Under the pieces are notes generated by a model. That model made no database searches and was not told the origin of the DNA. It was given only the letters and a program-made list of their open reading frames with translations. From the NCBI GenBank assembly GCA_006538405.1, contig BJKQ01000046.1, positions 1 to 44,819 of the forward strand: 44,819 nucleotides of DNA, read 5' to 3'. The position numbers and the translations under genes are program-made. The stretch comes from Hansfordia pulvinata. Taxonomy: Eukaryota; Ascomycota; Sordariomycetes; Xylariales. Shown here one piece after another: positions 1 through 44,819 of the stretch (position 1 is the stretch's first letter; every line of letters starts with the position of its first letter).

Positions 1-1606
1 CAGACGATTCCTGGACTTTTGCATCGAGCATTCTCCACAATGGACTGTAGGTTACAATAACTATGGTTATGATAATACCAGAATATCATTCCATGTAGAC
101 AGTACCTTTGATGGTATGCTTATACCTATGAGGATAGGTGCTGGTAGTTCCCTTACATATGCATTTTATATAGATATACCAGGGTCCTACAATATAGATG
201 CGATGACATTCTTAGACAAAACGGACAGATCTACATATACTAATATGTCACTAGCTACAGTTGTCAAGCATCATGGTATAGAGGATAAGATGGCTTTTGA
301 TACAAGTGATCTCTCTGATATCAAACTATTCTTCGAGTACAATGTACATGACTGCTATATAACCACACGACTTGCGATAGAGTCAGGCATCATAACAAAA
401 ATAGCATCATTGGCATGTTCTGCAGCTGTACCTGTGATAGATGCGGCAAGATTTGTCACAGGAACTTTCGCTGCTTGTGCTATAGCATCATACTGTCTAC
501 AAAAATCAGTTTCGATGGACTGGACAAGATGCAATACAGTAACAGAATACAGAGGCGCAGAAGTATTAAAGCCAGTGACAGGACTTCATGAAAATGTAGT
601 GTCATGTGACTTTTCTTCTATGTATCCCACGATCTTGGTAGCTGCCAATATATCCATTGAGAACTTCTATACTACGGAGACAAACATGAAAGAAGGAAGT
701 GTATGGATATCCAATACTGGATCTAATTTCGTAGTGGATGGTAGAAGAATATCATTCTCTAAAGAAGGTAACACAATAGTACCACCTGTAATGAAGTTCT
801 TTGTGTCAAAAAGGAAGGAGGTGAGAAAGCAAAATCCAGCATACGCTTCTGCACTTAAGATATGCGCAAATAGTATATACGGATCCCTGGGTGACAGGAA
901 CTCAAGGATATATAGCCCTATGTGCTCTGCTGCTGTAACTACAGGAGGCAGATGGTGTCTTGCTGTAGCAGAGAGTATATTGAGTATGTATGGATTCAAG
1001 GTCGTATATGGTGATACAGATTCTTGCTATATTAGAGCATCAGGCAAGTATGCTGATAGTGTTAGTAGTGTCCTGAGCATAATGAAGAATATATTCAAGT
1101 ACACACCATTTCCTGGTATGTCCATGGAACTAGAGAATACGTTTTCCAAGATAGCATTCATAGGCAAGAAGACATACTTTGGTGTCACTAAAGAAGGAAG
1201 GGTAATGTCTAAAGGTATGTCAAAGTCTAGAAAAGATAGGCTGGGTATATGCAGACTACTATCGTCATATGTCTCTGATGTAATCCTGTCACCATTACCT
1301 AGAGAGATAGCAATAGAAAAGATAGGAAATCTGATCTCTGCAACTATAGACTCTACAGTATCAATGGATCTGAATCTATCTCATGTATCGAAGTACGTCA
1401 AGAAAGGTGGCTCTAATCACTATGAGTATACACATTCAGATGGAAAGAGATACACAATGGAGAGCGAATCATATACAGGGAACGAGCATGTGGATTATTC
1501 TGTATCTCATGTATGCAATGCAATCCAAAAGGAAATGAAAAGCTTACTAGAGGTGTCATCTCTTGGTAATATATCTTATTGCATCAGTAGATCGTCATAC
1601 ATATAA
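1..1606 (+). CDS. Family B DNA polymerase, 3' part (cut by window start)
   Basis: This is the C-terminal part, from residue 174 on, of the polymerase described in full at 26568-28691; the window edge removes the start. It carries all polymerase motifs (DFSSMYP, KICANSIYG, YGDTDS, GKKTY) and exonuclease motifs II and III, and stops with TAA at 1604-1606, where the dyad of the next gene begins. Confidence 0.95.
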   Translation, partial: RRFLDFCIEHSPQWTVGYNNYGYDNTRISFHVDSTFDGMLIPMRIGAGSSLTYAFYIDIPGSYNIDAMTFLDKTDRSTYTNMSLATVVKHHGIEDKMAFDTSDLSDIKLFFEYNVHDCYITTRLAIESGIITKIASLACSAAVPVIDAARFVTGTFAACAIASYCLQKSVSMDWTRCNTVTEYRGAEVLKPVTGLHENVVSCDFSSMYPTILVAANISIENFYTTETNMKEGSVWISNTGSNFVVDGRRISFSKEGNTIVPPVMKFFVSKRKEVRKQNPAYASALKICANSIYGSLGDRNSRIYSPMCSAAVTTGGRWCLAVAESILSMYGFKVVYGDTDSCYIRASGKYADSVSSVLSIMKNIFKYTPFPGMSMELENTFSKIAFIGKKTYFGVTKEGRVMSKGMSKSRKDRLGICRLLSSYVSDVILSPLPREIAIEKIGNLISATIDSTVSMDLNLSHVSKYVKKGGSNHYEYTHSDGKRYTMESESYTGNEHVDYSVSHVCNAIQKEMKSLLEVSSLGNISYCISRSSYI

Positions 1607-1618
1607 CAGCGCTGCTGT
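1606..1618 (+). promoter_or_regulatory. Dyad ACAGC-GCT-GCTGT before 1641 gene
   Basis: Perfect 5-base arms with a 3-base spacer, extendable to 6 bp. It lies 22 bp before the ATG at 1641, overlaps the last base of the polymerase stop codon, and argues against any start further upstream. Confidence 0.7.
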
Positions 1619-1640
1619 TTCAGTCACAGTCAGAAGCAAT

Positions 1641-1988
1641 ATGCATTACCTCTATACCACTGTGTGCCCTGGTGCTCTGTCTCACTTATGTGAGACTCCT
1701 GCTGTACCGTTCATGTATATGCATGACAATTCTTGCAATGGCACTGCATGTTATGTATGGAGAACAGATAAAACCAGAAAGCAGCTAGCAGATGAAGGAA
1801 TAATGAAGCACGTTTTTGAACTACGCTACTGTAATACATGCTTCATGAGATACCATGATGCAGGTGTATTGCCACCGTTTCATAACTTTAGATTGCATTC
1901 TAATACACAGAATAGTTTTGCTATATTTGATGAAGACAGCAAGGTGATGATGCAGGGCAATGAAGTACCAGGACTCAAACAAGTATGA
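1641..1988 (+). CDS. Hypothetical Cys-rich protein, 115 aa
   Basis: I do not recognise this protein. The ATG at 1641 follows the dyad at 1606-1618 by 22 bp; an open frame extends upstream to 1563 but would place the dyad inside the coding region. It contains several cysteines, including a CNTC pair followed by MRYHDAGVL, which may bind zinc. A similar HDAG-M-L string follows a CADC pair in the 56-aa protein at 9770-9940, a weak hint of relatedness. It lies directly after the DNA polymerase and is followed by an ATTTTTAAAAT element. No signal peptide or membrane segment is apparent. Confidence 0.75.
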   Translation: MHYLYTTVCPGALSHLCETPAVPFMYMHDNSCNGTACYVWRTDKTRKQLADEGIMKHVFELRYCNTCFMRYHDAGVLPPFHNFRLHSNTQNSFAIFDEDSKVMMQGNEVPGLKQV

Positions 1989-1990
1989 GT

Positions 1991-2003
1991 GATTTTTAAA
2001 ATC
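1991..2003 (+). terminator. GATTTTTAAAATC 3'-end element
   Basis: A/T dyad three bases after the TGA at 1986-1988. It belongs to the recurring ATTTTAAAAT class that sits just past stop codons in this genome. The termination or polyadenylation role is inferred from position only. Confidence 0.4.
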
Positions 2004-2007
2004 AATA

Positions 2008-2020
2008 ACGACGTAGTCGT
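2008..2020 (+). promoter_or_regulatory. Dyad ACGAC-GTA-GTCGT before 2046 gene
   Basis: Perfect 5-base arms and 3-base spacer, 25 bp before the ATG at 2046. Relative to the common GCAAC/GTTGC form, two positions changed in each arm and still pair. Confidence 0.7.
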
Positions 2021-2045
2021 ACTATACCACATAATTCGAATCACA

Positions 2046-2642
2046 ATGTCCGAGCATCCATTACCTGTAGAGAGCTCTCTGCAACGACGCCAGTATGGAG
2101 ACAATTGGGAACTGTGTTATTGTGATGCAGAAGGTAATGTGAATGTGGCCGGATGCATCAGACGCAAGCCTCATATAGTCTACAATGGCGAACATGATGT
2201 AACGACACTCTCTCAGTACTATATACTTTCGAGTTTGATCTCGCTAGAAGTAAAATCGCGAATGTACAAGATCACTATGTCTGTGCAGACTGTCACAGAT
2301 ATCATCGAATCATCTTCACAATCGTGTACCAGAGAGGTTCCTGAAGACATGCTACATGTAACACAGACTCGCATACTCAACTGCACTAAGAGTATACTTT
2401 CAGCATTTGCACCAGTATGTACCTGTTACATTGTCTCACCCGAACTCTTAGGTAAACTCGAAGTCTGCATACCAAGGTACAAATGGGATGGATGGACCTC
2501 TAACTACTGTACCTGCGAACATCGTCATACTGTGAATGCAGGAAGGTGCAATAGTGTTCTGAATGCAACTGTATTTTTGTATATCACGCAGGACTCAGAC
2601 AGACAACATACAGCAAATATAATAAACATGTTCATAGACTAA
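2046..2642 (+). CDS. Hypothetical protein, 198 aa, Cys-rich C-terminus
   Basis: Unrecognised. The ATG at 2046 lies 25 bp after the dyad ACGAC-GTA-GTCGT; an open frame back to 1989 would include the dyad and is rejected. The product has a CYC pair near its N-terminus and a Cys/His cluster (YCTCEHRH) near its C-terminus that could hold a metal ion. Near the end is ATVFLYIT, resembling ATVFMYLT near the end of the 244-aa protein at 21290-22024; the rest does not align convincingly. The gene converges on 2673-3203 across an ATTTTAAAAT element. Confidence 0.75.
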   Translation: MSEHPLPVESSLQRRQYGDNWELCYCDAEGNVNVAGCIRRKPHIVYNGEHDVTTLSQYYILSSLISLEVKSRMYKITMSVQTVTDIIESSSQSCTREVPEDMLHVTQTRILNCTKSILSAFAPVCTCYIVSPELLGKLEVCIPRYKWDGWTSNYCTCEHRHTVNAGRCNSVLNATVFLYITQDSDRQHTANIINMFID

Positions 2643-2646
2643 TGCA

Positions 2647-2656
2647 ATTTTAAAAT
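2647..2656. terminator. ATTTTAAAAT between convergent genes
   Basis: Self-complementary element in the 30-bp gap between the stops at 2642 (+) and 2673 (-). Its symmetry could serve both strands. Function is inferred from recurrence and position. Confidence 0.45.
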
Positions 2657-2672
2657 ACTCTATGTTAACGAC

Positions 2673-3203
2673 TTAATTAGGAATACTAACTGCACATACT
2701 CTACCATAGCCAAGATCGCTTCTGTAGCTATTCTCATAGCTTCTAGAGAAAGGACATATGTAACTGGGGAATGAAGTATCATAAACTGGACCTACTCTAG
2801 TTACGTATATAATATCGCATATCAAGAAGTCACCACTAAAATATGTGAATTGTATATCCATCGAAGAACTGTTGAGAGAGACTAGCTTTGGTAAGAAAAG
2901 AGGATCGTCAATATGAGTATTATATACTCTAGAATTTAGGTCTATGATCATGTCCATACCTACATTGAAAGAAGATATAGATCGCATCCATACGTCCACC
3001 ACTCTAGACTTCATTATGGTAGATAGTCTACATGGAGGCAATAGTAGCTTGGTTACATAACCATTCTCTATGACAGTCTCTCCTGTAGCTAGTAGCATGC
3101 ATTCGTTTCCCTTCTGTCCGTCATGTTCTATTGTCGCATACTCTACGTTTTTGACTCCACGCACTATTTCCGTAATACGAGTAAATGTACTAGGCGATGG
3201 CAT
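2673..3203 (-). CDS. Hypothetical protein, 176 aa, paralogue of 9953-10432
   Basis: Function unknown, but it is clearly related to the 159-aa protein at 9953-10432. Both share a block of the form [YF]V-KL-LP-C, then K-SR-VDV--RSI-S-N, at matching positions. The ATG at 3203 gives an N-terminus that aligns with its paralogue; the upstream frame to 3227 begins with GTG and is not supported. The ATG overlaps the stop of the preceding gene as TAATG, and this is the only gene without a convincing dyad (a weak ATACT-GT-AGTAT lies at 3208-3219). It may therefore be expressed from the 3203-4681 transcript by reinitiation. Confidence 0.8.
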   Translation of the reverse strand: MPSPSTFTRITEIVRGVKNVEYATIEHDGQKGNECMLLATGETVIENGYVTKLLLPPCRLSTIMKSRVVDVWMRSISSFNVGMDMIIDLNSRVYNTHIDDPLFLPKLVSLNSSSMDIQFTYFSGDFLICDIIYVTRVGPVYDTSFPSYICPFSRSYENSYRSDLGYGRVCAVSIPN

Positions 3204-4681
3204 TATGATACTGTAGTATGAGGACACGGATTACTGCAGCATACACGAGCACAGGAACCCAGTTCTATGTACTTGTTTATGCACGATACAATATGATCAG
3301 AATTCGATGTCACTACAGTATCCTCGTTCATGTGTTGGTGTTCCATAGTAGCGTATGCTACGGAGATATCAAAGAATGTACTTACATAGTCCCCTTCATT
3401 AAGTCTGGCTATGTATCCTATACTCTTTATACATAGATCATCAGCCATGGCTCTAGTTCCTGGCATTATGCCACAGAATGCATTATTGTCTTCTTCCATG
3501 GAGTCACATACAGTACAAAATTCACATGTAACAGTGATCTGCTTGTCTTTGCATTGTATAGATATAGAGTTACTATTTTCAGTGTGGCGATATGATATTG
3601 ACATTACTGTACTGTCTAGTACAACGGATCTTGTGGATGCAGCAATACGCACCATACCATATACCTTTGTCATTTCAAGTACACTGTTTATGTACTCTGT
3701 GTTGCGTTTCACAGTACGCTGGTCATAGTATGTATTGCTCTTACTGTACACCTGAGCTCTTGCAATCGAAGTAGGATACTCTATGCTCAATCCTATATCT
3801 ATTTCTTCAAAGTACACAGCTTGTGTATGTAGTCTTTTGTCTTTCATACTGCTTGAACCTACATACTTGGAGCCAAGATCGCGTATATTTCGCACGCTAT
3901 GATTCAAGTCAAGGACTCTGTGGAGATGCATCTGTTCTGGTTGTAGTAACCCAGGGAAACGAATAGGAGTGGAATTCGGATCATTACAAGGCGGACTTTC
4001 AAGCCTAAATCCTCTAGATATAAAACGACGAATCCTTTCATCTTTCAAGTCGACAGGGTAGTCACGTAGGAAGTACATAGATCTGTGTAGTTTCGACAAC
4101 TCATGATTCAAATGGCATGCTGAATAACCAGATATATAGCTCTGGACACATCCAAAATCAAATTGAGAAATCAGATGAATTGGAGACTTACACCAATCAG
4201 AGCGTATCACATTTATTTTAGTGGAATTTGACACAGCACCGTATCCTGACCAACCATCAGATACAAATTCTTGCCTATAGAGTCTATCTTTCCATCTTTT
4301 AGTGTGCAATGTAATACCCTTATAAGTGAGCCATCTACAAAATACAATACAGTTAGCACCATCTCCAATATGAAAGAAATTCCAGCTAGATTTTCCATCG
4401 CATGTACCAGGAACGAAAAATTCAGCACACCTTGTACCAGCCAGGACCATACCACAGAGCATCATCATTTTCATCGTCTCTCTCCCGTCTCCTACTATAT
4501 TGTCCATATAGTTTTCTAGCATAGTGCCATGGTCAAGTAGACCCGACATGTCCTCTCCCGTTTCATACTTGATTTCTTCACAGTACTGCTCTGCAAGGCC
4601 CAATGTAGTATGGTTGAGAGTTTCCACAACCATCTCAGTAGGAAGCCGTTTGGCAAGATAGACAGGAGATACTGATTGCAT
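3203..4681 (-). CDS. Nucleotidyltransferase-fold-like protein, 492 aa
   Basis: The N-terminal half resembles uncharacterised nucleotidyltransferase-like proteins of fungi and large DNA viruses: GMVLAG (77-82), SSWNFF (98-103, where relatives tend to have D-W-D-F), KINVIR (155-160) and QSYISG (180-185). The acidic residues expected in the active site are Ser and Asn here, so catalysis is doubtful. The protein at 10959-11843 carries the same four blocks in the same order, with both Q-S pairs at residues 180-181. The Cys-rich C-terminal part shares faint patterns (CEFC; IVSC) with the 159-aa protein at 9953-10432. The start is the ATG at 4681, 55 bp from the shared dyad at 4737-4749. The fold assignment is tentative; the reading frame is not. 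Confidence 0.7.
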   Translation of the reverse strand: MQSVSPVYLAKRLPTEMVVETLNHTTLGLAEQYCEEIKYETGEDMSGLLDHGTMLENYMDNIVGDGRETMKMMMLCGMVLAGTRCAEFFVPGTCDGKSSWNFFHIGDGANCIVFCRWLTYKGITLHTKRWKDRLYRQEFVSDGWSGYGAVSNSTKINVIRSDWCKSPIHLISQFDFGCVQSYISGYSACHLNHELSKLHRSMYFLRDYPVDLKDERIRRFISRGFRLESPPCNDPNSTPIRFPGLLQPEQMHLHRVLDLNHSVRNIRDLGSKYVGSSSMKDKRLHTQAVYFEEIDIGLSIEYPTSIARAQVYSKSNTYYDQRTVKRNTEYINSVLEMTKVYGMVRIAASTRSVVLDSTVMSISYRHTENSNSISIQCKDKQITVTCEFCTVCDSMEEDNNAFCGIMPGTRAMADDLCIKSIGYIARLNEGDYVSTFFDISVAYATMEHQHMNEDTVVTSNSDHIVSCINKYIELGSCARVCCSNPCPHTTVS

Positions 4682-4736
4682 TGTCGATGTTACTGAAGAG
4701 GTATATCAGAGTAATGTTATATAGTACGTTTGTAGA

Positions 4737-4749
4737 GCAACAGCGTTGC
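4737..4749. promoter_or_regulatory. Dyad GCAAC-AGC-GTTGC, divergent promoter
   Basis: Perfect copy of the commonest form, alone in the 89-bp gap between the minus-strand ATG at 4681 (55 bp away) and the plus-strand ATG at 4771 (21 bp away). Confidence 0.75.
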
Positions 4750-4770
4750 ATAGGGGACACTACACACAGT

Positions 4771-6546
4771 ATGTCTGAAGCATTCACGGTCAGGAGACTA
4801 GCGTACGATGGATCCGACATATCAGATACATGGAGGATAGTGGGAATAGGGCATTCACCTTTGAATGCAAATAATGTAGTATTCCAGAACCCATCTAATG
4901 TAGAGGAATACGAATCAGGATGCCAGACACACAATGATGAAACGTGTATGGGGCATATGTGCAAAACACCTCACGGATCTATGCTCCCAATACAATCCGT
5001 AGCTATTTCGACTCCCGTAATGAAGAATGATATATCTAAGTCTGCGTCAGCTGCATTTGCTGGACCGTCCAGATATCATTCTGATCTGTCTAGATCCATA
5101 CTTGCGGATTCACTGAAGACAAAGAGAGGAAGAATGAGACATGGGATTCTGAACTGCCATGTAGATGGAAGTCTGCGCATGGTGATTACCCCGCAAATAG
5201 GAGAACAGGAAAACGTAGTATACATCCCAGACTATCTCAAAGGCAAATGGAAGGTCGTGAGATACGATGACACAGAAGCCAGATACAAGGCCGTATATGT
5301 CAAGGAGGGTGACAATGCTATTGCAATTAGACCACCAGCTCTTTCCATAGAGTCTGTGCAGCCTGTAATAGTAGGATTCTGGTCCAGAACATGCATGGGT
5401 ATATCTCCTAGTATATTGAAGGCATTCAAAGGAGACTATGATGGAGATGAAATGCATCTTTATCCTGTGTATTCTAGTGGATCGATAGAAGAATGCCAAG
5501 ACTGGAATATCACTCCAAATAAATCGTTTGATATAGCACGCAAAATATATAAAGGTAGCGGTATACCATTCAAGGGATCTGATCCATATGACTTCATGCT
5601 CCATACTACATTGTCTTTCGAGGAGATATCCATCGGAACTGAACAGCCTCTAATGGCTGAACAAACGCGTACCAAAGCCGAGCATCTACGCACATTCAAA
5701 GAGAGATACGATGTAGCTTCAGTATCAGAGAAATTCCTAGATGAATCTATAAGAGGCATGGCAGATACAAATACTCAACAGAACTCACAGCCTATCATAG
5801 GTGACCGTTCGCGTATGGCAAAACTAGCTGCTACTAATGTAATACAGAGGGATGATGGAAGTATGTACATAGCTACATTCTCTGGAAAAGAAGAGATGGG
5901 TGTGTTCGAGCAAGATGGCCACGCTGGTAATTCGGCTGTCAGAGGTATATCAACCATATGCGCTGGTGTTCAACAGATAGCATTAAGTGCCCATCATGCC
6001 AAGGAAAAATCAGTAGAATCTCATGATATTGTAACAGATATGATAGATGGATTTGATCACACTGTAGTATTCATTGATTCTGCTGTTGCATATAGTACTA
6101 TAAGACGTACTCTGCAGGCCAAGCAAGTAGCTACTATCTCTGGTACGCATATGGTAATATGCAAACCTTCTCTTGTAAGGCATATCAATAGAAACTATAT
6201 TATAGGATCATTCAGTCCTGTAGTATTGACCATGGTAGAGCCAGCCAAACGATTCGAAGTATGCAAGTACTGTATCGAAAAGGTAATAAGGTACTATGGA
6301 TTCGAGATCTCACCAGCAGAATTGAATTCCATATCACTATTATTTTCATTCCGTGTAGACTTGTCTCATCGTCCCATTACAACTAGAGATGGACTTATGT
6401 CTCGAGGTCTCAGATGGACAGAGTCTATGATGTCCAATAGTTTTACTGCTGTGTCAAAGAAATTCAGAAGTGATGAGATTCCAATATGCCCTATTGATAC
6501 TGTGAGCTCGTGTCTCATGGCAGGTAATTTCCTTGAAGAATTGTAA
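4771..6546 (+). CDS. RNA polymerase largest-subunit (RPB1/beta')-like, 591 aa
   Basis: Catalytic large subunit of a DNA-dependent RNA polymerase. The Mg-binding signature is present as DYDGDEMH (222-229; family NADFDGD), with all three aspartates. Before it lie a clamp zinc-site remnant (Cys/His cluster 51-68, including CMGHMC) and a KTKRGRMRHGILN block (116-128) matching the conserved KGRFR region. After it come a bridge-helix-like segment GDRSRMAKLAATNVIQ (344-359) and a C-terminal DTVSSCLMAG (576-585) matching the end of the catalytic core. It is less than half the usual length of about 1,400 residues, so jaw, funnel and much of the clamp appear lost. The frame opens at a TTG (4681), but the dyad at 4737-4749 makes 4771 the start. 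It should pair with the RPB2-like protein at 22085-24454. Confidence 0.92.
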   Translation: MSEAFTVRRLAYDGSDISDTWRIVGIGHSPLNANNVVFQNPSNVEEYESGCQTHNDETCMGHMCKTPHGSMLPIQSVAISTPVMKNDISKSASAAFAGPSRYHSDLSRSILADSLKTKRGRMRHGILNCHVDGSLRMVITPQIGEQENVVYIPDYLKGKWKVVRYDDTEARYKAVYVKEGDNAIAIRPPALSIESVQPVIVGFWSRTCMGISPSILKAFKGDYDGDEMHLYPVYSSGSIEECQDWNITPNKSFDIARKIYKGSGIPFKGSDPYDFMLHTTLSFEEISIGTEQPLMAEQTRTKAEHLRTFKERYDVASVSEKFLDESIRGMADTNTQQNSQPIIGDRSRMAKLAATNVIQRDDGSMYIATFSGKEEMGVFEQDGHAGNSAVRGISTICAGVQQIALSAHHAKEKSVESHDIVTDMIDGFDHTVVFIDSAVAYSTIRRTLQAKQVATISGTHMVICKPSLVRHINRNYIIGSFSPVVLTMVEPAKRFEVCKYCIEKVIRYYGFEISPAELNSISLLFSFRVDLSHRPITTRDGLMSRGLRWTESMMSNSFTAVSKKFRSDEIPICPIDTVSSCLMAGNFLEEL

Positions 6547-6559
6547 TGCAGTATCGAGT

Positions 6560-6569
6560 ATTTTAAAAT
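6560..6569. terminator. ATTTTAAAAT between convergent genes
   Basis: Lies in the 30-bp gap between the RPB1-like stop (6546) and the minus-strand stop at 6577. Same element and placement as 2647-2656. Confidence 0.45.
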
Positions 6570-6576
6570 GCAACTA

Positions 6577-7317
6577 TTACATGTCTATGCATACTTCACC
6601 TCGCCTTAATTTCATATTACACACCTTCTTGTATGGGGACAATATGATGGTATGTTCTGGGTTCTCGTTTCCTGTTCTTGGATAACTGTATTCAATACGT
6701 AGACACGACTTGTGTAGCTTTAGGTAACAACAGGATATAATCTCATCTGTATTGTCTATGACAGACATACCAGTACCATCTAGGTCAACATCCACTTTGT
6801 GATGCGGAGACTCCTGTGATTTTATAGATAGATCTTGATATCTCACTGGATCTATATTTCTGTTACAAGAGCCTTGGTACCATCCATCATATGTGAGCTG
6901 AGACATATTCCATTTTGTATCCTTGTGATGTATTCCCATGAGATGTGATGGATATCCGTATGTAGCTGTAGGATTGAATGCGTTTTGTGGAGATATGACC
7001 CAAAATGCAATTCTGATGCTCCTGTAGAGTGCATACGTGTTCTTTGGGTCCCTGATGCACTTCACAATGTCAGGAATGTGTTTACTAACCAAGCAGACAG
7101 GAATATTGTATTCCAATACAATTGAAACACTTTCCATTATTTCTGGTATTTCATATGCAGGATTCAAGAATCTATTTACAATGACGCTATTGTCTAGAGG
7201 CACGATCCCATAGAGCATTGTTTCAATCAAAGCCACATAGTATGGTGGTAGATGTGAGTATACAGAGAACTTTATGTGCTGTATTGTAGCAAGAGTGTAT
7301 ACGAATTGGGAACCCAT
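6577..7317 (-). CDS. Hypothetical protein, 246 aa, tandem paralogue of 7353-8081
   Basis: Unknown function. The N-terminus aligns with that of the gene immediately upstream: GSQFVYTLATIQHIK here against SKFEYVLSGIPLIKK there, followed in both by VYS, a similarly spaced LD and a further IP-E-V pattern. This supports the ATG at 7317. The frame is open to 7380, but that extension would contain the dyad GTAAC-ATT-GTTAC (7334-7346) and has no counterpart in the paralogue. The two genes look like a tandem duplication that has diverged heavily. It converges on the RPB1-like gene. No catalytic motif, signal peptide or membrane helix was recognised. Confidence 0.82.
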   Translation of the reverse strand: MGSQFVYTLATIQHIKFSVYSHLPPYYVALIETMLYGIVPLDNSVIVNRFLNPAYEIPEIMESVSIVLEYNIPVCLVSKHIPDIVKCIRDPKNTYALYRSIRIAFWVISPQNAFNPTATYGYPSHLMGIHHKDTKWNMSQLTYDGWYQGSCNRNIDPVRYQDLSIKSQESPHHKVDVDLDGTGMSVIDNTDEIISCCYLKLHKSCLRIEYSYPRTGNENPEHTIILSPYKKVCNMKLRRGEVCIDM

Positions 7318-7333
7318 GCTGATTGTGCATTCC

Positions 7334-7346
7334 GTAACATTGTTAC
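7334..7346 (-). promoter_or_regulatory. Dyad GTAAC-ATT-GTTAC before 7317 gene
   Basis: Perfect arms with a changed second base in both (T in the left, A in the right). It is 16 bp upstream of the minus-strand ATG at 7317, in the 35-bp gap after the upstream gene. Confidence 0.7.
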
Positions 7347-7349
7347 AGG

Positions 7350-7358
7350 ATTTTAAAT
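7350..7358 (-). terminator. ATTTTAAAT at the stop of 7353-8081
   Basis: Shortened version of the 3'-end element, overlapping the TAA of the upstream minus-strand gene and adjoining the next dyad. Confidence 0.35.
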
Positions 7359-8081
7359 ATTTGTCTGTATCTTGATGCATACATATTCGTCAATATACTT
7401 TGTTTTTATGTCACGAAGTATCAATACAATGCATGATTTGTCCCACGAATTTATTTCCTTCATAGTAGCATGCCTAGACTCCGTTGTTATTACAGAAACG
7501 GAATACATATGCAAGTTTATGTAGTCGCATTTTATATTACCATCCTCTGTATATACTACACCTTCGAGGCTCTGCATTGTACCATAGACAATATTAGGTT
7601 TTGTTGCATCTTCTTTTGTGCATTGACTATGTAGTACCTTGTTAGCTGAATCTCCACGAATCCTATGTACTGAGTACGAATCACCATGAAACCTGGGATC
7701 GAGAGTATATAGAGCATTCTGTCTTGGGAATGGTACATCTCGCATGTTTTTGCTGTAATGTACAGATATCCATATAACCTCAATTGTATTCATGTCCCTT
7801 TGAGACTGCGTGGATGGATAGATTGCCCTTTCCACTATCTGCGTACAACATGCTGATGCAAGTGTTACATTGGCACCACTCTCTATAAGGAATTTGACCT
7901 CTTCAGAAAAGAATGGTATGTAACCAGCCACGTCATAGAATAAGCGTTGTTCGTGTGGATCGAGTGATATACATCCATGTAATACATCTTCTGTATTAGA
8001 TATGGACTCTGGATCCATATAGGAATATACCGTTTTCTTGATTAGCGGAATCCCAGAGAGAACATACTCAAATTTAGACAT
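7353..8081 (-). CDS. Hypothetical protein, 242 aa, tandem paralogue of 6577-7317
   Basis: Unknown function. Related along the N-terminal half to the downstream protein at 6577-7317 (for example YVLSGIPLIKKTVYSYMDP against YTLATIQHIKFSVYSHLPP), and near the C-terminus shares a C-x-Y-[IL]-x-LH pattern. The ATG at 8081 is 28 bp from the dyad at 8110-8122, which it shares with the divergent NADAR gene. There is no recognised catalytic motif. Confidence 0.82.
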   Translation of the reverse strand: MSKFEYVLSGIPLIKKTVYSYMDPESISNTEDVLHGCISLDPHEQRLFYDVAGYIPFFSEEVKFLIESGANVTLASACCTQIVERAIYPSTQSQRDMNTIEVIWISVHYSKNMRDVPFPRQNALYTLDPRFHGDSYSVHRIRGDSANKVLHSQCTKEDATKPNIVYGTMQSLEGVVYTEDGNIKCDYINLHMYSVSVITTESRHATMKEINSWDKSCIVLILRDIKTKYIDEYVCIKIQTNI

Positions 8082-8109
8082 ACTGATGTCTACAATACGT
8101 GTTTTGAAT

Positions 8110-8122
8110 GCAACAATGTTGC
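8110..8122. promoter_or_regulatory. Dyad GCAAC-AAT-GTTGC, divergent promoter
   Basis: Single dyad in the 67-bp gap between the ATG at 8081 (-, 28 bp) and the ATG at 8149 (+, 26 bp). Confidence 0.75.
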
Positions 8123-8148
8123 TAATAGTACCCGTATCTCACAGTAAG

Positions 8149-8604
8149 ATGGATGACAATAAGATCTTATTCGGTTGGGGTAGTAGTACACATAAGTGGC
8201 TGTGTAATTTCTATCCTCTTGAAATAATAATCGATGAAAAGACATATTATCACTCTGAGGGATACTTCCAAGCTATGAAGCACCAGTACGATCCCGATCT
8301 ATGTGAACGTATAAGGAACATCAAGGATCCCAAAGCATGCAAACGTGTAGCCAGAGGAAGGGAGATGCCAGCCGTAGAGAATATAAGATGGATGCGAGGC
8401 AGACGGATAGAAGTGATGAAGGTAGCATTGCAAGCTAAATTCTCTGCACCATATATGAAGGAACTTCTTCTCAGTACTGGAGATGACTATCTCATTGAAC
8501 ATACACCTTTCGATTACTTCTGGGGAGATGGATACAGTAATGGACAGAATATGCTAGGAAAACTCCTTATGGAACTCAGGACATCTATGAAGGAACAAAA
8601 GTGA
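8149..8604 (+). CDS. NADAR-domain protein, 151 aa
   Basis: A single NADAR domain occupying the whole protein. Signatures are the N-terminal FGWGSSTHKWLCNFYP, then YYHSEGYFQAMKH with the conserved glutamate, and the C-terminal DYFWGDGYSNGQNMLGKLLM-x-LR block that closes the family. NADAR enzymes are N-glycosidases acting on riboflavin intermediates or, as later shown, removing ADP-ribose from nucleic-acid bases. In a virus-like element, repair or reversal of host ADP-ribosylation is plausible but inferred. The frame is open to 8038, but the dyad at 8110-8122 sits 26 bp before the ATG at 8149, where family similarity begins. Length is typical for the family. Confidence 0.9.
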   Translation: MDDNKILFGWGSSTHKWLCNFYPLEIIIDEKTYYHSEGYFQAMKHQYDPDLCERIRNIKDPKACKRVARGREMPAVENIRWMRGRRIEVMKVALQAKFSAPYMKELLLSTGDDYLIEHTPFDYFWGDGYSNGQNMLGKLLMELRTSMKEQK

Positions 8605-8605
8605 T

Positions 8606-8618
8606 GCAACACCGTTGC
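8606..8618 (+). promoter_or_regulatory. Dyad GCAAC-ACC-GTTGC before 8652 gene
   Basis: Starts two bases after the NADAR stop. The stem extends to 7 bp (ATGCAAC/GTTGCAT), the longest here. It is 33 bp before the ATG at 8652. Confidence 0.72.
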
Positions 8619-8651
8619 ATGATACTCACACACTATCTACATATAATTAAA

Positions 8652-9191
8652 ATGGGTAATTCTAGGCATACAAGACGTCCCAGTAGACAGCATGCTACAG
8701 TATATGACCTAATACACTGGAACATATCATCGCACTTTGATACGTCTAGCTGGGACGCTAGGGACAGGCCTCTGTTCTTAGCAGACAAAGTATATGATCT
8801 CTCATCTATAGGTAAGAGAATGGTAGATGTATGTGAAGAGGTATATGGTAGAGACTCAGTGATCTACGAAGTCGTAGGCGAAATATGGGTATCCTTCCTT
8901 TCTCTGTATAATGGTCTTGGATCTAGCGAAATATACAAAATTAACAATCCGCATGATACTACAGTGTTAGAGTTTATATCAGAGGGTATATGCCTCCATG
9001 ATACATTCCAGAATATACTTACGGATTCGTACAATGCATCTTCTTGCAATAGTAACTATACTAGCTCTATTTTTACTGTGATGTCGTATATTCTGTATAA
9101 CAATACGACCATGGAAAGTATTATAGAACTGTGCTCTGACATAATGAAATGGGATCGCATGAGACGTATTCTATATGGAAAGATGTGTTAG
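8652..9191 (+). CDS. Hypothetical MGN-start protein, 179 aa
   Basis: Unrecognised. It begins MGNSRHTRRPSRQ, a basic, Ser/Arg-rich N-terminus with Gly at position 2, like the start MGNRQSSVSRSGRHR of the gene at 14640-15404. Both could be N-myristoylated, though residue 6 here is His rather than the usual Ser/Thr. The rest is mostly hydrophobic and acidic, without clear membrane helices. The start at 8652 is set by the dyad at 8606-8618; the open frame back to 8601 includes the dyad. Confidence 0.78.
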   Translation: MGNSRHTRRPSRQHATVYDLIHWNISSHFDTSSWDARDRPLFLADKVYDLSSIGKRMVDVCEEVYGRDSVIYEVVGEIWVSFLSLYNGLGSSEIYKINNPHDTTVLEFISEGICLHDTFQNILTDSYNASSCNSNYTSSIFTVMSYILYNNTTMESIIELCSDIMKWDRMRRILYGKMC

Positions 9192-9203
9192 CAGCATGGC
9201 TGC
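9191..9203 (+). promoter_or_regulatory. Dyad GCAGC-ATG-GCTGC before 9231 gene
   Basis: Perfect arms of the GCAGC/GCTGC variant, overlapping the last base of the preceding stop, 27 bp before the ATG at 9231. The spacer ATG is not a start: it is followed by a different frame. Confidence 0.7.
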
Positions 9204-9230
9204 ATCTTACACTGTATACTCGAATACAAT

Positions 9231-9692
9231 ATGCACCCTAGATTCACTCAATACCTTCAATCGCGCCGGTCTATGATCGAAAATGAGGTCCCGGTCGATA
9301 TTAGTGGGATCAAGACTATCAATGGAGAGCTTCCCCGAAGAATGTCAAGAGTGCCCAGAAGAGTATTCTGCCACGAAACAAACAAACTCGAACAGGAACA
9401 TAAGTACTCTATCATCATGGAAGTACCAGAATGCATTTTCACGCGTGTCTACAGAACATCCAAAATACCTATCGTATTCTACGGTTCTTCGCCACTAAAG
9501 ATTGATGATGATATGCTTATCTCAGTCGCAGAAAGTAACTCCAATATATCACCTCTGAAGCTCGACATGCTAGCACAGCTACTCGAGAACTACAACTGTA
9601 CTACTAATTGCATTCTTTCTGCGGATAGATTCGGTACTCTAAATTGTACTAGAATGGAGATAGTGGCACTAGAGAGAATTAACAAAGACTGA
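9231..9692 (+). CDS. Hypothetical protein, 153 aa
   Basis: Unrecognised. The ATG at 9231 follows its dyad by 27 bp. The N-terminal third is basic (an Arg-rich stretch around PRRMSRVPRR, residues 35-44), and the remainder is mixed alpha/beta in character with a few scattered cysteines. It sits in a run of small plus-strand genes between NADAR and the convergent 9953-10432 gene. A small RNA polymerase subunit or DNA-binding factor would fit the context, but no motif supports either. Confidence 0.72.
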   Translation: MHPRFTQYLQSRRSMIENEVPVDISGIKTINGELPRRMSRVPRRVFCHETNKLEQEHKYSIIMEVPECIFTRVYRTSKIPIVFYGSSPLKIDDDMLISVAESNSNISPLKLDMLAQLLENYNCTTNCILSADRFGTLNCTRMEIVALERINKD

Positions 9693-9705
9693 TATACAGA
9701 CCATT

Positions 9706-9715
9706 ATTTTAAAAC
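9706..9715 (+). terminator. ATTTTAAAAC 3'-end element
   Basis: Fourteen bases after the 9231 gene's stop and before the dyad of the next gene. Confidence 0.4.
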
Positions 9716-9740
9716 AATTCAACTTTGTCAGACTAATATA

Positions 9741-9753
9741 GCAACGTTGTTGC
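9741..9753 (+). promoter_or_regulatory. Dyad GCAAC-GTT-GTTGC before 9770 small gene
   Basis: Perfect common form, 16 bp before an ATG that opens a 56-codon frame. It is the main reason to believe in that gene. Confidence 0.72.
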
Positions 9754-9769
9754 TCAATGCACTGACAAG

Positions 9770-9940
9770 ATGTATGTCCCTGAAGAAGACTGTGCTGACT
9801 GCCACGATGCTGGTATGCTCGATTATGAAGAGTACTGTTCATGTAATAGAGGCATTCATCTATCATCTCAGATGTACTATGAAACAGAATACACTATGAT
9901 GATACTGAGAGAACTTCCATACTATGGGTCATTATACTAA
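9770..9940 (+). CDS. Small zinc-binding-like protein, 56 aa
   Basis: A short gene easily missed by length filters. It has the full gene signature of this genome: a perfect dyad 16 bp upstream and an ATTTTAAAAT element right after the TAA at 9938-9940. The product has C8-x2-C11-H12 and C23-x-C25, which could bind one zinc ion, and is otherwise acidic and Tyr-rich. The HDAG-M-L after the first cysteine pair resembles HDAGVL in the 115-aa protein at 1641-1988. No function can be assigned; size and metal site would suit a small polymerase subunit or a regulator. Confidence 0.7.
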   Translation: MYVPEEDCADCHDAGMLDYEEYCSCNRGIHLSSQMYYETEYTMMILRELPYYGSLY

Positions 9941-9943
9941 CCT

Positions 9944-9953
9944 ATTTTAAAAT
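9944..9953. terminator. ATTTTAAAAT between convergent genes
   Basis: Occupies most of the 12-bp gap between the stops at 9940 (+) and 9953 (-). Confidence 0.45.
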
Positions 9954-10432
9954 CAAGCTATATTTGTATTTCCATGTAGACTATATTCCAGTCCTACATT
10001 CCTACTCACGAATGTTGAGATTGCCTCTGTCCTATATCTTAAAGCATCTATCTGCGTAAACATGATGTTGCTGCACTTCACAATAGCATTAGAATCCACT
10101 GTAAGTACACAGTCCATAGTGCATACTTTGTCATTTAGAATGTCGATCAGTACATTTGAGTTATTGAGATTGAAATACGGATTATGATAATGTTTCTCGA
10201 GTATCAAATTGCAAGACGTATTCAATGATCTAATAGATCTGAATTCTACATCTACACATCTTGAGCGTTTCATGTCAGTAATATAGCATTCAGGTAATAC
10301 TAGTTTTATGACGAAGCGATATTCATAATGCATAGTACCACAGAATTCGCATCTATACTTTGTGGGCTCATGATCCAACAGGTCACATCCTTGGCCCATA
10401 ATATTGATGACATCTCTCACTAGAATAGACAT
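9953..10432 (-). CDS. Hypothetical protein, 159 aa, paralogue of 2673-3203
   Basis: Unknown function. Shares the block FVIKLVLPEC...RSRCVDVEFRSIRSLN with the 176-aa protein at 2673-3203 (YVTKLLLPPC...KSRVVDVWMRSISSFN), and a later MD-x(3)-T...I-x-C pattern. It has a CEFC pair absent from the paralogue but also found in the C-terminal part of the 492-aa protein at 3203-4681. The ATG at 10432 lies 22 bp from a perfect dyad at 10455-10467. The other copy is translationally coupled to an NTase-like gene, while this one has its own promoter. Confidence 0.85.
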   Translation of the reverse strand: MSILVRDVINIMGQGCDLLDHEPTKYRCEFCGTMHYEYRFVIKLVLPECYITDMKRSRCVDVEFRSIRSLNTSCNLILEKHYHNPYFNLNNSNVLIDILNDKVCTMDCVLTVDSNAIVKCSNIMFTQIDALRYRTEAISTFVSRNVGLEYSLHGNTNIA

Positions 10433-10454
10433 GGTTATTGCTCGTGTATATTGA

Positions 10455-10467
10455 GCAACAACGTTGC
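10455..10467 (-). promoter_or_regulatory. Dyad GCAAC-AAC-GTTGC before 10432 gene
   Basis: Perfect common form, 22 bp upstream of the minus-strand ATG at 10432 and just past the RNase H stop. Confidence 0.73.
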
Positions 10468-10480
10468 AGTATATCTTATT

Positions 10481-10930
10481 TTAAGATCTCATCGCACCTT
10501 GCCCTGCTAATTTATCCGCTCCTTCATTGCCTTGGATACCGCAATGTGCTTTGACATACTGTATATTTGTTTCGAACTTGCTCTCTTTTCTTTCTGTGAG
10601 TATTGCTATGCACTGCCTGATAGTATCTGAATGTAGTACCTTATTTCCCTTAGCTGTCTTCCATTCATTCTGTTCCCATCTCAAGTTCCATACCGTGATG
10701 CAATTTATTGTGTATTTGGAATCAGTTTTGATGGTCAGTGAAGGGCATCGCCTACAGAACCGTAGTGCATATAGCATGGCAGTCAGCTCAGCTAATTGAT
10801 TGGTTGGATTGTCAGAAACAACCTTACCTGATACGTTCCTAATGTCATTTTCACCGAACCAAATTCCATATCCACCGCTACGGGTACCGTCTTCCTGTAA
10901 GATACTACTACCATCTATGTAGACTTCCAT
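10481..10930 (-). CDS. Ribonuclease H (type 1), 149 aa
   Basis: RNase HI-family enzyme that cuts the RNA strand of RNA-DNA hybrids. The full catalytic set is visible: D6 in YIDGS, E48 in QLAELTAM, D70 in KTDSKYT, H129 in VKAHCG and D139 in NEGADKLA. At 149 residues it is the size of a stand-alone bacterial or eukaryotic catalytic domain, with no hybrid-binding extension. Likely roles are primer removal or clearing of R-loops during replication. The start is the ATG at 10930; upstream lie overlapping dyads at 10935-10957. An A/T-rich inverted repeat (ATCTTA-TTT-TAAGAT, 10473-10487) covers its stop. Confidence 0.95.
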   Translation of the reverse strand: MEVYIDGSSILQEDGTRSGGYGIWFGENDIRNVSGKVVSDNPTNQLAELTAMLYALRFCRRCPSLTIKTDSKYTINCITVWNLRWEQNEWKTAKGNKVLHSDTIRQCIAILTERKESKFETNIQYVKAHCGIQGNEGADKLAGQGAMRS

Positions 10931-10944
10931 GGTTAGTTGTACTT

Positions 10945-10957
10945 ACAACTGTGTTGG
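10945..10957 (-). promoter_or_regulatory. Imperfect dyad ACAAC-TGT-GTTGG before RNase H
   Basis: One outer mismatch in the arms, 14 bp upstream of the RNase H ATG. A second inverted repeat, AGTTGT-ACTT-ACAACT (10935-10950), overlaps it and is perfect but has the half-sites in the opposite order. Confidence 0.5.
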
Positions 10958-10958
10958 A

Positions 10959-11843
10959 CTAGACTATTGAAGCTACATCACCTAGATATTTTGTACCATT
11001 AGTACATATAGAATACACCATATTGTCTATTTCTTTAGACTTCTTGCTGAATAGAGACTTGTCTACGTGCATAGGTATCTTAAATGATATACTTTCCACA
11101 CGCTGTACCATGCCTCTGTATATGGACGGTTCCACCATTTCTTTTCTTGGATGTACTTGAATCATGTTCTTTATTTCGCTTTTGATTCTAACACTAAGAC
11201 GTGGGAAGCTTGCCATGCCAGTGTTCTTGGAAAATACTCTGTATTGTCTACGCTCAGTAAGCATAGGCCAGAAGCATACTGCATTGGTAGCAGATACAAA
11301 GCTTTGCTCATAGCTATTTCTCATATTAAGAACATAATGCATAGGATGTAGCTTGGCTCCAAAGACGCGTATAAAGCATCCCTGCTTAGATCCATTCATA
11401 GGACGATTCAGCAGGAACACTTTTGCACCATCTCCTACATCTGTATCTACGGAATTTATGACACTAGCACCTGAGCTTGATGAGTAGCATTGGACAAATT
11501 CGTCTATGTGTTCACTAGGACATACAAAATCCCATGGATAGTCATCCATATGGCATATGGGATAGAACAACGAAGTTGCATTAGGACCAACTAATATCGC
11601 ACCTGTAGCTAGCATGGATTTAACTAGAGACGATGTATTAGGAGTAATGGGACTGAGATACGCTTCAATGCTCTCGAGTTCATCGATGACACTCCTGTAT
11701 AGATCTGGTTGTCCTTTAGTAATCGACCTAGCTGCTTCCTTGGCTTTGCGTAAGTGTGAGTCTCCGGGAATAGAGTTTTCTATTACTGACATCACATCGT
11801 CCACAGTGGAAACAGACTGTTTTGATGTTCTTGACTGAGGCAT
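10959..11843 (-). CDS. Nucleotidyltransferase-fold-like protein, 294 aa
   Basis: Paralogue of the N-terminal half of the 492-aa protein at 3203-4681: GAILVG (81-86), YPWDFV (102-107), FIRVF (157-161) and QSFVSA (180-185) match that protein's blocks in order and nearly in position. The pattern resembles uncharacterised NTase-like proteins of fungi and large viruses. One Asp of the expected pair is present (WDF); its partner is Pro, so activity is uncertain. It lacks the Cys-rich C-terminal region of its paralogue. The frame runs to a TTG at 11855, inside the dyad; the ATG at 11843 leaves only 5 bp to it, unusually close, and a downstream Met at 11792 is an alternative start. Confidence 0.7.
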   Translation of the reverse strand: MPQSRTSKQSVSTVDDVMSVIENSIPGDSHLRKAKEAARSITKGQPDLYRSVIDELESIEAYLSPITPNTSSLVKSMLATGAILVGPNATSLFYPICHMDDYPWDFVCPSEHIDEFVQCYSSSSGASVINSVDTDVGDGAKVFLLNRPMNGSKQGCFIRVFGAKLHPMHYVLNMRNSYEQSFVSATNAVCFWPMLTERRQYRVFSKNTGMASFPRLSVRIKSEIKNMIQVHPRKEMVEPSIYRGMVQRVESISFKIPMHVDKSLFSKKSKEIDNMVYSICTNGTKYLGDVASIV

Positions 11844-11848
11844 CTTCA

Positions 11849-11861
11849 GCAACAATGTTGC
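11849..11861. promoter_or_regulatory. Dyad GCAAC-AAT-GTTGC, divergent promoter
   Basis: Lies 5 bp from the minus ATG at 11843 and 16 bp from the plus ATG at 11878. An extra half-site (TTGCAAC, 11864-11870) follows on the plus side. Confidence 0.73.
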
Positions 11862-11877
11862 ACTTGCAACACGCTCT

Positions 11878-13251
11878 ATGACTATAGTGAAGATGAAGAG
11901 CGAAGCATCTGAAGATAGTACAAGCGCTCATGTTTCTGACTCAGGATGGGGCATGGCAGCCTTTGATGGAGCAGAAAAAGTTACGCCTTCTAGAAGTAAG
12001 TTGATTGTCACTAAACTTGTGTCTGAGGGACTACTATGTATGTCTGAAGGTAATACGTATGTATTCCTTACCACCATGAATGTATGGTCTGTGATAGTGT
12101 CCCAGGATGCAATGAACTATATCAATAATATACTGGGTATTGAAAATGCTACAGTCCAGGTAAGTGGTGCATTCAGTTCTTTTGCACGTGAAATAGAAAG
12201 ACATGCATGCGACAGAATAGCAGGTGATATACCAGCTTCTATATGCGTTGGAACAGAACGCCTACGAGTATCTTTGATTCCGGGTGGTCTAAGTCTCTCG
12301 AAATGCGAACCACTCTTGCACTATCCCGGTGGCACTAAGAACATACTCTCGAGACTATGCTATATGCCACTCTCTATTAGATTCTGGTATGAAAGATGGA
12401 TATGCAAGAATACACATTCTATGTATAGAACATTAGCTCCATTGTTCCATGACCCTACTGAGCTCAAGACAATAGAGTGGTCTATAGGCCATGCTCTGAT
12501 AGACCCACATTCATTCAGTAAGACTGTGATACTATACGGAGAGGGTGGTCATGGAAAGGGTACCATAATATCATGTATAAACAGTGCTCTGATGGGGTGC
12601 TGTGGTGTTATACCAGATTCTACTTTAGTTGGAATAGGATCAGGTGTCCCTGCTTCTGTGGCTTCAATTGTAGCATCCAATCGCATAGTAACTGCGGGAG
12701 ATGTAGGAGGTGCTAACAGAAATACTAATCTTTCTGTCATAAAGAGTCTAACTGGACACGACTATCTTTCTATACCACCAACACGAGTCAAAACAGCATG
12801 TACACTGTTCTATGCCACAAATATGTTGGACAATCCTTCAGACAATGAAGAATGGGCAACTGCTGCTATCATGAGACGTGTGGTAGTAGTATATGTCAAT
12901 TCTACAATAATGGAATCGTACAAAGGTAAGATAGACTATGATCCTGTATCTAGACTCGACTTTGCCCTTAGATGTGTACGCACACGTCTTATGTATCCAT
13001 CTATGCCAGTGTCAGTTATCAGTGTCCTATTTACTATAATGGGTTCCAAGTTCTTTGAGACAGCCAAGTATCTAAGACCTGCATCAGAGGAAGAACCTGA
13101 CCCAGAACTGATAATCCAGGCCAATTGCATAGTAGCTGCTGTGGTGAAGATACCTACGGAAAAGGTTGGTGATCTAGCTAGCAGAATCAGCAAATCATGT
13201 GTGGTCGAAATAGACGGCATTGACTATATAGATAGGATAGTTCCTACCTGA
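11878..13251 (+). CDS. SF3 helicase, D5-like, 457 aa
   Basis: ATP-dependent replicative helicase of superfamily 3. Walker A is GEGGHGKGT (221-229), the Walker B region follows as RIVTAGDVG, motif C is TLFYATNMLDNP with the sensor Asn, and an RRVVVVYV strand carries the likely arginine finger. The roughly 220 residues before Walker A are too short and lack the metal-binding residues for the primase domain usually fused to D5 proteins. It sits directly upstream of the Pif1-like helicase, in a replication cluster with RNase H. ATG codons at 11878 and 11893 are both possible; the first is chosen because it lies 16 bp from the dyad. Confidence 0.92.
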   Translation: MTIVKMKSEASEDSTSAHVSDSGWGMAAFDGAEKVTPSRSKLIVTKLVSEGLLCMSEGNTYVFLTTMNVWSVIVSQDAMNYINNILGIENATVQVSGAFSSFAREIERHACDRIAGDIPASICVGTERLRVSLIPGGLSLSKCEPLLHYPGGTKNILSRLCYMPLSIRFWYERWICKNTHSMYRTLAPLFHDPTELKTIEWSIGHALIDPHSFSKTVILYGEGGHGKGTIISCINSALMGCCGVIPDSTLVGIGSGVPASVASIVASNRIVTAGDVGGANRNTNLSVIKSLTGHDYLSIPPTRVKTACTLFYATNMLDNPSDNEEWATAAIMRRVVVVYVNSTIMESYKGKIDYDPVSRLDFALRCVRTRLMYPSMPVSVISVLFTIMGSKFFETAKYLRPASEEEPDPELIIQANCIVAAVVKIPTEKVGDLASRISKSCVVEIDGIDYIDRIVPT

Positions 13252-13272
13252 TTTATGTTTATATTAAAACAC

Positions 13273-13285
13273 TCAACATAGTTGA
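13273..13285 (+). promoter_or_regulatory. Dyad TCAAC-ATA-GTTGA before Pif1-like gene
   Basis: Perfect arms with the outer pair changed from G:C to T:A. It is 23 bp before the ATG at 13309. Confidence 0.7.
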
Positions 13286-13308
13286 AGGGCTCACTCAGAG
13301 CACTCAAT

Positions 13309-14733
13309 ATGGACATGCATCTTACAGAATCACAGTCGAAGGCATTTGACCTTGTTACCAAGACTGATAGGAATGTATTCATAACCGGGCAAGGTGGTAC
13401 GGGTAAATCTGAACTTCTGGGATCTATAGTCAAGCATATTCGTCATGTTTCCGGCCAATGTATAGCAGTAACCGCTTCTACTGGAGTGGCTGCTCTCAAC
13501 ATATCAGGTATGACATTCCATCGGTTCGTAGGAGCAGGAATAGAAGAGAATGATATAGATGAGATGGTACGCAGAGCATCCAGAGGAGCATCTCGTAAGT
13601 ATTGGAATGACACTACTACTCTCATAGTAGATGAAATCTCTATGATCTCTCCCAAATTCTTTTCAGCTGCATCTAGAGTCGGATCATTGATACGAAAGAA
13701 GGACTCCCCCTTTGGTGGTATGCGTGTGATTCTATTCGGTGACTTCCTTCAACTTCCTTACATATCTAAGAATAGACTCGATTCTAGTCAAGTGTACACA
13801 ACAGAAACATGGAAACAGCTTCAGGTAGTTTCTATATCATTACGTGATCAAGTAAGGCAACGAGACGGAATGTTTCAGGATATCCTGTCAGGATTGCGCT
13901 ATGGTATATGTACACCTATTGCAAGGGACTTCATCAAGTCACTAGAGCGCAAAATAGAATACGATGATGATATAGCCCCTGTGAAGTTATTTTCTAAGAA
14001 AGCTACAGTAGAGAATGTCAACAATCTGATGTTGGACTCTATTCCAGGAGATGCTATAGTATTTCCTAGTACAGATCAAGGTCCAGATGCTATCCTTAGA
14101 CAATGTCAATGTGTGCGATCTCTACGACTCAAAGTGGGAGCTCAGGTAATGCTACTAAAGAACCTAACATCTGAAGCAGTCAATGGATCTGTAGGGAAAA
14201 TAGCAGGATTTGACAATGATGCTACGATAGGATACAGAAATCCAATAGTGGAGTTCACAGATAGGAATGGGATCTCATTCAAACATGTGATCAAGAGGCA
14301 CAAATGGGAATCCTTGGATCCATATGGTAAGCCATTAGCTCACAGGATCCAATATCCGCTTGCATTGGCATGGGCACTGACAATACATAAATCACAAGGA
14401 CAGACTATAAAGCGCCTATATGTAGACTTGGAAGGAGTCTTTGAACTTGGTCAGCTCTATGTAGCTCTCAGTAGAGGTACTGACCCTAGTACTATACAGA
14501 TTGTGAATTTTGACCCTTCCTATGTGAGATCATCTGTATCGTGTGTCGAATTCCACCGCCAAATAGAGAACTCACCTTGGACAGAGATCGATGCCGCTAT
14601 AAGGGATGCAGCGGTGGCTGCAAGTGGTTCACTAACACAATGGGAAACAGACAGAGCTCCGTATCAAGATCCGGGCGACATCGTCCAAGACATGGCCAAT
14701 CTGCTGATAGGTCCAGCCGAAGCCATAGACTGA
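13309..14733 (+). CDS. Pif1/RecD2-like SF1B DNA helicase, 474 aa
   Basis: 5'-to-3' DNA helicase of superfamily 1. Motifs in order: GQGGTGKS (27-34, Walker A), TASTGVAAL (Ia), VDEISM (Walker B), GDFLQLP (III), then the C-terminal WALTIHKSQGQT and YVALSRG that bind DNA and ATP. Likely roles are fork progression, Okazaki-type processing or recombination. The frame opens at a TTG (13282) lying inside the dyad; the ATG at 13309 is the real start, with the helicase fold beginning a few residues in. The last 94 bp overlap the start of the 14640 gene in another frame, so the C-terminal tail (Ala/Asp-rich, after the last motif) is dual-coding. Confidence 0.94.
   Translation: MDMHLTESQSKAFDLVTKTDRNVFITGQGGTGKSELLGSIVKHIRHVSGQCIAVTASTGVAALNISGMTFHRFVGAGIEENDIDEMVRRASRGASRKYWNDTTTLIVDEISMISPKFFSAASRVGSLIRKKDSPFGGMRVILFGDFLQLPYISKNRLDSSQVYTTETWKQLQVVSISLRDQVRQRDGMFQDILSGLRYGICTPIARDFIKSLERKIEYDDDIAPVKLFSKKATVENVNNLMLDSIPGDAIVFPSTDQGPDAILRQCQCVRSLRLKVGAQVMLLKNLTSEAVNGSVGKIAGFDNDATIGYRNPIVEFTDRNGISFKHVIKRHKWESLDPYGKPLAHRIQYPLALAWALTIHKSQGQTIKRLYVDLEGVFELGQLYVALSRGTDPSTIQIVNFDPSYVRSSVSCVEFHRQIENSPWTEIDAAIRDAAVAASGSLTQWETDRAPYQDPGDIVQDMANLLIGPAEAID
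14608..14621 (+). promoter_or_regulatory. Dyad GCAGC-GGTG-GCTGC inside the Pif1 gene
   Basis: Perfect 5-base arms but a 4-base spacer. It is embedded in coding sequence, 18 bp before the ATG at 14640, so it must serve both as helicase codons and as promoter. Confidence 0.6.
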
Positions 14734-15404
14734 ATTCTTTACCAGAACGCAATCTAGAGCCTATTAGTTCTCAATACGAAGACGATATCGAATATGATGT
14801 TGTATCCAATGAAATGGGATTCAAGCTCGAAATAGAAGATTTCATACGGAGATTCAAATCTGAAATGGAGTCATCTGAATACAGATTCGGAGTCGATCCA
14901 GGATCTATAGTTCAAATGCTTGAAGACATACCCTATGCTATATCAGGAGAGACAGACTATGTAACGCTACCGTCTTCTATAGGATCTAGAGTAGCAAGGT
15001 CTCATATCCTATTCAGAGAAAATACAGATGCAGAATATAAGCGTACTATCAAGATGGCTGATAATCTATCGAGACGAGTTCAGAATTTCAATCTGAGATA
15101 TGCTGCTATGGAGAGCTACTATAATACTAAGAATGAAGCAGTAGTCAAAGACATGACCTCGGAGATCGACGAAGCCATAGATACCTACAGTGAAGTTAAC
15201 AATGATTCTAGGACAGATGACCAAGAATGCATGGTTCCTGTATCCAATTACACTGAGATGTTGAAGGAAGATACTATGCAAGATGATACTAAACATGACA
15301 CTGTCAAGGAGGATGACACAGTGCAAAATGAAGCTCCAGAAGGAAATAAACCTCAAACTGTGACAAGATCAAGGAGGCGCATTTCTACTAAGAATGTATC
15401 TTAA
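14640..15404 (+). CDS. MGN-start basic/acidic protein, 254 aa, overlapping helicase
   Basis: Unrecognised. It starts MGNRQSSVSRSGRHR, with Gly2 and Ser6 matching the N-myristoylation pattern, followed by a strongly basic Arg/Ser/His stretch to about residue 35. The middle is mixed helical; the C-terminal quarter is acidic with repeated D/E-D-T units, ending in a basic RSRRR cluster. The first 94 bp are read in a second frame over the end of the helicase gene, so the basic N-terminus may have arisen by overprinting. The upstream open frame to 14541 ignores the dyad at 14608-14621 and is rejected. The composition suits a membrane-anchored or nucleic-acid-binding structural protein. Confidence 0.8.
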   Translation: MGNRQSSVSRSGRHRPRHGQSADRSSRSHRLNSLPERNLEPISSQYEDDIEYDVVSNEMGFKLEIEDFIRRFKSEMESSEYRFGVDPGSIVQMLEDIPYAISGETDYVTLPSSIGSRVARSHILFRENTDAEYKRTIKMADNLSRRVQNFNLRYAAMESYYNTKNEAVVKDMTSEIDEAIDTYSEVNNDSRTDDQECMVPVSNYTEMLKEDTMQDDTKHDTVKEDDTVQNEAPEGNKPQTVTRSRRRISTKNVS

Positions 15405-15415
15405 AATGATATAAG

Positions 15416-15434
15416 GCAACGCTCACGCAGTTGC
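15416..15434 (+). promoter_or_regulatory. Long-loop dyad GCAAC-N9-GTTGC before 15470 gene
   Basis: Canonical arms separated by nine bases (GCTCACGCA) instead of three, 35 bp before the ATG at 15470. The only site with this spacing, so it may be a different promoter class. Confidence 0.6.
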
Positions 15435-15469
15435 AGTATACACTATATGATCTGAATTACATTATCAAC

Positions 15470-16207
15470 ATGTCTAGCAAATACATTATTGGTGGAGAGC
15501 TCACTGAAGATGCTCACTTAGATGTTGATTTGATCAAGAGATGTACTTTCACTGCGGGAGGACCTGTTATTGTAGCGATCCAGAACAAAGAAGGAGAGCC
15601 TACTCCTAAGAGAAATGGGCCTGAGATGGACTACTACAACAAGTTTGTATCCGTGACATATCCAGATGGTAATGCATCTTCTACTATTATCATACCTGGC
15701 TGTGTGATGCACCATAAGATAGAAGACTACTATGGCAAGACAAGCATATACTGTGGTATTCCAAAGAGTACATTTGTTGAACAGGTGCAGCTTAAGCTAT
15801 CTACCACGGGTTCCAAGATAGTATTCGAAGATGCGAAGATACTGTCAGATGCAACATACTTCTGGACACGTGTGGCAAAGGCCCCTGCACTGGAGGATCA
15901 CGAGTACATCCGTACTGTAGACAGCGAAGGTGAGGCGTATTATGGTTCCTTTGGAGATCTCTTCGATGAGTATAGGAGCAGTCTCGTCGCTAACGTCACA
16001 TGCACACTCCGTGGTAGAACTTCAATTGCCAAGGGCAAGGAGCTTACTGGAAATGAAGTATGGCGTGCTGTTATCCAAGTGTCCATGTTCAGTGTATATG
16101 ATGCTATTGAAGTTACTGCTCCTAGTACTGGTATCAATCAGAGGAGCATTGCGGGTAAGAAGGACATGGCGCGTCCTGGTCTTCTTAAGGCACGTGTTGG
16201 TAAATAA
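15470..16207 (+). CDS. Unknown protein, 245 aa; ssDNA-binding or abundant structural candidate
   Basis: Not firmly recognised. The region KFVSVTYPDGN to TIIIPGC and YYGKTSIYCGIP (about residues 52-100) has the beta-rich look of OB-fold ssDNA-binding proteins of large DNA viruses, but the match is by eye only. The C-terminus is basic (GKKDMARPGLLKARVGK). Replication genes lie upstream and no other SSB is evident, which favours that reading; a capsid-type protein is the alternative. The ATG at 15470 is 35 bp from the unusual long-spacer dyad; the open frame to 15431 starts with TTG inside that dyad. It is followed by an ATTTTAAAAT element. The second and third copies are broken by the fold-back. 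Confidence 0.75.
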   Translation: MSSKYIIGGELTEDAHLDVDLIKRCTFTAGGPVIVAIQNKEGEPTPKRNGPEMDYYNKFVSVTYPDGNASSTIIIPGCVMHHKIEDYYGKTSIYCGIPKSTFVEQVQLKLSTTGSKIVFEDAKILSDATYFWTRVAKAPALEDHEYIRTVDSEGEAYYGSFGDLFDEYRSSLVANVTCTLRGRTSIAKGKELTGNEVWRAVIQVSMFSVYDAIEVTAPSTGINQRSIAGKKDMARPGLLKARVGK

Positions 16208-16242
16208 GAATGAATACAGAGTATCTCAGTCCTATCAGTTTC

Positions 16243-16252
16243 ATTTTAAAAT
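16243..16252 (+). terminator. ATTTTAAAAT 3'-end element
   Basis: Follows the 15470 gene's stop by 35 bp and directly precedes the next gene's imperfect dyad. Confidence 0.42.
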
Positions 16253-16253
16253 A

Positions 16254-16266
16254 CCACCACAGCTGG
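16254..16266 (+). promoter_or_regulatory. Imperfect dyad CCACC-ACA-GCTGG before 16280 gene
   Basis: One arm mismatch and divergent sequence; accepted mainly for its position, 13 bp before the ATG at 16280. Confidence 0.35.
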
Positions 16267-16279
16267 AGTGTGCACAGTC

Positions 16280-16858
16280 ATGGAAGCCCAACTTAGACTT
16301 GGCATGGCCATGGTCAGACCTGACATAGTTGTAAAATATACATCAGCAAATGCGTCCGGATGGATTCAGAACACCATTGAAATAGACCATTCTAGGATCG
16401 CTACATGTCCTGATGAAGGCATTGTAGTAAACGCCATAAGGAAGAAGATACAGCGTAGTTCAACGTTCAGATCTCAGAAGAATACGCTACCAATATGTAT
16501 TCTCCTTATATTGAGTCAAGGTTACTGTATCAGTTCCAAGACATTAGTGAATACAGAGGACACAGCCATCGAAAGATACTGGGAATGTGTACGCGTTGTG
16601 TCTCAGACAATTCGCAATGATGTAGCACAATGGCTATCTGGATGCATAGGATCTAGATCACAAGTACAGTACGCACTCATGTTCTGTAGCCCGAAGGACA
16701 CTATACCATCGAATAAGTACCTTGACAGATCCATAGAGTGTCGTTCTCGATTTTCTGAATGTGTGCAGGCAGATTATGCCATACCATCTACTGTATATCA
16801 CAGGAATGATGCTATGTATAACACCATGCTTCTGCATTGCAAATCAAGGCAGATCTAG
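16280..16858 (+). CDS. Hypothetical protein, 192 aa
   Basis: Unrecognised. The frame opens at a GTG (16268), but the ATG at 16280 is the first standard start after the weak dyad at 16254-16266. The protein is of mixed composition, with a hydrophobic stretch ICILLILSQGYCI (about residues 72-84) that is too short and isolated for a confident membrane helix. Its last 15 bp overlap the end of the convergent gene 16844-17734, the only convergent pair here without an A/T element between stops. Confidence 0.75.
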   Translation: MEAQLRLGMAMVRPDIVVKYTSANASGWIQNTIEIDHSRIATCPDEGIVVNAIRKKIQRSSTFRSQKNTLPICILLILSQGYCISSKTLVNTEDTAIERYWECVRVVSQTIRNDVAQWLSGCIGSRSQVQYALMFCSPKDTIPSNKYLDRSIECRSRFSECVQADYAIPSTVYHRNDAMYNTMLLHCKSRQI

Positions 16859-17734
16859 CTTTCTGATTACATACAGTGACCTGATGAATCTACCTGACAG
16901 CTTTGATTTCATTGTTTCCATCATACAGTGCCTAAAACTACTGGTAACCTCCTCTATTCTTAGAGGATTACCCTGGTACTGTATTATTCCAGATGTGTGT
17001 ACTGTGATAGATGGACCTGTACCAGACCCGTCACGTAGTTTAAAAGACCTGAAAGTAAAGTTATGACTTGTAGATGTAGGTGGAGAGATACTACACTGGT
17101 CTTGCTTAAGTTCCGACATTATCTTGCAGGACTTATGTGTAAGTCTACATTCATATGCTTCGTCTTTGTGCACTACATTGAAGATAGGCTGTGTTTGACT
17201 CAGTATTACCATTACATATGACGTACGAGACTGAGGATGCATGTTCCTTTGGGACATAAACTCACTGAATGGTATTGAATGTCTTCCCATTGCACGACAG
17301 AATTTGGTAGTAGGGTGGATAGATGGCACATCTGTATTCAGTTCTTGGGCATATAGTCTAGCATATGTCTGTATACGCTTATACGTTAGTCCAGAGAACA
17401 TTGCAGTACATGTAGTAATATTAGGCTGTATCATACTACATGAAACAGTAGTATCATCATCATCATTTCTCCATGTATGTACAGTGTGTATAGATCTGAG
17501 TGTCCTGTCTACAGATATATTGGAATTTCCGCAGATAGATTGCAGGAACATATTTATGATATCAGACTGTACATTGGTAAGTACTCCAGTAGGTTGCTGT
17601 TCATAATCGGACTCTGTATCCACTAGACTATAGACAGTATCATGATCACGTTTTGTGCTATTGTCATTGACGAAGGCACTTCTACCGGATCTTTGGAGCT
17701 TACCTGTAGCACGTGAATAGAATTTCTCTTCCAT
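16844..17734 (-). CDS. Possible TBP-like transcription factor, 296 aa
   Basis: The C-terminal part contains SITVHTSGIIQYQG (242-255), close in form to the second-repeat strand of TATA-binding-protein-like factors of large DNA viruses (hydrophobic-x-[VI]-x-x-x-G-x-I-x-x-x-G), preceded by HNFTFRSFKL. A weaker first-repeat candidate begins at NITTCTAMFSGL (about 105-116). The N-terminal 60 residues are polar and probably disordered. A TBP-like protein would suit an element with its own RNA polymerase, and could be the reader of the gene-start dyads, but that is inference. The ATG at 17734 is 10 bp from the dyad; the frame to 17779 would cross it. Confidence 0.6.
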   Translation of the reverse strand: MEEKFYSRATGKLQRSGRSAFVNDNSTKRDHDTVYSLVDTESDYEQQPTGVLTNVQSDIINMFLQSICGNSNISVDRTLRSIHTVHTWRNDDDDTTVSCSMIQPNITTCTAMFSGLTYKRIQTYARLYAQELNTDVPSIHPTTKFCRAMGRHSIPFSEFMSQRNMHPQSRTSYVMVILSQTQPIFNVVHKDEAYECRLTHKSCKIMSELKQDQCSISPPTSTSHNFTFRSFKLRDGSGTGPSITVHTSGIIQYQGNPLRIEEVTSSFRHCMMETMKSKLSGRFIRSLYVIRKLDLP

Positions 17735-17744
17735 GATGCATTTA

Positions 17745-17757
17745 GCAGCCGAGCTGC
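17745..17757. promoter_or_regulatory. Dyad GCAGC-CGA-GCTGC, divergent promoter
   Basis: Perfect arms of the GCAGC variant, 10 bp from the minus ATG at 17734 and 16 bp from the plus ATG at 17774. It fills a 39-bp gap. Confidence 0.73.
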
Positions 17758-17773
17758 TTGCTGTACAGTCACC

Positions 17774-18754
17774 ATGCAAGAAGGCAACGTAGATTCAGTA
17801 CTAAGAGCTATATCTAGCGCAAAGCTTGAGGATGAGATACAATCAACTTATTCAGGCGTTTCGGACGCCATGAAGTCCATGGGAGGACCCTCCAATAATA
17901 TCCTACTTTCGTTGATACACAGTGAAACAAAAAGATCATCGGATGAACTTTCGCGTTTGAATAATTCCATAGACAGCCTTGCATTGCAAGTCAGTGCATT
18001 GAATGACAATATGTCAAATATGGCCACTATGATGGCTCGGCAAGTACAATTGATGTCTGGATCCACTCGCAATGACGAATCTAGTCAACAGTCTGTGTCG
18101 GCCAGACAGACAGCATCACGGGATTGGTACTATCAGGGAACTAAACTAGTTTCGAAGTACAGTGGATATGCATGTATCATACGTCATCTGATAAGCATGG
18201 TACAGATACATATGGACATAAAGGGTATAGTGTATCCTGATAGTGTGGACTGTGACTTCAAGACACTACAAACAGCTGTCCGAGTAGTATGTGGAGAACG
18301 ATGTCGTATTCCATCCGTAGAATACAAGAACAACATTCAAGCAAAGGACAAGTCCGGACAGGAATTCAACTCTGTGTATCCGCATATAGCGAGTACGGAC
18401 AAGAACAAACCTACCACACTATCAGAATCCATGTTGTCTACGATCTTCAATTCAATAACCAGGGGTCTAGAGCAAGATGTAGAATGGATACGTCAGCGCC
18501 TGTGTCACTTGGACGGAATCATGTCTAAGAAGGAAATAGATATATTATCTTCTATGTCGATACCATTTATCAAGCATGACTCTGATGGAGAATTGAATTG
18601 GAATCCATCCAAACTGTCACCGAAACCATCACACCCTATAGTTAAGGACATAATGGAACTTCAGAGCACACAAAAGAACGAATACATCAAGTTCAGAATG
18701 TCAGGAAAGACAATAGTAGAGTCGTATACCAAAGCATCAAAGCAAGACCAGTAG
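17774..18754 (+). CDS. Coiled-coil protein, 326 aa, unknown function
   Basis: Unrecognised. Residues about 45-95 show heptad-like spacing of Leu/Ile/Met typical of a coiled coil, so the protein probably oligomerises. A Ser/Gln-rich linker (about 95-115) leads to a C-terminal domain of about 210 residues with several cysteines, no catalytic motif, and a Lys/Pro-rich region near the end. It starts at the ATG at 17774, 16 bp after the shared dyad, and converges on the UDG-like gene across a GTATTTTAAAATAC element. A structural or replication-scaffold role would fit but is not demonstrated. Confidence 0.8.
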   Translation: MQEGNVDSVLRAISSAKLEDEIQSTYSGVSDAMKSMGGPSNNILLSLIHSETKRSSDELSRLNNSIDSLALQVSALNDNMSNMATMMARQVQLMSGSTRNDESSQQSVSARQTASRDWYYQGTKLVSKYSGYACIIRHLISMVQIHMDIKGIVYPDSVDCDFKTLQTAVRVVCGERCRIPSVEYKNNIQAKDKSGQEFNSVYPHIASTDKNKPTTLSESMLSTIFNSITRGLEQDVEWIRQRLCHLDGIMSKKEIDILSSMSIPFIKHDSDGELNWNPSKLSPKPSHPIVKDIMELQSTQKNEYIKFRMSGKTIVESYTKASKQDQ

Positions 18755-18755
18755 T

Positions 18756-18765
18756 ATTTTAAAAT
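18756..18765. terminator. ATTTTAAAAT between convergent genes
   Basis: Extends to a 14-bp perfect palindrome (18754-18767) in the 21-bp gap between the stops at 18754 (+) and 18776 (-). Confidence 0.48.
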
Positions 18766-18775
18766 ACAATACTAT

Positions 18776-20314
18776 TTACTGTGATTTAATCCATGTGCAT
18801 GTAGGTGAGTTTGTGTCCGTGAGTTCATCGTAAGAATCATAATTGCTATTTTCGCTCTTACGCTTTCTGATGTATTCTACAACATCACGTGCAAGGTCAT
18901 TGGTAATAGTCATCTCCTGTGCAGCTGTGTCCAATATTTCAGCATGAACTGGATCATCTGGCTTGTGCATACGGAACCAGTTAGCAAACGAGCGTATATG
19001 AACAGACTCACTATATTCTATATCTTTCTTATCCTTGTCCATGCTCCTATCATCCATAGTGTATTCTGTGTCTGCATTACTCGGTGCATATGAGAGTTTC
19101 CTTACACGCCTTGCCCGTGATGGTGCCTTACTGGGAGTTACAGATTCACTGTACTTGGTACTCTCTTCTGCTTCGATCGGGTTCTCTGGTGTAGCTGGTA
19201 ACGCGGATGCTGCACTAACAACCCTACGGACAACACGTCTACGAGGTGTAGAGCTAGCCTGTTGCGGTGTATTAGTCTCAGCAGAAGAGGGCTGACGTAC
19301 TGTATTGGATACATTAGACGACACTGCATTGGAATTCTGCTTAGGCATAGAGTCCATCATCATGGTCATTGTAATAGTATGGGCTGTAACTGCATTCTTA
19401 TGGCTATGCACTGACTTACGCAGCTGTCCAAGACTATCCGCAAGCTCGTCAGTAGTACAGGAACTCGATTTATTTCCACTGTGATTACGGAGCCTCTCTT
19501 CAAAGGACTGTAGTTCATTCATGTATCTGTCTGCACTGGCCTCAACTTCATCAGATGCCTTCTTCATAGCATCTTTGTTCTGCTTGATGCGCTGTTCTGC
19601 CTGGGATTGCTTTGGAGGCATCTTTGTGTACATAGCAACAGCACTTGATAGTACTTTGCTCGCTGCCGTATTCCCTAATGTGATGCATTGCGACTCTATG
19701 TCGCCTAGGTCTCTAGCAGCAGGGTTCTTGCATGTCACTATCTTGATCTTGATAAGGTCCTTGGGATACCATCCACGTATTATAGATGTCATTTGAGCAG
19801 CCTTTATTCCCATGCCGATACACGTGAATTCAGTGCATCCTGCATTATAGCTTTCTCCTATTATTATTTGCAATGCACGGACTTGAGACTCCATTTCTTT
19901 GATCCCTCTAGTGTTCGAGCTAGATTGATCTAGTCTATCGAATATAGATTCATTAATGAACATGAAACCATGTTGTAGTAGCGACCAGGAATCCCTGAAG
20001 CATGCTATGGCGGTTTCCAGTTCCGTGCCATCAAAATTATTGACATCATGTGCTAGAACAGAAACAGTTTTCGGTACAGAACTACACTTAGTGCTATCAT
20101 AGGAGAATGCGGAACCCAATAGTGGATATATAGGGTTTGGATATGGATTTTGTCCTATGATGATAGTGTGTATCGGAATAGCTTGGGAGACGCCTATCAT
20201 GTAACTCAGAAATGGATTATAGTATGGTAAGTCACTATATTTTGTGCATTCTATTTCAAGCATCAGTCTGAGTATAGAAAGCAATACAGGATAGTTGGTC
20301 TTATTATGCTCCAT
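18776..20314 (-). CDS. Uracil-DNA-glycosylase-like fusion protein, 512 aa
   Basis: The N-terminal 225 residues follow the family 1 UDG order: GQNPYP (54-59; family GQDPY[HP]), GSAFSY (67-72), FIN (119-121), GMGIKAAQ (167-174) and KNPAARD (196-202) where HPSP-like is expected. The catalytic Asp of motif I is Asn and the motif-II His is missing, so glycosylase activity is doubtful; a binding or processivity role, as for poxvirus D4, is possible. A charged coiled coil (about 233-278), a long Ser/Thr/Pro/Arg-rich disordered region with two YSESV strings, and a small C-terminal domain follow. No such tail occurs in ordinary UDGs. The ATG at 20314 is 17 bp from its dyad; the frame to 20338 starts inside it. 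Confidence 0.75.
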   Translation of the reverse strand: MEHNKTNYPVLLSILRLMLEIECTKYSDLPYYNPFLSYMIGVSQAIPIHTIIIGQNPYPNPIYPLLGSAFSYDSTKCSSVPKTVSVLAHDVNNFDGTELETAIACFRDSWSLLQHGFMFINESIFDRLDQSSSNTRGIKEMESQVRALQIIIGESYNAGCTEFTCIGMGIKAAQMTSIIRGWYPKDLIKIKIVTCKNPAARDLGDIESQCITLGNTAASKVLSSAVAMYTKMPPKQSQAEQRIKQNKDAMKKASDEVEASADRYMNELQSFEERLRNHSGNKSSSCTTDELADSLGQLRKSVHSHKNAVTAHTITMTMMMDSMPKQNSNAVSSNVSNTVRQPSSAETNTPQQASSTPRRRVVRRVVSAASALPATPENPIEAEESTKYSESVTPSKAPSRARRVRKLSYAPSNADTEYTMDDRSMDKDKKDIEYSESVHIRSFANWFRMHKPDDPVHAEILDTAAQEMTITNDLARDVVEYIRKRKSENSNYDSYDELTDTNSPTCTWIKSQ

Positions 20315-20331
20315 CTTGATGTGTTTAGCCC

Positions 20332-20344
20332 ACAACACTGTTGT
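20332..20344 (-). promoter_or_regulatory. Dyad ACAAC-ACT-GTTGT before UDG-like gene
   Basis: Perfect arms with the outer pair A:T, 17 bp upstream of the minus ATG at 20314, between two tandem minus-strand genes. Confidence 0.7.
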
Positions 20345-20350
20345 ATGATT

Positions 20351-21256
20351 TTAATTTGAGTCCTTGGCTACCTGGACCATCTCTTCGAGGGTTTTCAGTG
20401 CTTCTACTGAAGATGCACTTAGTGTATGCGAATGCTTGCGTTGATTTTGTTCTGTGAATGTGGCAATAGCATCTCCTACAAGGCCTAGAGTATAGCAGTC
20501 TATGCACCTCTCCATGAATTTGGCTGAAGATATCATAGAACAATAGAAATTGAACTGAGACATGAACCTTATCCTATCACGTTTTGTGCCCTGGTATGCT
20601 ATACTAGATCCTACTACATATCCTGTGTACGAAGGTAGCTGTGACCATGGGAAGAATCTGTAACTGAAAGTATCTTTGTCCATACATGTCAATGCAAATG
20701 CCTTTGTCATAGGAGCGTACCATATCATATTCTGTATATCATATGTCATACCCATTGATATTTCAGTCATCTTAGGATAGGATACCATACACAATTTACT
20801 ATTTGATACCATGTTCTTTATTAACGACATGACTGATCTTTGGGATGTTACTATGGAATACGATTCTATGCCACGGTACTTGAAGCGTATGCTATAGGAT
20901 CCTTGTTCCGAGTGCAGTAGTATAACACCCGTCTTGTTGGAAAGAGACTCGATCAGACAACGTATGTCAGGAGAAGCACTATGGACAGGCTGTAGAACTA
21001 GTAGATAGATACTATCGAAAGAGCATTCCTGAATGGACTTTGTCAATATGTATGCTAAGATATCAGACGATGTAAACTGTATCTTCTTCTCTGCAGTGCT
21101 ATGTTGAATCTTGGATTTAGATGCAAACGGATACGTAGATCCATTATATACATCATTCCCTATGGTAGCGCTACGTAATGCTGCATATGCATTGCGATTT
21201 GTTCCACAATTTTGACTGGAATGGACACCAGATCTGAATTTAGATACTACATTCAT
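20351..21256 (-). CDS. Hypothetical protein, 301 aa
   Basis: Unrecognised. The N-terminal 60 residues are polar and low in structure; the centre is a mixed alpha/beta region with aromatic segments (for example YRFFPWSQLPSYTGYVVG), and the C-terminal 40 residues are helical and charged (SSVEALKTLEEMVQVAKDS), possibly a coiled coil. The ATG at 21256 is 18 bp from a perfect dyad; the upstream ATG at 21289 falls inside that dyad and is rejected. It is one of three tandem minus-strand genes that end at the divergent RPB2-like promoter. Confidence 0.78.
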   Translation of the reverse strand: MNVVSKFRSGVHSSQNCGTNRNAYAALRSATIGNDVYNGSTYPFASKSKIQHSTAEKKIQFTSSDILAYILTKSIQECSFDSIYLLVLQPVHSASPDIRCLIESLSNKTGVILLHSEQGSYSIRFKYRGIESYSIVTSQRSVMSLIKNMVSNSKLCMVSYPKMTEISMGMTYDIQNMIWYAPMTKAFALTCMDKDTFSYRFFPWSQLPSYTGYVVGSSIAYQGTKRDRIRFMSQFNFYCSMISSAKFMERCIDCYTLGLVGDAIATFTEQNQRKHSHTLSASSVEALKTLEEMVQVAKDSN

Positions 21257-21274
21257 GTTGACATTGTGTCCTAA

Positions 21275-21287
21275 GCAACAATGTTGC
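21275..21287 (-). promoter_or_regulatory. Dyad GCAAC-AAT-GTTGC before 21256 gene
   Basis: Perfect common form, 18 bp upstream of the minus ATG at 21256 and two bases from the stop of the upstream gene. Confidence 0.73.
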
Positions 21288-21289
21288 AT

Positions 21290-22024
21290 TCAGTTCAAAT
21301 CTATAGCCATGATCTCTATTTGGCGTTTGTCTCGTATTATAGGTACGTCTCCATATGAGTCAGGAGTGCCTATGCGTCTATTAGGTGTAAGGTACATAAA
21401 TACTGTTGCAGTCACAGGTCTATATTCTTTGAATCCATGTTCTTTGAGGGGACTCAGTGACTTTACGTGCTTAGGTCTAATATTCGTACTCAGATTCATA
21501 CACTTGGTTGCAAGTCTATCGGATATGGTATATTTGCAATATATATCTCCTTTCTTCCTTTTCCCAGAACTACATTCTATGCTCTTAGACATGCAGTCCA
21601 GTATTATTTTGTTTACTATCCTATACGGTATGTACAGTGCATTTTCGAATTCGTTACTGCACATGAGACATGTTGGTATATTAAATACAAGATGCTTGAT
21701 ACCAAAGGTACAGAAAGAAAGATATATTATATCCTTCGAATCTTCCACTACAGCACCTAGTGAGGTTTTGATCTCTTCAGGTATCCATAGAAGTGGTTCG
21801 ACCATCATTTCTTCCATCGTATTTAAGTCCAATGTTTCTACAGGAACATATTCGTTGTCCTGGGAAGGATAACTTACTACCATATTTATAGGGATACTTG
21901 TGTATGGGAATAGGCTTTGTAGAACAGGGTCTGTGGACCATTGCGGTATCCATAGTTCAGAGTCCCTGGTAGAACCATAGTCCACCATCAGGTCCTTATA
22001 CGTGCACGATGACATGGACCCCAT
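21290..22024 (-). CDS. Hypothetical protein, 244 aa
   Basis: Unrecognised. The start at 22024 (MGSMSSC) is 22 bp from the shared dyad; Gly2 and Ser6 would permit N-myristoylation, though a second in-frame ATG at 22015 would remove that. Two cysteine pairs (SFC...CLMC) and a basic patch (SSGKRKKGD) are visible in the middle. Near the C-terminus ATVFMYLT resembles ATVFLYIT in the 198-aa protein at 2046-2642. It is transcribed divergently from the RPB2-like subunit. Confidence 0.78.
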   Translation of the reverse strand: MGSMSSCTYKDLMVDYGSTRDSELWIPQWSTDPVLQSLFPYTSIPINMVVSYPSQDNEYVPVETLDLNTMEEMMVEPLLWIPEEIKTSLGAVVEDSKDIIYLSFCTFGIKHLVFNIPTCLMCSNEFENALYIPYRIVNKIILDCMSKSIECSSGKRKKGDIYCKYTISDRLATKCMNLSTNIRPKHVKSLSPLKEHGFKEYRPVTATVFMYLTPNRRIGTPDSYGDVPIIRDKRQIEIMAIDLN

Positions 22025-22046
22025 CTTATATAGTATGTGACGAAAC

Positions 22047-22059
22047 GCAACGTTGTTGC
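22047..22059. promoter_or_regulatory. Dyad GCAAC-GTT-GTTGC, divergent promoter
   Basis: Single dyad in the 60-bp gap, 22 bp from the minus ATG at 22024 and 25 bp from the plus ATG at 22085 of the RPB2-like gene. Confidence 0.75.
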
Positions 22060-22084
22060 CATGTAATTACATAGTACAGCTACA

Positions 22085-24454
22085 ATGGATTCTTCAACTA
22101 TATTCGTGCTTCCTGAGGACTCTCAGACGGGAAATACATATCTCGCCACGCAATATGTACTTAGATCTTGCAATAGAGACACCAAGATATCGAAGTCCAG
22201 ATCGCGAGAACAGAGCAAGTGTCCTGAGTTCGATGGAATACGTTCACCTGGTAAAGTTGCACCTCTTATTACCTTTGATAATGGTATAGGGCACTGGGTA
22301 GATGGTAAGACTAGTACAATAGACCAAGCAGAGGTCAGTTCTATATCTCGTCTAGTAGAGTGCATCAGAGCATTTGTGCACAATAGTTCCAAGAGTGGAT
22401 ACGTATGGGACTTAACTAAGACAGTCCAGTATTCTATGAACAAAAATGATACTACAGAGTCTATGTCTCGTGTTCTAGACACACAGCTATCAAGGCCATA
22501 TAATCCCATATCATGTCATTCTGTGCTCGCGTACATAGAATCTGAATCCAGGAGAGGAAAGGGCAGATCCATGTTTATGGCACCAAGTCAGTCTACAATA
22601 GTAACTGGAATACATGGTGGCCTACACAACAATACTTCACTAGAGATGGGATTCGTGGAAGCAGAGGGAACCAGAGACATTGAAAAGCGAACATATGACA
22701 AATCACTGGTTGGATTCGTATGTGCAGGTCATACAGCGCACTCAGAAGACGCAGGCAAAAGTAGGCGAATATGCTCGTACACAAGAGTACGTGTACTACA
22801 TAGCTCTATACTGGATTGTATATATGACTCTGAAGTCTCCAGTGATGAGATCTGCGATTGGGTGGTATACTGCATGGGCATTACTACTTATGCTTCTTTT
22901 AGCACTGTCAAGAATATAGTATCCATCTTGTCATCGGAGTCAGTTAGGTACTACAGGAATCAATTTGTCAACTACAAGGACACTACAATGCTTGCTCCAG
23001 CTACATACATGGTGTATGAGAAAGAGAAGGTGCTCTTCATCTCAGTATCATCCGGAACTATACTACGCTCTGTACCAGGAGGTGCTATGGTAGATAGTCA
23101 TATGCTCAATCACCAAGAGCCTAACAGTATTGTACGACACTGTGAGCTACCTGCATACGGTGCAGGCTCCATAATGTACAAGTACTCTGCATTCTTTATG
23201 ATGACACCGTTTGTAGAGCACGACAGACCTCCAAGGACACTGTTCGCGTCTGGACAAACAACTCAAGGAATGTTCTTTCCATGGTCCCCTGCTACTGCAA
23301 GACTCGCGCCTCTCCATGCATCTAGGCCAATAGTAGCTACACATTTCGTCCGTCAAATAGAACAAGACCAAGAGGATGATCCCGAGGCTATGTGGGATGT
23401 ATTTGCAGGAGAAGACTTAAGTGTATGCTACATGAACATGGGAGATAACTATGATGATTCTCTGGTAGTATCAAGTGCATTTGCTGACAGGGGCGGATTC
23501 GCCTCTATAGCACTATGTACATACAGAGTCCCAGAGACAGAGCTCATGCCACAAGTTGGAGAGAAGCTATGTGGCAAGAAATACCATTGGTGGAAAGTGG
23601 ATTGCACTAGTACGTGCTCATGTGCAATGAAAGACGGGGACAAATTCACATCCACCTCAGGTCGGATCCCATCTGGAAGGGTACATCAGATAATCAGAAC
23701 AGAAGATGGCGCAGTGTCAATTAAGGTAATTAGCTTCTCTCAGATTTTAACAGGAGACAAGGTCTCTACCATGCATGGCCAGAAGGGTGTAGTGAAGATA
23801 GTGTCCCAGGAAGACCTCCCTATCATAATCATGAAGGATGGTAGTACATTCATAGCAGATGCGTATATCGCAGTAGGATCCATCGTTTCAAGGCAAACTA
23901 ATGGACAAATATATGAATCTGCGCATGGCCTAAGAGGAGCCCGAGACGGCAACAGACAGGATGTAGACGAAATACAGGATACTTCTTCTGAATCATGCAG
24001 CTATCTCATTAATCCATTGAGTGGGTTACCCATAATGAGACAGTTTCCTTCTGGAAAAGTAGACTGTGTTAAAGCCACTATAGGATTCACGAGAATGATA
24101 CACCAAACACAGACCACAAGGGAACGTCATCACCTTACTCATCGATCTGAGGGAAAAGGCAGTACCGGGACTCGGTCAGGCAGAGCAGAAGGAGGAGGCG
24201 TCTCGGCTGCAGAAATGGATTTCCATGCCATGTACGCAAGTGGTCTGTCTAATTGTAGCGATGAGATATATAAGCGAGGAAACATGTGTATAGTCAAATA
24301 CTGCACTATATGCAAGGCCCTGTTTCCTGTTCACGATTGCGGGACAGATGGAAACTTTGTAGATGTCCAGGTCTCATGGGATATGGTAACTCTCGATATG
24401 ATAACTGCATGCGTCAATAAGAGCATCAATAGATACGATATTGAGCACGTATGA
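22085..24454 (+). CDS. RNA polymerase second-largest-subunit (RPB2/beta)-like, 789 aa
   Basis: Partner of the RPB1-like subunit in a multisubunit RNA polymerase. Hallmarks in order: GDNYDDSLVVS (from 453; family GYNQEDS), GEKLCGKK, GDKVSTMHGQKG (557-568, the nucleotide-contacting signature), a PDxxxNPxxxPSRMT-like block (ADAYIAVGSIVSRQT), then EGGGVSAAEMDFHAMYASG, matching the GGQRFGEMEVWAL region, and a terminal Cys/His site (CTIC...HDC). It is about two-thirds of the usual 1,170-1,220 residues, with the N-terminal lobes most reduced. It starts at the ATG at 22085, 25 bp from the dyad, and is convergent with the capping enzyme gene (2-bp gap). Confidence 0.94.
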   Translation: MDSSTIFVLPEDSQTGNTYLATQYVLRSCNRDTKISKSRSREQSKCPEFDGIRSPGKVAPLITFDNGIGHWVDGKTSTIDQAEVSSISRLVECIRAFVHNSSKSGYVWDLTKTVQYSMNKNDTTESMSRVLDTQLSRPYNPISCHSVLAYIESESRRGKGRSMFMAPSQSTIVTGIHGGLHNNTSLEMGFVEAEGTRDIEKRTYDKSLVGFVCAGHTAHSEDAGKSRRICSYTRVRVLHSSILDCIYDSEVSSDEICDWVVYCMGITTYASFSTVKNIVSILSSESVRYYRNQFVNYKDTTMLAPATYMVYEKEKVLFISVSSGTILRSVPGGAMVDSHMLNHQEPNSIVRHCELPAYGAGSIMYKYSAFFMMTPFVEHDRPPRTLFASGQTTQGMFFPWSPATARLAPLHASRPIVATHFVRQIEQDQEDDPEAMWDVFAGEDLSVCYMNMGDNYDDSLVVSSAFADRGGFASIALCTYRVPETELMPQVGEKLCGKKYHWWKVDCTSTCSCAMKDGDKFTSTSGRIPSGRVHQIIRTEDGAVSIKVISFSQILTGDKVSTMHGQKGVVKIVSQEDLPIIIMKDGSTFIADAYIAVGSIVSRQTNGQIYESAHGLRGARDGNRQDVDEIQDTSSESCSYLINPLSGLPIMRQFPSGKVDCVKATIGFTRMIHQTQTTRERHHLTHRSEGKGSTGTRSGRAEGGGVSAAEMDFHAMYASGLSNCSDEIYKRGNMCIVKYCTICKALFPVHDCGTDGNFVDVQVSWDMVTLDMITACVNKSINRYDIEHV

Positions 24455-24456
24455 TA

Positions 24457-26520
24457 TCATATTAAAATCCTTACACTACTACAGGCTATCTTAGCAGATT
24501 CATCCATATTGTATTCTGAAAGGGGACACATATCTGTAGCTTCCATGGAGGATACTGACAATGGTATGTCCTGATCAGTAACAGCAGGCTCTACAAAAGC
24601 ATCGTCGGAACCCCATCTAACTAAGGCTTGAGATATTGACATTCTTGTCATAGACACATTGCCAGTATTTATAATAGAATCTCCTACATCGACATCCTCA
24701 TAGGAATAGAGCGAACCTATGAATGGTACATCACAGTCCTTTAGTCTGTTTATTTCTTGTAGTACGAATTGTGCACTAAAGCAAGATATAGCGCACTTCA
24801 GAACACCAGATAAATTCCTCATTATGGCATCATCAGAGACCAGATCAATGAGACTACAATTCAATATGTGGAATTTCCTTGTACCTCTTTTCATAGACGT
24901 TATGACAGGTATAATAGATCTTGCATCCTTGCTATATCCTCTGCAACCGACACGTTTAGATAGTCTTTTGCACTTGGTTTCATCTGGCTCCAATAATACG
25001 AAACTACATCCTGGTAGTCGAGAGAATGCTTCAGACGACTGACCAGAACCAGATCCTATGTCTAAGATTATATTCTTTCCAGGATTCATTAAAGCTGCCC
25101 TAGAATAAAGTGCGAATCTGAGATTGTTGGACCATCTCCATATAGAGTTTCTTATAGAGTTTGTACCAGACGGCACGAAACATGATTCTATTATAGAGGT
25201 CACTGCAGCTGTGTCATTAGCTGATTTCTTATCAGTTCGAATAAAACAATCTACTATATTTACTTTTCCGTCTAGGATTCTGAATCGTACCTCTACTATA
25301 GAACCTATCTCATACATGGCACTGTCTGTGATTTTCGCAAGACTGAGATCGTCCTTGGTTCTAAGAATGCCATCTTCTGCTACGATTAGCTCCATAGACT
25401 TAACATCCTTTATTTTCTTCATATCAGTACCATCTTTCGACAGTGCGACTATACCATCGCAAGGATAATCGAGCGAGTCCATATATAATACAACATCGCT
25501 AATGGTATCGAAGAATGTCCTGGAATGTATAGATTGCACGAACACAAACCTGTCTCTCAGTCTGTCCATTGTATCGGCTATCCAGCATAGATTCCTATCA
25601 TGTGGAGACATAATACCAGGCTCACATATCAGTACATCTATGCATATGGCATTGAAGCCTATCATGCACTCTGTATCTATTGCCGGACCTGGCTTGGGAA
25701 TGGCAGTATCTAGAAGAGTTTCATCTACATAGAATCCTACTATAGAGTATCCAGATTGACGCCTACAGTAATACCATATGCATCCATACAATATGACCAT
25801 AATACGCTCTCCGTCAGGCTTAGAACTGAAACTATGTTCATAGTCCTTTGCAGTTGATGCGTCGTATGCTCTGGCACTAAGATTAGATATAGAACCTAGT
25901 GTCATGCTATTTATATGTTCCGAAAGTGCATCGGGGCACATTCCCTCTGTATACAATTCGTCTATAGAATCACAAAGAGAATTTTCAGAGCCTTGTAACA
26001 TGGATGTCATGGCTATCGTTTTATCTGAGACTAATTGGTACAATGTACCGTCTGATGAAATATAAGCCACTTGCACTATGGGATTAGTTCCATTGTATTG
26101 GCATGATCCTATTGACATTGTATCTATATGAACATTCAAGCCTATCTTTCTACTAGAAGTGCTCTTGATACACATTCCAGAATAGGGACCTGTTGTATAG
26201 TATTTGAATAGAGATCCAGTCTCATCAAGCACATTGTAGTAGTGCAATAATGTCTTTTTGGCATCATGCGGGATACCATGAGACGATGTGACTCTTAGAA
26301 TGTCTATATCATACAACAGTGTTACATCTACTATAGGAGTGTATTTTCTTGTCTTAGGTCTTCTTTTCAGATAGAAGTGTGGCTCATTGCGTTCAGAAAG
26401 AAACTTGGTCGGATCTAGAGGGCATAGGGGACATTTGAATACAACTGTTTGGGGCTCGTCTGCAGCCCTAGACTGGAATTCTAGCCGCAGTAGCTGAGAT
26501 TTGCAACTGGGACACTCCAT
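24457..26520 (-). CDS. mRNA capping enzyme (guanylyltransferase-methyltransferase), 687 aa
   Basis: Caps the 5' end of transcripts. A zinc ribbon (C3, C6, C30, C33) is followed by an unassigned region where an RNA triphosphatase would sit. Then comes the guanylyltransferase: KPDG with the nucleotide-linking Lys at 234, IDTECMIG (motif III), CDGIVAL (motif IV), and an OB-fold end around VEVRFRILDGK. A cap methyltransferase domain starts at about 480, with SAM-binding LDIGSGSGQ (486-494). The domain order resembles poxvirus D1 and ASFV-type enzymes. The N-terminal zinc ribbon is unusual and might dock on the polymerase. The ATG at 26520 is 17 bp from the dyad; the frame to 26541 starts with TTG inside it. 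Confidence 0.92.
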   Translation of the reverse strand: MECPSCKSQLLRLEFQSRAADEPQTVVFKCPLCPLDPTKFLSERNEPHFYLKRRPKTRKYTPIVDVTLLYDIDILRVTSSHGIPHDAKKTLLHYYNVLDETGSLFKYYTTGPYSGMCIKSTSSRKIGLNVHIDTMSIGSCQYNGTNPIVQVAYISSDGTLYQLVSDKTIAMTSMLQGSENSLCDSIDELYTEGMCPDALSEHINSMTLGSISNLSARAYDASTAKDYEHSFSSKPDGERIMVILYGCIWYYCRRQSGYSIVGFYVDETLLDTAIPKPGPAIDTECMIGFNAICIDVLICEPGIMSPHDRNLCWIADTMDRLRDRFVFVQSIHSRTFFDTISDVVLYMDSLDYPCDGIVALSKDGTDMKKIKDVKSMELIVAEDGILRTKDDLSLAKITDSAMYEIGSIVEVRFRILDGKVNIVDCFIRTDKKSANDTAAVTSIIESCFVPSGTNSIRNSIWRWSNNLRFALYSRAALMNPGKNIILDIGSGSGQSSEAFSRLPGCSFVLLEPDETKCKRLSKRVGCRGYSKDARSIIPVITSMKRGTRKFHILNCSLIDLVSDDAIMRNLSGVLKCAISCFSAQFVLQEINRLKDCDVPFIGSLYSYEDVDVGDSIINTGNVSMTRMSISQALVRWGSDDAFVEPAVTDQDIPLSVSSMEATDMCPLSEYNMDESAKIACSSVRILI

Positions 26521-26537
26521 GATGTATGTTTTTGTTT

Positions 26538-26550
26538 GCAACCATGTTGC
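26538..26550. promoter_or_regulatory. Dyad GCAAC-CAT-GTTGC, divergent promoter
   Basis: Exactly centred: 17 bp to the capping enzyme ATG at 26520 and 17 bp to the DNA polymerase ATG at 26568. Confidence 0.77.
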
Positions 26551-26567
26551 TAGTAATACATGACAAC

Positions 26568-28691
26568 ATGGCTATAGTTACAGATATCACTCATCTTCAG
26601 TCACAAATCCTAGAAGGATGGTACATAAAATGGGTAGGATACCATTCTCCAAACAATATATCTGTTCATATGACATTTGGAAAAGACACTATGCACTATG
26701 TAGTGGAATTGAAACCTGATTATAGCGAGGACAATTTCAGGCAAATATACGTCTCATCAACTGACACTGAGCAACGTAATACAGGCACTATATGGGACTC
26801 TGGAAGTCGTCTAGAGCTATTGCGTCTTGCATCTATACTGGGTATTAATGTAGGATCAGATTGTAAACCAGGATGCGGAAAGCAGTCTAATGGAGATCTA
26901 GGATGCATAATGTCCTATGACATAGAAACTGACAGATCTAGAATACCCTCTACTTCATTCGGTAGTCTGAGTGAGAGTATACTTTCTATTGCGCTGTATT
27001 GTAGCTGTGGAATCCAGATGCTATTCAGCTTCATTCCTGACATAGAATATGACTATGTTCTATGCAAATCTTCTACTGATACAGTCAGACGATTCCTGGA
27101 CTTTTGCATCGAGCATTCTCCACAATGGACTGTAGGTTACAATAACTATGGTTATGATAATACCAGAATATCATTCCATGTAGACAGTACCTTTGATGGT
27201 ATGCTTATACCTATGAGGATAGGTGCTGGTAGTTCCCTTACATATGCATTTTATATAGATATACCAGGGTCCTACAATATAGATGCGATGACATTCTTAG
27301 ACAAAACGGACAGATCTACATATACTAATATGTCACTAGCTACAGTTGTCAAGCATCATGGTATAGAGGATAAGATGGCTTTTGATACAAGTGATCTCTC
27401 TGATATCAAACTATTCTTCGAGTACAATGTACATGACTGCTATATAACCACACGACTTGCGATAGAGTCAGGCATCATAACAAAAATAGCATCATTGGCA
27501 TGTTCTGCAGCTGTACCTGTGATAGATGCGGCAAGATTTGTCACAGGAACTTTCGCTGCTTGTGCTATAGCATCATACTGTCTACAAAAATCAGTTTCGA
27601 TGGACTGGACAAGATGCAATACAGTAACAGAATACAGAGGCGCAGAAGTATTAAAGCCAGTGACAGGACTTCATGAAAATGTAGTGTCATGTGACTTTTC
27701 TTCTATGTATCCCACGATCTTGGTAGCTGCCAATATATCCATTGAGAACTTCTATACTACGGAGACAAACATGAAAGAAGGAAGTGTATGGATATCCAAT
27801 ACTGGATCTAATTTCGTAGTGGATGGTAGAAGAATATCATTCTCTAAAGAAGGTAACACAATAGTACCACCTGTAATGAAGTTCTTTGTGTCAAAAAGGA
27901 AGGAGGTGAGAAAGCAAAATCCAGCATACGCTTCTGCACTTAAGATATGCGCAAATAGTATATACGGATCCCTGGGTGACAGGAACTCAAGGATATATAG
28001 CCCTATGTGCTCTGCTGCTGTAACTACAGGAGGCAGATGGTGTCTTGCTGTAGCAGAGAGTATATTGAGTATGTATGGATTCAAGGTCGTATATGGTGAT
28101 ACAGATTCTTGCTATATTAGAGCATCAGGCAAGTATGCTGATAGTGTTAGTAGTGTCCTGAGCATAATGAAGAATATATTCAAGTACACACCATTTCCTG
28201 GTATGTCCATGGAACTAGAGAATACGTTTTCCAAGATAGCATTCATAGGCAAGAAGACATACTTTGGTGTCACTAAAGAAGGAAGGGTAATGTCTAAAGG
28301 TATGTCAAAGTCTAGAAAAGATAGGCTGGGTATATGCAGACTACTATCGTCATATGTCTCTGATGTAATCCTGTCACCATTACCTAGAGAGATAGCAATA
28401 GAAAAGATAGGAAATCTGATCTCTGCAACTATAGACTCTACAGTATCAATGGATCTGAATCTATCTCATGTATCGAAGTACGTCAAGAAAGGTGGCTCTA
28501 ATCACTATGAGTATACACATTCAGATGGAAAGAGATACACAATGGAGAGCGAATCATATACAGGGAACGAGCATGTGGATTATTCTGTATCTCATGTATG
28601 CAATGCAATCCAAAAGGAAATGAAAAGCTTACTAGAGGTGTCATCTCTTGGTAATATATCTTATTGCATCAGTAGATCGTCATACATATAA
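26568..28691 (+). CDS. Family B DNA polymerase, 707 aa (complete copy)
   Basis: Replicative polymerase with proofreading. Exonuclease motifs: SYDIETD (116-122), GYNNYGYDN (Exo II) and EYNVHDC (Exo III). Polymerase motifs: A DFSSMYP (376-382), B KICANSIYGS (459-468), C YGDTDS (509-514), then GKKTYFGV (KKxY). All carboxylates are intact. Only about 80 residues separate motifs A and B, and no TPR insertions are apparent, so protein priming of the kind used by linear plasmids is not supported. At 707 residues it is compact. The frame opens at an ATG (26526) upstream of the dyad; the ATG at 26568, 17 bp downstream of the dyad, is taken as start. The gene crosses the unit boundary, showing continuity of the circle. 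Confidence 0.95.
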   Translation: MAIVTDITHLQSQILEGWYIKWVGYHSPNNISVHMTFGKDTMHYVVELKPDYSEDNFRQIYVSSTDTEQRNTGTIWDSGSRLELLRLASILGINVGSDCKPGCGKQSNGDLGCIMSYDIETDRSRIPSTSFGSLSESILSIALYCSCGIQMLFSFIPDIEYDYVLCKSSTDTVRRFLDFCIEHSPQWTVGYNNYGYDNTRISFHVDSTFDGMLIPMRIGAGSSLTYAFYIDIPGSYNIDAMTFLDKTDRSTYTNMSLATVVKHHGIEDKMAFDTSDLSDIKLFFEYNVHDCYITTRLAIESGIITKIASLACSAAVPVIDAARFVTGTFAACAIASYCLQKSVSMDWTRCNTVTEYRGAEVLKPVTGLHENVVSCDFSSMYPTILVAANISIENFYTTETNMKEGSVWISNTGSNFVVDGRRISFSKEGNTIVPPVMKFFVSKRKEVRKQNPAYASALKICANSIYGSLGDRNSRIYSPMCSAAVTTGGRWCLAVAESILSMYGFKVVYGDTDSCYIRASGKYADSVSSVLSIMKNIFKYTPFPGMSMELENTFSKIAFIGKKTYFGVTKEGRVMSKGMSKSRKDRLGICRLLSSYVSDVILSPLPREIAIEKIGNLISATIDSTVSMDLNLSHVSKYVKKGGSNHYEYTHSDGKRYTMESESYTGNEHVDYSVSHVCNAIQKEMKSLLEVSSLGNISYCISRSSYI

Positions 28692-28725
28692 CAGCGCTGC
28701 TGTTTCAGTCACAGTCAGAAGCAAT

Positions 28726-29073
28726 ATGCATTACCTCTATACCACTGTGTGCCCTGGTGCTCTGTCTCACTTATGTGAGACTCCTGCTGTACCGTTCATG
28801 TATATGCATGACAATTCTTGCAATGGCACTGCATGTTATGTATGGAGAACAGATAAAACCAGAAAGCAGCTAGCAGATGAAGGAATAATGAAGCACGTTT
28901 TTGAACTACGCTACTGTAATACATGCTTCATGAGATACCATGATGCAGGTGTATTGCCACCGTTTCATAACTTTAGATTGCATTCTAATACACAGAATAG
29001 TTTTGCTATATTTGATGAAGACAGCAAGGTGATGATGCAGGGCAATGAAGTACCAGGACTCAAACAAGTATGA
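28726..29073 (+). CDS. Second copy: Cys-rich hypothetical, 115 aa
   Basis: Identical repeat of 1641-1988, with its dyad at 28691-28703. Confidence 0.75.
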   Translation: MHYLYTTVCPGALSHLCETPAVPFMYMHDNSCNGTACYVWRTDKTRKQLADEGIMKHVFELRYCNTCFMRYHDAGVLPPFHNFRLHSNTQNSFAIFDEDSKVMMQGNEVPGLKQV

Positions 29074-29130
29074 GTGATTTTTAAAATCAATAACGACGTA
29101 GTCGTACTATACCACATAATTCGAATCACA

Positions 29131-29727
29131 ATGTCCGAGCATCCATTACCTGTAGAGAGCTCTCTGCAACGACGCCAGTATGGAGACAATTGGGAACTGT
29201 GTTATTGTGATGCAGAAGGTAATGTGAATGTGGCCGGATGCATCAGACGCAAGCCTCATATAGTCTACAATGGCGAACATGATGTAACGACACTCTCTCA
29301 GTACTATATACTTTCGAGTTTGATCTCGCTAGAAGTAAAATCGCGAATGTACAAGATCACTATGTCTGTGCAGACTGTCACAGATATCATCGAATCATCT
29401 TCACAATCGTGTACCAGAGAGGTTCCTGAAGACATGCTACATGTAACACAGACTCGCATACTCAACTGCACTAAGAGTATACTTTCAGCATTTGCACCAG
29501 TATGTACCTGTTACATTGTCTCACCCGAACTCTTAGGTAAACTCGAAGTCTGCATACCAAGGTACAAATGGGATGGATGGACCTCTAACTACTGTACCTG
29601 CGAACATCGTCATACTGTGAATGCAGGAAGGTGCAATAGTGTTCTGAATGCAACTGTATTTTTGTATATCACGCAGGACTCAGACAGACAACATACAGCA
29701 AATATAATAAACATGTTCATAGACTAA
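29131..29727 (+). CDS. Second copy: hypothetical, 198 aa
   Basis: Identical repeat of 2046-2642, with its dyad at 29093-29105. Confidence 0.75.
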   Translation: MSEHPLPVESSLQRRQYGDNWELCYCDAEGNVNVAGCIRRKPHIVYNGEHDVTTLSQYYILSSLISLEVKSRMYKITMSVQTVTDIIESSSQSCTREVPEDMLHVTQTRILNCTKSILSAFAPVCTCYIVSPELLGKLEVCIPRYKWDGWTSNYCTCEHRHTVNAGRCNSVLNATVFLYITQDSDRQHTANIINMFID

Positions 29728-29757
29728 TGCAATTTTAAAATACTCTATGTTAACGAC

Positions 29758-30288
29758 TTAATTAGGAATACTAACTGCACATACTCTACCATAGCCAAGA
29801 TCGCTTCTGTAGCTATTCTCATAGCTTCTAGAGAAAGGACATATGTAACTGGGGAATGAAGTATCATAAACTGGACCTACTCTAGTTACGTATATAATAT
29901 CGCATATCAAGAAGTCACCACTAAAATATGTGAATTGTATATCCATCGAAGAACTGTTGAGAGAGACTAGCTTTGGTAAGAAAAGAGGATCGTCAATATG
30001 AGTATTATATACTCTAGAATTTAGGTCTATGATCATGTCCATACCTACATTGAAAGAAGATATAGATCGCATCCATACGTCCACCACTCTAGACTTCATT
30101 ATGGTAGATAGTCTACATGGAGGCAATAGTAGCTTGGTTACATAACCATTCTCTATGACAGTCTCTCCTGTAGCTAGTAGCATGCATTCGTTTCCCTTCT
30201 GTCCGTCATGTTCTATTGTCGCATACTCTACGTTTTTGACTCCACGCACTATTTCCGTAATACGAGTAAATGTACTAGGCGATGGCAT
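29758..30288 (-). CDS. Second copy: 176-aa paralogue-family protein
   Basis: Identical repeat of 2673-3203, including the TAATG overlap with the upstream gene. Confidence 0.8.
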   Translation of the reverse strand: MPSPSTFTRITEIVRGVKNVEYATIEHDGQKGNECMLLATGETVIENGYVTKLLLPPCRLSTIMKSRVVDVWMRSISSFNVGMDMIIDLNSRVYNTHIDDPLFLPKLVSLNSSSMDIQFTYFSGDFLICDIIYVTRVGPVYDTSFPSYICPFSRSYENSYRSDLGYGRVCAVSIPN

Positions 30289-31766
30289 TATGATACTGTA
30301 GTATGAGGACACGGATTACTGCAGCATACACGAGCACAGGAACCCAGTTCTATGTACTTGTTTATGCACGATACAATATGATCAGAATTCGATGTCACTA
30401 CAGTATCCTCGTTCATGTGTTGGTGTTCCATAGTAGCGTATGCTACGGAGATATCAAAGAATGTACTTACATAGTCCCCTTCATTAAGTCTGGCTATGTA
30501 TCCTATACTCTTTATACATAGATCATCAGCCATGGCTCTAGTTCCTGGCATTATGCCACAGAATGCATTATTGTCTTCTTCCATGGAGTCACATACAGTA
30601 CAAAATTCACATGTAACAGTGATCTGCTTGTCTTTGCATTGTATAGATATAGAGTTACTATTTTCAGTGTGGCGATATGATATTGACATTACTGTACTGT
30701 CTAGTACAACGGATCTTGTGGATGCAGCAATACGCACCATACCATATACCTTTGTCATTTCAAGTACACTGTTTATGTACTCTGTGTTGCGTTTCACAGT
30801 ACGCTGGTCATAGTATGTATTGCTCTTACTGTACACCTGAGCTCTTGCAATCGAAGTAGGATACTCTATGCTCAATCCTATATCTATTTCTTCAAAGTAC
30901 ACAGCTTGTGTATGTAGTCTTTTGTCTTTCATACTGCTTGAACCTACATACTTGGAGCCAAGATCGCGTATATTTCGCACGCTATGATTCAAGTCAAGGA
31001 CTCTGTGGAGATGCATCTGTTCTGGTTGTAGTAACCCAGGGAAACGAATAGGAGTGGAATTCGGATCATTACAAGGCGGACTTTCAAGCCTAAATCCTCT
31101 AGATATAAAACGACGAATCCTTTCATCTTTCAAGTCGACAGGGTAGTCACGTAGGAAGTACATAGATCTGTGTAGTTTCGACAACTCATGATTCAAATGG
31201 CATGCTGAATAACCAGATATATAGCTCTGGACACATCCAAAATCAAATTGAGAAATCAGATGAATTGGAGACTTACACCAATCAGAGCGTATCACATTTA
31301 TTTTAGTGGAATTTGACACAGCACCGTATCCTGACCAACCATCAGATACAAATTCTTGCCTATAGAGTCTATCTTTCCATCTTTTAGTGTGCAATGTAAT
31401 ACCCTTATAAGTGAGCCATCTACAAAATACAATACAGTTAGCACCATCTCCAATATGAAAGAAATTCCAGCTAGATTTTCCATCGCATGTACCAGGAACG
31501 AAAAATTCAGCACACCTTGTACCAGCCAGGACCATACCACAGAGCATCATCATTTTCATCGTCTCTCTCCCGTCTCCTACTATATTGTCCATATAGTTTT
31601 CTAGCATAGTGCCATGGTCAAGTAGACCCGACATGTCCTCTCCCGTTTCATACTTGATTTCTTCACAGTACTGCTCTGCAAGGCCCAATGTAGTATGGTT
31701 GAGAGTTTCCACAACCATCTCAGTAGGAAGCCGTTTGGCAAGATAGACAGGAGATACTGATTGCAT
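30288..31766 (-). CDS. Second copy: NTase-fold-like, 492 aa
   Basis: Identical repeat of 3203-4681. Confidence 0.7.
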   Translation of the reverse strand: MQSVSPVYLAKRLPTEMVVETLNHTTLGLAEQYCEEIKYETGEDMSGLLDHGTMLENYMDNIVGDGRETMKMMMLCGMVLAGTRCAEFFVPGTCDGKSSWNFFHIGDGANCIVFCRWLTYKGITLHTKRWKDRLYRQEFVSDGWSGYGAVSNSTKINVIRSDWCKSPIHLISQFDFGCVQSYISGYSACHLNHELSKLHRSMYFLRDYPVDLKDERIRRFISRGFRLESPPCNDPNSTPIRFPGLLQPEQMHLHRVLDLNHSVRNIRDLGSKYVGSSSMKDKRLHTQAVYFEEIDIGLSIEYPTSIARAQVYSKSNTYYDQRTVKRNTEYINSVLEMTKVYGMVRIAASTRSVVLDSTVMSISYRHTENSNSISIQCKDKQITVTCEFCTVCDSMEEDNNAFCGIMPGTRAMADDLCIKSIGYIARLNEGDYVSTFFDISVAYATMEHQHMNEDTVVTSNSDHIVSCINKYIELGSCARVCCSNPCPHTTVS

Positions 31767-31855
31767 TGTCGATGTTACTGAAGAGGTATATCAGAGTAAT
31801 GTTATATAGTACGTTTGTAGAGCAACAGCGTTGCATAGGGGACACTACACACAGT

Positions 31856-33631
31856 ATGTCTGAAGCATTCACGGTCAGGAGACTAGCGTACGATGGATCC
31901 GACATATCAGATACATGGAGGATAGTGGGAATAGGGCATTCACCTTTGAATGCAAATAATGTAGTATTCCAGAACCCATCTAATGTAGAGGAATACGAAT
32001 CAGGATGCCAGACACACAATGATGAAACGTGTATGGGGCATATGTGCAAAACACCTCACGGATCTATGCTCCCAATACAATCCGTAGCTATTTCGACTCC
32101 CGTAATGAAGAATGATATATCTAAGTCTGCGTCAGCTGCATTTGCTGGACCGTCCAGATATCATTCTGATCTGTCTAGATCCATACTTGCGGATTCACTG
32201 AAGACAAAGAGAGGAAGAATGAGACATGGGATTCTGAACTGCCATGTAGATGGAAGTCTGCGCATGGTGATTACCCCGCAAATAGGAGAACAGGAAAACG
32301 TAGTATACATCCCAGACTATCTCAAAGGCAAATGGAAGGTCGTGAGATACGATGACACAGAAGCCAGATACAAGGCCGTATATGTCAAGGAGGGTGACAA
32401 TGCTATTGCAATTAGACCACCAGCTCTTTCCATAGAGTCTGTGCAGCCTGTAATAGTAGGATTCTGGTCCAGAACATGCATGGGTATATCTCCTAGTATA
32501 TTGAAGGCATTCAAAGGAGACTATGATGGAGATGAAATGCATCTTTATCCTGTGTATTCTAGTGGATCGATAGAAGAATGCCAAGACTGGAATATCACTC
32601 CAAATAAATCGTTTGATATAGCACGCAAAATATATAAAGGTAGCGGTATACCATTCAAGGGATCTGATCCATATGACTTCATGCTCCATACTACATTGTC
32701 TTTCGAGGAGATATCCATCGGAACTGAACAGCCTCTAATGGCTGAACAAACGCGTACCAAAGCCGAGCATCTACGCACATTCAAAGAGAGATACGATGTA
32801 GCTTCAGTATCAGAGAAATTCCTAGATGAATCTATAAGAGGCATGGCAGATACAAATACTCAACAGAACTCACAGCCTATCATAGGTGACCGTTCGCGTA
32901 TGGCAAAACTAGCTGCTACTAATGTAATACAGAGGGATGATGGAAGTATGTACATAGCTACATTCTCTGGAAAAGAAGAGATGGGTGTGTTCGAGCAAGA
33001 TGGCCACGCTGGTAATTCGGCTGTCAGAGGTATATCAACCATATGCGCTGGTGTTCAACAGATAGCATTAAGTGCCCATCATGCCAAGGAAAAATCAGTA
33101 GAATCTCATGATATTGTAACAGATATGATAGATGGATTTGATCACACTGTAGTATTCATTGATTCTGCTGTTGCATATAGTACTATAAGACGTACTCTGC
33201 AGGCCAAGCAAGTAGCTACTATCTCTGGTACGCATATGGTAATATGCAAACCTTCTCTTGTAAGGCATATCAATAGAAACTATATTATAGGATCATTCAG
33301 TCCTGTAGTATTGACCATGGTAGAGCCAGCCAAACGATTCGAAGTATGCAAGTACTGTATCGAAAAGGTAATAAGGTACTATGGATTCGAGATCTCACCA
33401 GCAGAATTGAATTCCATATCACTATTATTTTCATTCCGTGTAGACTTGTCTCATCGTCCCATTACAACTAGAGATGGACTTATGTCTCGAGGTCTCAGAT
33501 GGACAGAGTCTATGATGTCCAATAGTTTTACTGCTGTGTCAAAGAAATTCAGAAGTGATGAGATTCCAATATGCCCTATTGATACTGTGAGCTCGTGTCT
33601 CATGGCAGGTAATTTCCTTGAAGAATTGTAA
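31856..33631 (+). CDS. Second copy: RPB1-like subunit
   Basis: Identical repeat of 4771-6546; its dyad is at 31822-31834. Confidence 0.92.
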   Translation: MSEAFTVRRLAYDGSDISDTWRIVGIGHSPLNANNVVFQNPSNVEEYESGCQTHNDETCMGHMCKTPHGSMLPIQSVAISTPVMKNDISKSASAAFAGPSRYHSDLSRSILADSLKTKRGRMRHGILNCHVDGSLRMVITPQIGEQENVVYIPDYLKGKWKVVRYDDTEARYKAVYVKEGDNAIAIRPPALSIESVQPVIVGFWSRTCMGISPSILKAFKGDYDGDEMHLYPVYSSGSIEECQDWNITPNKSFDIARKIYKGSGIPFKGSDPYDFMLHTTLSFEEISIGTEQPLMAEQTRTKAEHLRTFKERYDVASVSEKFLDESIRGMADTNTQQNSQPIIGDRSRMAKLAATNVIQRDDGSMYIATFSGKEEMGVFEQDGHAGNSAVRGISTICAGVQQIALSAHHAKEKSVESHDIVTDMIDGFDHTVVFIDSAVAYSTIRRTLQAKQVATISGTHMVICKPSLVRHINRNYIIGSFSPVVLTMVEPAKRFEVCKYCIEKVIRYYGFEISPAELNSISLLFSFRVDLSHRPITTRDGLMSRGLRWTESMMSNSFTAVSKKFRSDEIPICPIDTVSSCLMAGNFLEEL

Positions 33632-33661
33632 TGCAGTATCGAGTATTTTAAAATGCAACTA

Positions 33662-34402
33662 TTACATGTCTATGCATACTTCACCTCGCCTTAATTTCAT
33701 ATTACACACCTTCTTGTATGGGGACAATATGATGGTATGTTCTGGGTTCTCGTTTCCTGTTCTTGGATAACTGTATTCAATACGTAGACACGACTTGTGT
33801 AGCTTTAGGTAACAACAGGATATAATCTCATCTGTATTGTCTATGACAGACATACCAGTACCATCTAGGTCAACATCCACTTTGTGATGCGGAGACTCCT
33901 GTGATTTTATAGATAGATCTTGATATCTCACTGGATCTATATTTCTGTTACAAGAGCCTTGGTACCATCCATCATATGTGAGCTGAGACATATTCCATTT
34001 TGTATCCTTGTGATGTATTCCCATGAGATGTGATGGATATCCGTATGTAGCTGTAGGATTGAATGCGTTTTGTGGAGATATGACCCAAAATGCAATTCTG
34101 ATGCTCCTGTAGAGTGCATACGTGTTCTTTGGGTCCCTGATGCACTTCACAATGTCAGGAATGTGTTTACTAACCAAGCAGACAGGAATATTGTATTCCA
34201 ATACAATTGAAACACTTTCCATTATTTCTGGTATTTCATATGCAGGATTCAAGAATCTATTTACAATGACGCTATTGTCTAGAGGCACGATCCCATAGAG
34301 CATTGTTTCAATCAAAGCCACATAGTATGGTGGTAGATGTGAGTATACAGAGAACTTTATGTGCTGTATTGTAGCAAGAGTGTATACGAATTGGGAACCC
34401 AT
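33662..34402 (-). CDS. Second copy: hypothetical, 246 aa
   Basis: Identical repeat of 6577-7317; its dyad is at 34419-34431. Confidence 0.82.
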   Translation of the reverse strand: MGSQFVYTLATIQHIKFSVYSHLPPYYVALIETMLYGIVPLDNSVIVNRFLNPAYEIPEIMESVSIVLEYNIPVCLVSKHIPDIVKCIRDPKNTYALYRSIRIAFWVISPQNAFNPTATYGYPSHLMGIHHKDTKWNMSQLTYDGWYQGSCNRNIDPVRYQDLSIKSQESPHHKVDVDLDGTGMSVIDNTDEIISCCYLKLHKSCLRIEYSYPRTGNENPEHTIILSPYKKVCNMKLRRGEVCIDM

Positions 34403-34437
34403 GCTGATTGTGCATTCCGTAACATTGTTACAGGATT

Positions 34438-35166
34438 TTAAATATTTGTCTGTATCTTGATGCATACATATTCGTCAATATACTTTGTTTTTATGTCACG
34501 AAGTATCAATACAATGCATGATTTGTCCCACGAATTTATTTCCTTCATAGTAGCATGCCTAGACTCCGTTGTTATTACAGAAACGGAATACATATGCAAG
34601 TTTATGTAGTCGCATTTTATATTACCATCCTCTGTATATACTACACCTTCGAGGCTCTGCATTGTACCATAGACAATATTAGGTTTTGTTGCATCTTCTT
34701 TTGTGCATTGACTATGTAGTACCTTGTTAGCTGAATCTCCACGAATCCTATGTACTGAGTACGAATCACCATGAAACCTGGGATCGAGAGTATATAGAGC
34801 ATTCTGTCTTGGGAATGGTACATCTCGCATGTTTTTGCTGTAATGTACAGATATCCATATAACCTCAATTGTATTCATGTCCCTTTGAGACTGCGTGGAT
34901 GGATAGATTGCCCTTTCCACTATCTGCGTACAACATGCTGATGCAAGTGTTACATTGGCACCACTCTCTATAAGGAATTTGACCTCTTCAGAAAAGAATG
35001 GTATGTAACCAGCCACGTCATAGAATAAGCGTTGTTCGTGTGGATCGAGTGATATACATCCATGTAATACATCTTCTGTATTAGATATGGACTCTGGATC
35101 CATATAGGAATATACCGTTTTCTTGATTAGCGGAATCCCAGAGAGAACATACTCAAATTTAGACAT
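34438..35166 (-). CDS. Second copy: hypothetical, 242 aa
   Basis: Identical repeat of 7353-8081. Confidence 0.82.
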   Translation of the reverse strand: MSKFEYVLSGIPLIKKTVYSYMDPESISNTEDVLHGCISLDPHEQRLFYDVAGYIPFFSEEVKFLIESGANVTLASACCTQIVERAIYPSTQSQRDMNTIEVIWISVHYSKNMRDVPFPRQNALYTLDPRFHGDSYSVHRIRGDSANKVLHSQCTKEDATKPNIVYGTMQSLEGVVYTEDGNIKCDYINLHMYSVSVITTESRHATMKEINSWDKSCIVLILRDIKTKYIDEYVCIKIQTNI

Positions 35167-35233
35167 ACTGATGTCTACAATACGTGTTTTGAATGCAACA
35201 ATGTTGCTAATAGTACCCGTATCTCACAGTAAG

Positions 35234-35689
35234 ATGGATGACAATAAGATCTTATTCGGTTGGGGTAGTAGTACACATAAGTGGCTGTGTAATTTCTATC
35301 CTCTTGAAATAATAATCGATGAAAAGACATATTATCACTCTGAGGGATACTTCCAAGCTATGAAGCACCAGTACGATCCCGATCTATGTGAACGTATAAG
35401 GAACATCAAGGATCCCAAAGCATGCAAACGTGTAGCCAGAGGAAGGGAGATGCCAGCCGTAGAGAATATAAGATGGATGCGAGGCAGACGGATAGAAGTG
35501 ATGAAGGTAGCATTGCAAGCTAAATTCTCTGCACCATATATGAAGGAACTTCTTCTCAGTACTGGAGATGACTATCTCATTGAACATACACCTTTCGATT
35601 ACTTCTGGGGAGATGGATACAGTAATGGACAGAATATGCTAGGAAAACTCCTTATGGAACTCAGGACATCTATGAAGGAACAAAAGTGA
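35234..35689 (+). CDS. Second copy: NADAR protein
   Basis: Identical repeat of 8149-8604; the shared dyad is at 35195-35207. Confidence 0.9.
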   Translation: MDDNKILFGWGSSTHKWLCNFYPLEIIIDEKTYYHSEGYFQAMKHQYDPDLCERIRNIKDPKACKRVARGREMPAVENIRWMRGRRIEVMKVALQAKFSAPYMKELLLSTGDDYLIEHTPFDYFWGDGYSNGQNMLGKLLMELRTSMKEQK

Positions 35690-35736
35690 TGCAACACCGT
35701 TGCATGATACTCACACACTATCTACATATAATTAAA

Positions 35737-36276
35737 ATGGGTAATTCTAGGCATACAAGACGTCCCAGTAGACAGCATGCTACAGTATATGACCTAATAC
35801 ACTGGAACATATCATCGCACTTTGATACGTCTAGCTGGGACGCTAGGGACAGGCCTCTGTTCTTAGCAGACAAAGTATATGATCTCTCATCTATAGGTAA
35901 GAGAATGGTAGATGTATGTGAAGAGGTATATGGTAGAGACTCAGTGATCTACGAAGTCGTAGGCGAAATATGGGTATCCTTCCTTTCTCTGTATAATGGT
36001 CTTGGATCTAGCGAAATATACAAAATTAACAATCCGCATGATACTACAGTGTTAGAGTTTATATCAGAGGGTATATGCCTCCATGATACATTCCAGAATA
36101 TACTTACGGATTCGTACAATGCATCTTCTTGCAATAGTAACTATACTAGCTCTATTTTTACTGTGATGTCGTATATTCTGTATAACAATACGACCATGGA
36201 AAGTATTATAGAACTGTGCTCTGACATAATGAAATGGGATCGCATGAGACGTATTCTATATGGAAAGATGTGTTAG
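35737..36276 (+). CDS. Second copy: MGN-start protein, 179 aa
   Basis: Identical repeat of 8652-9191. Confidence 0.78.
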   Translation: MGNSRHTRRPSRQHATVYDLIHWNISSHFDTSSWDARDRPLFLADKVYDLSSIGKRMVDVCEEVYGRDSVIYEVVGEIWVSFLSLYNGLGSSEIYKINNPHDTTVLEFISEGICLHDTFQNILTDSYNASSCNSNYTSSIFTVMSYILYNNTTMESIIELCSDIMKWDRMRRILYGKMC

Positions 36277-36315
36277 CAGCATGGCTGCATCTTACACTGT
36301 ATACTCGAATACAAT

Positions 36316-36777
36316 ATGCACCCTAGATTCACTCAATACCTTCAATCGCGCCGGTCTATGATCGAAAATGAGGTCCCGGTCGATATTAGTGGGATCAAGA
36401 CTATCAATGGAGAGCTTCCCCGAAGAATGTCAAGAGTGCCCAGAAGAGTATTCTGCCACGAAACAAACAAACTCGAACAGGAACATAAGTACTCTATCAT
36501 CATGGAAGTACCAGAATGCATTTTCACGCGTGTCTACAGAACATCCAAAATACCTATCGTATTCTACGGTTCTTCGCCACTAAAGATTGATGATGATATG
36601 CTTATCTCAGTCGCAGAAAGTAACTCCAATATATCACCTCTGAAGCTCGACATGCTAGCACAGCTACTCGAGAACTACAACTGTACTACTAATTGCATTC
36701 TTTCTGCGGATAGATTCGGTACTCTAAATTGTACTAGAATGGAGATAGTGGCACTAGAGAGAATTAACAAAGACTGA
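36316..36777 (+). CDS. Second copy: hypothetical, 153 aa
   Basis: Identical repeat of 9231-9692. Confidence 0.72.
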   Translation: MHPRFTQYLQSRRSMIENEVPVDISGIKTINGELPRRMSRVPRRVFCHETNKLEQEHKYSIIMEVPECIFTRVYRTSKIPIVFYGSSPLKIDDDMLISVAESNSNISPLKLDMLAQLLENYNCTTNCILSADRFGTLNCTRMEIVALERINKD

Positions 36778-36854
36778 TATACAGACCATTATTTTAAAAC
36801 AATTCAACTTTGTCAGACTAATATAGCAACGTTGTTGCTCAATGCACTGACAAG

Positions 36855-37025
36855 ATGTATGTCCCTGAAGAAGACTGTGCTGACTGCCACGATGCTGGTA
36901 TGCTCGATTATGAAGAGTACTGTTCATGTAATAGAGGCATTCATCTATCATCTCAGATGTACTATGAAACAGAATACACTATGATGATACTGAGAGAACT
37001 TCCATACTATGGGTCATTATACTAA
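36855..37025 (+). CDS. Second copy: 56-aa zinc-binding-like protein
   Basis: Identical repeat of 9770-9940; its dyad is at 36826-36838. Confidence 0.7.
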   Translation: MYVPEEDCADCHDAGMLDYEEYCSCNRGIHLSSQMYYETEYTMMILRELPYYGSLY

Positions 37026-37037
37026 CCTATTTTAAAA

Positions 37038-37517
37038 TCAAGCTATATTTGTATTTCCATGTAGACTATATTCCAGTCCTACATTCCTACTCACGAATGT
37101 TGAGATTGCCTCTGTCCTATATCTTAAAGCATCTATCTGCGTAAACATGATGTTGCTGCACTTCACAATAGCATTAGAATCCACTGTAAGTACACAGTCC
37201 ATAGTGCATACTTTGTCATTTAGAATGTCGATCAGTACATTTGAGTTATTGAGATTGAAATACGGATTATGATAATGTTTCTCGAGTATCAAATTGCAAG
37301 ACGTATTCAATGATCTAATAGATCTGAATTCTACATCTACACATCTTGAGCGTTTCATGTCAGTAATATAGCATTCAGGTAATACTAGTTTTATGACGAA
37401 GCGATATTCATAATGCATAGTACCACAGAATTCGCATCTATACTTTGTGGGCTCATGATCCAACAGGTCACATCCTTGGCCCATAATATTGATGACATCT
37501 CTCACTAGAATAGACAT
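37038..37517 (-). CDS. Second copy: 159-aa paralogue-family protein
   Basis: Identical repeat of 9953-10432. Confidence 0.85.
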   Translation of the reverse strand: MSILVRDVINIMGQGCDLLDHEPTKYRCEFCGTMHYEYRFVIKLVLPECYITDMKRSRCVDVEFRSIRSLNTSCNLILEKHYHNPYFNLNNSNVLIDILNDKVCTMDCVLTVDSNAIVKCSNIMFTQIDALRYRTEAISTFVSRNVGLEYSLHGNTNIA

Positions 37518-37565
37518 GGTTATTGCTCGTGTATATTGAGCAACAACGTTGCAGTATATCTTATT

Positions 37566-38015
37566 TTAAGATCTCATCGCACCTTGCCCTGCTAATTTAT
37601 CCGCTCCTTCATTGCCTTGGATACCGCAATGTGCTTTGACATACTGTATATTTGTTTCGAACTTGCTCTCTTTTCTTTCTGTGAGTATTGCTATGCACTG
37701 CCTGATAGTATCTGAATGTAGTACCTTATTTCCCTTAGCTGTCTTCCATTCATTCTGTTCCCATCTCAAGTTCCATACCGTGATGCAATTTATTGTGTAT
37801 TTGGAATCAGTTTTGATGGTCAGTGAAGGGCATCGCCTACAGAACCGTAGTGCATATAGCATGGCAGTCAGCTCAGCTAATTGATTGGTTGGATTGTCAG
37901 AAACAACCTTACCTGATACGTTCCTAATGTCATTTTCACCGAACCAAATTCCATATCCACCGCTACGGGTACCGTCTTCCTGTAAGATACTACTACCATC
38001 TATGTAGACTTCCAT
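37566..38015 (-). CDS. Second copy: RNase H
   Basis: Identical repeat of 10481-10930. Confidence 0.95.
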   Translation of the reverse strand: MEVYIDGSSILQEDGTRSGGYGIWFGENDIRNVSGKVVSDNPTNQLAELTAMLYALRFCRRCPSLTIKTDSKYTINCITVWNLRWEQNEWKTAKGNKVLHSDTIRQCIAILTERKESKFETNIQYVKAHCGIQGNEGADKLAGQGAMRS

Positions 38016-38043
38016 GGTTAGTTGTACTTACAACTGTGTTGGA

Positions 38044-38928
38044 CTAGACTATTGAAGCTACATCACCTAGATATTTTGTACCATTAGTACATATAGAATA
38101 CACCATATTGTCTATTTCTTTAGACTTCTTGCTGAATAGAGACTTGTCTACGTGCATAGGTATCTTAAATGATATACTTTCCACACGCTGTACCATGCCT
38201 CTGTATATGGACGGTTCCACCATTTCTTTTCTTGGATGTACTTGAATCATGTTCTTTATTTCGCTTTTGATTCTAACACTAAGACGTGGGAAGCTTGCCA
38301 TGCCAGTGTTCTTGGAAAATACTCTGTATTGTCTACGCTCAGTAAGCATAGGCCAGAAGCATACTGCATTGGTAGCAGATACAAAGCTTTGCTCATAGCT
38401 ATTTCTCATATTAAGAACATAATGCATAGGATGTAGCTTGGCTCCAAAGACGCGTATAAAGCATCCCTGCTTAGATCCATTCATAGGACGATTCAGCAGG
38501 AACACTTTTGCACCATCTCCTACATCTGTATCTACGGAATTTATGACACTAGCACCTGAGCTTGATGAGTAGCATTGGACAAATTCGTCTATGTGTTCAC
38601 TAGGACATACAAAATCCCATGGATAGTCATCCATATGGCATATGGGATAGAACAACGAAGTTGCATTAGGACCAACTAATATCGCACCTGTAGCTAGCAT
38701 GGATTTAACTAGAGACGATGTATTAGGAGTAATGGGACTGAGATACGCTTCAATGCTCTCGAGTTCATCGATGACACTCCTGTATAGATCTGGTTGTCCT
38801 TTAGTAATCGACCTAGCTGCTTCCTTGGCTTTGCGTAAGTGTGAGTCTCCGGGAATAGAGTTTTCTATTACTGACATCACATCGTCCACAGTGGAAACAG
38901 ACTGTTTTGATGTTCTTGACTGAGGCAT
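38044..38928 (-). CDS. Second copy: NTase-fold-like, 294 aa
   Basis: Identical repeat of 10959-11843. Confidence 0.7.
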   Translation of the reverse strand: MPQSRTSKQSVSTVDDVMSVIENSIPGDSHLRKAKEAARSITKGQPDLYRSVIDELESIEAYLSPITPNTSSLVKSMLATGAILVGPNATSLFYPICHMDDYPWDFVCPSEHIDEFVQCYSSSSGASVINSVDTDVGDGAKVFLLNRPMNGSKQGCFIRVFGAKLHPMHYVLNMRNSYEQSFVSATNAVCFWPMLTERRQYRVFSKNTGMASFPRLSVRIKSEIKNMIQVHPRKEMVEPSIYRGMVQRVESISFKIPMHVDKSLFSKKSKEIDNMVYSICTNGTKYLGDVASIV

Positions 38929-38962
38929 CTTCAGCAACAATGTTGCACTTGCAACACGCTCT

Positions 38963-40336
38963 ATGACTATAGTGAAGATGAAGAGCGAAGCATCTGAAGA
39001 TAGTACAAGCGCTCATGTTTCTGACTCAGGATGGGGCATGGCAGCCTTTGATGGAGCAGAAAAAGTTACGCCTTCTAGAAGTAAGTTGATTGTCACTAAA
39101 CTTGTGTCTGAGGGACTACTATGTATGTCTGAAGGTAATACGTATGTATTCCTTACCACCATGAATGTATGGTCTGTGATAGTGTCCCAGGATGCAATGA
39201 ACTATATCAATAATATACTGGGTATTGAAAATGCTACAGTCCAGGTAAGTGGTGCATTCAGTTCTTTTGCACGTGAAATAGAAAGACATGCATGCGACAG
39301 AATAGCAGGTGATATACCAGCTTCTATATGCGTTGGAACAGAACGCCTACGAGTATCTTTGATTCCGGGTGGTCTAAGTCTCTCGAAATGCGAACCACTC
39401 TTGCACTATCCCGGTGGCACTAAGAACATACTCTCGAGACTATGCTATATGCCACTCTCTATTAGATTCTGGTATGAAAGATGGATATGCAAGAATACAC
39501 ATTCTATGTATAGAACATTAGCTCCATTGTTCCATGACCCTACTGAGCTCAAGACAATAGAGTGGTCTATAGGCCATGCTCTGATAGACCCACATTCATT
39601 CAGTAAGACTGTGATACTATACGGAGAGGGTGGTCATGGAAAGGGTACCATAATATCATGTATAAACAGTGCTCTGATGGGGTGCTGTGGTGTTATACCA
39701 GATTCTACTTTAGTTGGAATAGGATCAGGTGTCCCTGCTTCTGTGGCTTCAATTGTAGCATCCAATCGCATAGTAACTGCGGGAGATGTAGGAGGTGCTA
39801 ACAGAAATACTAATCTTTCTGTCATAAAGAGTCTAACTGGACACGACTATCTTTCTATACCACCAACACGAGTCAAAACAGCATGTACACTGTTCTATGC
39901 CACAAATATGTTGGACAATCCTTCAGACAATGAAGAATGGGCAACTGCTGCTATCATGAGACGTGTGGTAGTAGTATATGTCAATTCTACAATAATGGAA
40001 TCGTACAAAGGTAAGATAGACTATGATCCTGTATCTAGACTCGACTTTGCCCTTAGATGTGTACGCACACGTCTTATGTATCCATCTATGCCAGTGTCAG
40101 TTATCAGTGTCCTATTTACTATAATGGGTTCCAAGTTCTTTGAGACAGCCAAGTATCTAAGACCTGCATCAGAGGAAGAACCTGACCCAGAACTGATAAT
40201 CCAGGCCAATTGCATAGTAGCTGCTGTGGTGAAGATACCTACGGAAAAGGTTGGTGATCTAGCTAGCAGAATCAGCAAATCATGTGTGGTCGAAATAGAC
40301 GGCATTGACTATATAGATAGGATAGTTCCTACCTGA
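38963..40336 (+). CDS. Second copy: SF3 helicase
   Basis: Identical repeat of 11878-13251. Confidence 0.92.
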   Translation: MTIVKMKSEASEDSTSAHVSDSGWGMAAFDGAEKVTPSRSKLIVTKLVSEGLLCMSEGNTYVFLTTMNVWSVIVSQDAMNYINNILGIENATVQVSGAFSSFAREIERHACDRIAGDIPASICVGTERLRVSLIPGGLSLSKCEPLLHYPGGTKNILSRLCYMPLSIRFWYERWICKNTHSMYRTLAPLFHDPTELKTIEWSIGHALIDPHSFSKTVILYGEGGHGKGTIISCINSALMGCCGVIPDSTLVGIGSGVPASVASIVASNRIVTAGDVGGANRNTNLSVIKSLTGHDYLSIPPTRVKTACTLFYATNMLDNPSDNEEWATAAIMRRVVVVYVNSTIMESYKGKIDYDPVSRLDFALRCVRTRLMYPSMPVSVISVLFTIMGSKFFETAKYLRPASEEEPDPELIIQANCIVAAVVKIPTEKVGDLASRISKSCVVEIDGIDYIDRIVPT

Positions 40337-40393
40337 TTTATGTTTATATTAAAACACTCAACATAGTTGAAGGGCTCACTCAGAGCACTCAAT

Positions 40394-41818
40394 ATGGACA
40401 TGCATCTTACAGAATCACAGTCGAAGGCATTTGACCTTGTTACCAAGACTGATAGGAATGTATTCATAACCGGGCAAGGTGGTACGGGTAAATCTGAACT
40501 TCTGGGATCTATAGTCAAGCATATTCGTCATGTTTCCGGCCAATGTATAGCAGTAACCGCTTCTACTGGAGTGGCTGCTCTCAACATATCAGGTATGACA
40601 TTCCATCGGTTCGTAGGAGCAGGAATAGAAGAGAATGATATAGATGAGATGGTACGCAGAGCATCCAGAGGAGCATCTCGTAAGTATTGGAATGACACTA
40701 CTACTCTCATAGTAGATGAAATCTCTATGATCTCTCCCAAATTCTTTTCAGCTGCATCTAGAGTCGGATCATTGATACGAAAGAAGGACTCCCCCTTTGG
40801 TGGTATGCGTGTGATTCTATTCGGTGACTTCCTTCAACTTCCTTACATATCTAAGAATAGACTCGATTCTAGTCAAGTGTACACAACAGAAACATGGAAA
40901 CAGCTTCAGGTAGTTTCTATATCATTACGTGATCAAGTAAGGCAACGAGACGGAATGTTTCAGGATATCCTGTCAGGATTGCGCTATGGTATATGTACAC
41001 CTATTGCAAGGGACTTCATCAAGTCACTAGAGCGCAAAATAGAATACGATGATGATATAGCCCCTGTGAAGTTATTTTCTAAGAAAGCTACAGTAGAGAA
41101 TGTCAACAATCTGATGTTGGACTCTATTCCAGGAGATGCTATAGTATTTCCTAGTACAGATCAAGGTCCAGATGCTATCCTTAGACAATGTCAATGTGTG
41201 CGATCTCTACGACTCAAAGTGGGAGCTCAGGTAATGCTACTAAAGAACCTAACATCTGAAGCAGTCAATGGATCTGTAGGGAAAATAGCAGGATTTGACA
41301 ATGATGCTACGATAGGATACAGAAATCCAATAGTGGAGTTCACAGATAGGAATGGGATCTCATTCAAACATGTGATCAAGAGGCACAAATGGGAATCCTT
41401 GGATCCATATGGTAAGCCATTAGCTCACAGGATCCAATATCCGCTTGCATTGGCATGGGCACTGACAATACATAAATCACAAGGACAGACTATAAAGCGC
41501 CTATATGTAGACTTGGAAGGAGTCTTTGAACTTGGTCAGCTCTATGTAGCTCTCAGTAGAGGTACTGACCCTAGTACTATACAGATTGTGAATTTTGACC
41601 CTTCCTATGTGAGATCATCTGTATCGTGTGTCGAATTCCACCGCCAAATAGAGAACTCACCTTGGACAGAGATCGATGCCGCTATAAGGGATGCAGCGGT
41701 GGCTGCAAGTGGTTCACTAACACAATGGGAAACAGACAGAGCTCCGTATCAAGATCCGGGCGACATCGTCCAAGACATGGCCAATCTGCTGATAGGTCCA
41801 GCCGAAGCCATAGACTGA
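40394..41818 (+). CDS. Second copy: Pif1-like helicase
   Basis: Identical repeat of 13309-14733. Confidence 0.94.
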   Translation: MDMHLTESQSKAFDLVTKTDRNVFITGQGGTGKSELLGSIVKHIRHVSGQCIAVTASTGVAALNISGMTFHRFVGAGIEENDIDEMVRRASRGASRKYWNDTTTLIVDEISMISPKFFSAASRVGSLIRKKDSPFGGMRVILFGDFLQLPYISKNRLDSSQVYTTETWKQLQVVSISLRDQVRQRDGMFQDILSGLRYGICTPIARDFIKSLERKIEYDDDIAPVKLFSKKATVENVNNLMLDSIPGDAIVFPSTDQGPDAILRQCQCVRSLRLKVGAQVMLLKNLTSEAVNGSVGKIAGFDNDATIGYRNPIVEFTDRNGISFKHVIKRHKWESLDPYGKPLAHRIQYPLALAWALTIHKSQGQTIKRLYVDLEGVFELGQLYVALSRGTDPSTIQIVNFDPSYVRSSVSCVEFHRQIENSPWTEIDAAIRDAAVAASGSLTQWETDRAPYQDPGDIVQDMANLLIGPAEAID

Positions 41819-42489
41819 ATTCTTTACCAGAACGCAATCTAGAGCCTATTAGTTCTCAATACGAAGACGATATCGAATATGATGTTGTATCCAATGAAAT
41901 GGGATTCAAGCTCGAAATAGAAGATTTCATACGGAGATTCAAATCTGAAATGGAGTCATCTGAATACAGATTCGGAGTCGATCCAGGATCTATAGTTCAA
42001 ATGCTTGAAGACATACCCTATGCTATATCAGGAGAGACAGACTATGTAACGCTACCGTCTTCTATAGGATCTAGAGTAGCAAGGTCTCATATCCTATTCA
42101 GAGAAAATACAGATGCAGAATATAAGCGTACTATCAAGATGGCTGATAATCTATCGAGACGAGTTCAGAATTTCAATCTGAGATATGCTGCTATGGAGAG
42201 CTACTATAATACTAAGAATGAAGCAGTAGTCAAAGACATGACCTCGGAGATCGACGAAGCCATAGATACCTACAGTGAAGTTAACAATGATTCTAGGACA
42301 GATGACCAAGAATGCATGGTTCCTGTATCCAATTACACTGAGATGTTGAAGGAAGATACTATGCAAGATGATACTAAACATGACACTGTCAAGGAGGATG
42401 ACACAGTGCAAAATGAAGCTCCAGAAGGAAATAAACCTCAAACTGTGACAAGATCAAGGAGGCGCATTTCTACTAAGAATGTATCTTAA
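41725..42489 (+). CDS. Second copy: MGN-start protein, 254 aa
   Basis: Identical repeat of 14640-15404, again overlapping the helicase gene by 94 bp. Confidence 0.8.
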   Translation: MGNRQSSVSRSGRHRPRHGQSADRSSRSHRLNSLPERNLEPISSQYEDDIEYDVVSNEMGFKLEIEDFIRRFKSEMESSEYRFGVDPGSIVQMLEDIPYAISGETDYVTLPSSIGSRVARSHILFRENTDAEYKRTIKMADNLSRRVQNFNLRYAAMESYYNTKNEAVVKDMTSEIDEAIDTYSEVNNDSRTDDQECMVPVSNYTEMLKEDTMQDDTKHDTVKEDDTVQNEAPEGNKPQTVTRSRRRISTKNVS

Positions 42490-42554
42490 AATGATATAAG
42501 GCAACGCTCACGCAGTTGCAGTATACACTATATGATCTGAATTACATTATCAAC

Positions 42555-42917
42555 ATGTCTAGCAAATACATTATTGGTGGAGAGCTCACTGAAGATGCTC
42601 ACTTAGATGTTGATTTGATCAAGAGATGTACTTTCACTGCGGGAGGACCTGTTATTGTAGCGATCCAGAACAAAGAAGGAGAGCCTACTCCTAAGAGAAA
42701 TGGGCCTGAGATGGACTACTACAACAAGTTTGTATCCGTGACATATCCAGATGGTAATGCATCTTCTACTATTATCATACCTGGCTGTGTGATGCACCAT
42801 AAGATAGAAGACTACTATGGCAAGACAAGCATATACTGTGGTATTCCAAAGAGTACATTTGTTGAACAGGTGCAGCTTAAGCTATCTACCACGTGTCCAG
42901 AAGTATGTTGCATCTGA
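42555..42917 (+). pseudogene. Second copy of 245-aa gene, broken at fold-back
   Basis: The first 113 codons repeat 15470-15808. The frame then runs across the strand switch and adds seven unrelated residues before a stop at 42917. This is a product of the junction, not a separate gene. Confidence 0.9.
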
Positions 42918-43292
42918 CAGTATCTTCGCATCTTCGAATACTATCTTGGAACCCGTGGTAGATAGCTTAAGCTGCACCTGTTCAACAAATGTACTCTTTG
43001 GAATACCACAGTATATGCTTGTCTTGCCATAGTAGTCTTCTATCTTATGGTGCATCACACAGCCAGGTATGATAATAGTAGAAGATGCATTACCATCTGG
43101 ATATGTCACGGATACAAACTTGTTGTAGTAGTCCATCTCAGGCCCATTTCTCTTAGGAGTAGGCTCTCCTTCTTTGTTCTGGATCGCTACAATAACAGGT
43201 CCTCCCGCAGTGAAAGTACATCTCTTGATCAAATCAACATCTAAGTGAGCATCTTCAGTGAGCTCTCCACCAATAATGTATTTGCTAGACAT
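42882..43292 (-). pseudogene. Inverted copy of 245-aa gene, broken at fold-back
   Basis: Minus-strand copy starting at 43292 (unit 15470). It keeps about 134 native codons, then reads two junction residues and stops at 42882. Its long-loop dyad lies at 43328-43346. Confidence 0.9.
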
Positions 43293-43357
43293 GTTGATAA
43301 TGTAATTCAGATCATATAGTGTATACTGCAACTGCGTGAGCGTTGCCTTATATCATT

Positions 43358-44122
43358 TTAAGATACATTCTTAGTAGAAATGCGCCTCCTTGATCTTGTC
43401 ACAGTTTGAGGTTTATTTCCTTCTGGAGCTTCATTTTGCACTGTGTCATCCTCCTTGACAGTGTCATGTTTAGTATCATCTTGCATAGTATCTTCCTTCA
43501 ACATCTCAGTGTAATTGGATACAGGAACCATGCATTCTTGGTCATCTGTCCTAGAATCATTGTTAACTTCACTGTAGGTATCTATGGCTTCGTCGATCTC
43601 CGAGGTCATGTCTTTGACTACTGCTTCATTCTTAGTATTATAGTAGCTCTCCATAGCAGCATATCTCAGATTGAAATTCTGAACTCGTCTCGATAGATTA
43701 TCAGCCATCTTGATAGTACGCTTATATTCTGCATCTGTATTTTCTCTGAATAGGATATGAGACCTTGCTACTCTAGATCCTATAGAAGACGGTAGCGTTA
43801 CATAGTCTGTCTCTCCTGATATAGCATAGGGTATGTCTTCAAGCATTTGAACTATAGATCCTGGATCGACTCCGAATCTGTATTCAGATGACTCCATTTC
43901 AGATTTGAATCTCCGTATGAAATCTTCTATTTCGAGCTTGAATCCCATTTCATTGGATACAACATCATATTCGATATCGTCTTCGTATTGAGAACTAATA
44001 GGCTCTAGATTGCGTTCTGGTAAAGAATTCAGTCTATGGCTTCGGCTGGACCTATCAGCAGATTGGCCATGTCTTGGACGATGTCGCCCGGATCTTGATA
44101 CGGAGCTCTGTCTGTTTCCCAT
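43358..44122 (-). CDS. Inverted copy: MGN-start protein, 254 aa
   Basis: Complete inverted copy of 14640-15404 in the fold-back arm. Confidence 0.8.
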   Translation of the reverse strand: MGNRQSSVSRSGRHRPRHGQSADRSSRSHRLNSLPERNLEPISSQYEDDIEYDVVSNEMGFKLEIEDFIRRFKSEMESSEYRFGVDPGSIVQMLEDIPYAISGETDYVTLPSSIGSRVARSHILFRENTDAEYKRTIKMADNLSRRVQNFNLRYAAMESYYNTKNEAVVKDMTSEIDEAIDTYSEVNNDSRTDDQECMVPVSNYTEMLKEDTMQDDTKHDTVKEDDTVQNEAPEGNKPQTVTRSRRRISTKNVS

Positions 44123-44819
44123 TGTGTTAGTGAACCACTTGCAGCCACCGCTGCATCCCTTATAGCGGCATCGATCTCTGTCCAAGGTGAGTTCTCTATT
44201 TGGCGGTGGAATTCGACACACGATACAGATGATCTCACATAGGAAGGGTCAAAATTCACAATCTGTATAGTACTAGGGTCAGTACCTCTACTGAGAGCTA
44301 CATAGAGCTGACCAAGTTCAAAGACTCCTTCCAAGTCTACATATAGGCGCTTTATAGTCTGTCCTTGTGATTTATGTATTGTCAGTGCCCATGCCAATGC
44401 AAGCGGATATTGGATCCTGTGAGCTAATGGCTTACCATATGGATCCAAGGATTCCCATTTGTGCCTCTTGATCACATGTTTGAATGAGATCCCATTCCTA
44501 TCTGTGAACTCCACTATTGGATTTCTGTATCCTATCGTAGCATCATTGTCAAATCCTGCTATTTTCCCTACAGATCCATTGACTGCTTCAGATGTTAGGT
44601 TCTTTAGTAGCATTACCTGAGCTCCCACTTTGAGTCGTAGAGATCGCACACATTGACATTGTCTAAGGATAGCATCTGGACCTTGATCTGTACTAGGAAA
44701 TACTATAGCATCTCCTGGAATAGAGTCCAACATCAGATTGTTGACATTCTCTACTGTAGCTTTCTTAGAAAATAACTTCACAGGGGCTATATCATCATCG
44801 TATTCTATTTTGCGCTCTA
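44029..44819 (-). CDS. Inverted copy: Pif1-like helicase, C-terminal part
   Basis: Inverted copy of unit 13943-14733, about residue 212 to the stop. The N-terminal half with Walker A and B lies beyond the window end. Confidence 0.9.
   Translation of the reverse strand, partial: ERKIEYDDDIAPVKLFSKKATVENVNNLMLDSIPGDAIVFPSTDQGPDAILRQCQCVRSLRLKVGAQVMLLKNLTSEAVNGSVGKIAGFDNDATIGYRNPIVEFTDRNGISFKHVIKRHKWESLDPYGKPLAHRIQYPLALAWALTIHKSQGQTIKRLYVDLEGVFELGQLYVALSRGTDPSTIQIVNFDPSYVRSSVSCVEFHRQIENSPWTEIDAAIRDAAVAASGSLTQWETDRAPYQDPGDIVQDMANLLIGPAEAID

What the first reader, a model, noticed from the sequence alone, without database searches (positions are those of the whole stretch)
1606..26550. One 13-bp dyad marks the start of 26 of 27 genes
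RCARC-N3-GYTGY, most often GCAAC-N3-GTTGC, lies 5-55 bp upstream of nearly every ATG. The exact common form appears nine times in the unit (4737, 8110, 8606, 9741, 10455, 11849, 21275, 22047, 26538), all at gene starts; at equal base frequencies a fully specified 10-base pattern would be expected about 0.03 times in 27 kb. A single universal upstream element plus a self-encoded polymerase parallels the conserved upstream sequence of yeast cytoplasmic plasmids, but this sequence is different and palindromic. I know of no described element with this promoter.
Basis: partly seen in the sequence, partly recalled or inferred. Interest (0 to 1): 0.95.

Follow-up and report, generated by a model that had tools for sequence, protein, structure and literature searches.

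The report
Palindrome promoter of circular fungal element
A 27-kb, apparently circular DNA element found in a fungal genome assembly, which encodes its own gene-reading enzyme, marks the start of most of its genes with one short palindrome followed at a fixed distance by the letters AC, apparently a private gene-start signal that may work by folding into a hairpin.

Summary
The dyads are real. GCAAC-N3-GTTGC occurs nine times in the 27,085-bp unit, all at gene starts; shuffles of the whole window give 0.02. RCARC-N3-GYTGY as written serves 19 of 27 genes, not 26; with variant stems or loops, accepted after looking, 26 of 27 have a candidate. The exception, g3, overlaps the previous gene's stop (TAATG). 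Dyad-AC spacing is tight, dyad-ATG spacing is not, so this looks like a promoter plus initiator. Many gene ends carry TTTTAAAA or TTAAAA. Relatives keep the scheme: over-extended N-termini of three homologue sets can encode the dyad in 14 of 26 cases (N3 or N4 spacer; about 0.1 expected), and one relative's DNA (L012) has a different dyad plus AC at four of seven genes. Dyad variants change on both sides together, which favours a paired hairpin, but a dimer site stays about as likely. The element encodes split multisubunit-type RNA polymerase, a probable capping enzyme and a PolB not of the protein-primed type. No transcript data exist.

The parts
1606..1618 (.). dyad ACAGC-GCT-GCTGT, promoter of g1 (1641-1988 +); AC at +8
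2008..2020 (.). variant dyad ACGAC-GTA-GTCGT, candidate promoter of g2 (2046-2642 +); AC at +9; left-out matrix score -1.7
4737..4749 (.). dyad GCAAC-AGC-GTTGC shared by g4 (3203-4681 -) and g5/rpo1 (4771-6546 +); AC at +8 on both sides
7334..7346 (.). variant dyad GTAAC-ATT-GTTAC, promoter of g6 (6577-7317 -); AC at +8
8110..8122 (.). dyad shared by g7 (7353-8081 -) and g8/NADAR (8149-8604 +); AC at +8 on both sides
8606..8618 (.). dyad, promoter of g9 (8652-9191 +); AC at +6 and +10, not +8
9191..9203 (.). dyad GCAGC-ATG-GCTGC, promoter of g10 (9231-9692 +); AC at +8
9741..9753 (.). dyad, promoter of g11 (9770-9940 +, 56 aa); AC at +8
10455..10467 (.). dyad, promoter of g12 (9953-10432 -); AC at +8
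10945..10957 (.). imperfect dyad ACAAC-TGT-GTTGG, promoter of g13/RNase H (10481-10930 -); AC at +8
11849..11861 (.). dyad shared by g14 (10959-11843 -) and g15/primase-helicase-like (11878-13251 +); AC at +8 on the g15 side only
13273..13285 (.). variant dyad TCAAC-ATA-GTTGA, promoter of g16/PIF1 helicase (13309-14733 +); AC at +8
14608..14621 (.). 4-nt-spacer dyad GCAGC-GGTG-GCTGC, candidate promoter of g17 (14640-15404 +); AC at +10
15416..15434 (.). GCAAC-N9-GTTGC, candidate promoter of g18 (15470-16207 +); AC at +8 from the GTTGC
16254..16266 (.). degenerate dyad CCACC-ACA-GCTGG, candidate promoter of g19 (16280-16858 +); AC at +8
17745..17757 (.). dyad GCAGC-CGA-GCTGC shared by g20 (16844-17734 -) and g21 (17774-18754 +); AC at +8 on the g21 side only
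20332..20344 (.). dyad ACAAC-ACT-GTTGT, promoter of g22 (18776-20314 -); AC at +8
21275..21287 (.). dyad, promoter of g23 (20351-21256 -); AC at +8
22047..22059 (.). dyad shared by g24 (21290-22024 -; AC at +9) and g25/rpo2 (22085-24454 +; AC at +10)
26538..26550 (.). dyad shared by g26/capping enzyme (24457-26520 -; AC at +9) and g27/PolB (26568-28691 +; AC at +8)
3201..3205 (-). TAATG stop-start overlap of g4 and g3, the only gene without a dyad candidate
1994..2001 (.). TTTTAAAA at the 3' end of g1
2648..2655 (.). TTTTAAAA between convergent g2 and g3
6561..6568 (.). TTTTAAAA between convergent g5 and g6
9707..9714 (.). TTTTAAAA at the 3' end of g10
9945..9952 (.). TTTTAAAA between convergent g11 and g12
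16244..16251 (.). TTTTAAAA 37 nt past the stop of g18
18757..18764 (.). TTTTAAAA between convergent g21 and g22
4771..6546 (+). rpo1: Rpb1/beta'-like RNA polymerase subunit with an invariant GDxDGDE motif
22085..24454 (+). rpo2: Rpb2/beta-like RNA polymerase subunit
24457..26520 (-). probable capping enzyme: TFIIS/RPA12-like Zn ribbon, KPDGER (guanylyltransferase-like), DIGSGSGQS (methyltransferase-like)
   Evidence: motif meanings recalled
26568..28691 (+). family-B DNA polymerase of the cellular/archaeal-like type (runs into the window's second copy)

Best explanation
The dyad plus the AC about 8 nt past its edge is the bipartite core promoter of an autonomous, apparently circular DNA element of a fungus, read by the element's own two-large-subunit RNA polymerase. 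The dyad positions the polymerase. The AC is the initiator and sets the direction: a dyad with AC on both sides drives two divergent genes, one with AC on one side drives one gene. Transcripts would start about 8-10 nt past the dyad, so the dyad would not be in its own gene's mRNA. They would be capped by the element's capping enzyme and end near TTTTAAAA or TTAAAA. Shown by sequence: the dyads, the AC phasing and its one-sidedness, the 3' motif, the enzyme families, and recurrence of a dyad-plus-AC form in relatives. Inferred: that AC is the start site, that the element's own polymerase reads the dyad, that TTTTAAAA ends transcripts, and a cytoplasmic location. Within this explanation, recognition of the dyad as a base-paired hairpin or cruciform is about as likely as recognition by a dimeric protein; the covariation of the stems leans to pairing.
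For: Enrichment at starts: 19 of 27 strict against 0.8 expected; 19 of 50 perfect 5-3-5 palindromes fall in 1,592 bp of start regions (p 2e-11; 16 of the 19 are the dyads listed here). Phased AC: 16 of 23 at exactly +8 (p 6e-15), 0 of 11 on the away side of one-directional dyads. AC offset sd 0.7 nt (21 of 23 rows that have an AC at +6 to +11), dyad-ATG gap sd 9.4 nt. In a scan blind to genes the class 'spacer 3, AC at 8' has 24 members, 15 of them at the starts listed here; the other 97 classes have 1-13. No dyad at six convergent junctions. Relatives: the dyad can be encoded in over-extended N-termini in 10 of 26 (N3) plus 4 of 26 (N4), against 0.02 and 0.10 expected; AC possible at +8 to +10 in 14 of 14 (5.5 expected), at +8 in 5 of 14 (1.5 expected). 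L012 (proteins 24-32% identical): all four sites of the class '5-2-5 palindrome, AC at +7' are the starts of rpo2, PIF1, capping enzyme and rpo1, two of them being the two sides of one shared dyad. Polymerase and capping enzyme. For pairing: 9 two-sided changes, 0 one-sided, 1 unpaired cell of 70; 0 of 500 shuffles reach the covariation score.
Against: No RNA data. Seven of 23 rows lack AC at +8, and g14 and g20 have none near; the start codon used for g14 lies only 5 nt past the dyad, upstream of the expected start site. g3 has no dyad. Five genes (g2, g6, g17, g18, g19) fit only with altered stems, spacer or half-site; left-out matrix scores are poor for g2 (-1.7) and g16 (5.2), and sites that are not listed promoters (11567 at 18.1, 26313 at 13.5, 9801 at 13.0) score higher. 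One strict dyad (11567) lies inside a gene. Start codons were chosen partly because they follow dyads. The N-terminal test shows that a protein is compatible with the dyad, not the DNA; its rows are related to one another and some homologues of different genes may come from one element; the N4 form was noticed by eye before the spacer scan; the everted control pattern also fits 1 of 26 (P0084). One pairing measure, further pair types, is not above its shuffles (5 against 5.3). No sequence-specific factor was identified.
Confidence: 0.83

Rival explanations
1. The dyad is an operator-like double-stranded site for a homodimeric, element-encoded initiation factor; pairing within a strand plays no part. 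(This is a sub-form of the promoter reading, so its odds lie within that reading's 0.83.)
For: Perfect palindromes with fixed spacing are typical of dimer sites (recalled). A symmetric site explains divergent use. In the unit the exact half-sites pair almost only at spacer 3 (9 at spacer 3, 1 at spacer 9, 0 at the other spacers from 0 to 12). Predicted stems are weak.
Against: Variants change on both halves together: 9 two-sided, 0 one-sided; among the 13 strict sites at starts the chance of such matching is 4.5e-5. Spacers of 4 are compatible with relatives' proteins, 2 in L012, and 4 and 9 stand before g17 and g18. In L012 the rpo1 stem is GCGGT/ACCGC while its neighbours have GCAGC/GCTGC.
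Confidence: 0.42
2. The dyad acts as an RNA stem-loop in the 5' leader (translation, stability or processing of longer transcripts).
For: Pairing is preserved; stems are weak but possible (-1.0 to -3.8 kcal/mol with DNA parameters, 14 dyads).
Against: AC is phased to the dyad, not to the ATG. In six rows an ATG lies in the first 10 nt past the dyad; in five of them it is upstream of the start codon used, in g14 it is that codon. Divergent pairs share one dyad.
Confidence: 0.08
3. The dyad is a terminator hairpin of the preceding gene, as RNA stem-loops are in yeast VLEs (PMC6211774).
For: In one-directional pairs the dyad follows the upstream stop codon, sometimes overlapping it; stem-loops shape 3' ends in pGKL (passages read).
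Against: Six dyads lie between divergent genes where no gene ends; none of six convergent junctions has one. A different motif, TTTTAAAA/TTAAAA, marks many ends.
Confidence: 0.04
4. The dyads are replication, packaging or recombination signals, or selfish repeats, that happen to lie between genes.
For: Compact element with few non-coding places (coding lengths sum to about 96% of the unit).
Against: Absent from convergent gaps; directional AC on the gene side only.
Confidence: 0.03

Closest known systems
Yeast cytoplasmic linear plasmids / virus-like elements (pGKL type), UCS ATNTGA plus initiator
   Same: Self-encoded multisubunit-type RNA polymerase and capping enzyme; one upstream element, usually 20-40 nt before the start codon, plus an initiator region (PMC6211774, passages read).
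   Different: Here the promoter is palindromic and unrelated to ATNTGA. The unit is repeated head to tail, 38-44% GC, PolB is not of the protein-primed family, and the RNA polymerase is two separate large proteins instead of one beta/beta' fusion plus a small subunit.
Coliphage N4 virion RNA polymerase hairpin promoters
   Same: Short stem with a 3-base loop, centred at -11 from the start (here the dyad centre is 14 nt before the AC); stem bases that are not conserved may change if pairing is kept (PMC4496689, passages read).
   Different: N4 vRNAP is a T7-like enzyme of a bacterial virus; here a multisubunit-type enzyme in a fungal assembly. Hairpin extrusion is shown for N4 and only inferred here.
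Nucleocytoplasmic large DNA viruses (poxvirus, ASFV)
   Same: Own RNA polymerase and capping enzyme; rpo2 matches vaccinia and ASFV subunits among many others.
   Different: Reduced polymerase (591 and 789 aa), small circular-looking genome, no AAAATTGA early motif (0 of 27, 0.0 expected, so this says little).
Jumbo-phage non-virion RNA polymerase (AR9/PhiKZ)
   Same: Best PDB sequence match of the rpo1 profile is 7s01/7s00 beta' (2e-14), which I take from recall to be AR9 nvRNAP; a reduced, split multisubunit enzyme.
   Different: The match covers 136 profile positions round the active site and is no evidence of close kinship; the fold search ranks Pol II chains first, with low TM-scores (about 0.2). 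AR9 and PhiKZ papers were seen only in a search listing.

Membership tests
Yeast cytoplasmic linear plasmids (pGKL type) | Linear DNA with terminal inverted repeats | tested here: not met
   Unit of 27,085 bp repeated head to tail with no mismatch over 15.8 kb; self-comparison shows no inverted repeat other than the fold-back at 42,890-44,819, a copy of 13,943-15,872. Topology not proven experimentally.
Yeast cytoplasmic linear plasmids (pGKL type) | Protein-primed PolB (DNA_pol_B_2) | tested here: not met
   PF00136 3.4e-39; PF03175 under its cut-off (16.3 against 25.8 bits); best PDB matches are archaeal PolB, then Pol alpha among others. That pGKL PolB is protein-primed is recalled.
Yeast cytoplasmic linear plasmids (pGKL type) | beta/beta' fusion RNA polymerase plus small subunit | tested here: not met
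   Two separate genes of 591 and 789 aa; a small subunit was not searched for.
Yeast cytoplasmic linear plasmids (pGKL type) | UCS ATNTGA before each ORF | tested here: not met
   3 of 27 starts, 3.5 expected.
Yeast cytoplasmic linear plasmids (pGKL type) | Own capping enzyme | tested here: met
   Invariant K, D, G and R of KPDGER and of the DxGxGxGQ stretch in 25 aligned members; catalytic meaning recalled; triphosphatase part and activity not tested.
Yeast cytoplasmic linear plasmids (pGKL type) | Cytoplasmic location | not testable with these tools
   Inferred only from own polymerase and capping enzyme.
N4 hairpin promoter | Short stem, 3-nt loop at a fixed distance from the start, stem sequence partly free if paired | tested here: inconclusive
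   Sequence form met; start sites and hairpin not mapped.
N4 hairpin promoter | T7-like RNA polymerase | tested here: not met
   The polymerase found is Rpb1/Rpb2-like.
N4 hairpin promoter | Supercoil-driven extrusion needed for activity | not testable with these tools
   Needs supercoiled-template assays.
NCLDV | Many-subunit RNA polymerase | tested here: inconclusive
   Pfam scans of 26 of the 27 genes (g11 was not scanned; one antisense ORF was) found only the two large subunits and the Zn ribbon; small subunits could be missed.
Homodimer operator | Half-sites vary independently at fixed spacing | tested here: not met
   Two-sided changes only; spacing varies among relatives. Selection of sites and relatedness limit the test.

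The most novel reading that the evidence does not exclude
A family of circular, self-transcribing DNA elements of filamentous fungi uses a promoter whose recognised feature is an extruded DNA hairpin (a short paired stem, loop 2-4 nt, occasionally longer), not a fixed base sequence, followed at fixed distance by an AC initiator. It would be a hairpin-directed promoter for a multisubunit-type RNA polymerase in a eukaryotic cell, readable in both directions from one cruciform.
Probability: 0.42. Interest if true: 0.92.

Novelty: new variant of a known kind. Interest (0 to 1): 0.82.

Why it matters
It gives gene-start and gene-end punctuation for a class of fungal elements with their own RNA polymerase that I did not find described, so start sites, directionality and termination can be tested at once. 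If pairing is what counts, it extends hairpin promoters, known from a T7-like phage enzyme, to multisubunit-type RNA polymerase and to eukaryotic cells. The dyad-plus-AC form also gives a signature for finding such elements in fungal assemblies and metagenomes, and its absence from known promoters suggests an orthogonal expression system.

Tried and rejected
Searches that led nowhere: IMG/VR viral contigs with rpo2, PolB and the three alignments gave no relative; plasmid and phage collections none for rpo2; GTDB genomes with the rpo2 alignment none. With the rpo1 alignment 3 of 67 matched stretches encode a relative; two (L013, L014) match only about 100 residues round the active site and were not used; L012 was used. 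PolB was not found in the assembly of L012 (which warns that an empty answer shows nothing). Host rRNA: four busy answers for RF01960, then RF00002 gave no match, so the host is known only as fungal (113 Fungal_trans matches).

Considered and rejected: terminator role, RNA leader hairpin, yeast UCS, NCLDV early motif, TATA box (4 of 27 against 1.6 expected, the four being two divergent pairs). I first took ORF starts from the longest frame; six (g5, g6, g8, g9, g23, g27) begin upstream of the dyad and were moved to an ATG after it, which agrees with the family start in rpo1; for the other five no family check was made, and g9 has an earlier in-frame ATG directly after the dyad. Left out of the alignments: rpo2 hits P0006 (similar to P0005), P0024 and P0034 (partial); rpo1 hits P0065 and P0071 (partial). 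The N-terminal test thus used 97 relatives (31+42+24), 26 of them with an extension of 6 aa or more. Of the 26, 14 fit N3 or N4 and one more (P0057) fits N5; P0084 also fits spacer 8; the other 11 fit neither. A first run on rpo1 and rpo2 alone gave 8 of 20.

Full report
WHAT THE WINDOW IS. The window is contig C46 of a 46.8-Mb, 63-contig assembly with 113 matches to the fungal transcription-factor domain PF04082, which rings in none of 14 control genomes, so I take the assembly to be fungal. The contig holds a 27,085-bp unit; positions 27,086-42,893 repeat 1-15,808 without a mismatch, and the last 1,930 bases are the reverse complement of 13,943-15,872. I read this as a circular molecule (or head-to-tail concatemer) that the assembler ran round 1.6 times, ending in a fold-back artefact. 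I count 27 genes. Those with family matches: a family-B DNA polymerase of cellular/archaeal-like type, a PIF1 helicase and RNase H, a NADAR protein, a primase-helicase-like protein (phage DNA primase profile 3e-10), an Rpb2/beta-like protein (fold match to RNA polymerase chains with TM about 0.45), an Rpb1/beta'-like protein with an invariant GDxDGDE motif (fold match weak, TM about 0.2) and a protein with a TFIIS/RPA12-like zinc ribbon, an invariant KxDGxR motif and a methyltransferase-like motif, which I take to be the mRNA capping enzyme (motif meanings recalled).

THE OBSERVATION. RCARC-N3-GYTGY has 14 sites in the unit, 13 at gene starts serving 19 of 27 genes; the fourteenth, 11567, is the only asymmetric one and lies inside g14. 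With CARC-N3-GYTG the count is 21 of 27 against 1.0 expected. Five further starts have variants found by looking, so 26 of 27 holds only under a relaxed rule made after the fact; by a matrix with the site left out g2 scores -1.7 and g16 5.2, and g17 has nothing above -3.3, while 11567, 26313 and 9801, which are not listed promoters, score 13-18. The one gene without a candidate, g3, starts inside the stop codon of g4 (TAATG), an arrangement that in some fungal RNA viruses allows coupled translation (recalled). A count free of the motif: the unit has 50 perfect 5-3-5 palindromes, 19 of them (16 of the dyads and 3 others) in the 1,592 bp upstream of starts (p 2e-11).

THE MISSED HALF. Aligning 23 gene-dyad pairs in the direction of the gene shows a second element: A at +8 (18 of 23) and C at +9 (18 of 23) past the dyad's edge. 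The dinucleotide AC is at exactly +8 in 16 of 23 (6.1% expected per place, p 6e-15) and at +8 to +10 in 21 of 23; g14 and g20 have none. On the away side of the 11 one-directional dyads it is at +8 in 0 of 11. In the six divergent pairs it lies at +8 on both sides in two (g4/g5, g7/g8); elsewhere one side or both is shifted (g24, g25, g26) or lacks it (g14, g20). A scan that ignores genes gives 24 sites for 'spacer 3, AC at 8', 15 of them at the starts listed here, and 1-13 for each of 97 other classes. The AC keeps its distance to the dyad (mean 8.1, sd 0.7, n=21) whereas the ATG does not (mean 21, sd 9.4, n=23). An initiator at a fixed distance from an upstream element is how a transcription promoter looks; a translation signal would keep its distance to the ATG.

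GENE ENDS. TTTTAAAA occurs seven times in the unit (first-order Markov mean 0.3, maximum 2 in 100 runs), all seven past a stop codon, four of them in the six convergent gaps. TTAAAA in the sense direction lies at 17 of 27 gene ends, in the antisense direction at 11 of 27 (the octamer reads the same both ways), about 0.5 expected for either. No dyad lies at any convergent gap.

RELATIVES. Protein searches gave 34 homologues of rpo2, 44 of rpo1 and 24 of the capping enzyme, nearly all on contigs of 2-57 kb. The few with an organism name are fungi (Hirsutella rhossiliensis, Golovinomyces magnicellulatus, Blumeria graminis; the first and last on contigs of 8 and 20 Mb, so pieces may be integrated) and one oak record that I take for fungal contamination. 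I used a detour: predicted proteins that begin too early carry the translated leader. Of 97 aligned relatives 26 have an N-terminal extension of at least 6 aa; 10 of 26 can encode GCAAC-N3-GTTGC (0.02 expected from internal windows of the same proteins), 4 of 26 the N4 form (0.10 expected), 1 the N5 form; the other spacers from 0 to 9 fit 0 or 1 of 26. The everted control fits 1 of 26 at spacer 3 and 0 at spacer 4. All 14 N3/N4 cases allow AC at +8 to +10 (5.5 expected), 5 of 14 at +8 (1.5 expected). This is compatibility, not DNA, and the rows are related to one another. Real DNA came from one contig filed under a Streptomyces genome (L012, 10,116 bp, 50.5% GC, which I take for a contaminant). 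It encodes rpo2, capping enzyme, PIF1 and rpo1 at 24-32% identity. Instead a 5-2-5 palindrome with AC at +7 has exactly four sites on the contig, and they are the starts of those four genes: GCAGC-TA-GCTGC (rpo2), GCAGC-GT-GCTGC shared by the divergent PIF1 and capping genes, and GCGGT-GT-ACCGC (rpo1). The other three ORFs of the contig have no such site. The chance that all four fall in the start regions of the seven ORFs is about 2e-7, a figure that counts the shared dyad twice and does not allow for the 98 classes from which I could have chosen. TTTTAAAA also stands after two of its genes (0.14 expected).

HAIRPIN OR DIMER SITE. The 17 aligned dyads (14 distinct) have 98.6% standard pairs; four of five pairs have changes on both sides, none a change on one side only; none of 500 shuffles reaches the covariation score, 3 of 500 reach the number of two-sided pairs, and the number of further pair types is ordinary. 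Spacers of 2 (L012), 4 (compatible in relatives; g17) and 9 (g18) also suit a hairpin. Against it: the stems are short and weak (-1.0 to -3.8 kcal/mol), and in the unit the spacer is nearly always 3. In coliphage N4 the promoter hairpin has a 3-base loop, is centred at -11, and non-conserved stem bases may vary if pairing is kept (PMC4496689, passages read). I give the hairpin form about 0.42 and the dimer form the same, both within the promoter reading.

WHAT IT IS NOT. The nearest functional parallel, the yeast VLE system, was read in passages of PMC6211774: UCS ATNTGA, an initiator, a beta/beta' fusion polymerase, stem-loop terminators. Here ATNTGA is not enriched, the polymerase is two proteins, PolB is of another family and the DNA does not look linear. 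So it works like that system but is not a member of that family.

LIMITS. No transcript, binding or topology data. Some start codons were set with the dyad in mind. Kinship between dyads in one genome is unknown, so the shuffle test is not a strict probability.

Noticed in passing
window 1994, 2648, 6561, 9707, 9945, 16244, 18757; L012 1943, 4438: TTTTAAAA stands past stop codons (7 of 7 in the unit), most likely a transcript-end signal; also after two genes of the relative L012.
   Followed up: partly
window 42890-44819: Inverted copy of 13943-15872 at the end of the contig: probably a fold-back artefact of sequencing or assembly.
   Followed up: partly
window 3201-3205 (minus strand): TAATG stop-start overlap of g4 and g3, a possible case of coupled translation.
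   Followed up: no
P0065 (Hirsutella rhossiliensis), P0034 (Blumeria graminis), P0071 (Golovinomyces magnicellulatus): Homologues of rpo1/rpo2 in named fungal genomes, two on contigs of 8-20 Mb, suggest integrated fragments of such elements in chromosomes.
   Followed up: no
L012 (NZ_BMQF01000065.1): A 10-kb contig filed under Streptomyces fumigatiscleroticus encodes a relative of the element at 50.5% GC; probably contamination.
   Followed up: partly
window 8149-8604: A NADAR-domain protein (6.8e-26) in the element; its role there is unexplained.
   Followed up: no
window 17774-18754: g21 has a weak match (7e-5) to a phage tail tape-measure profile, perhaps only through coiled-coil content.
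   Followed up: no
window 22047-22059 and 4737-4749 flanks: Two of the divergent promoters also carry TATA[AT]A sequences within 70 bp (g4, g5, g24, g25).
   Followed up: no
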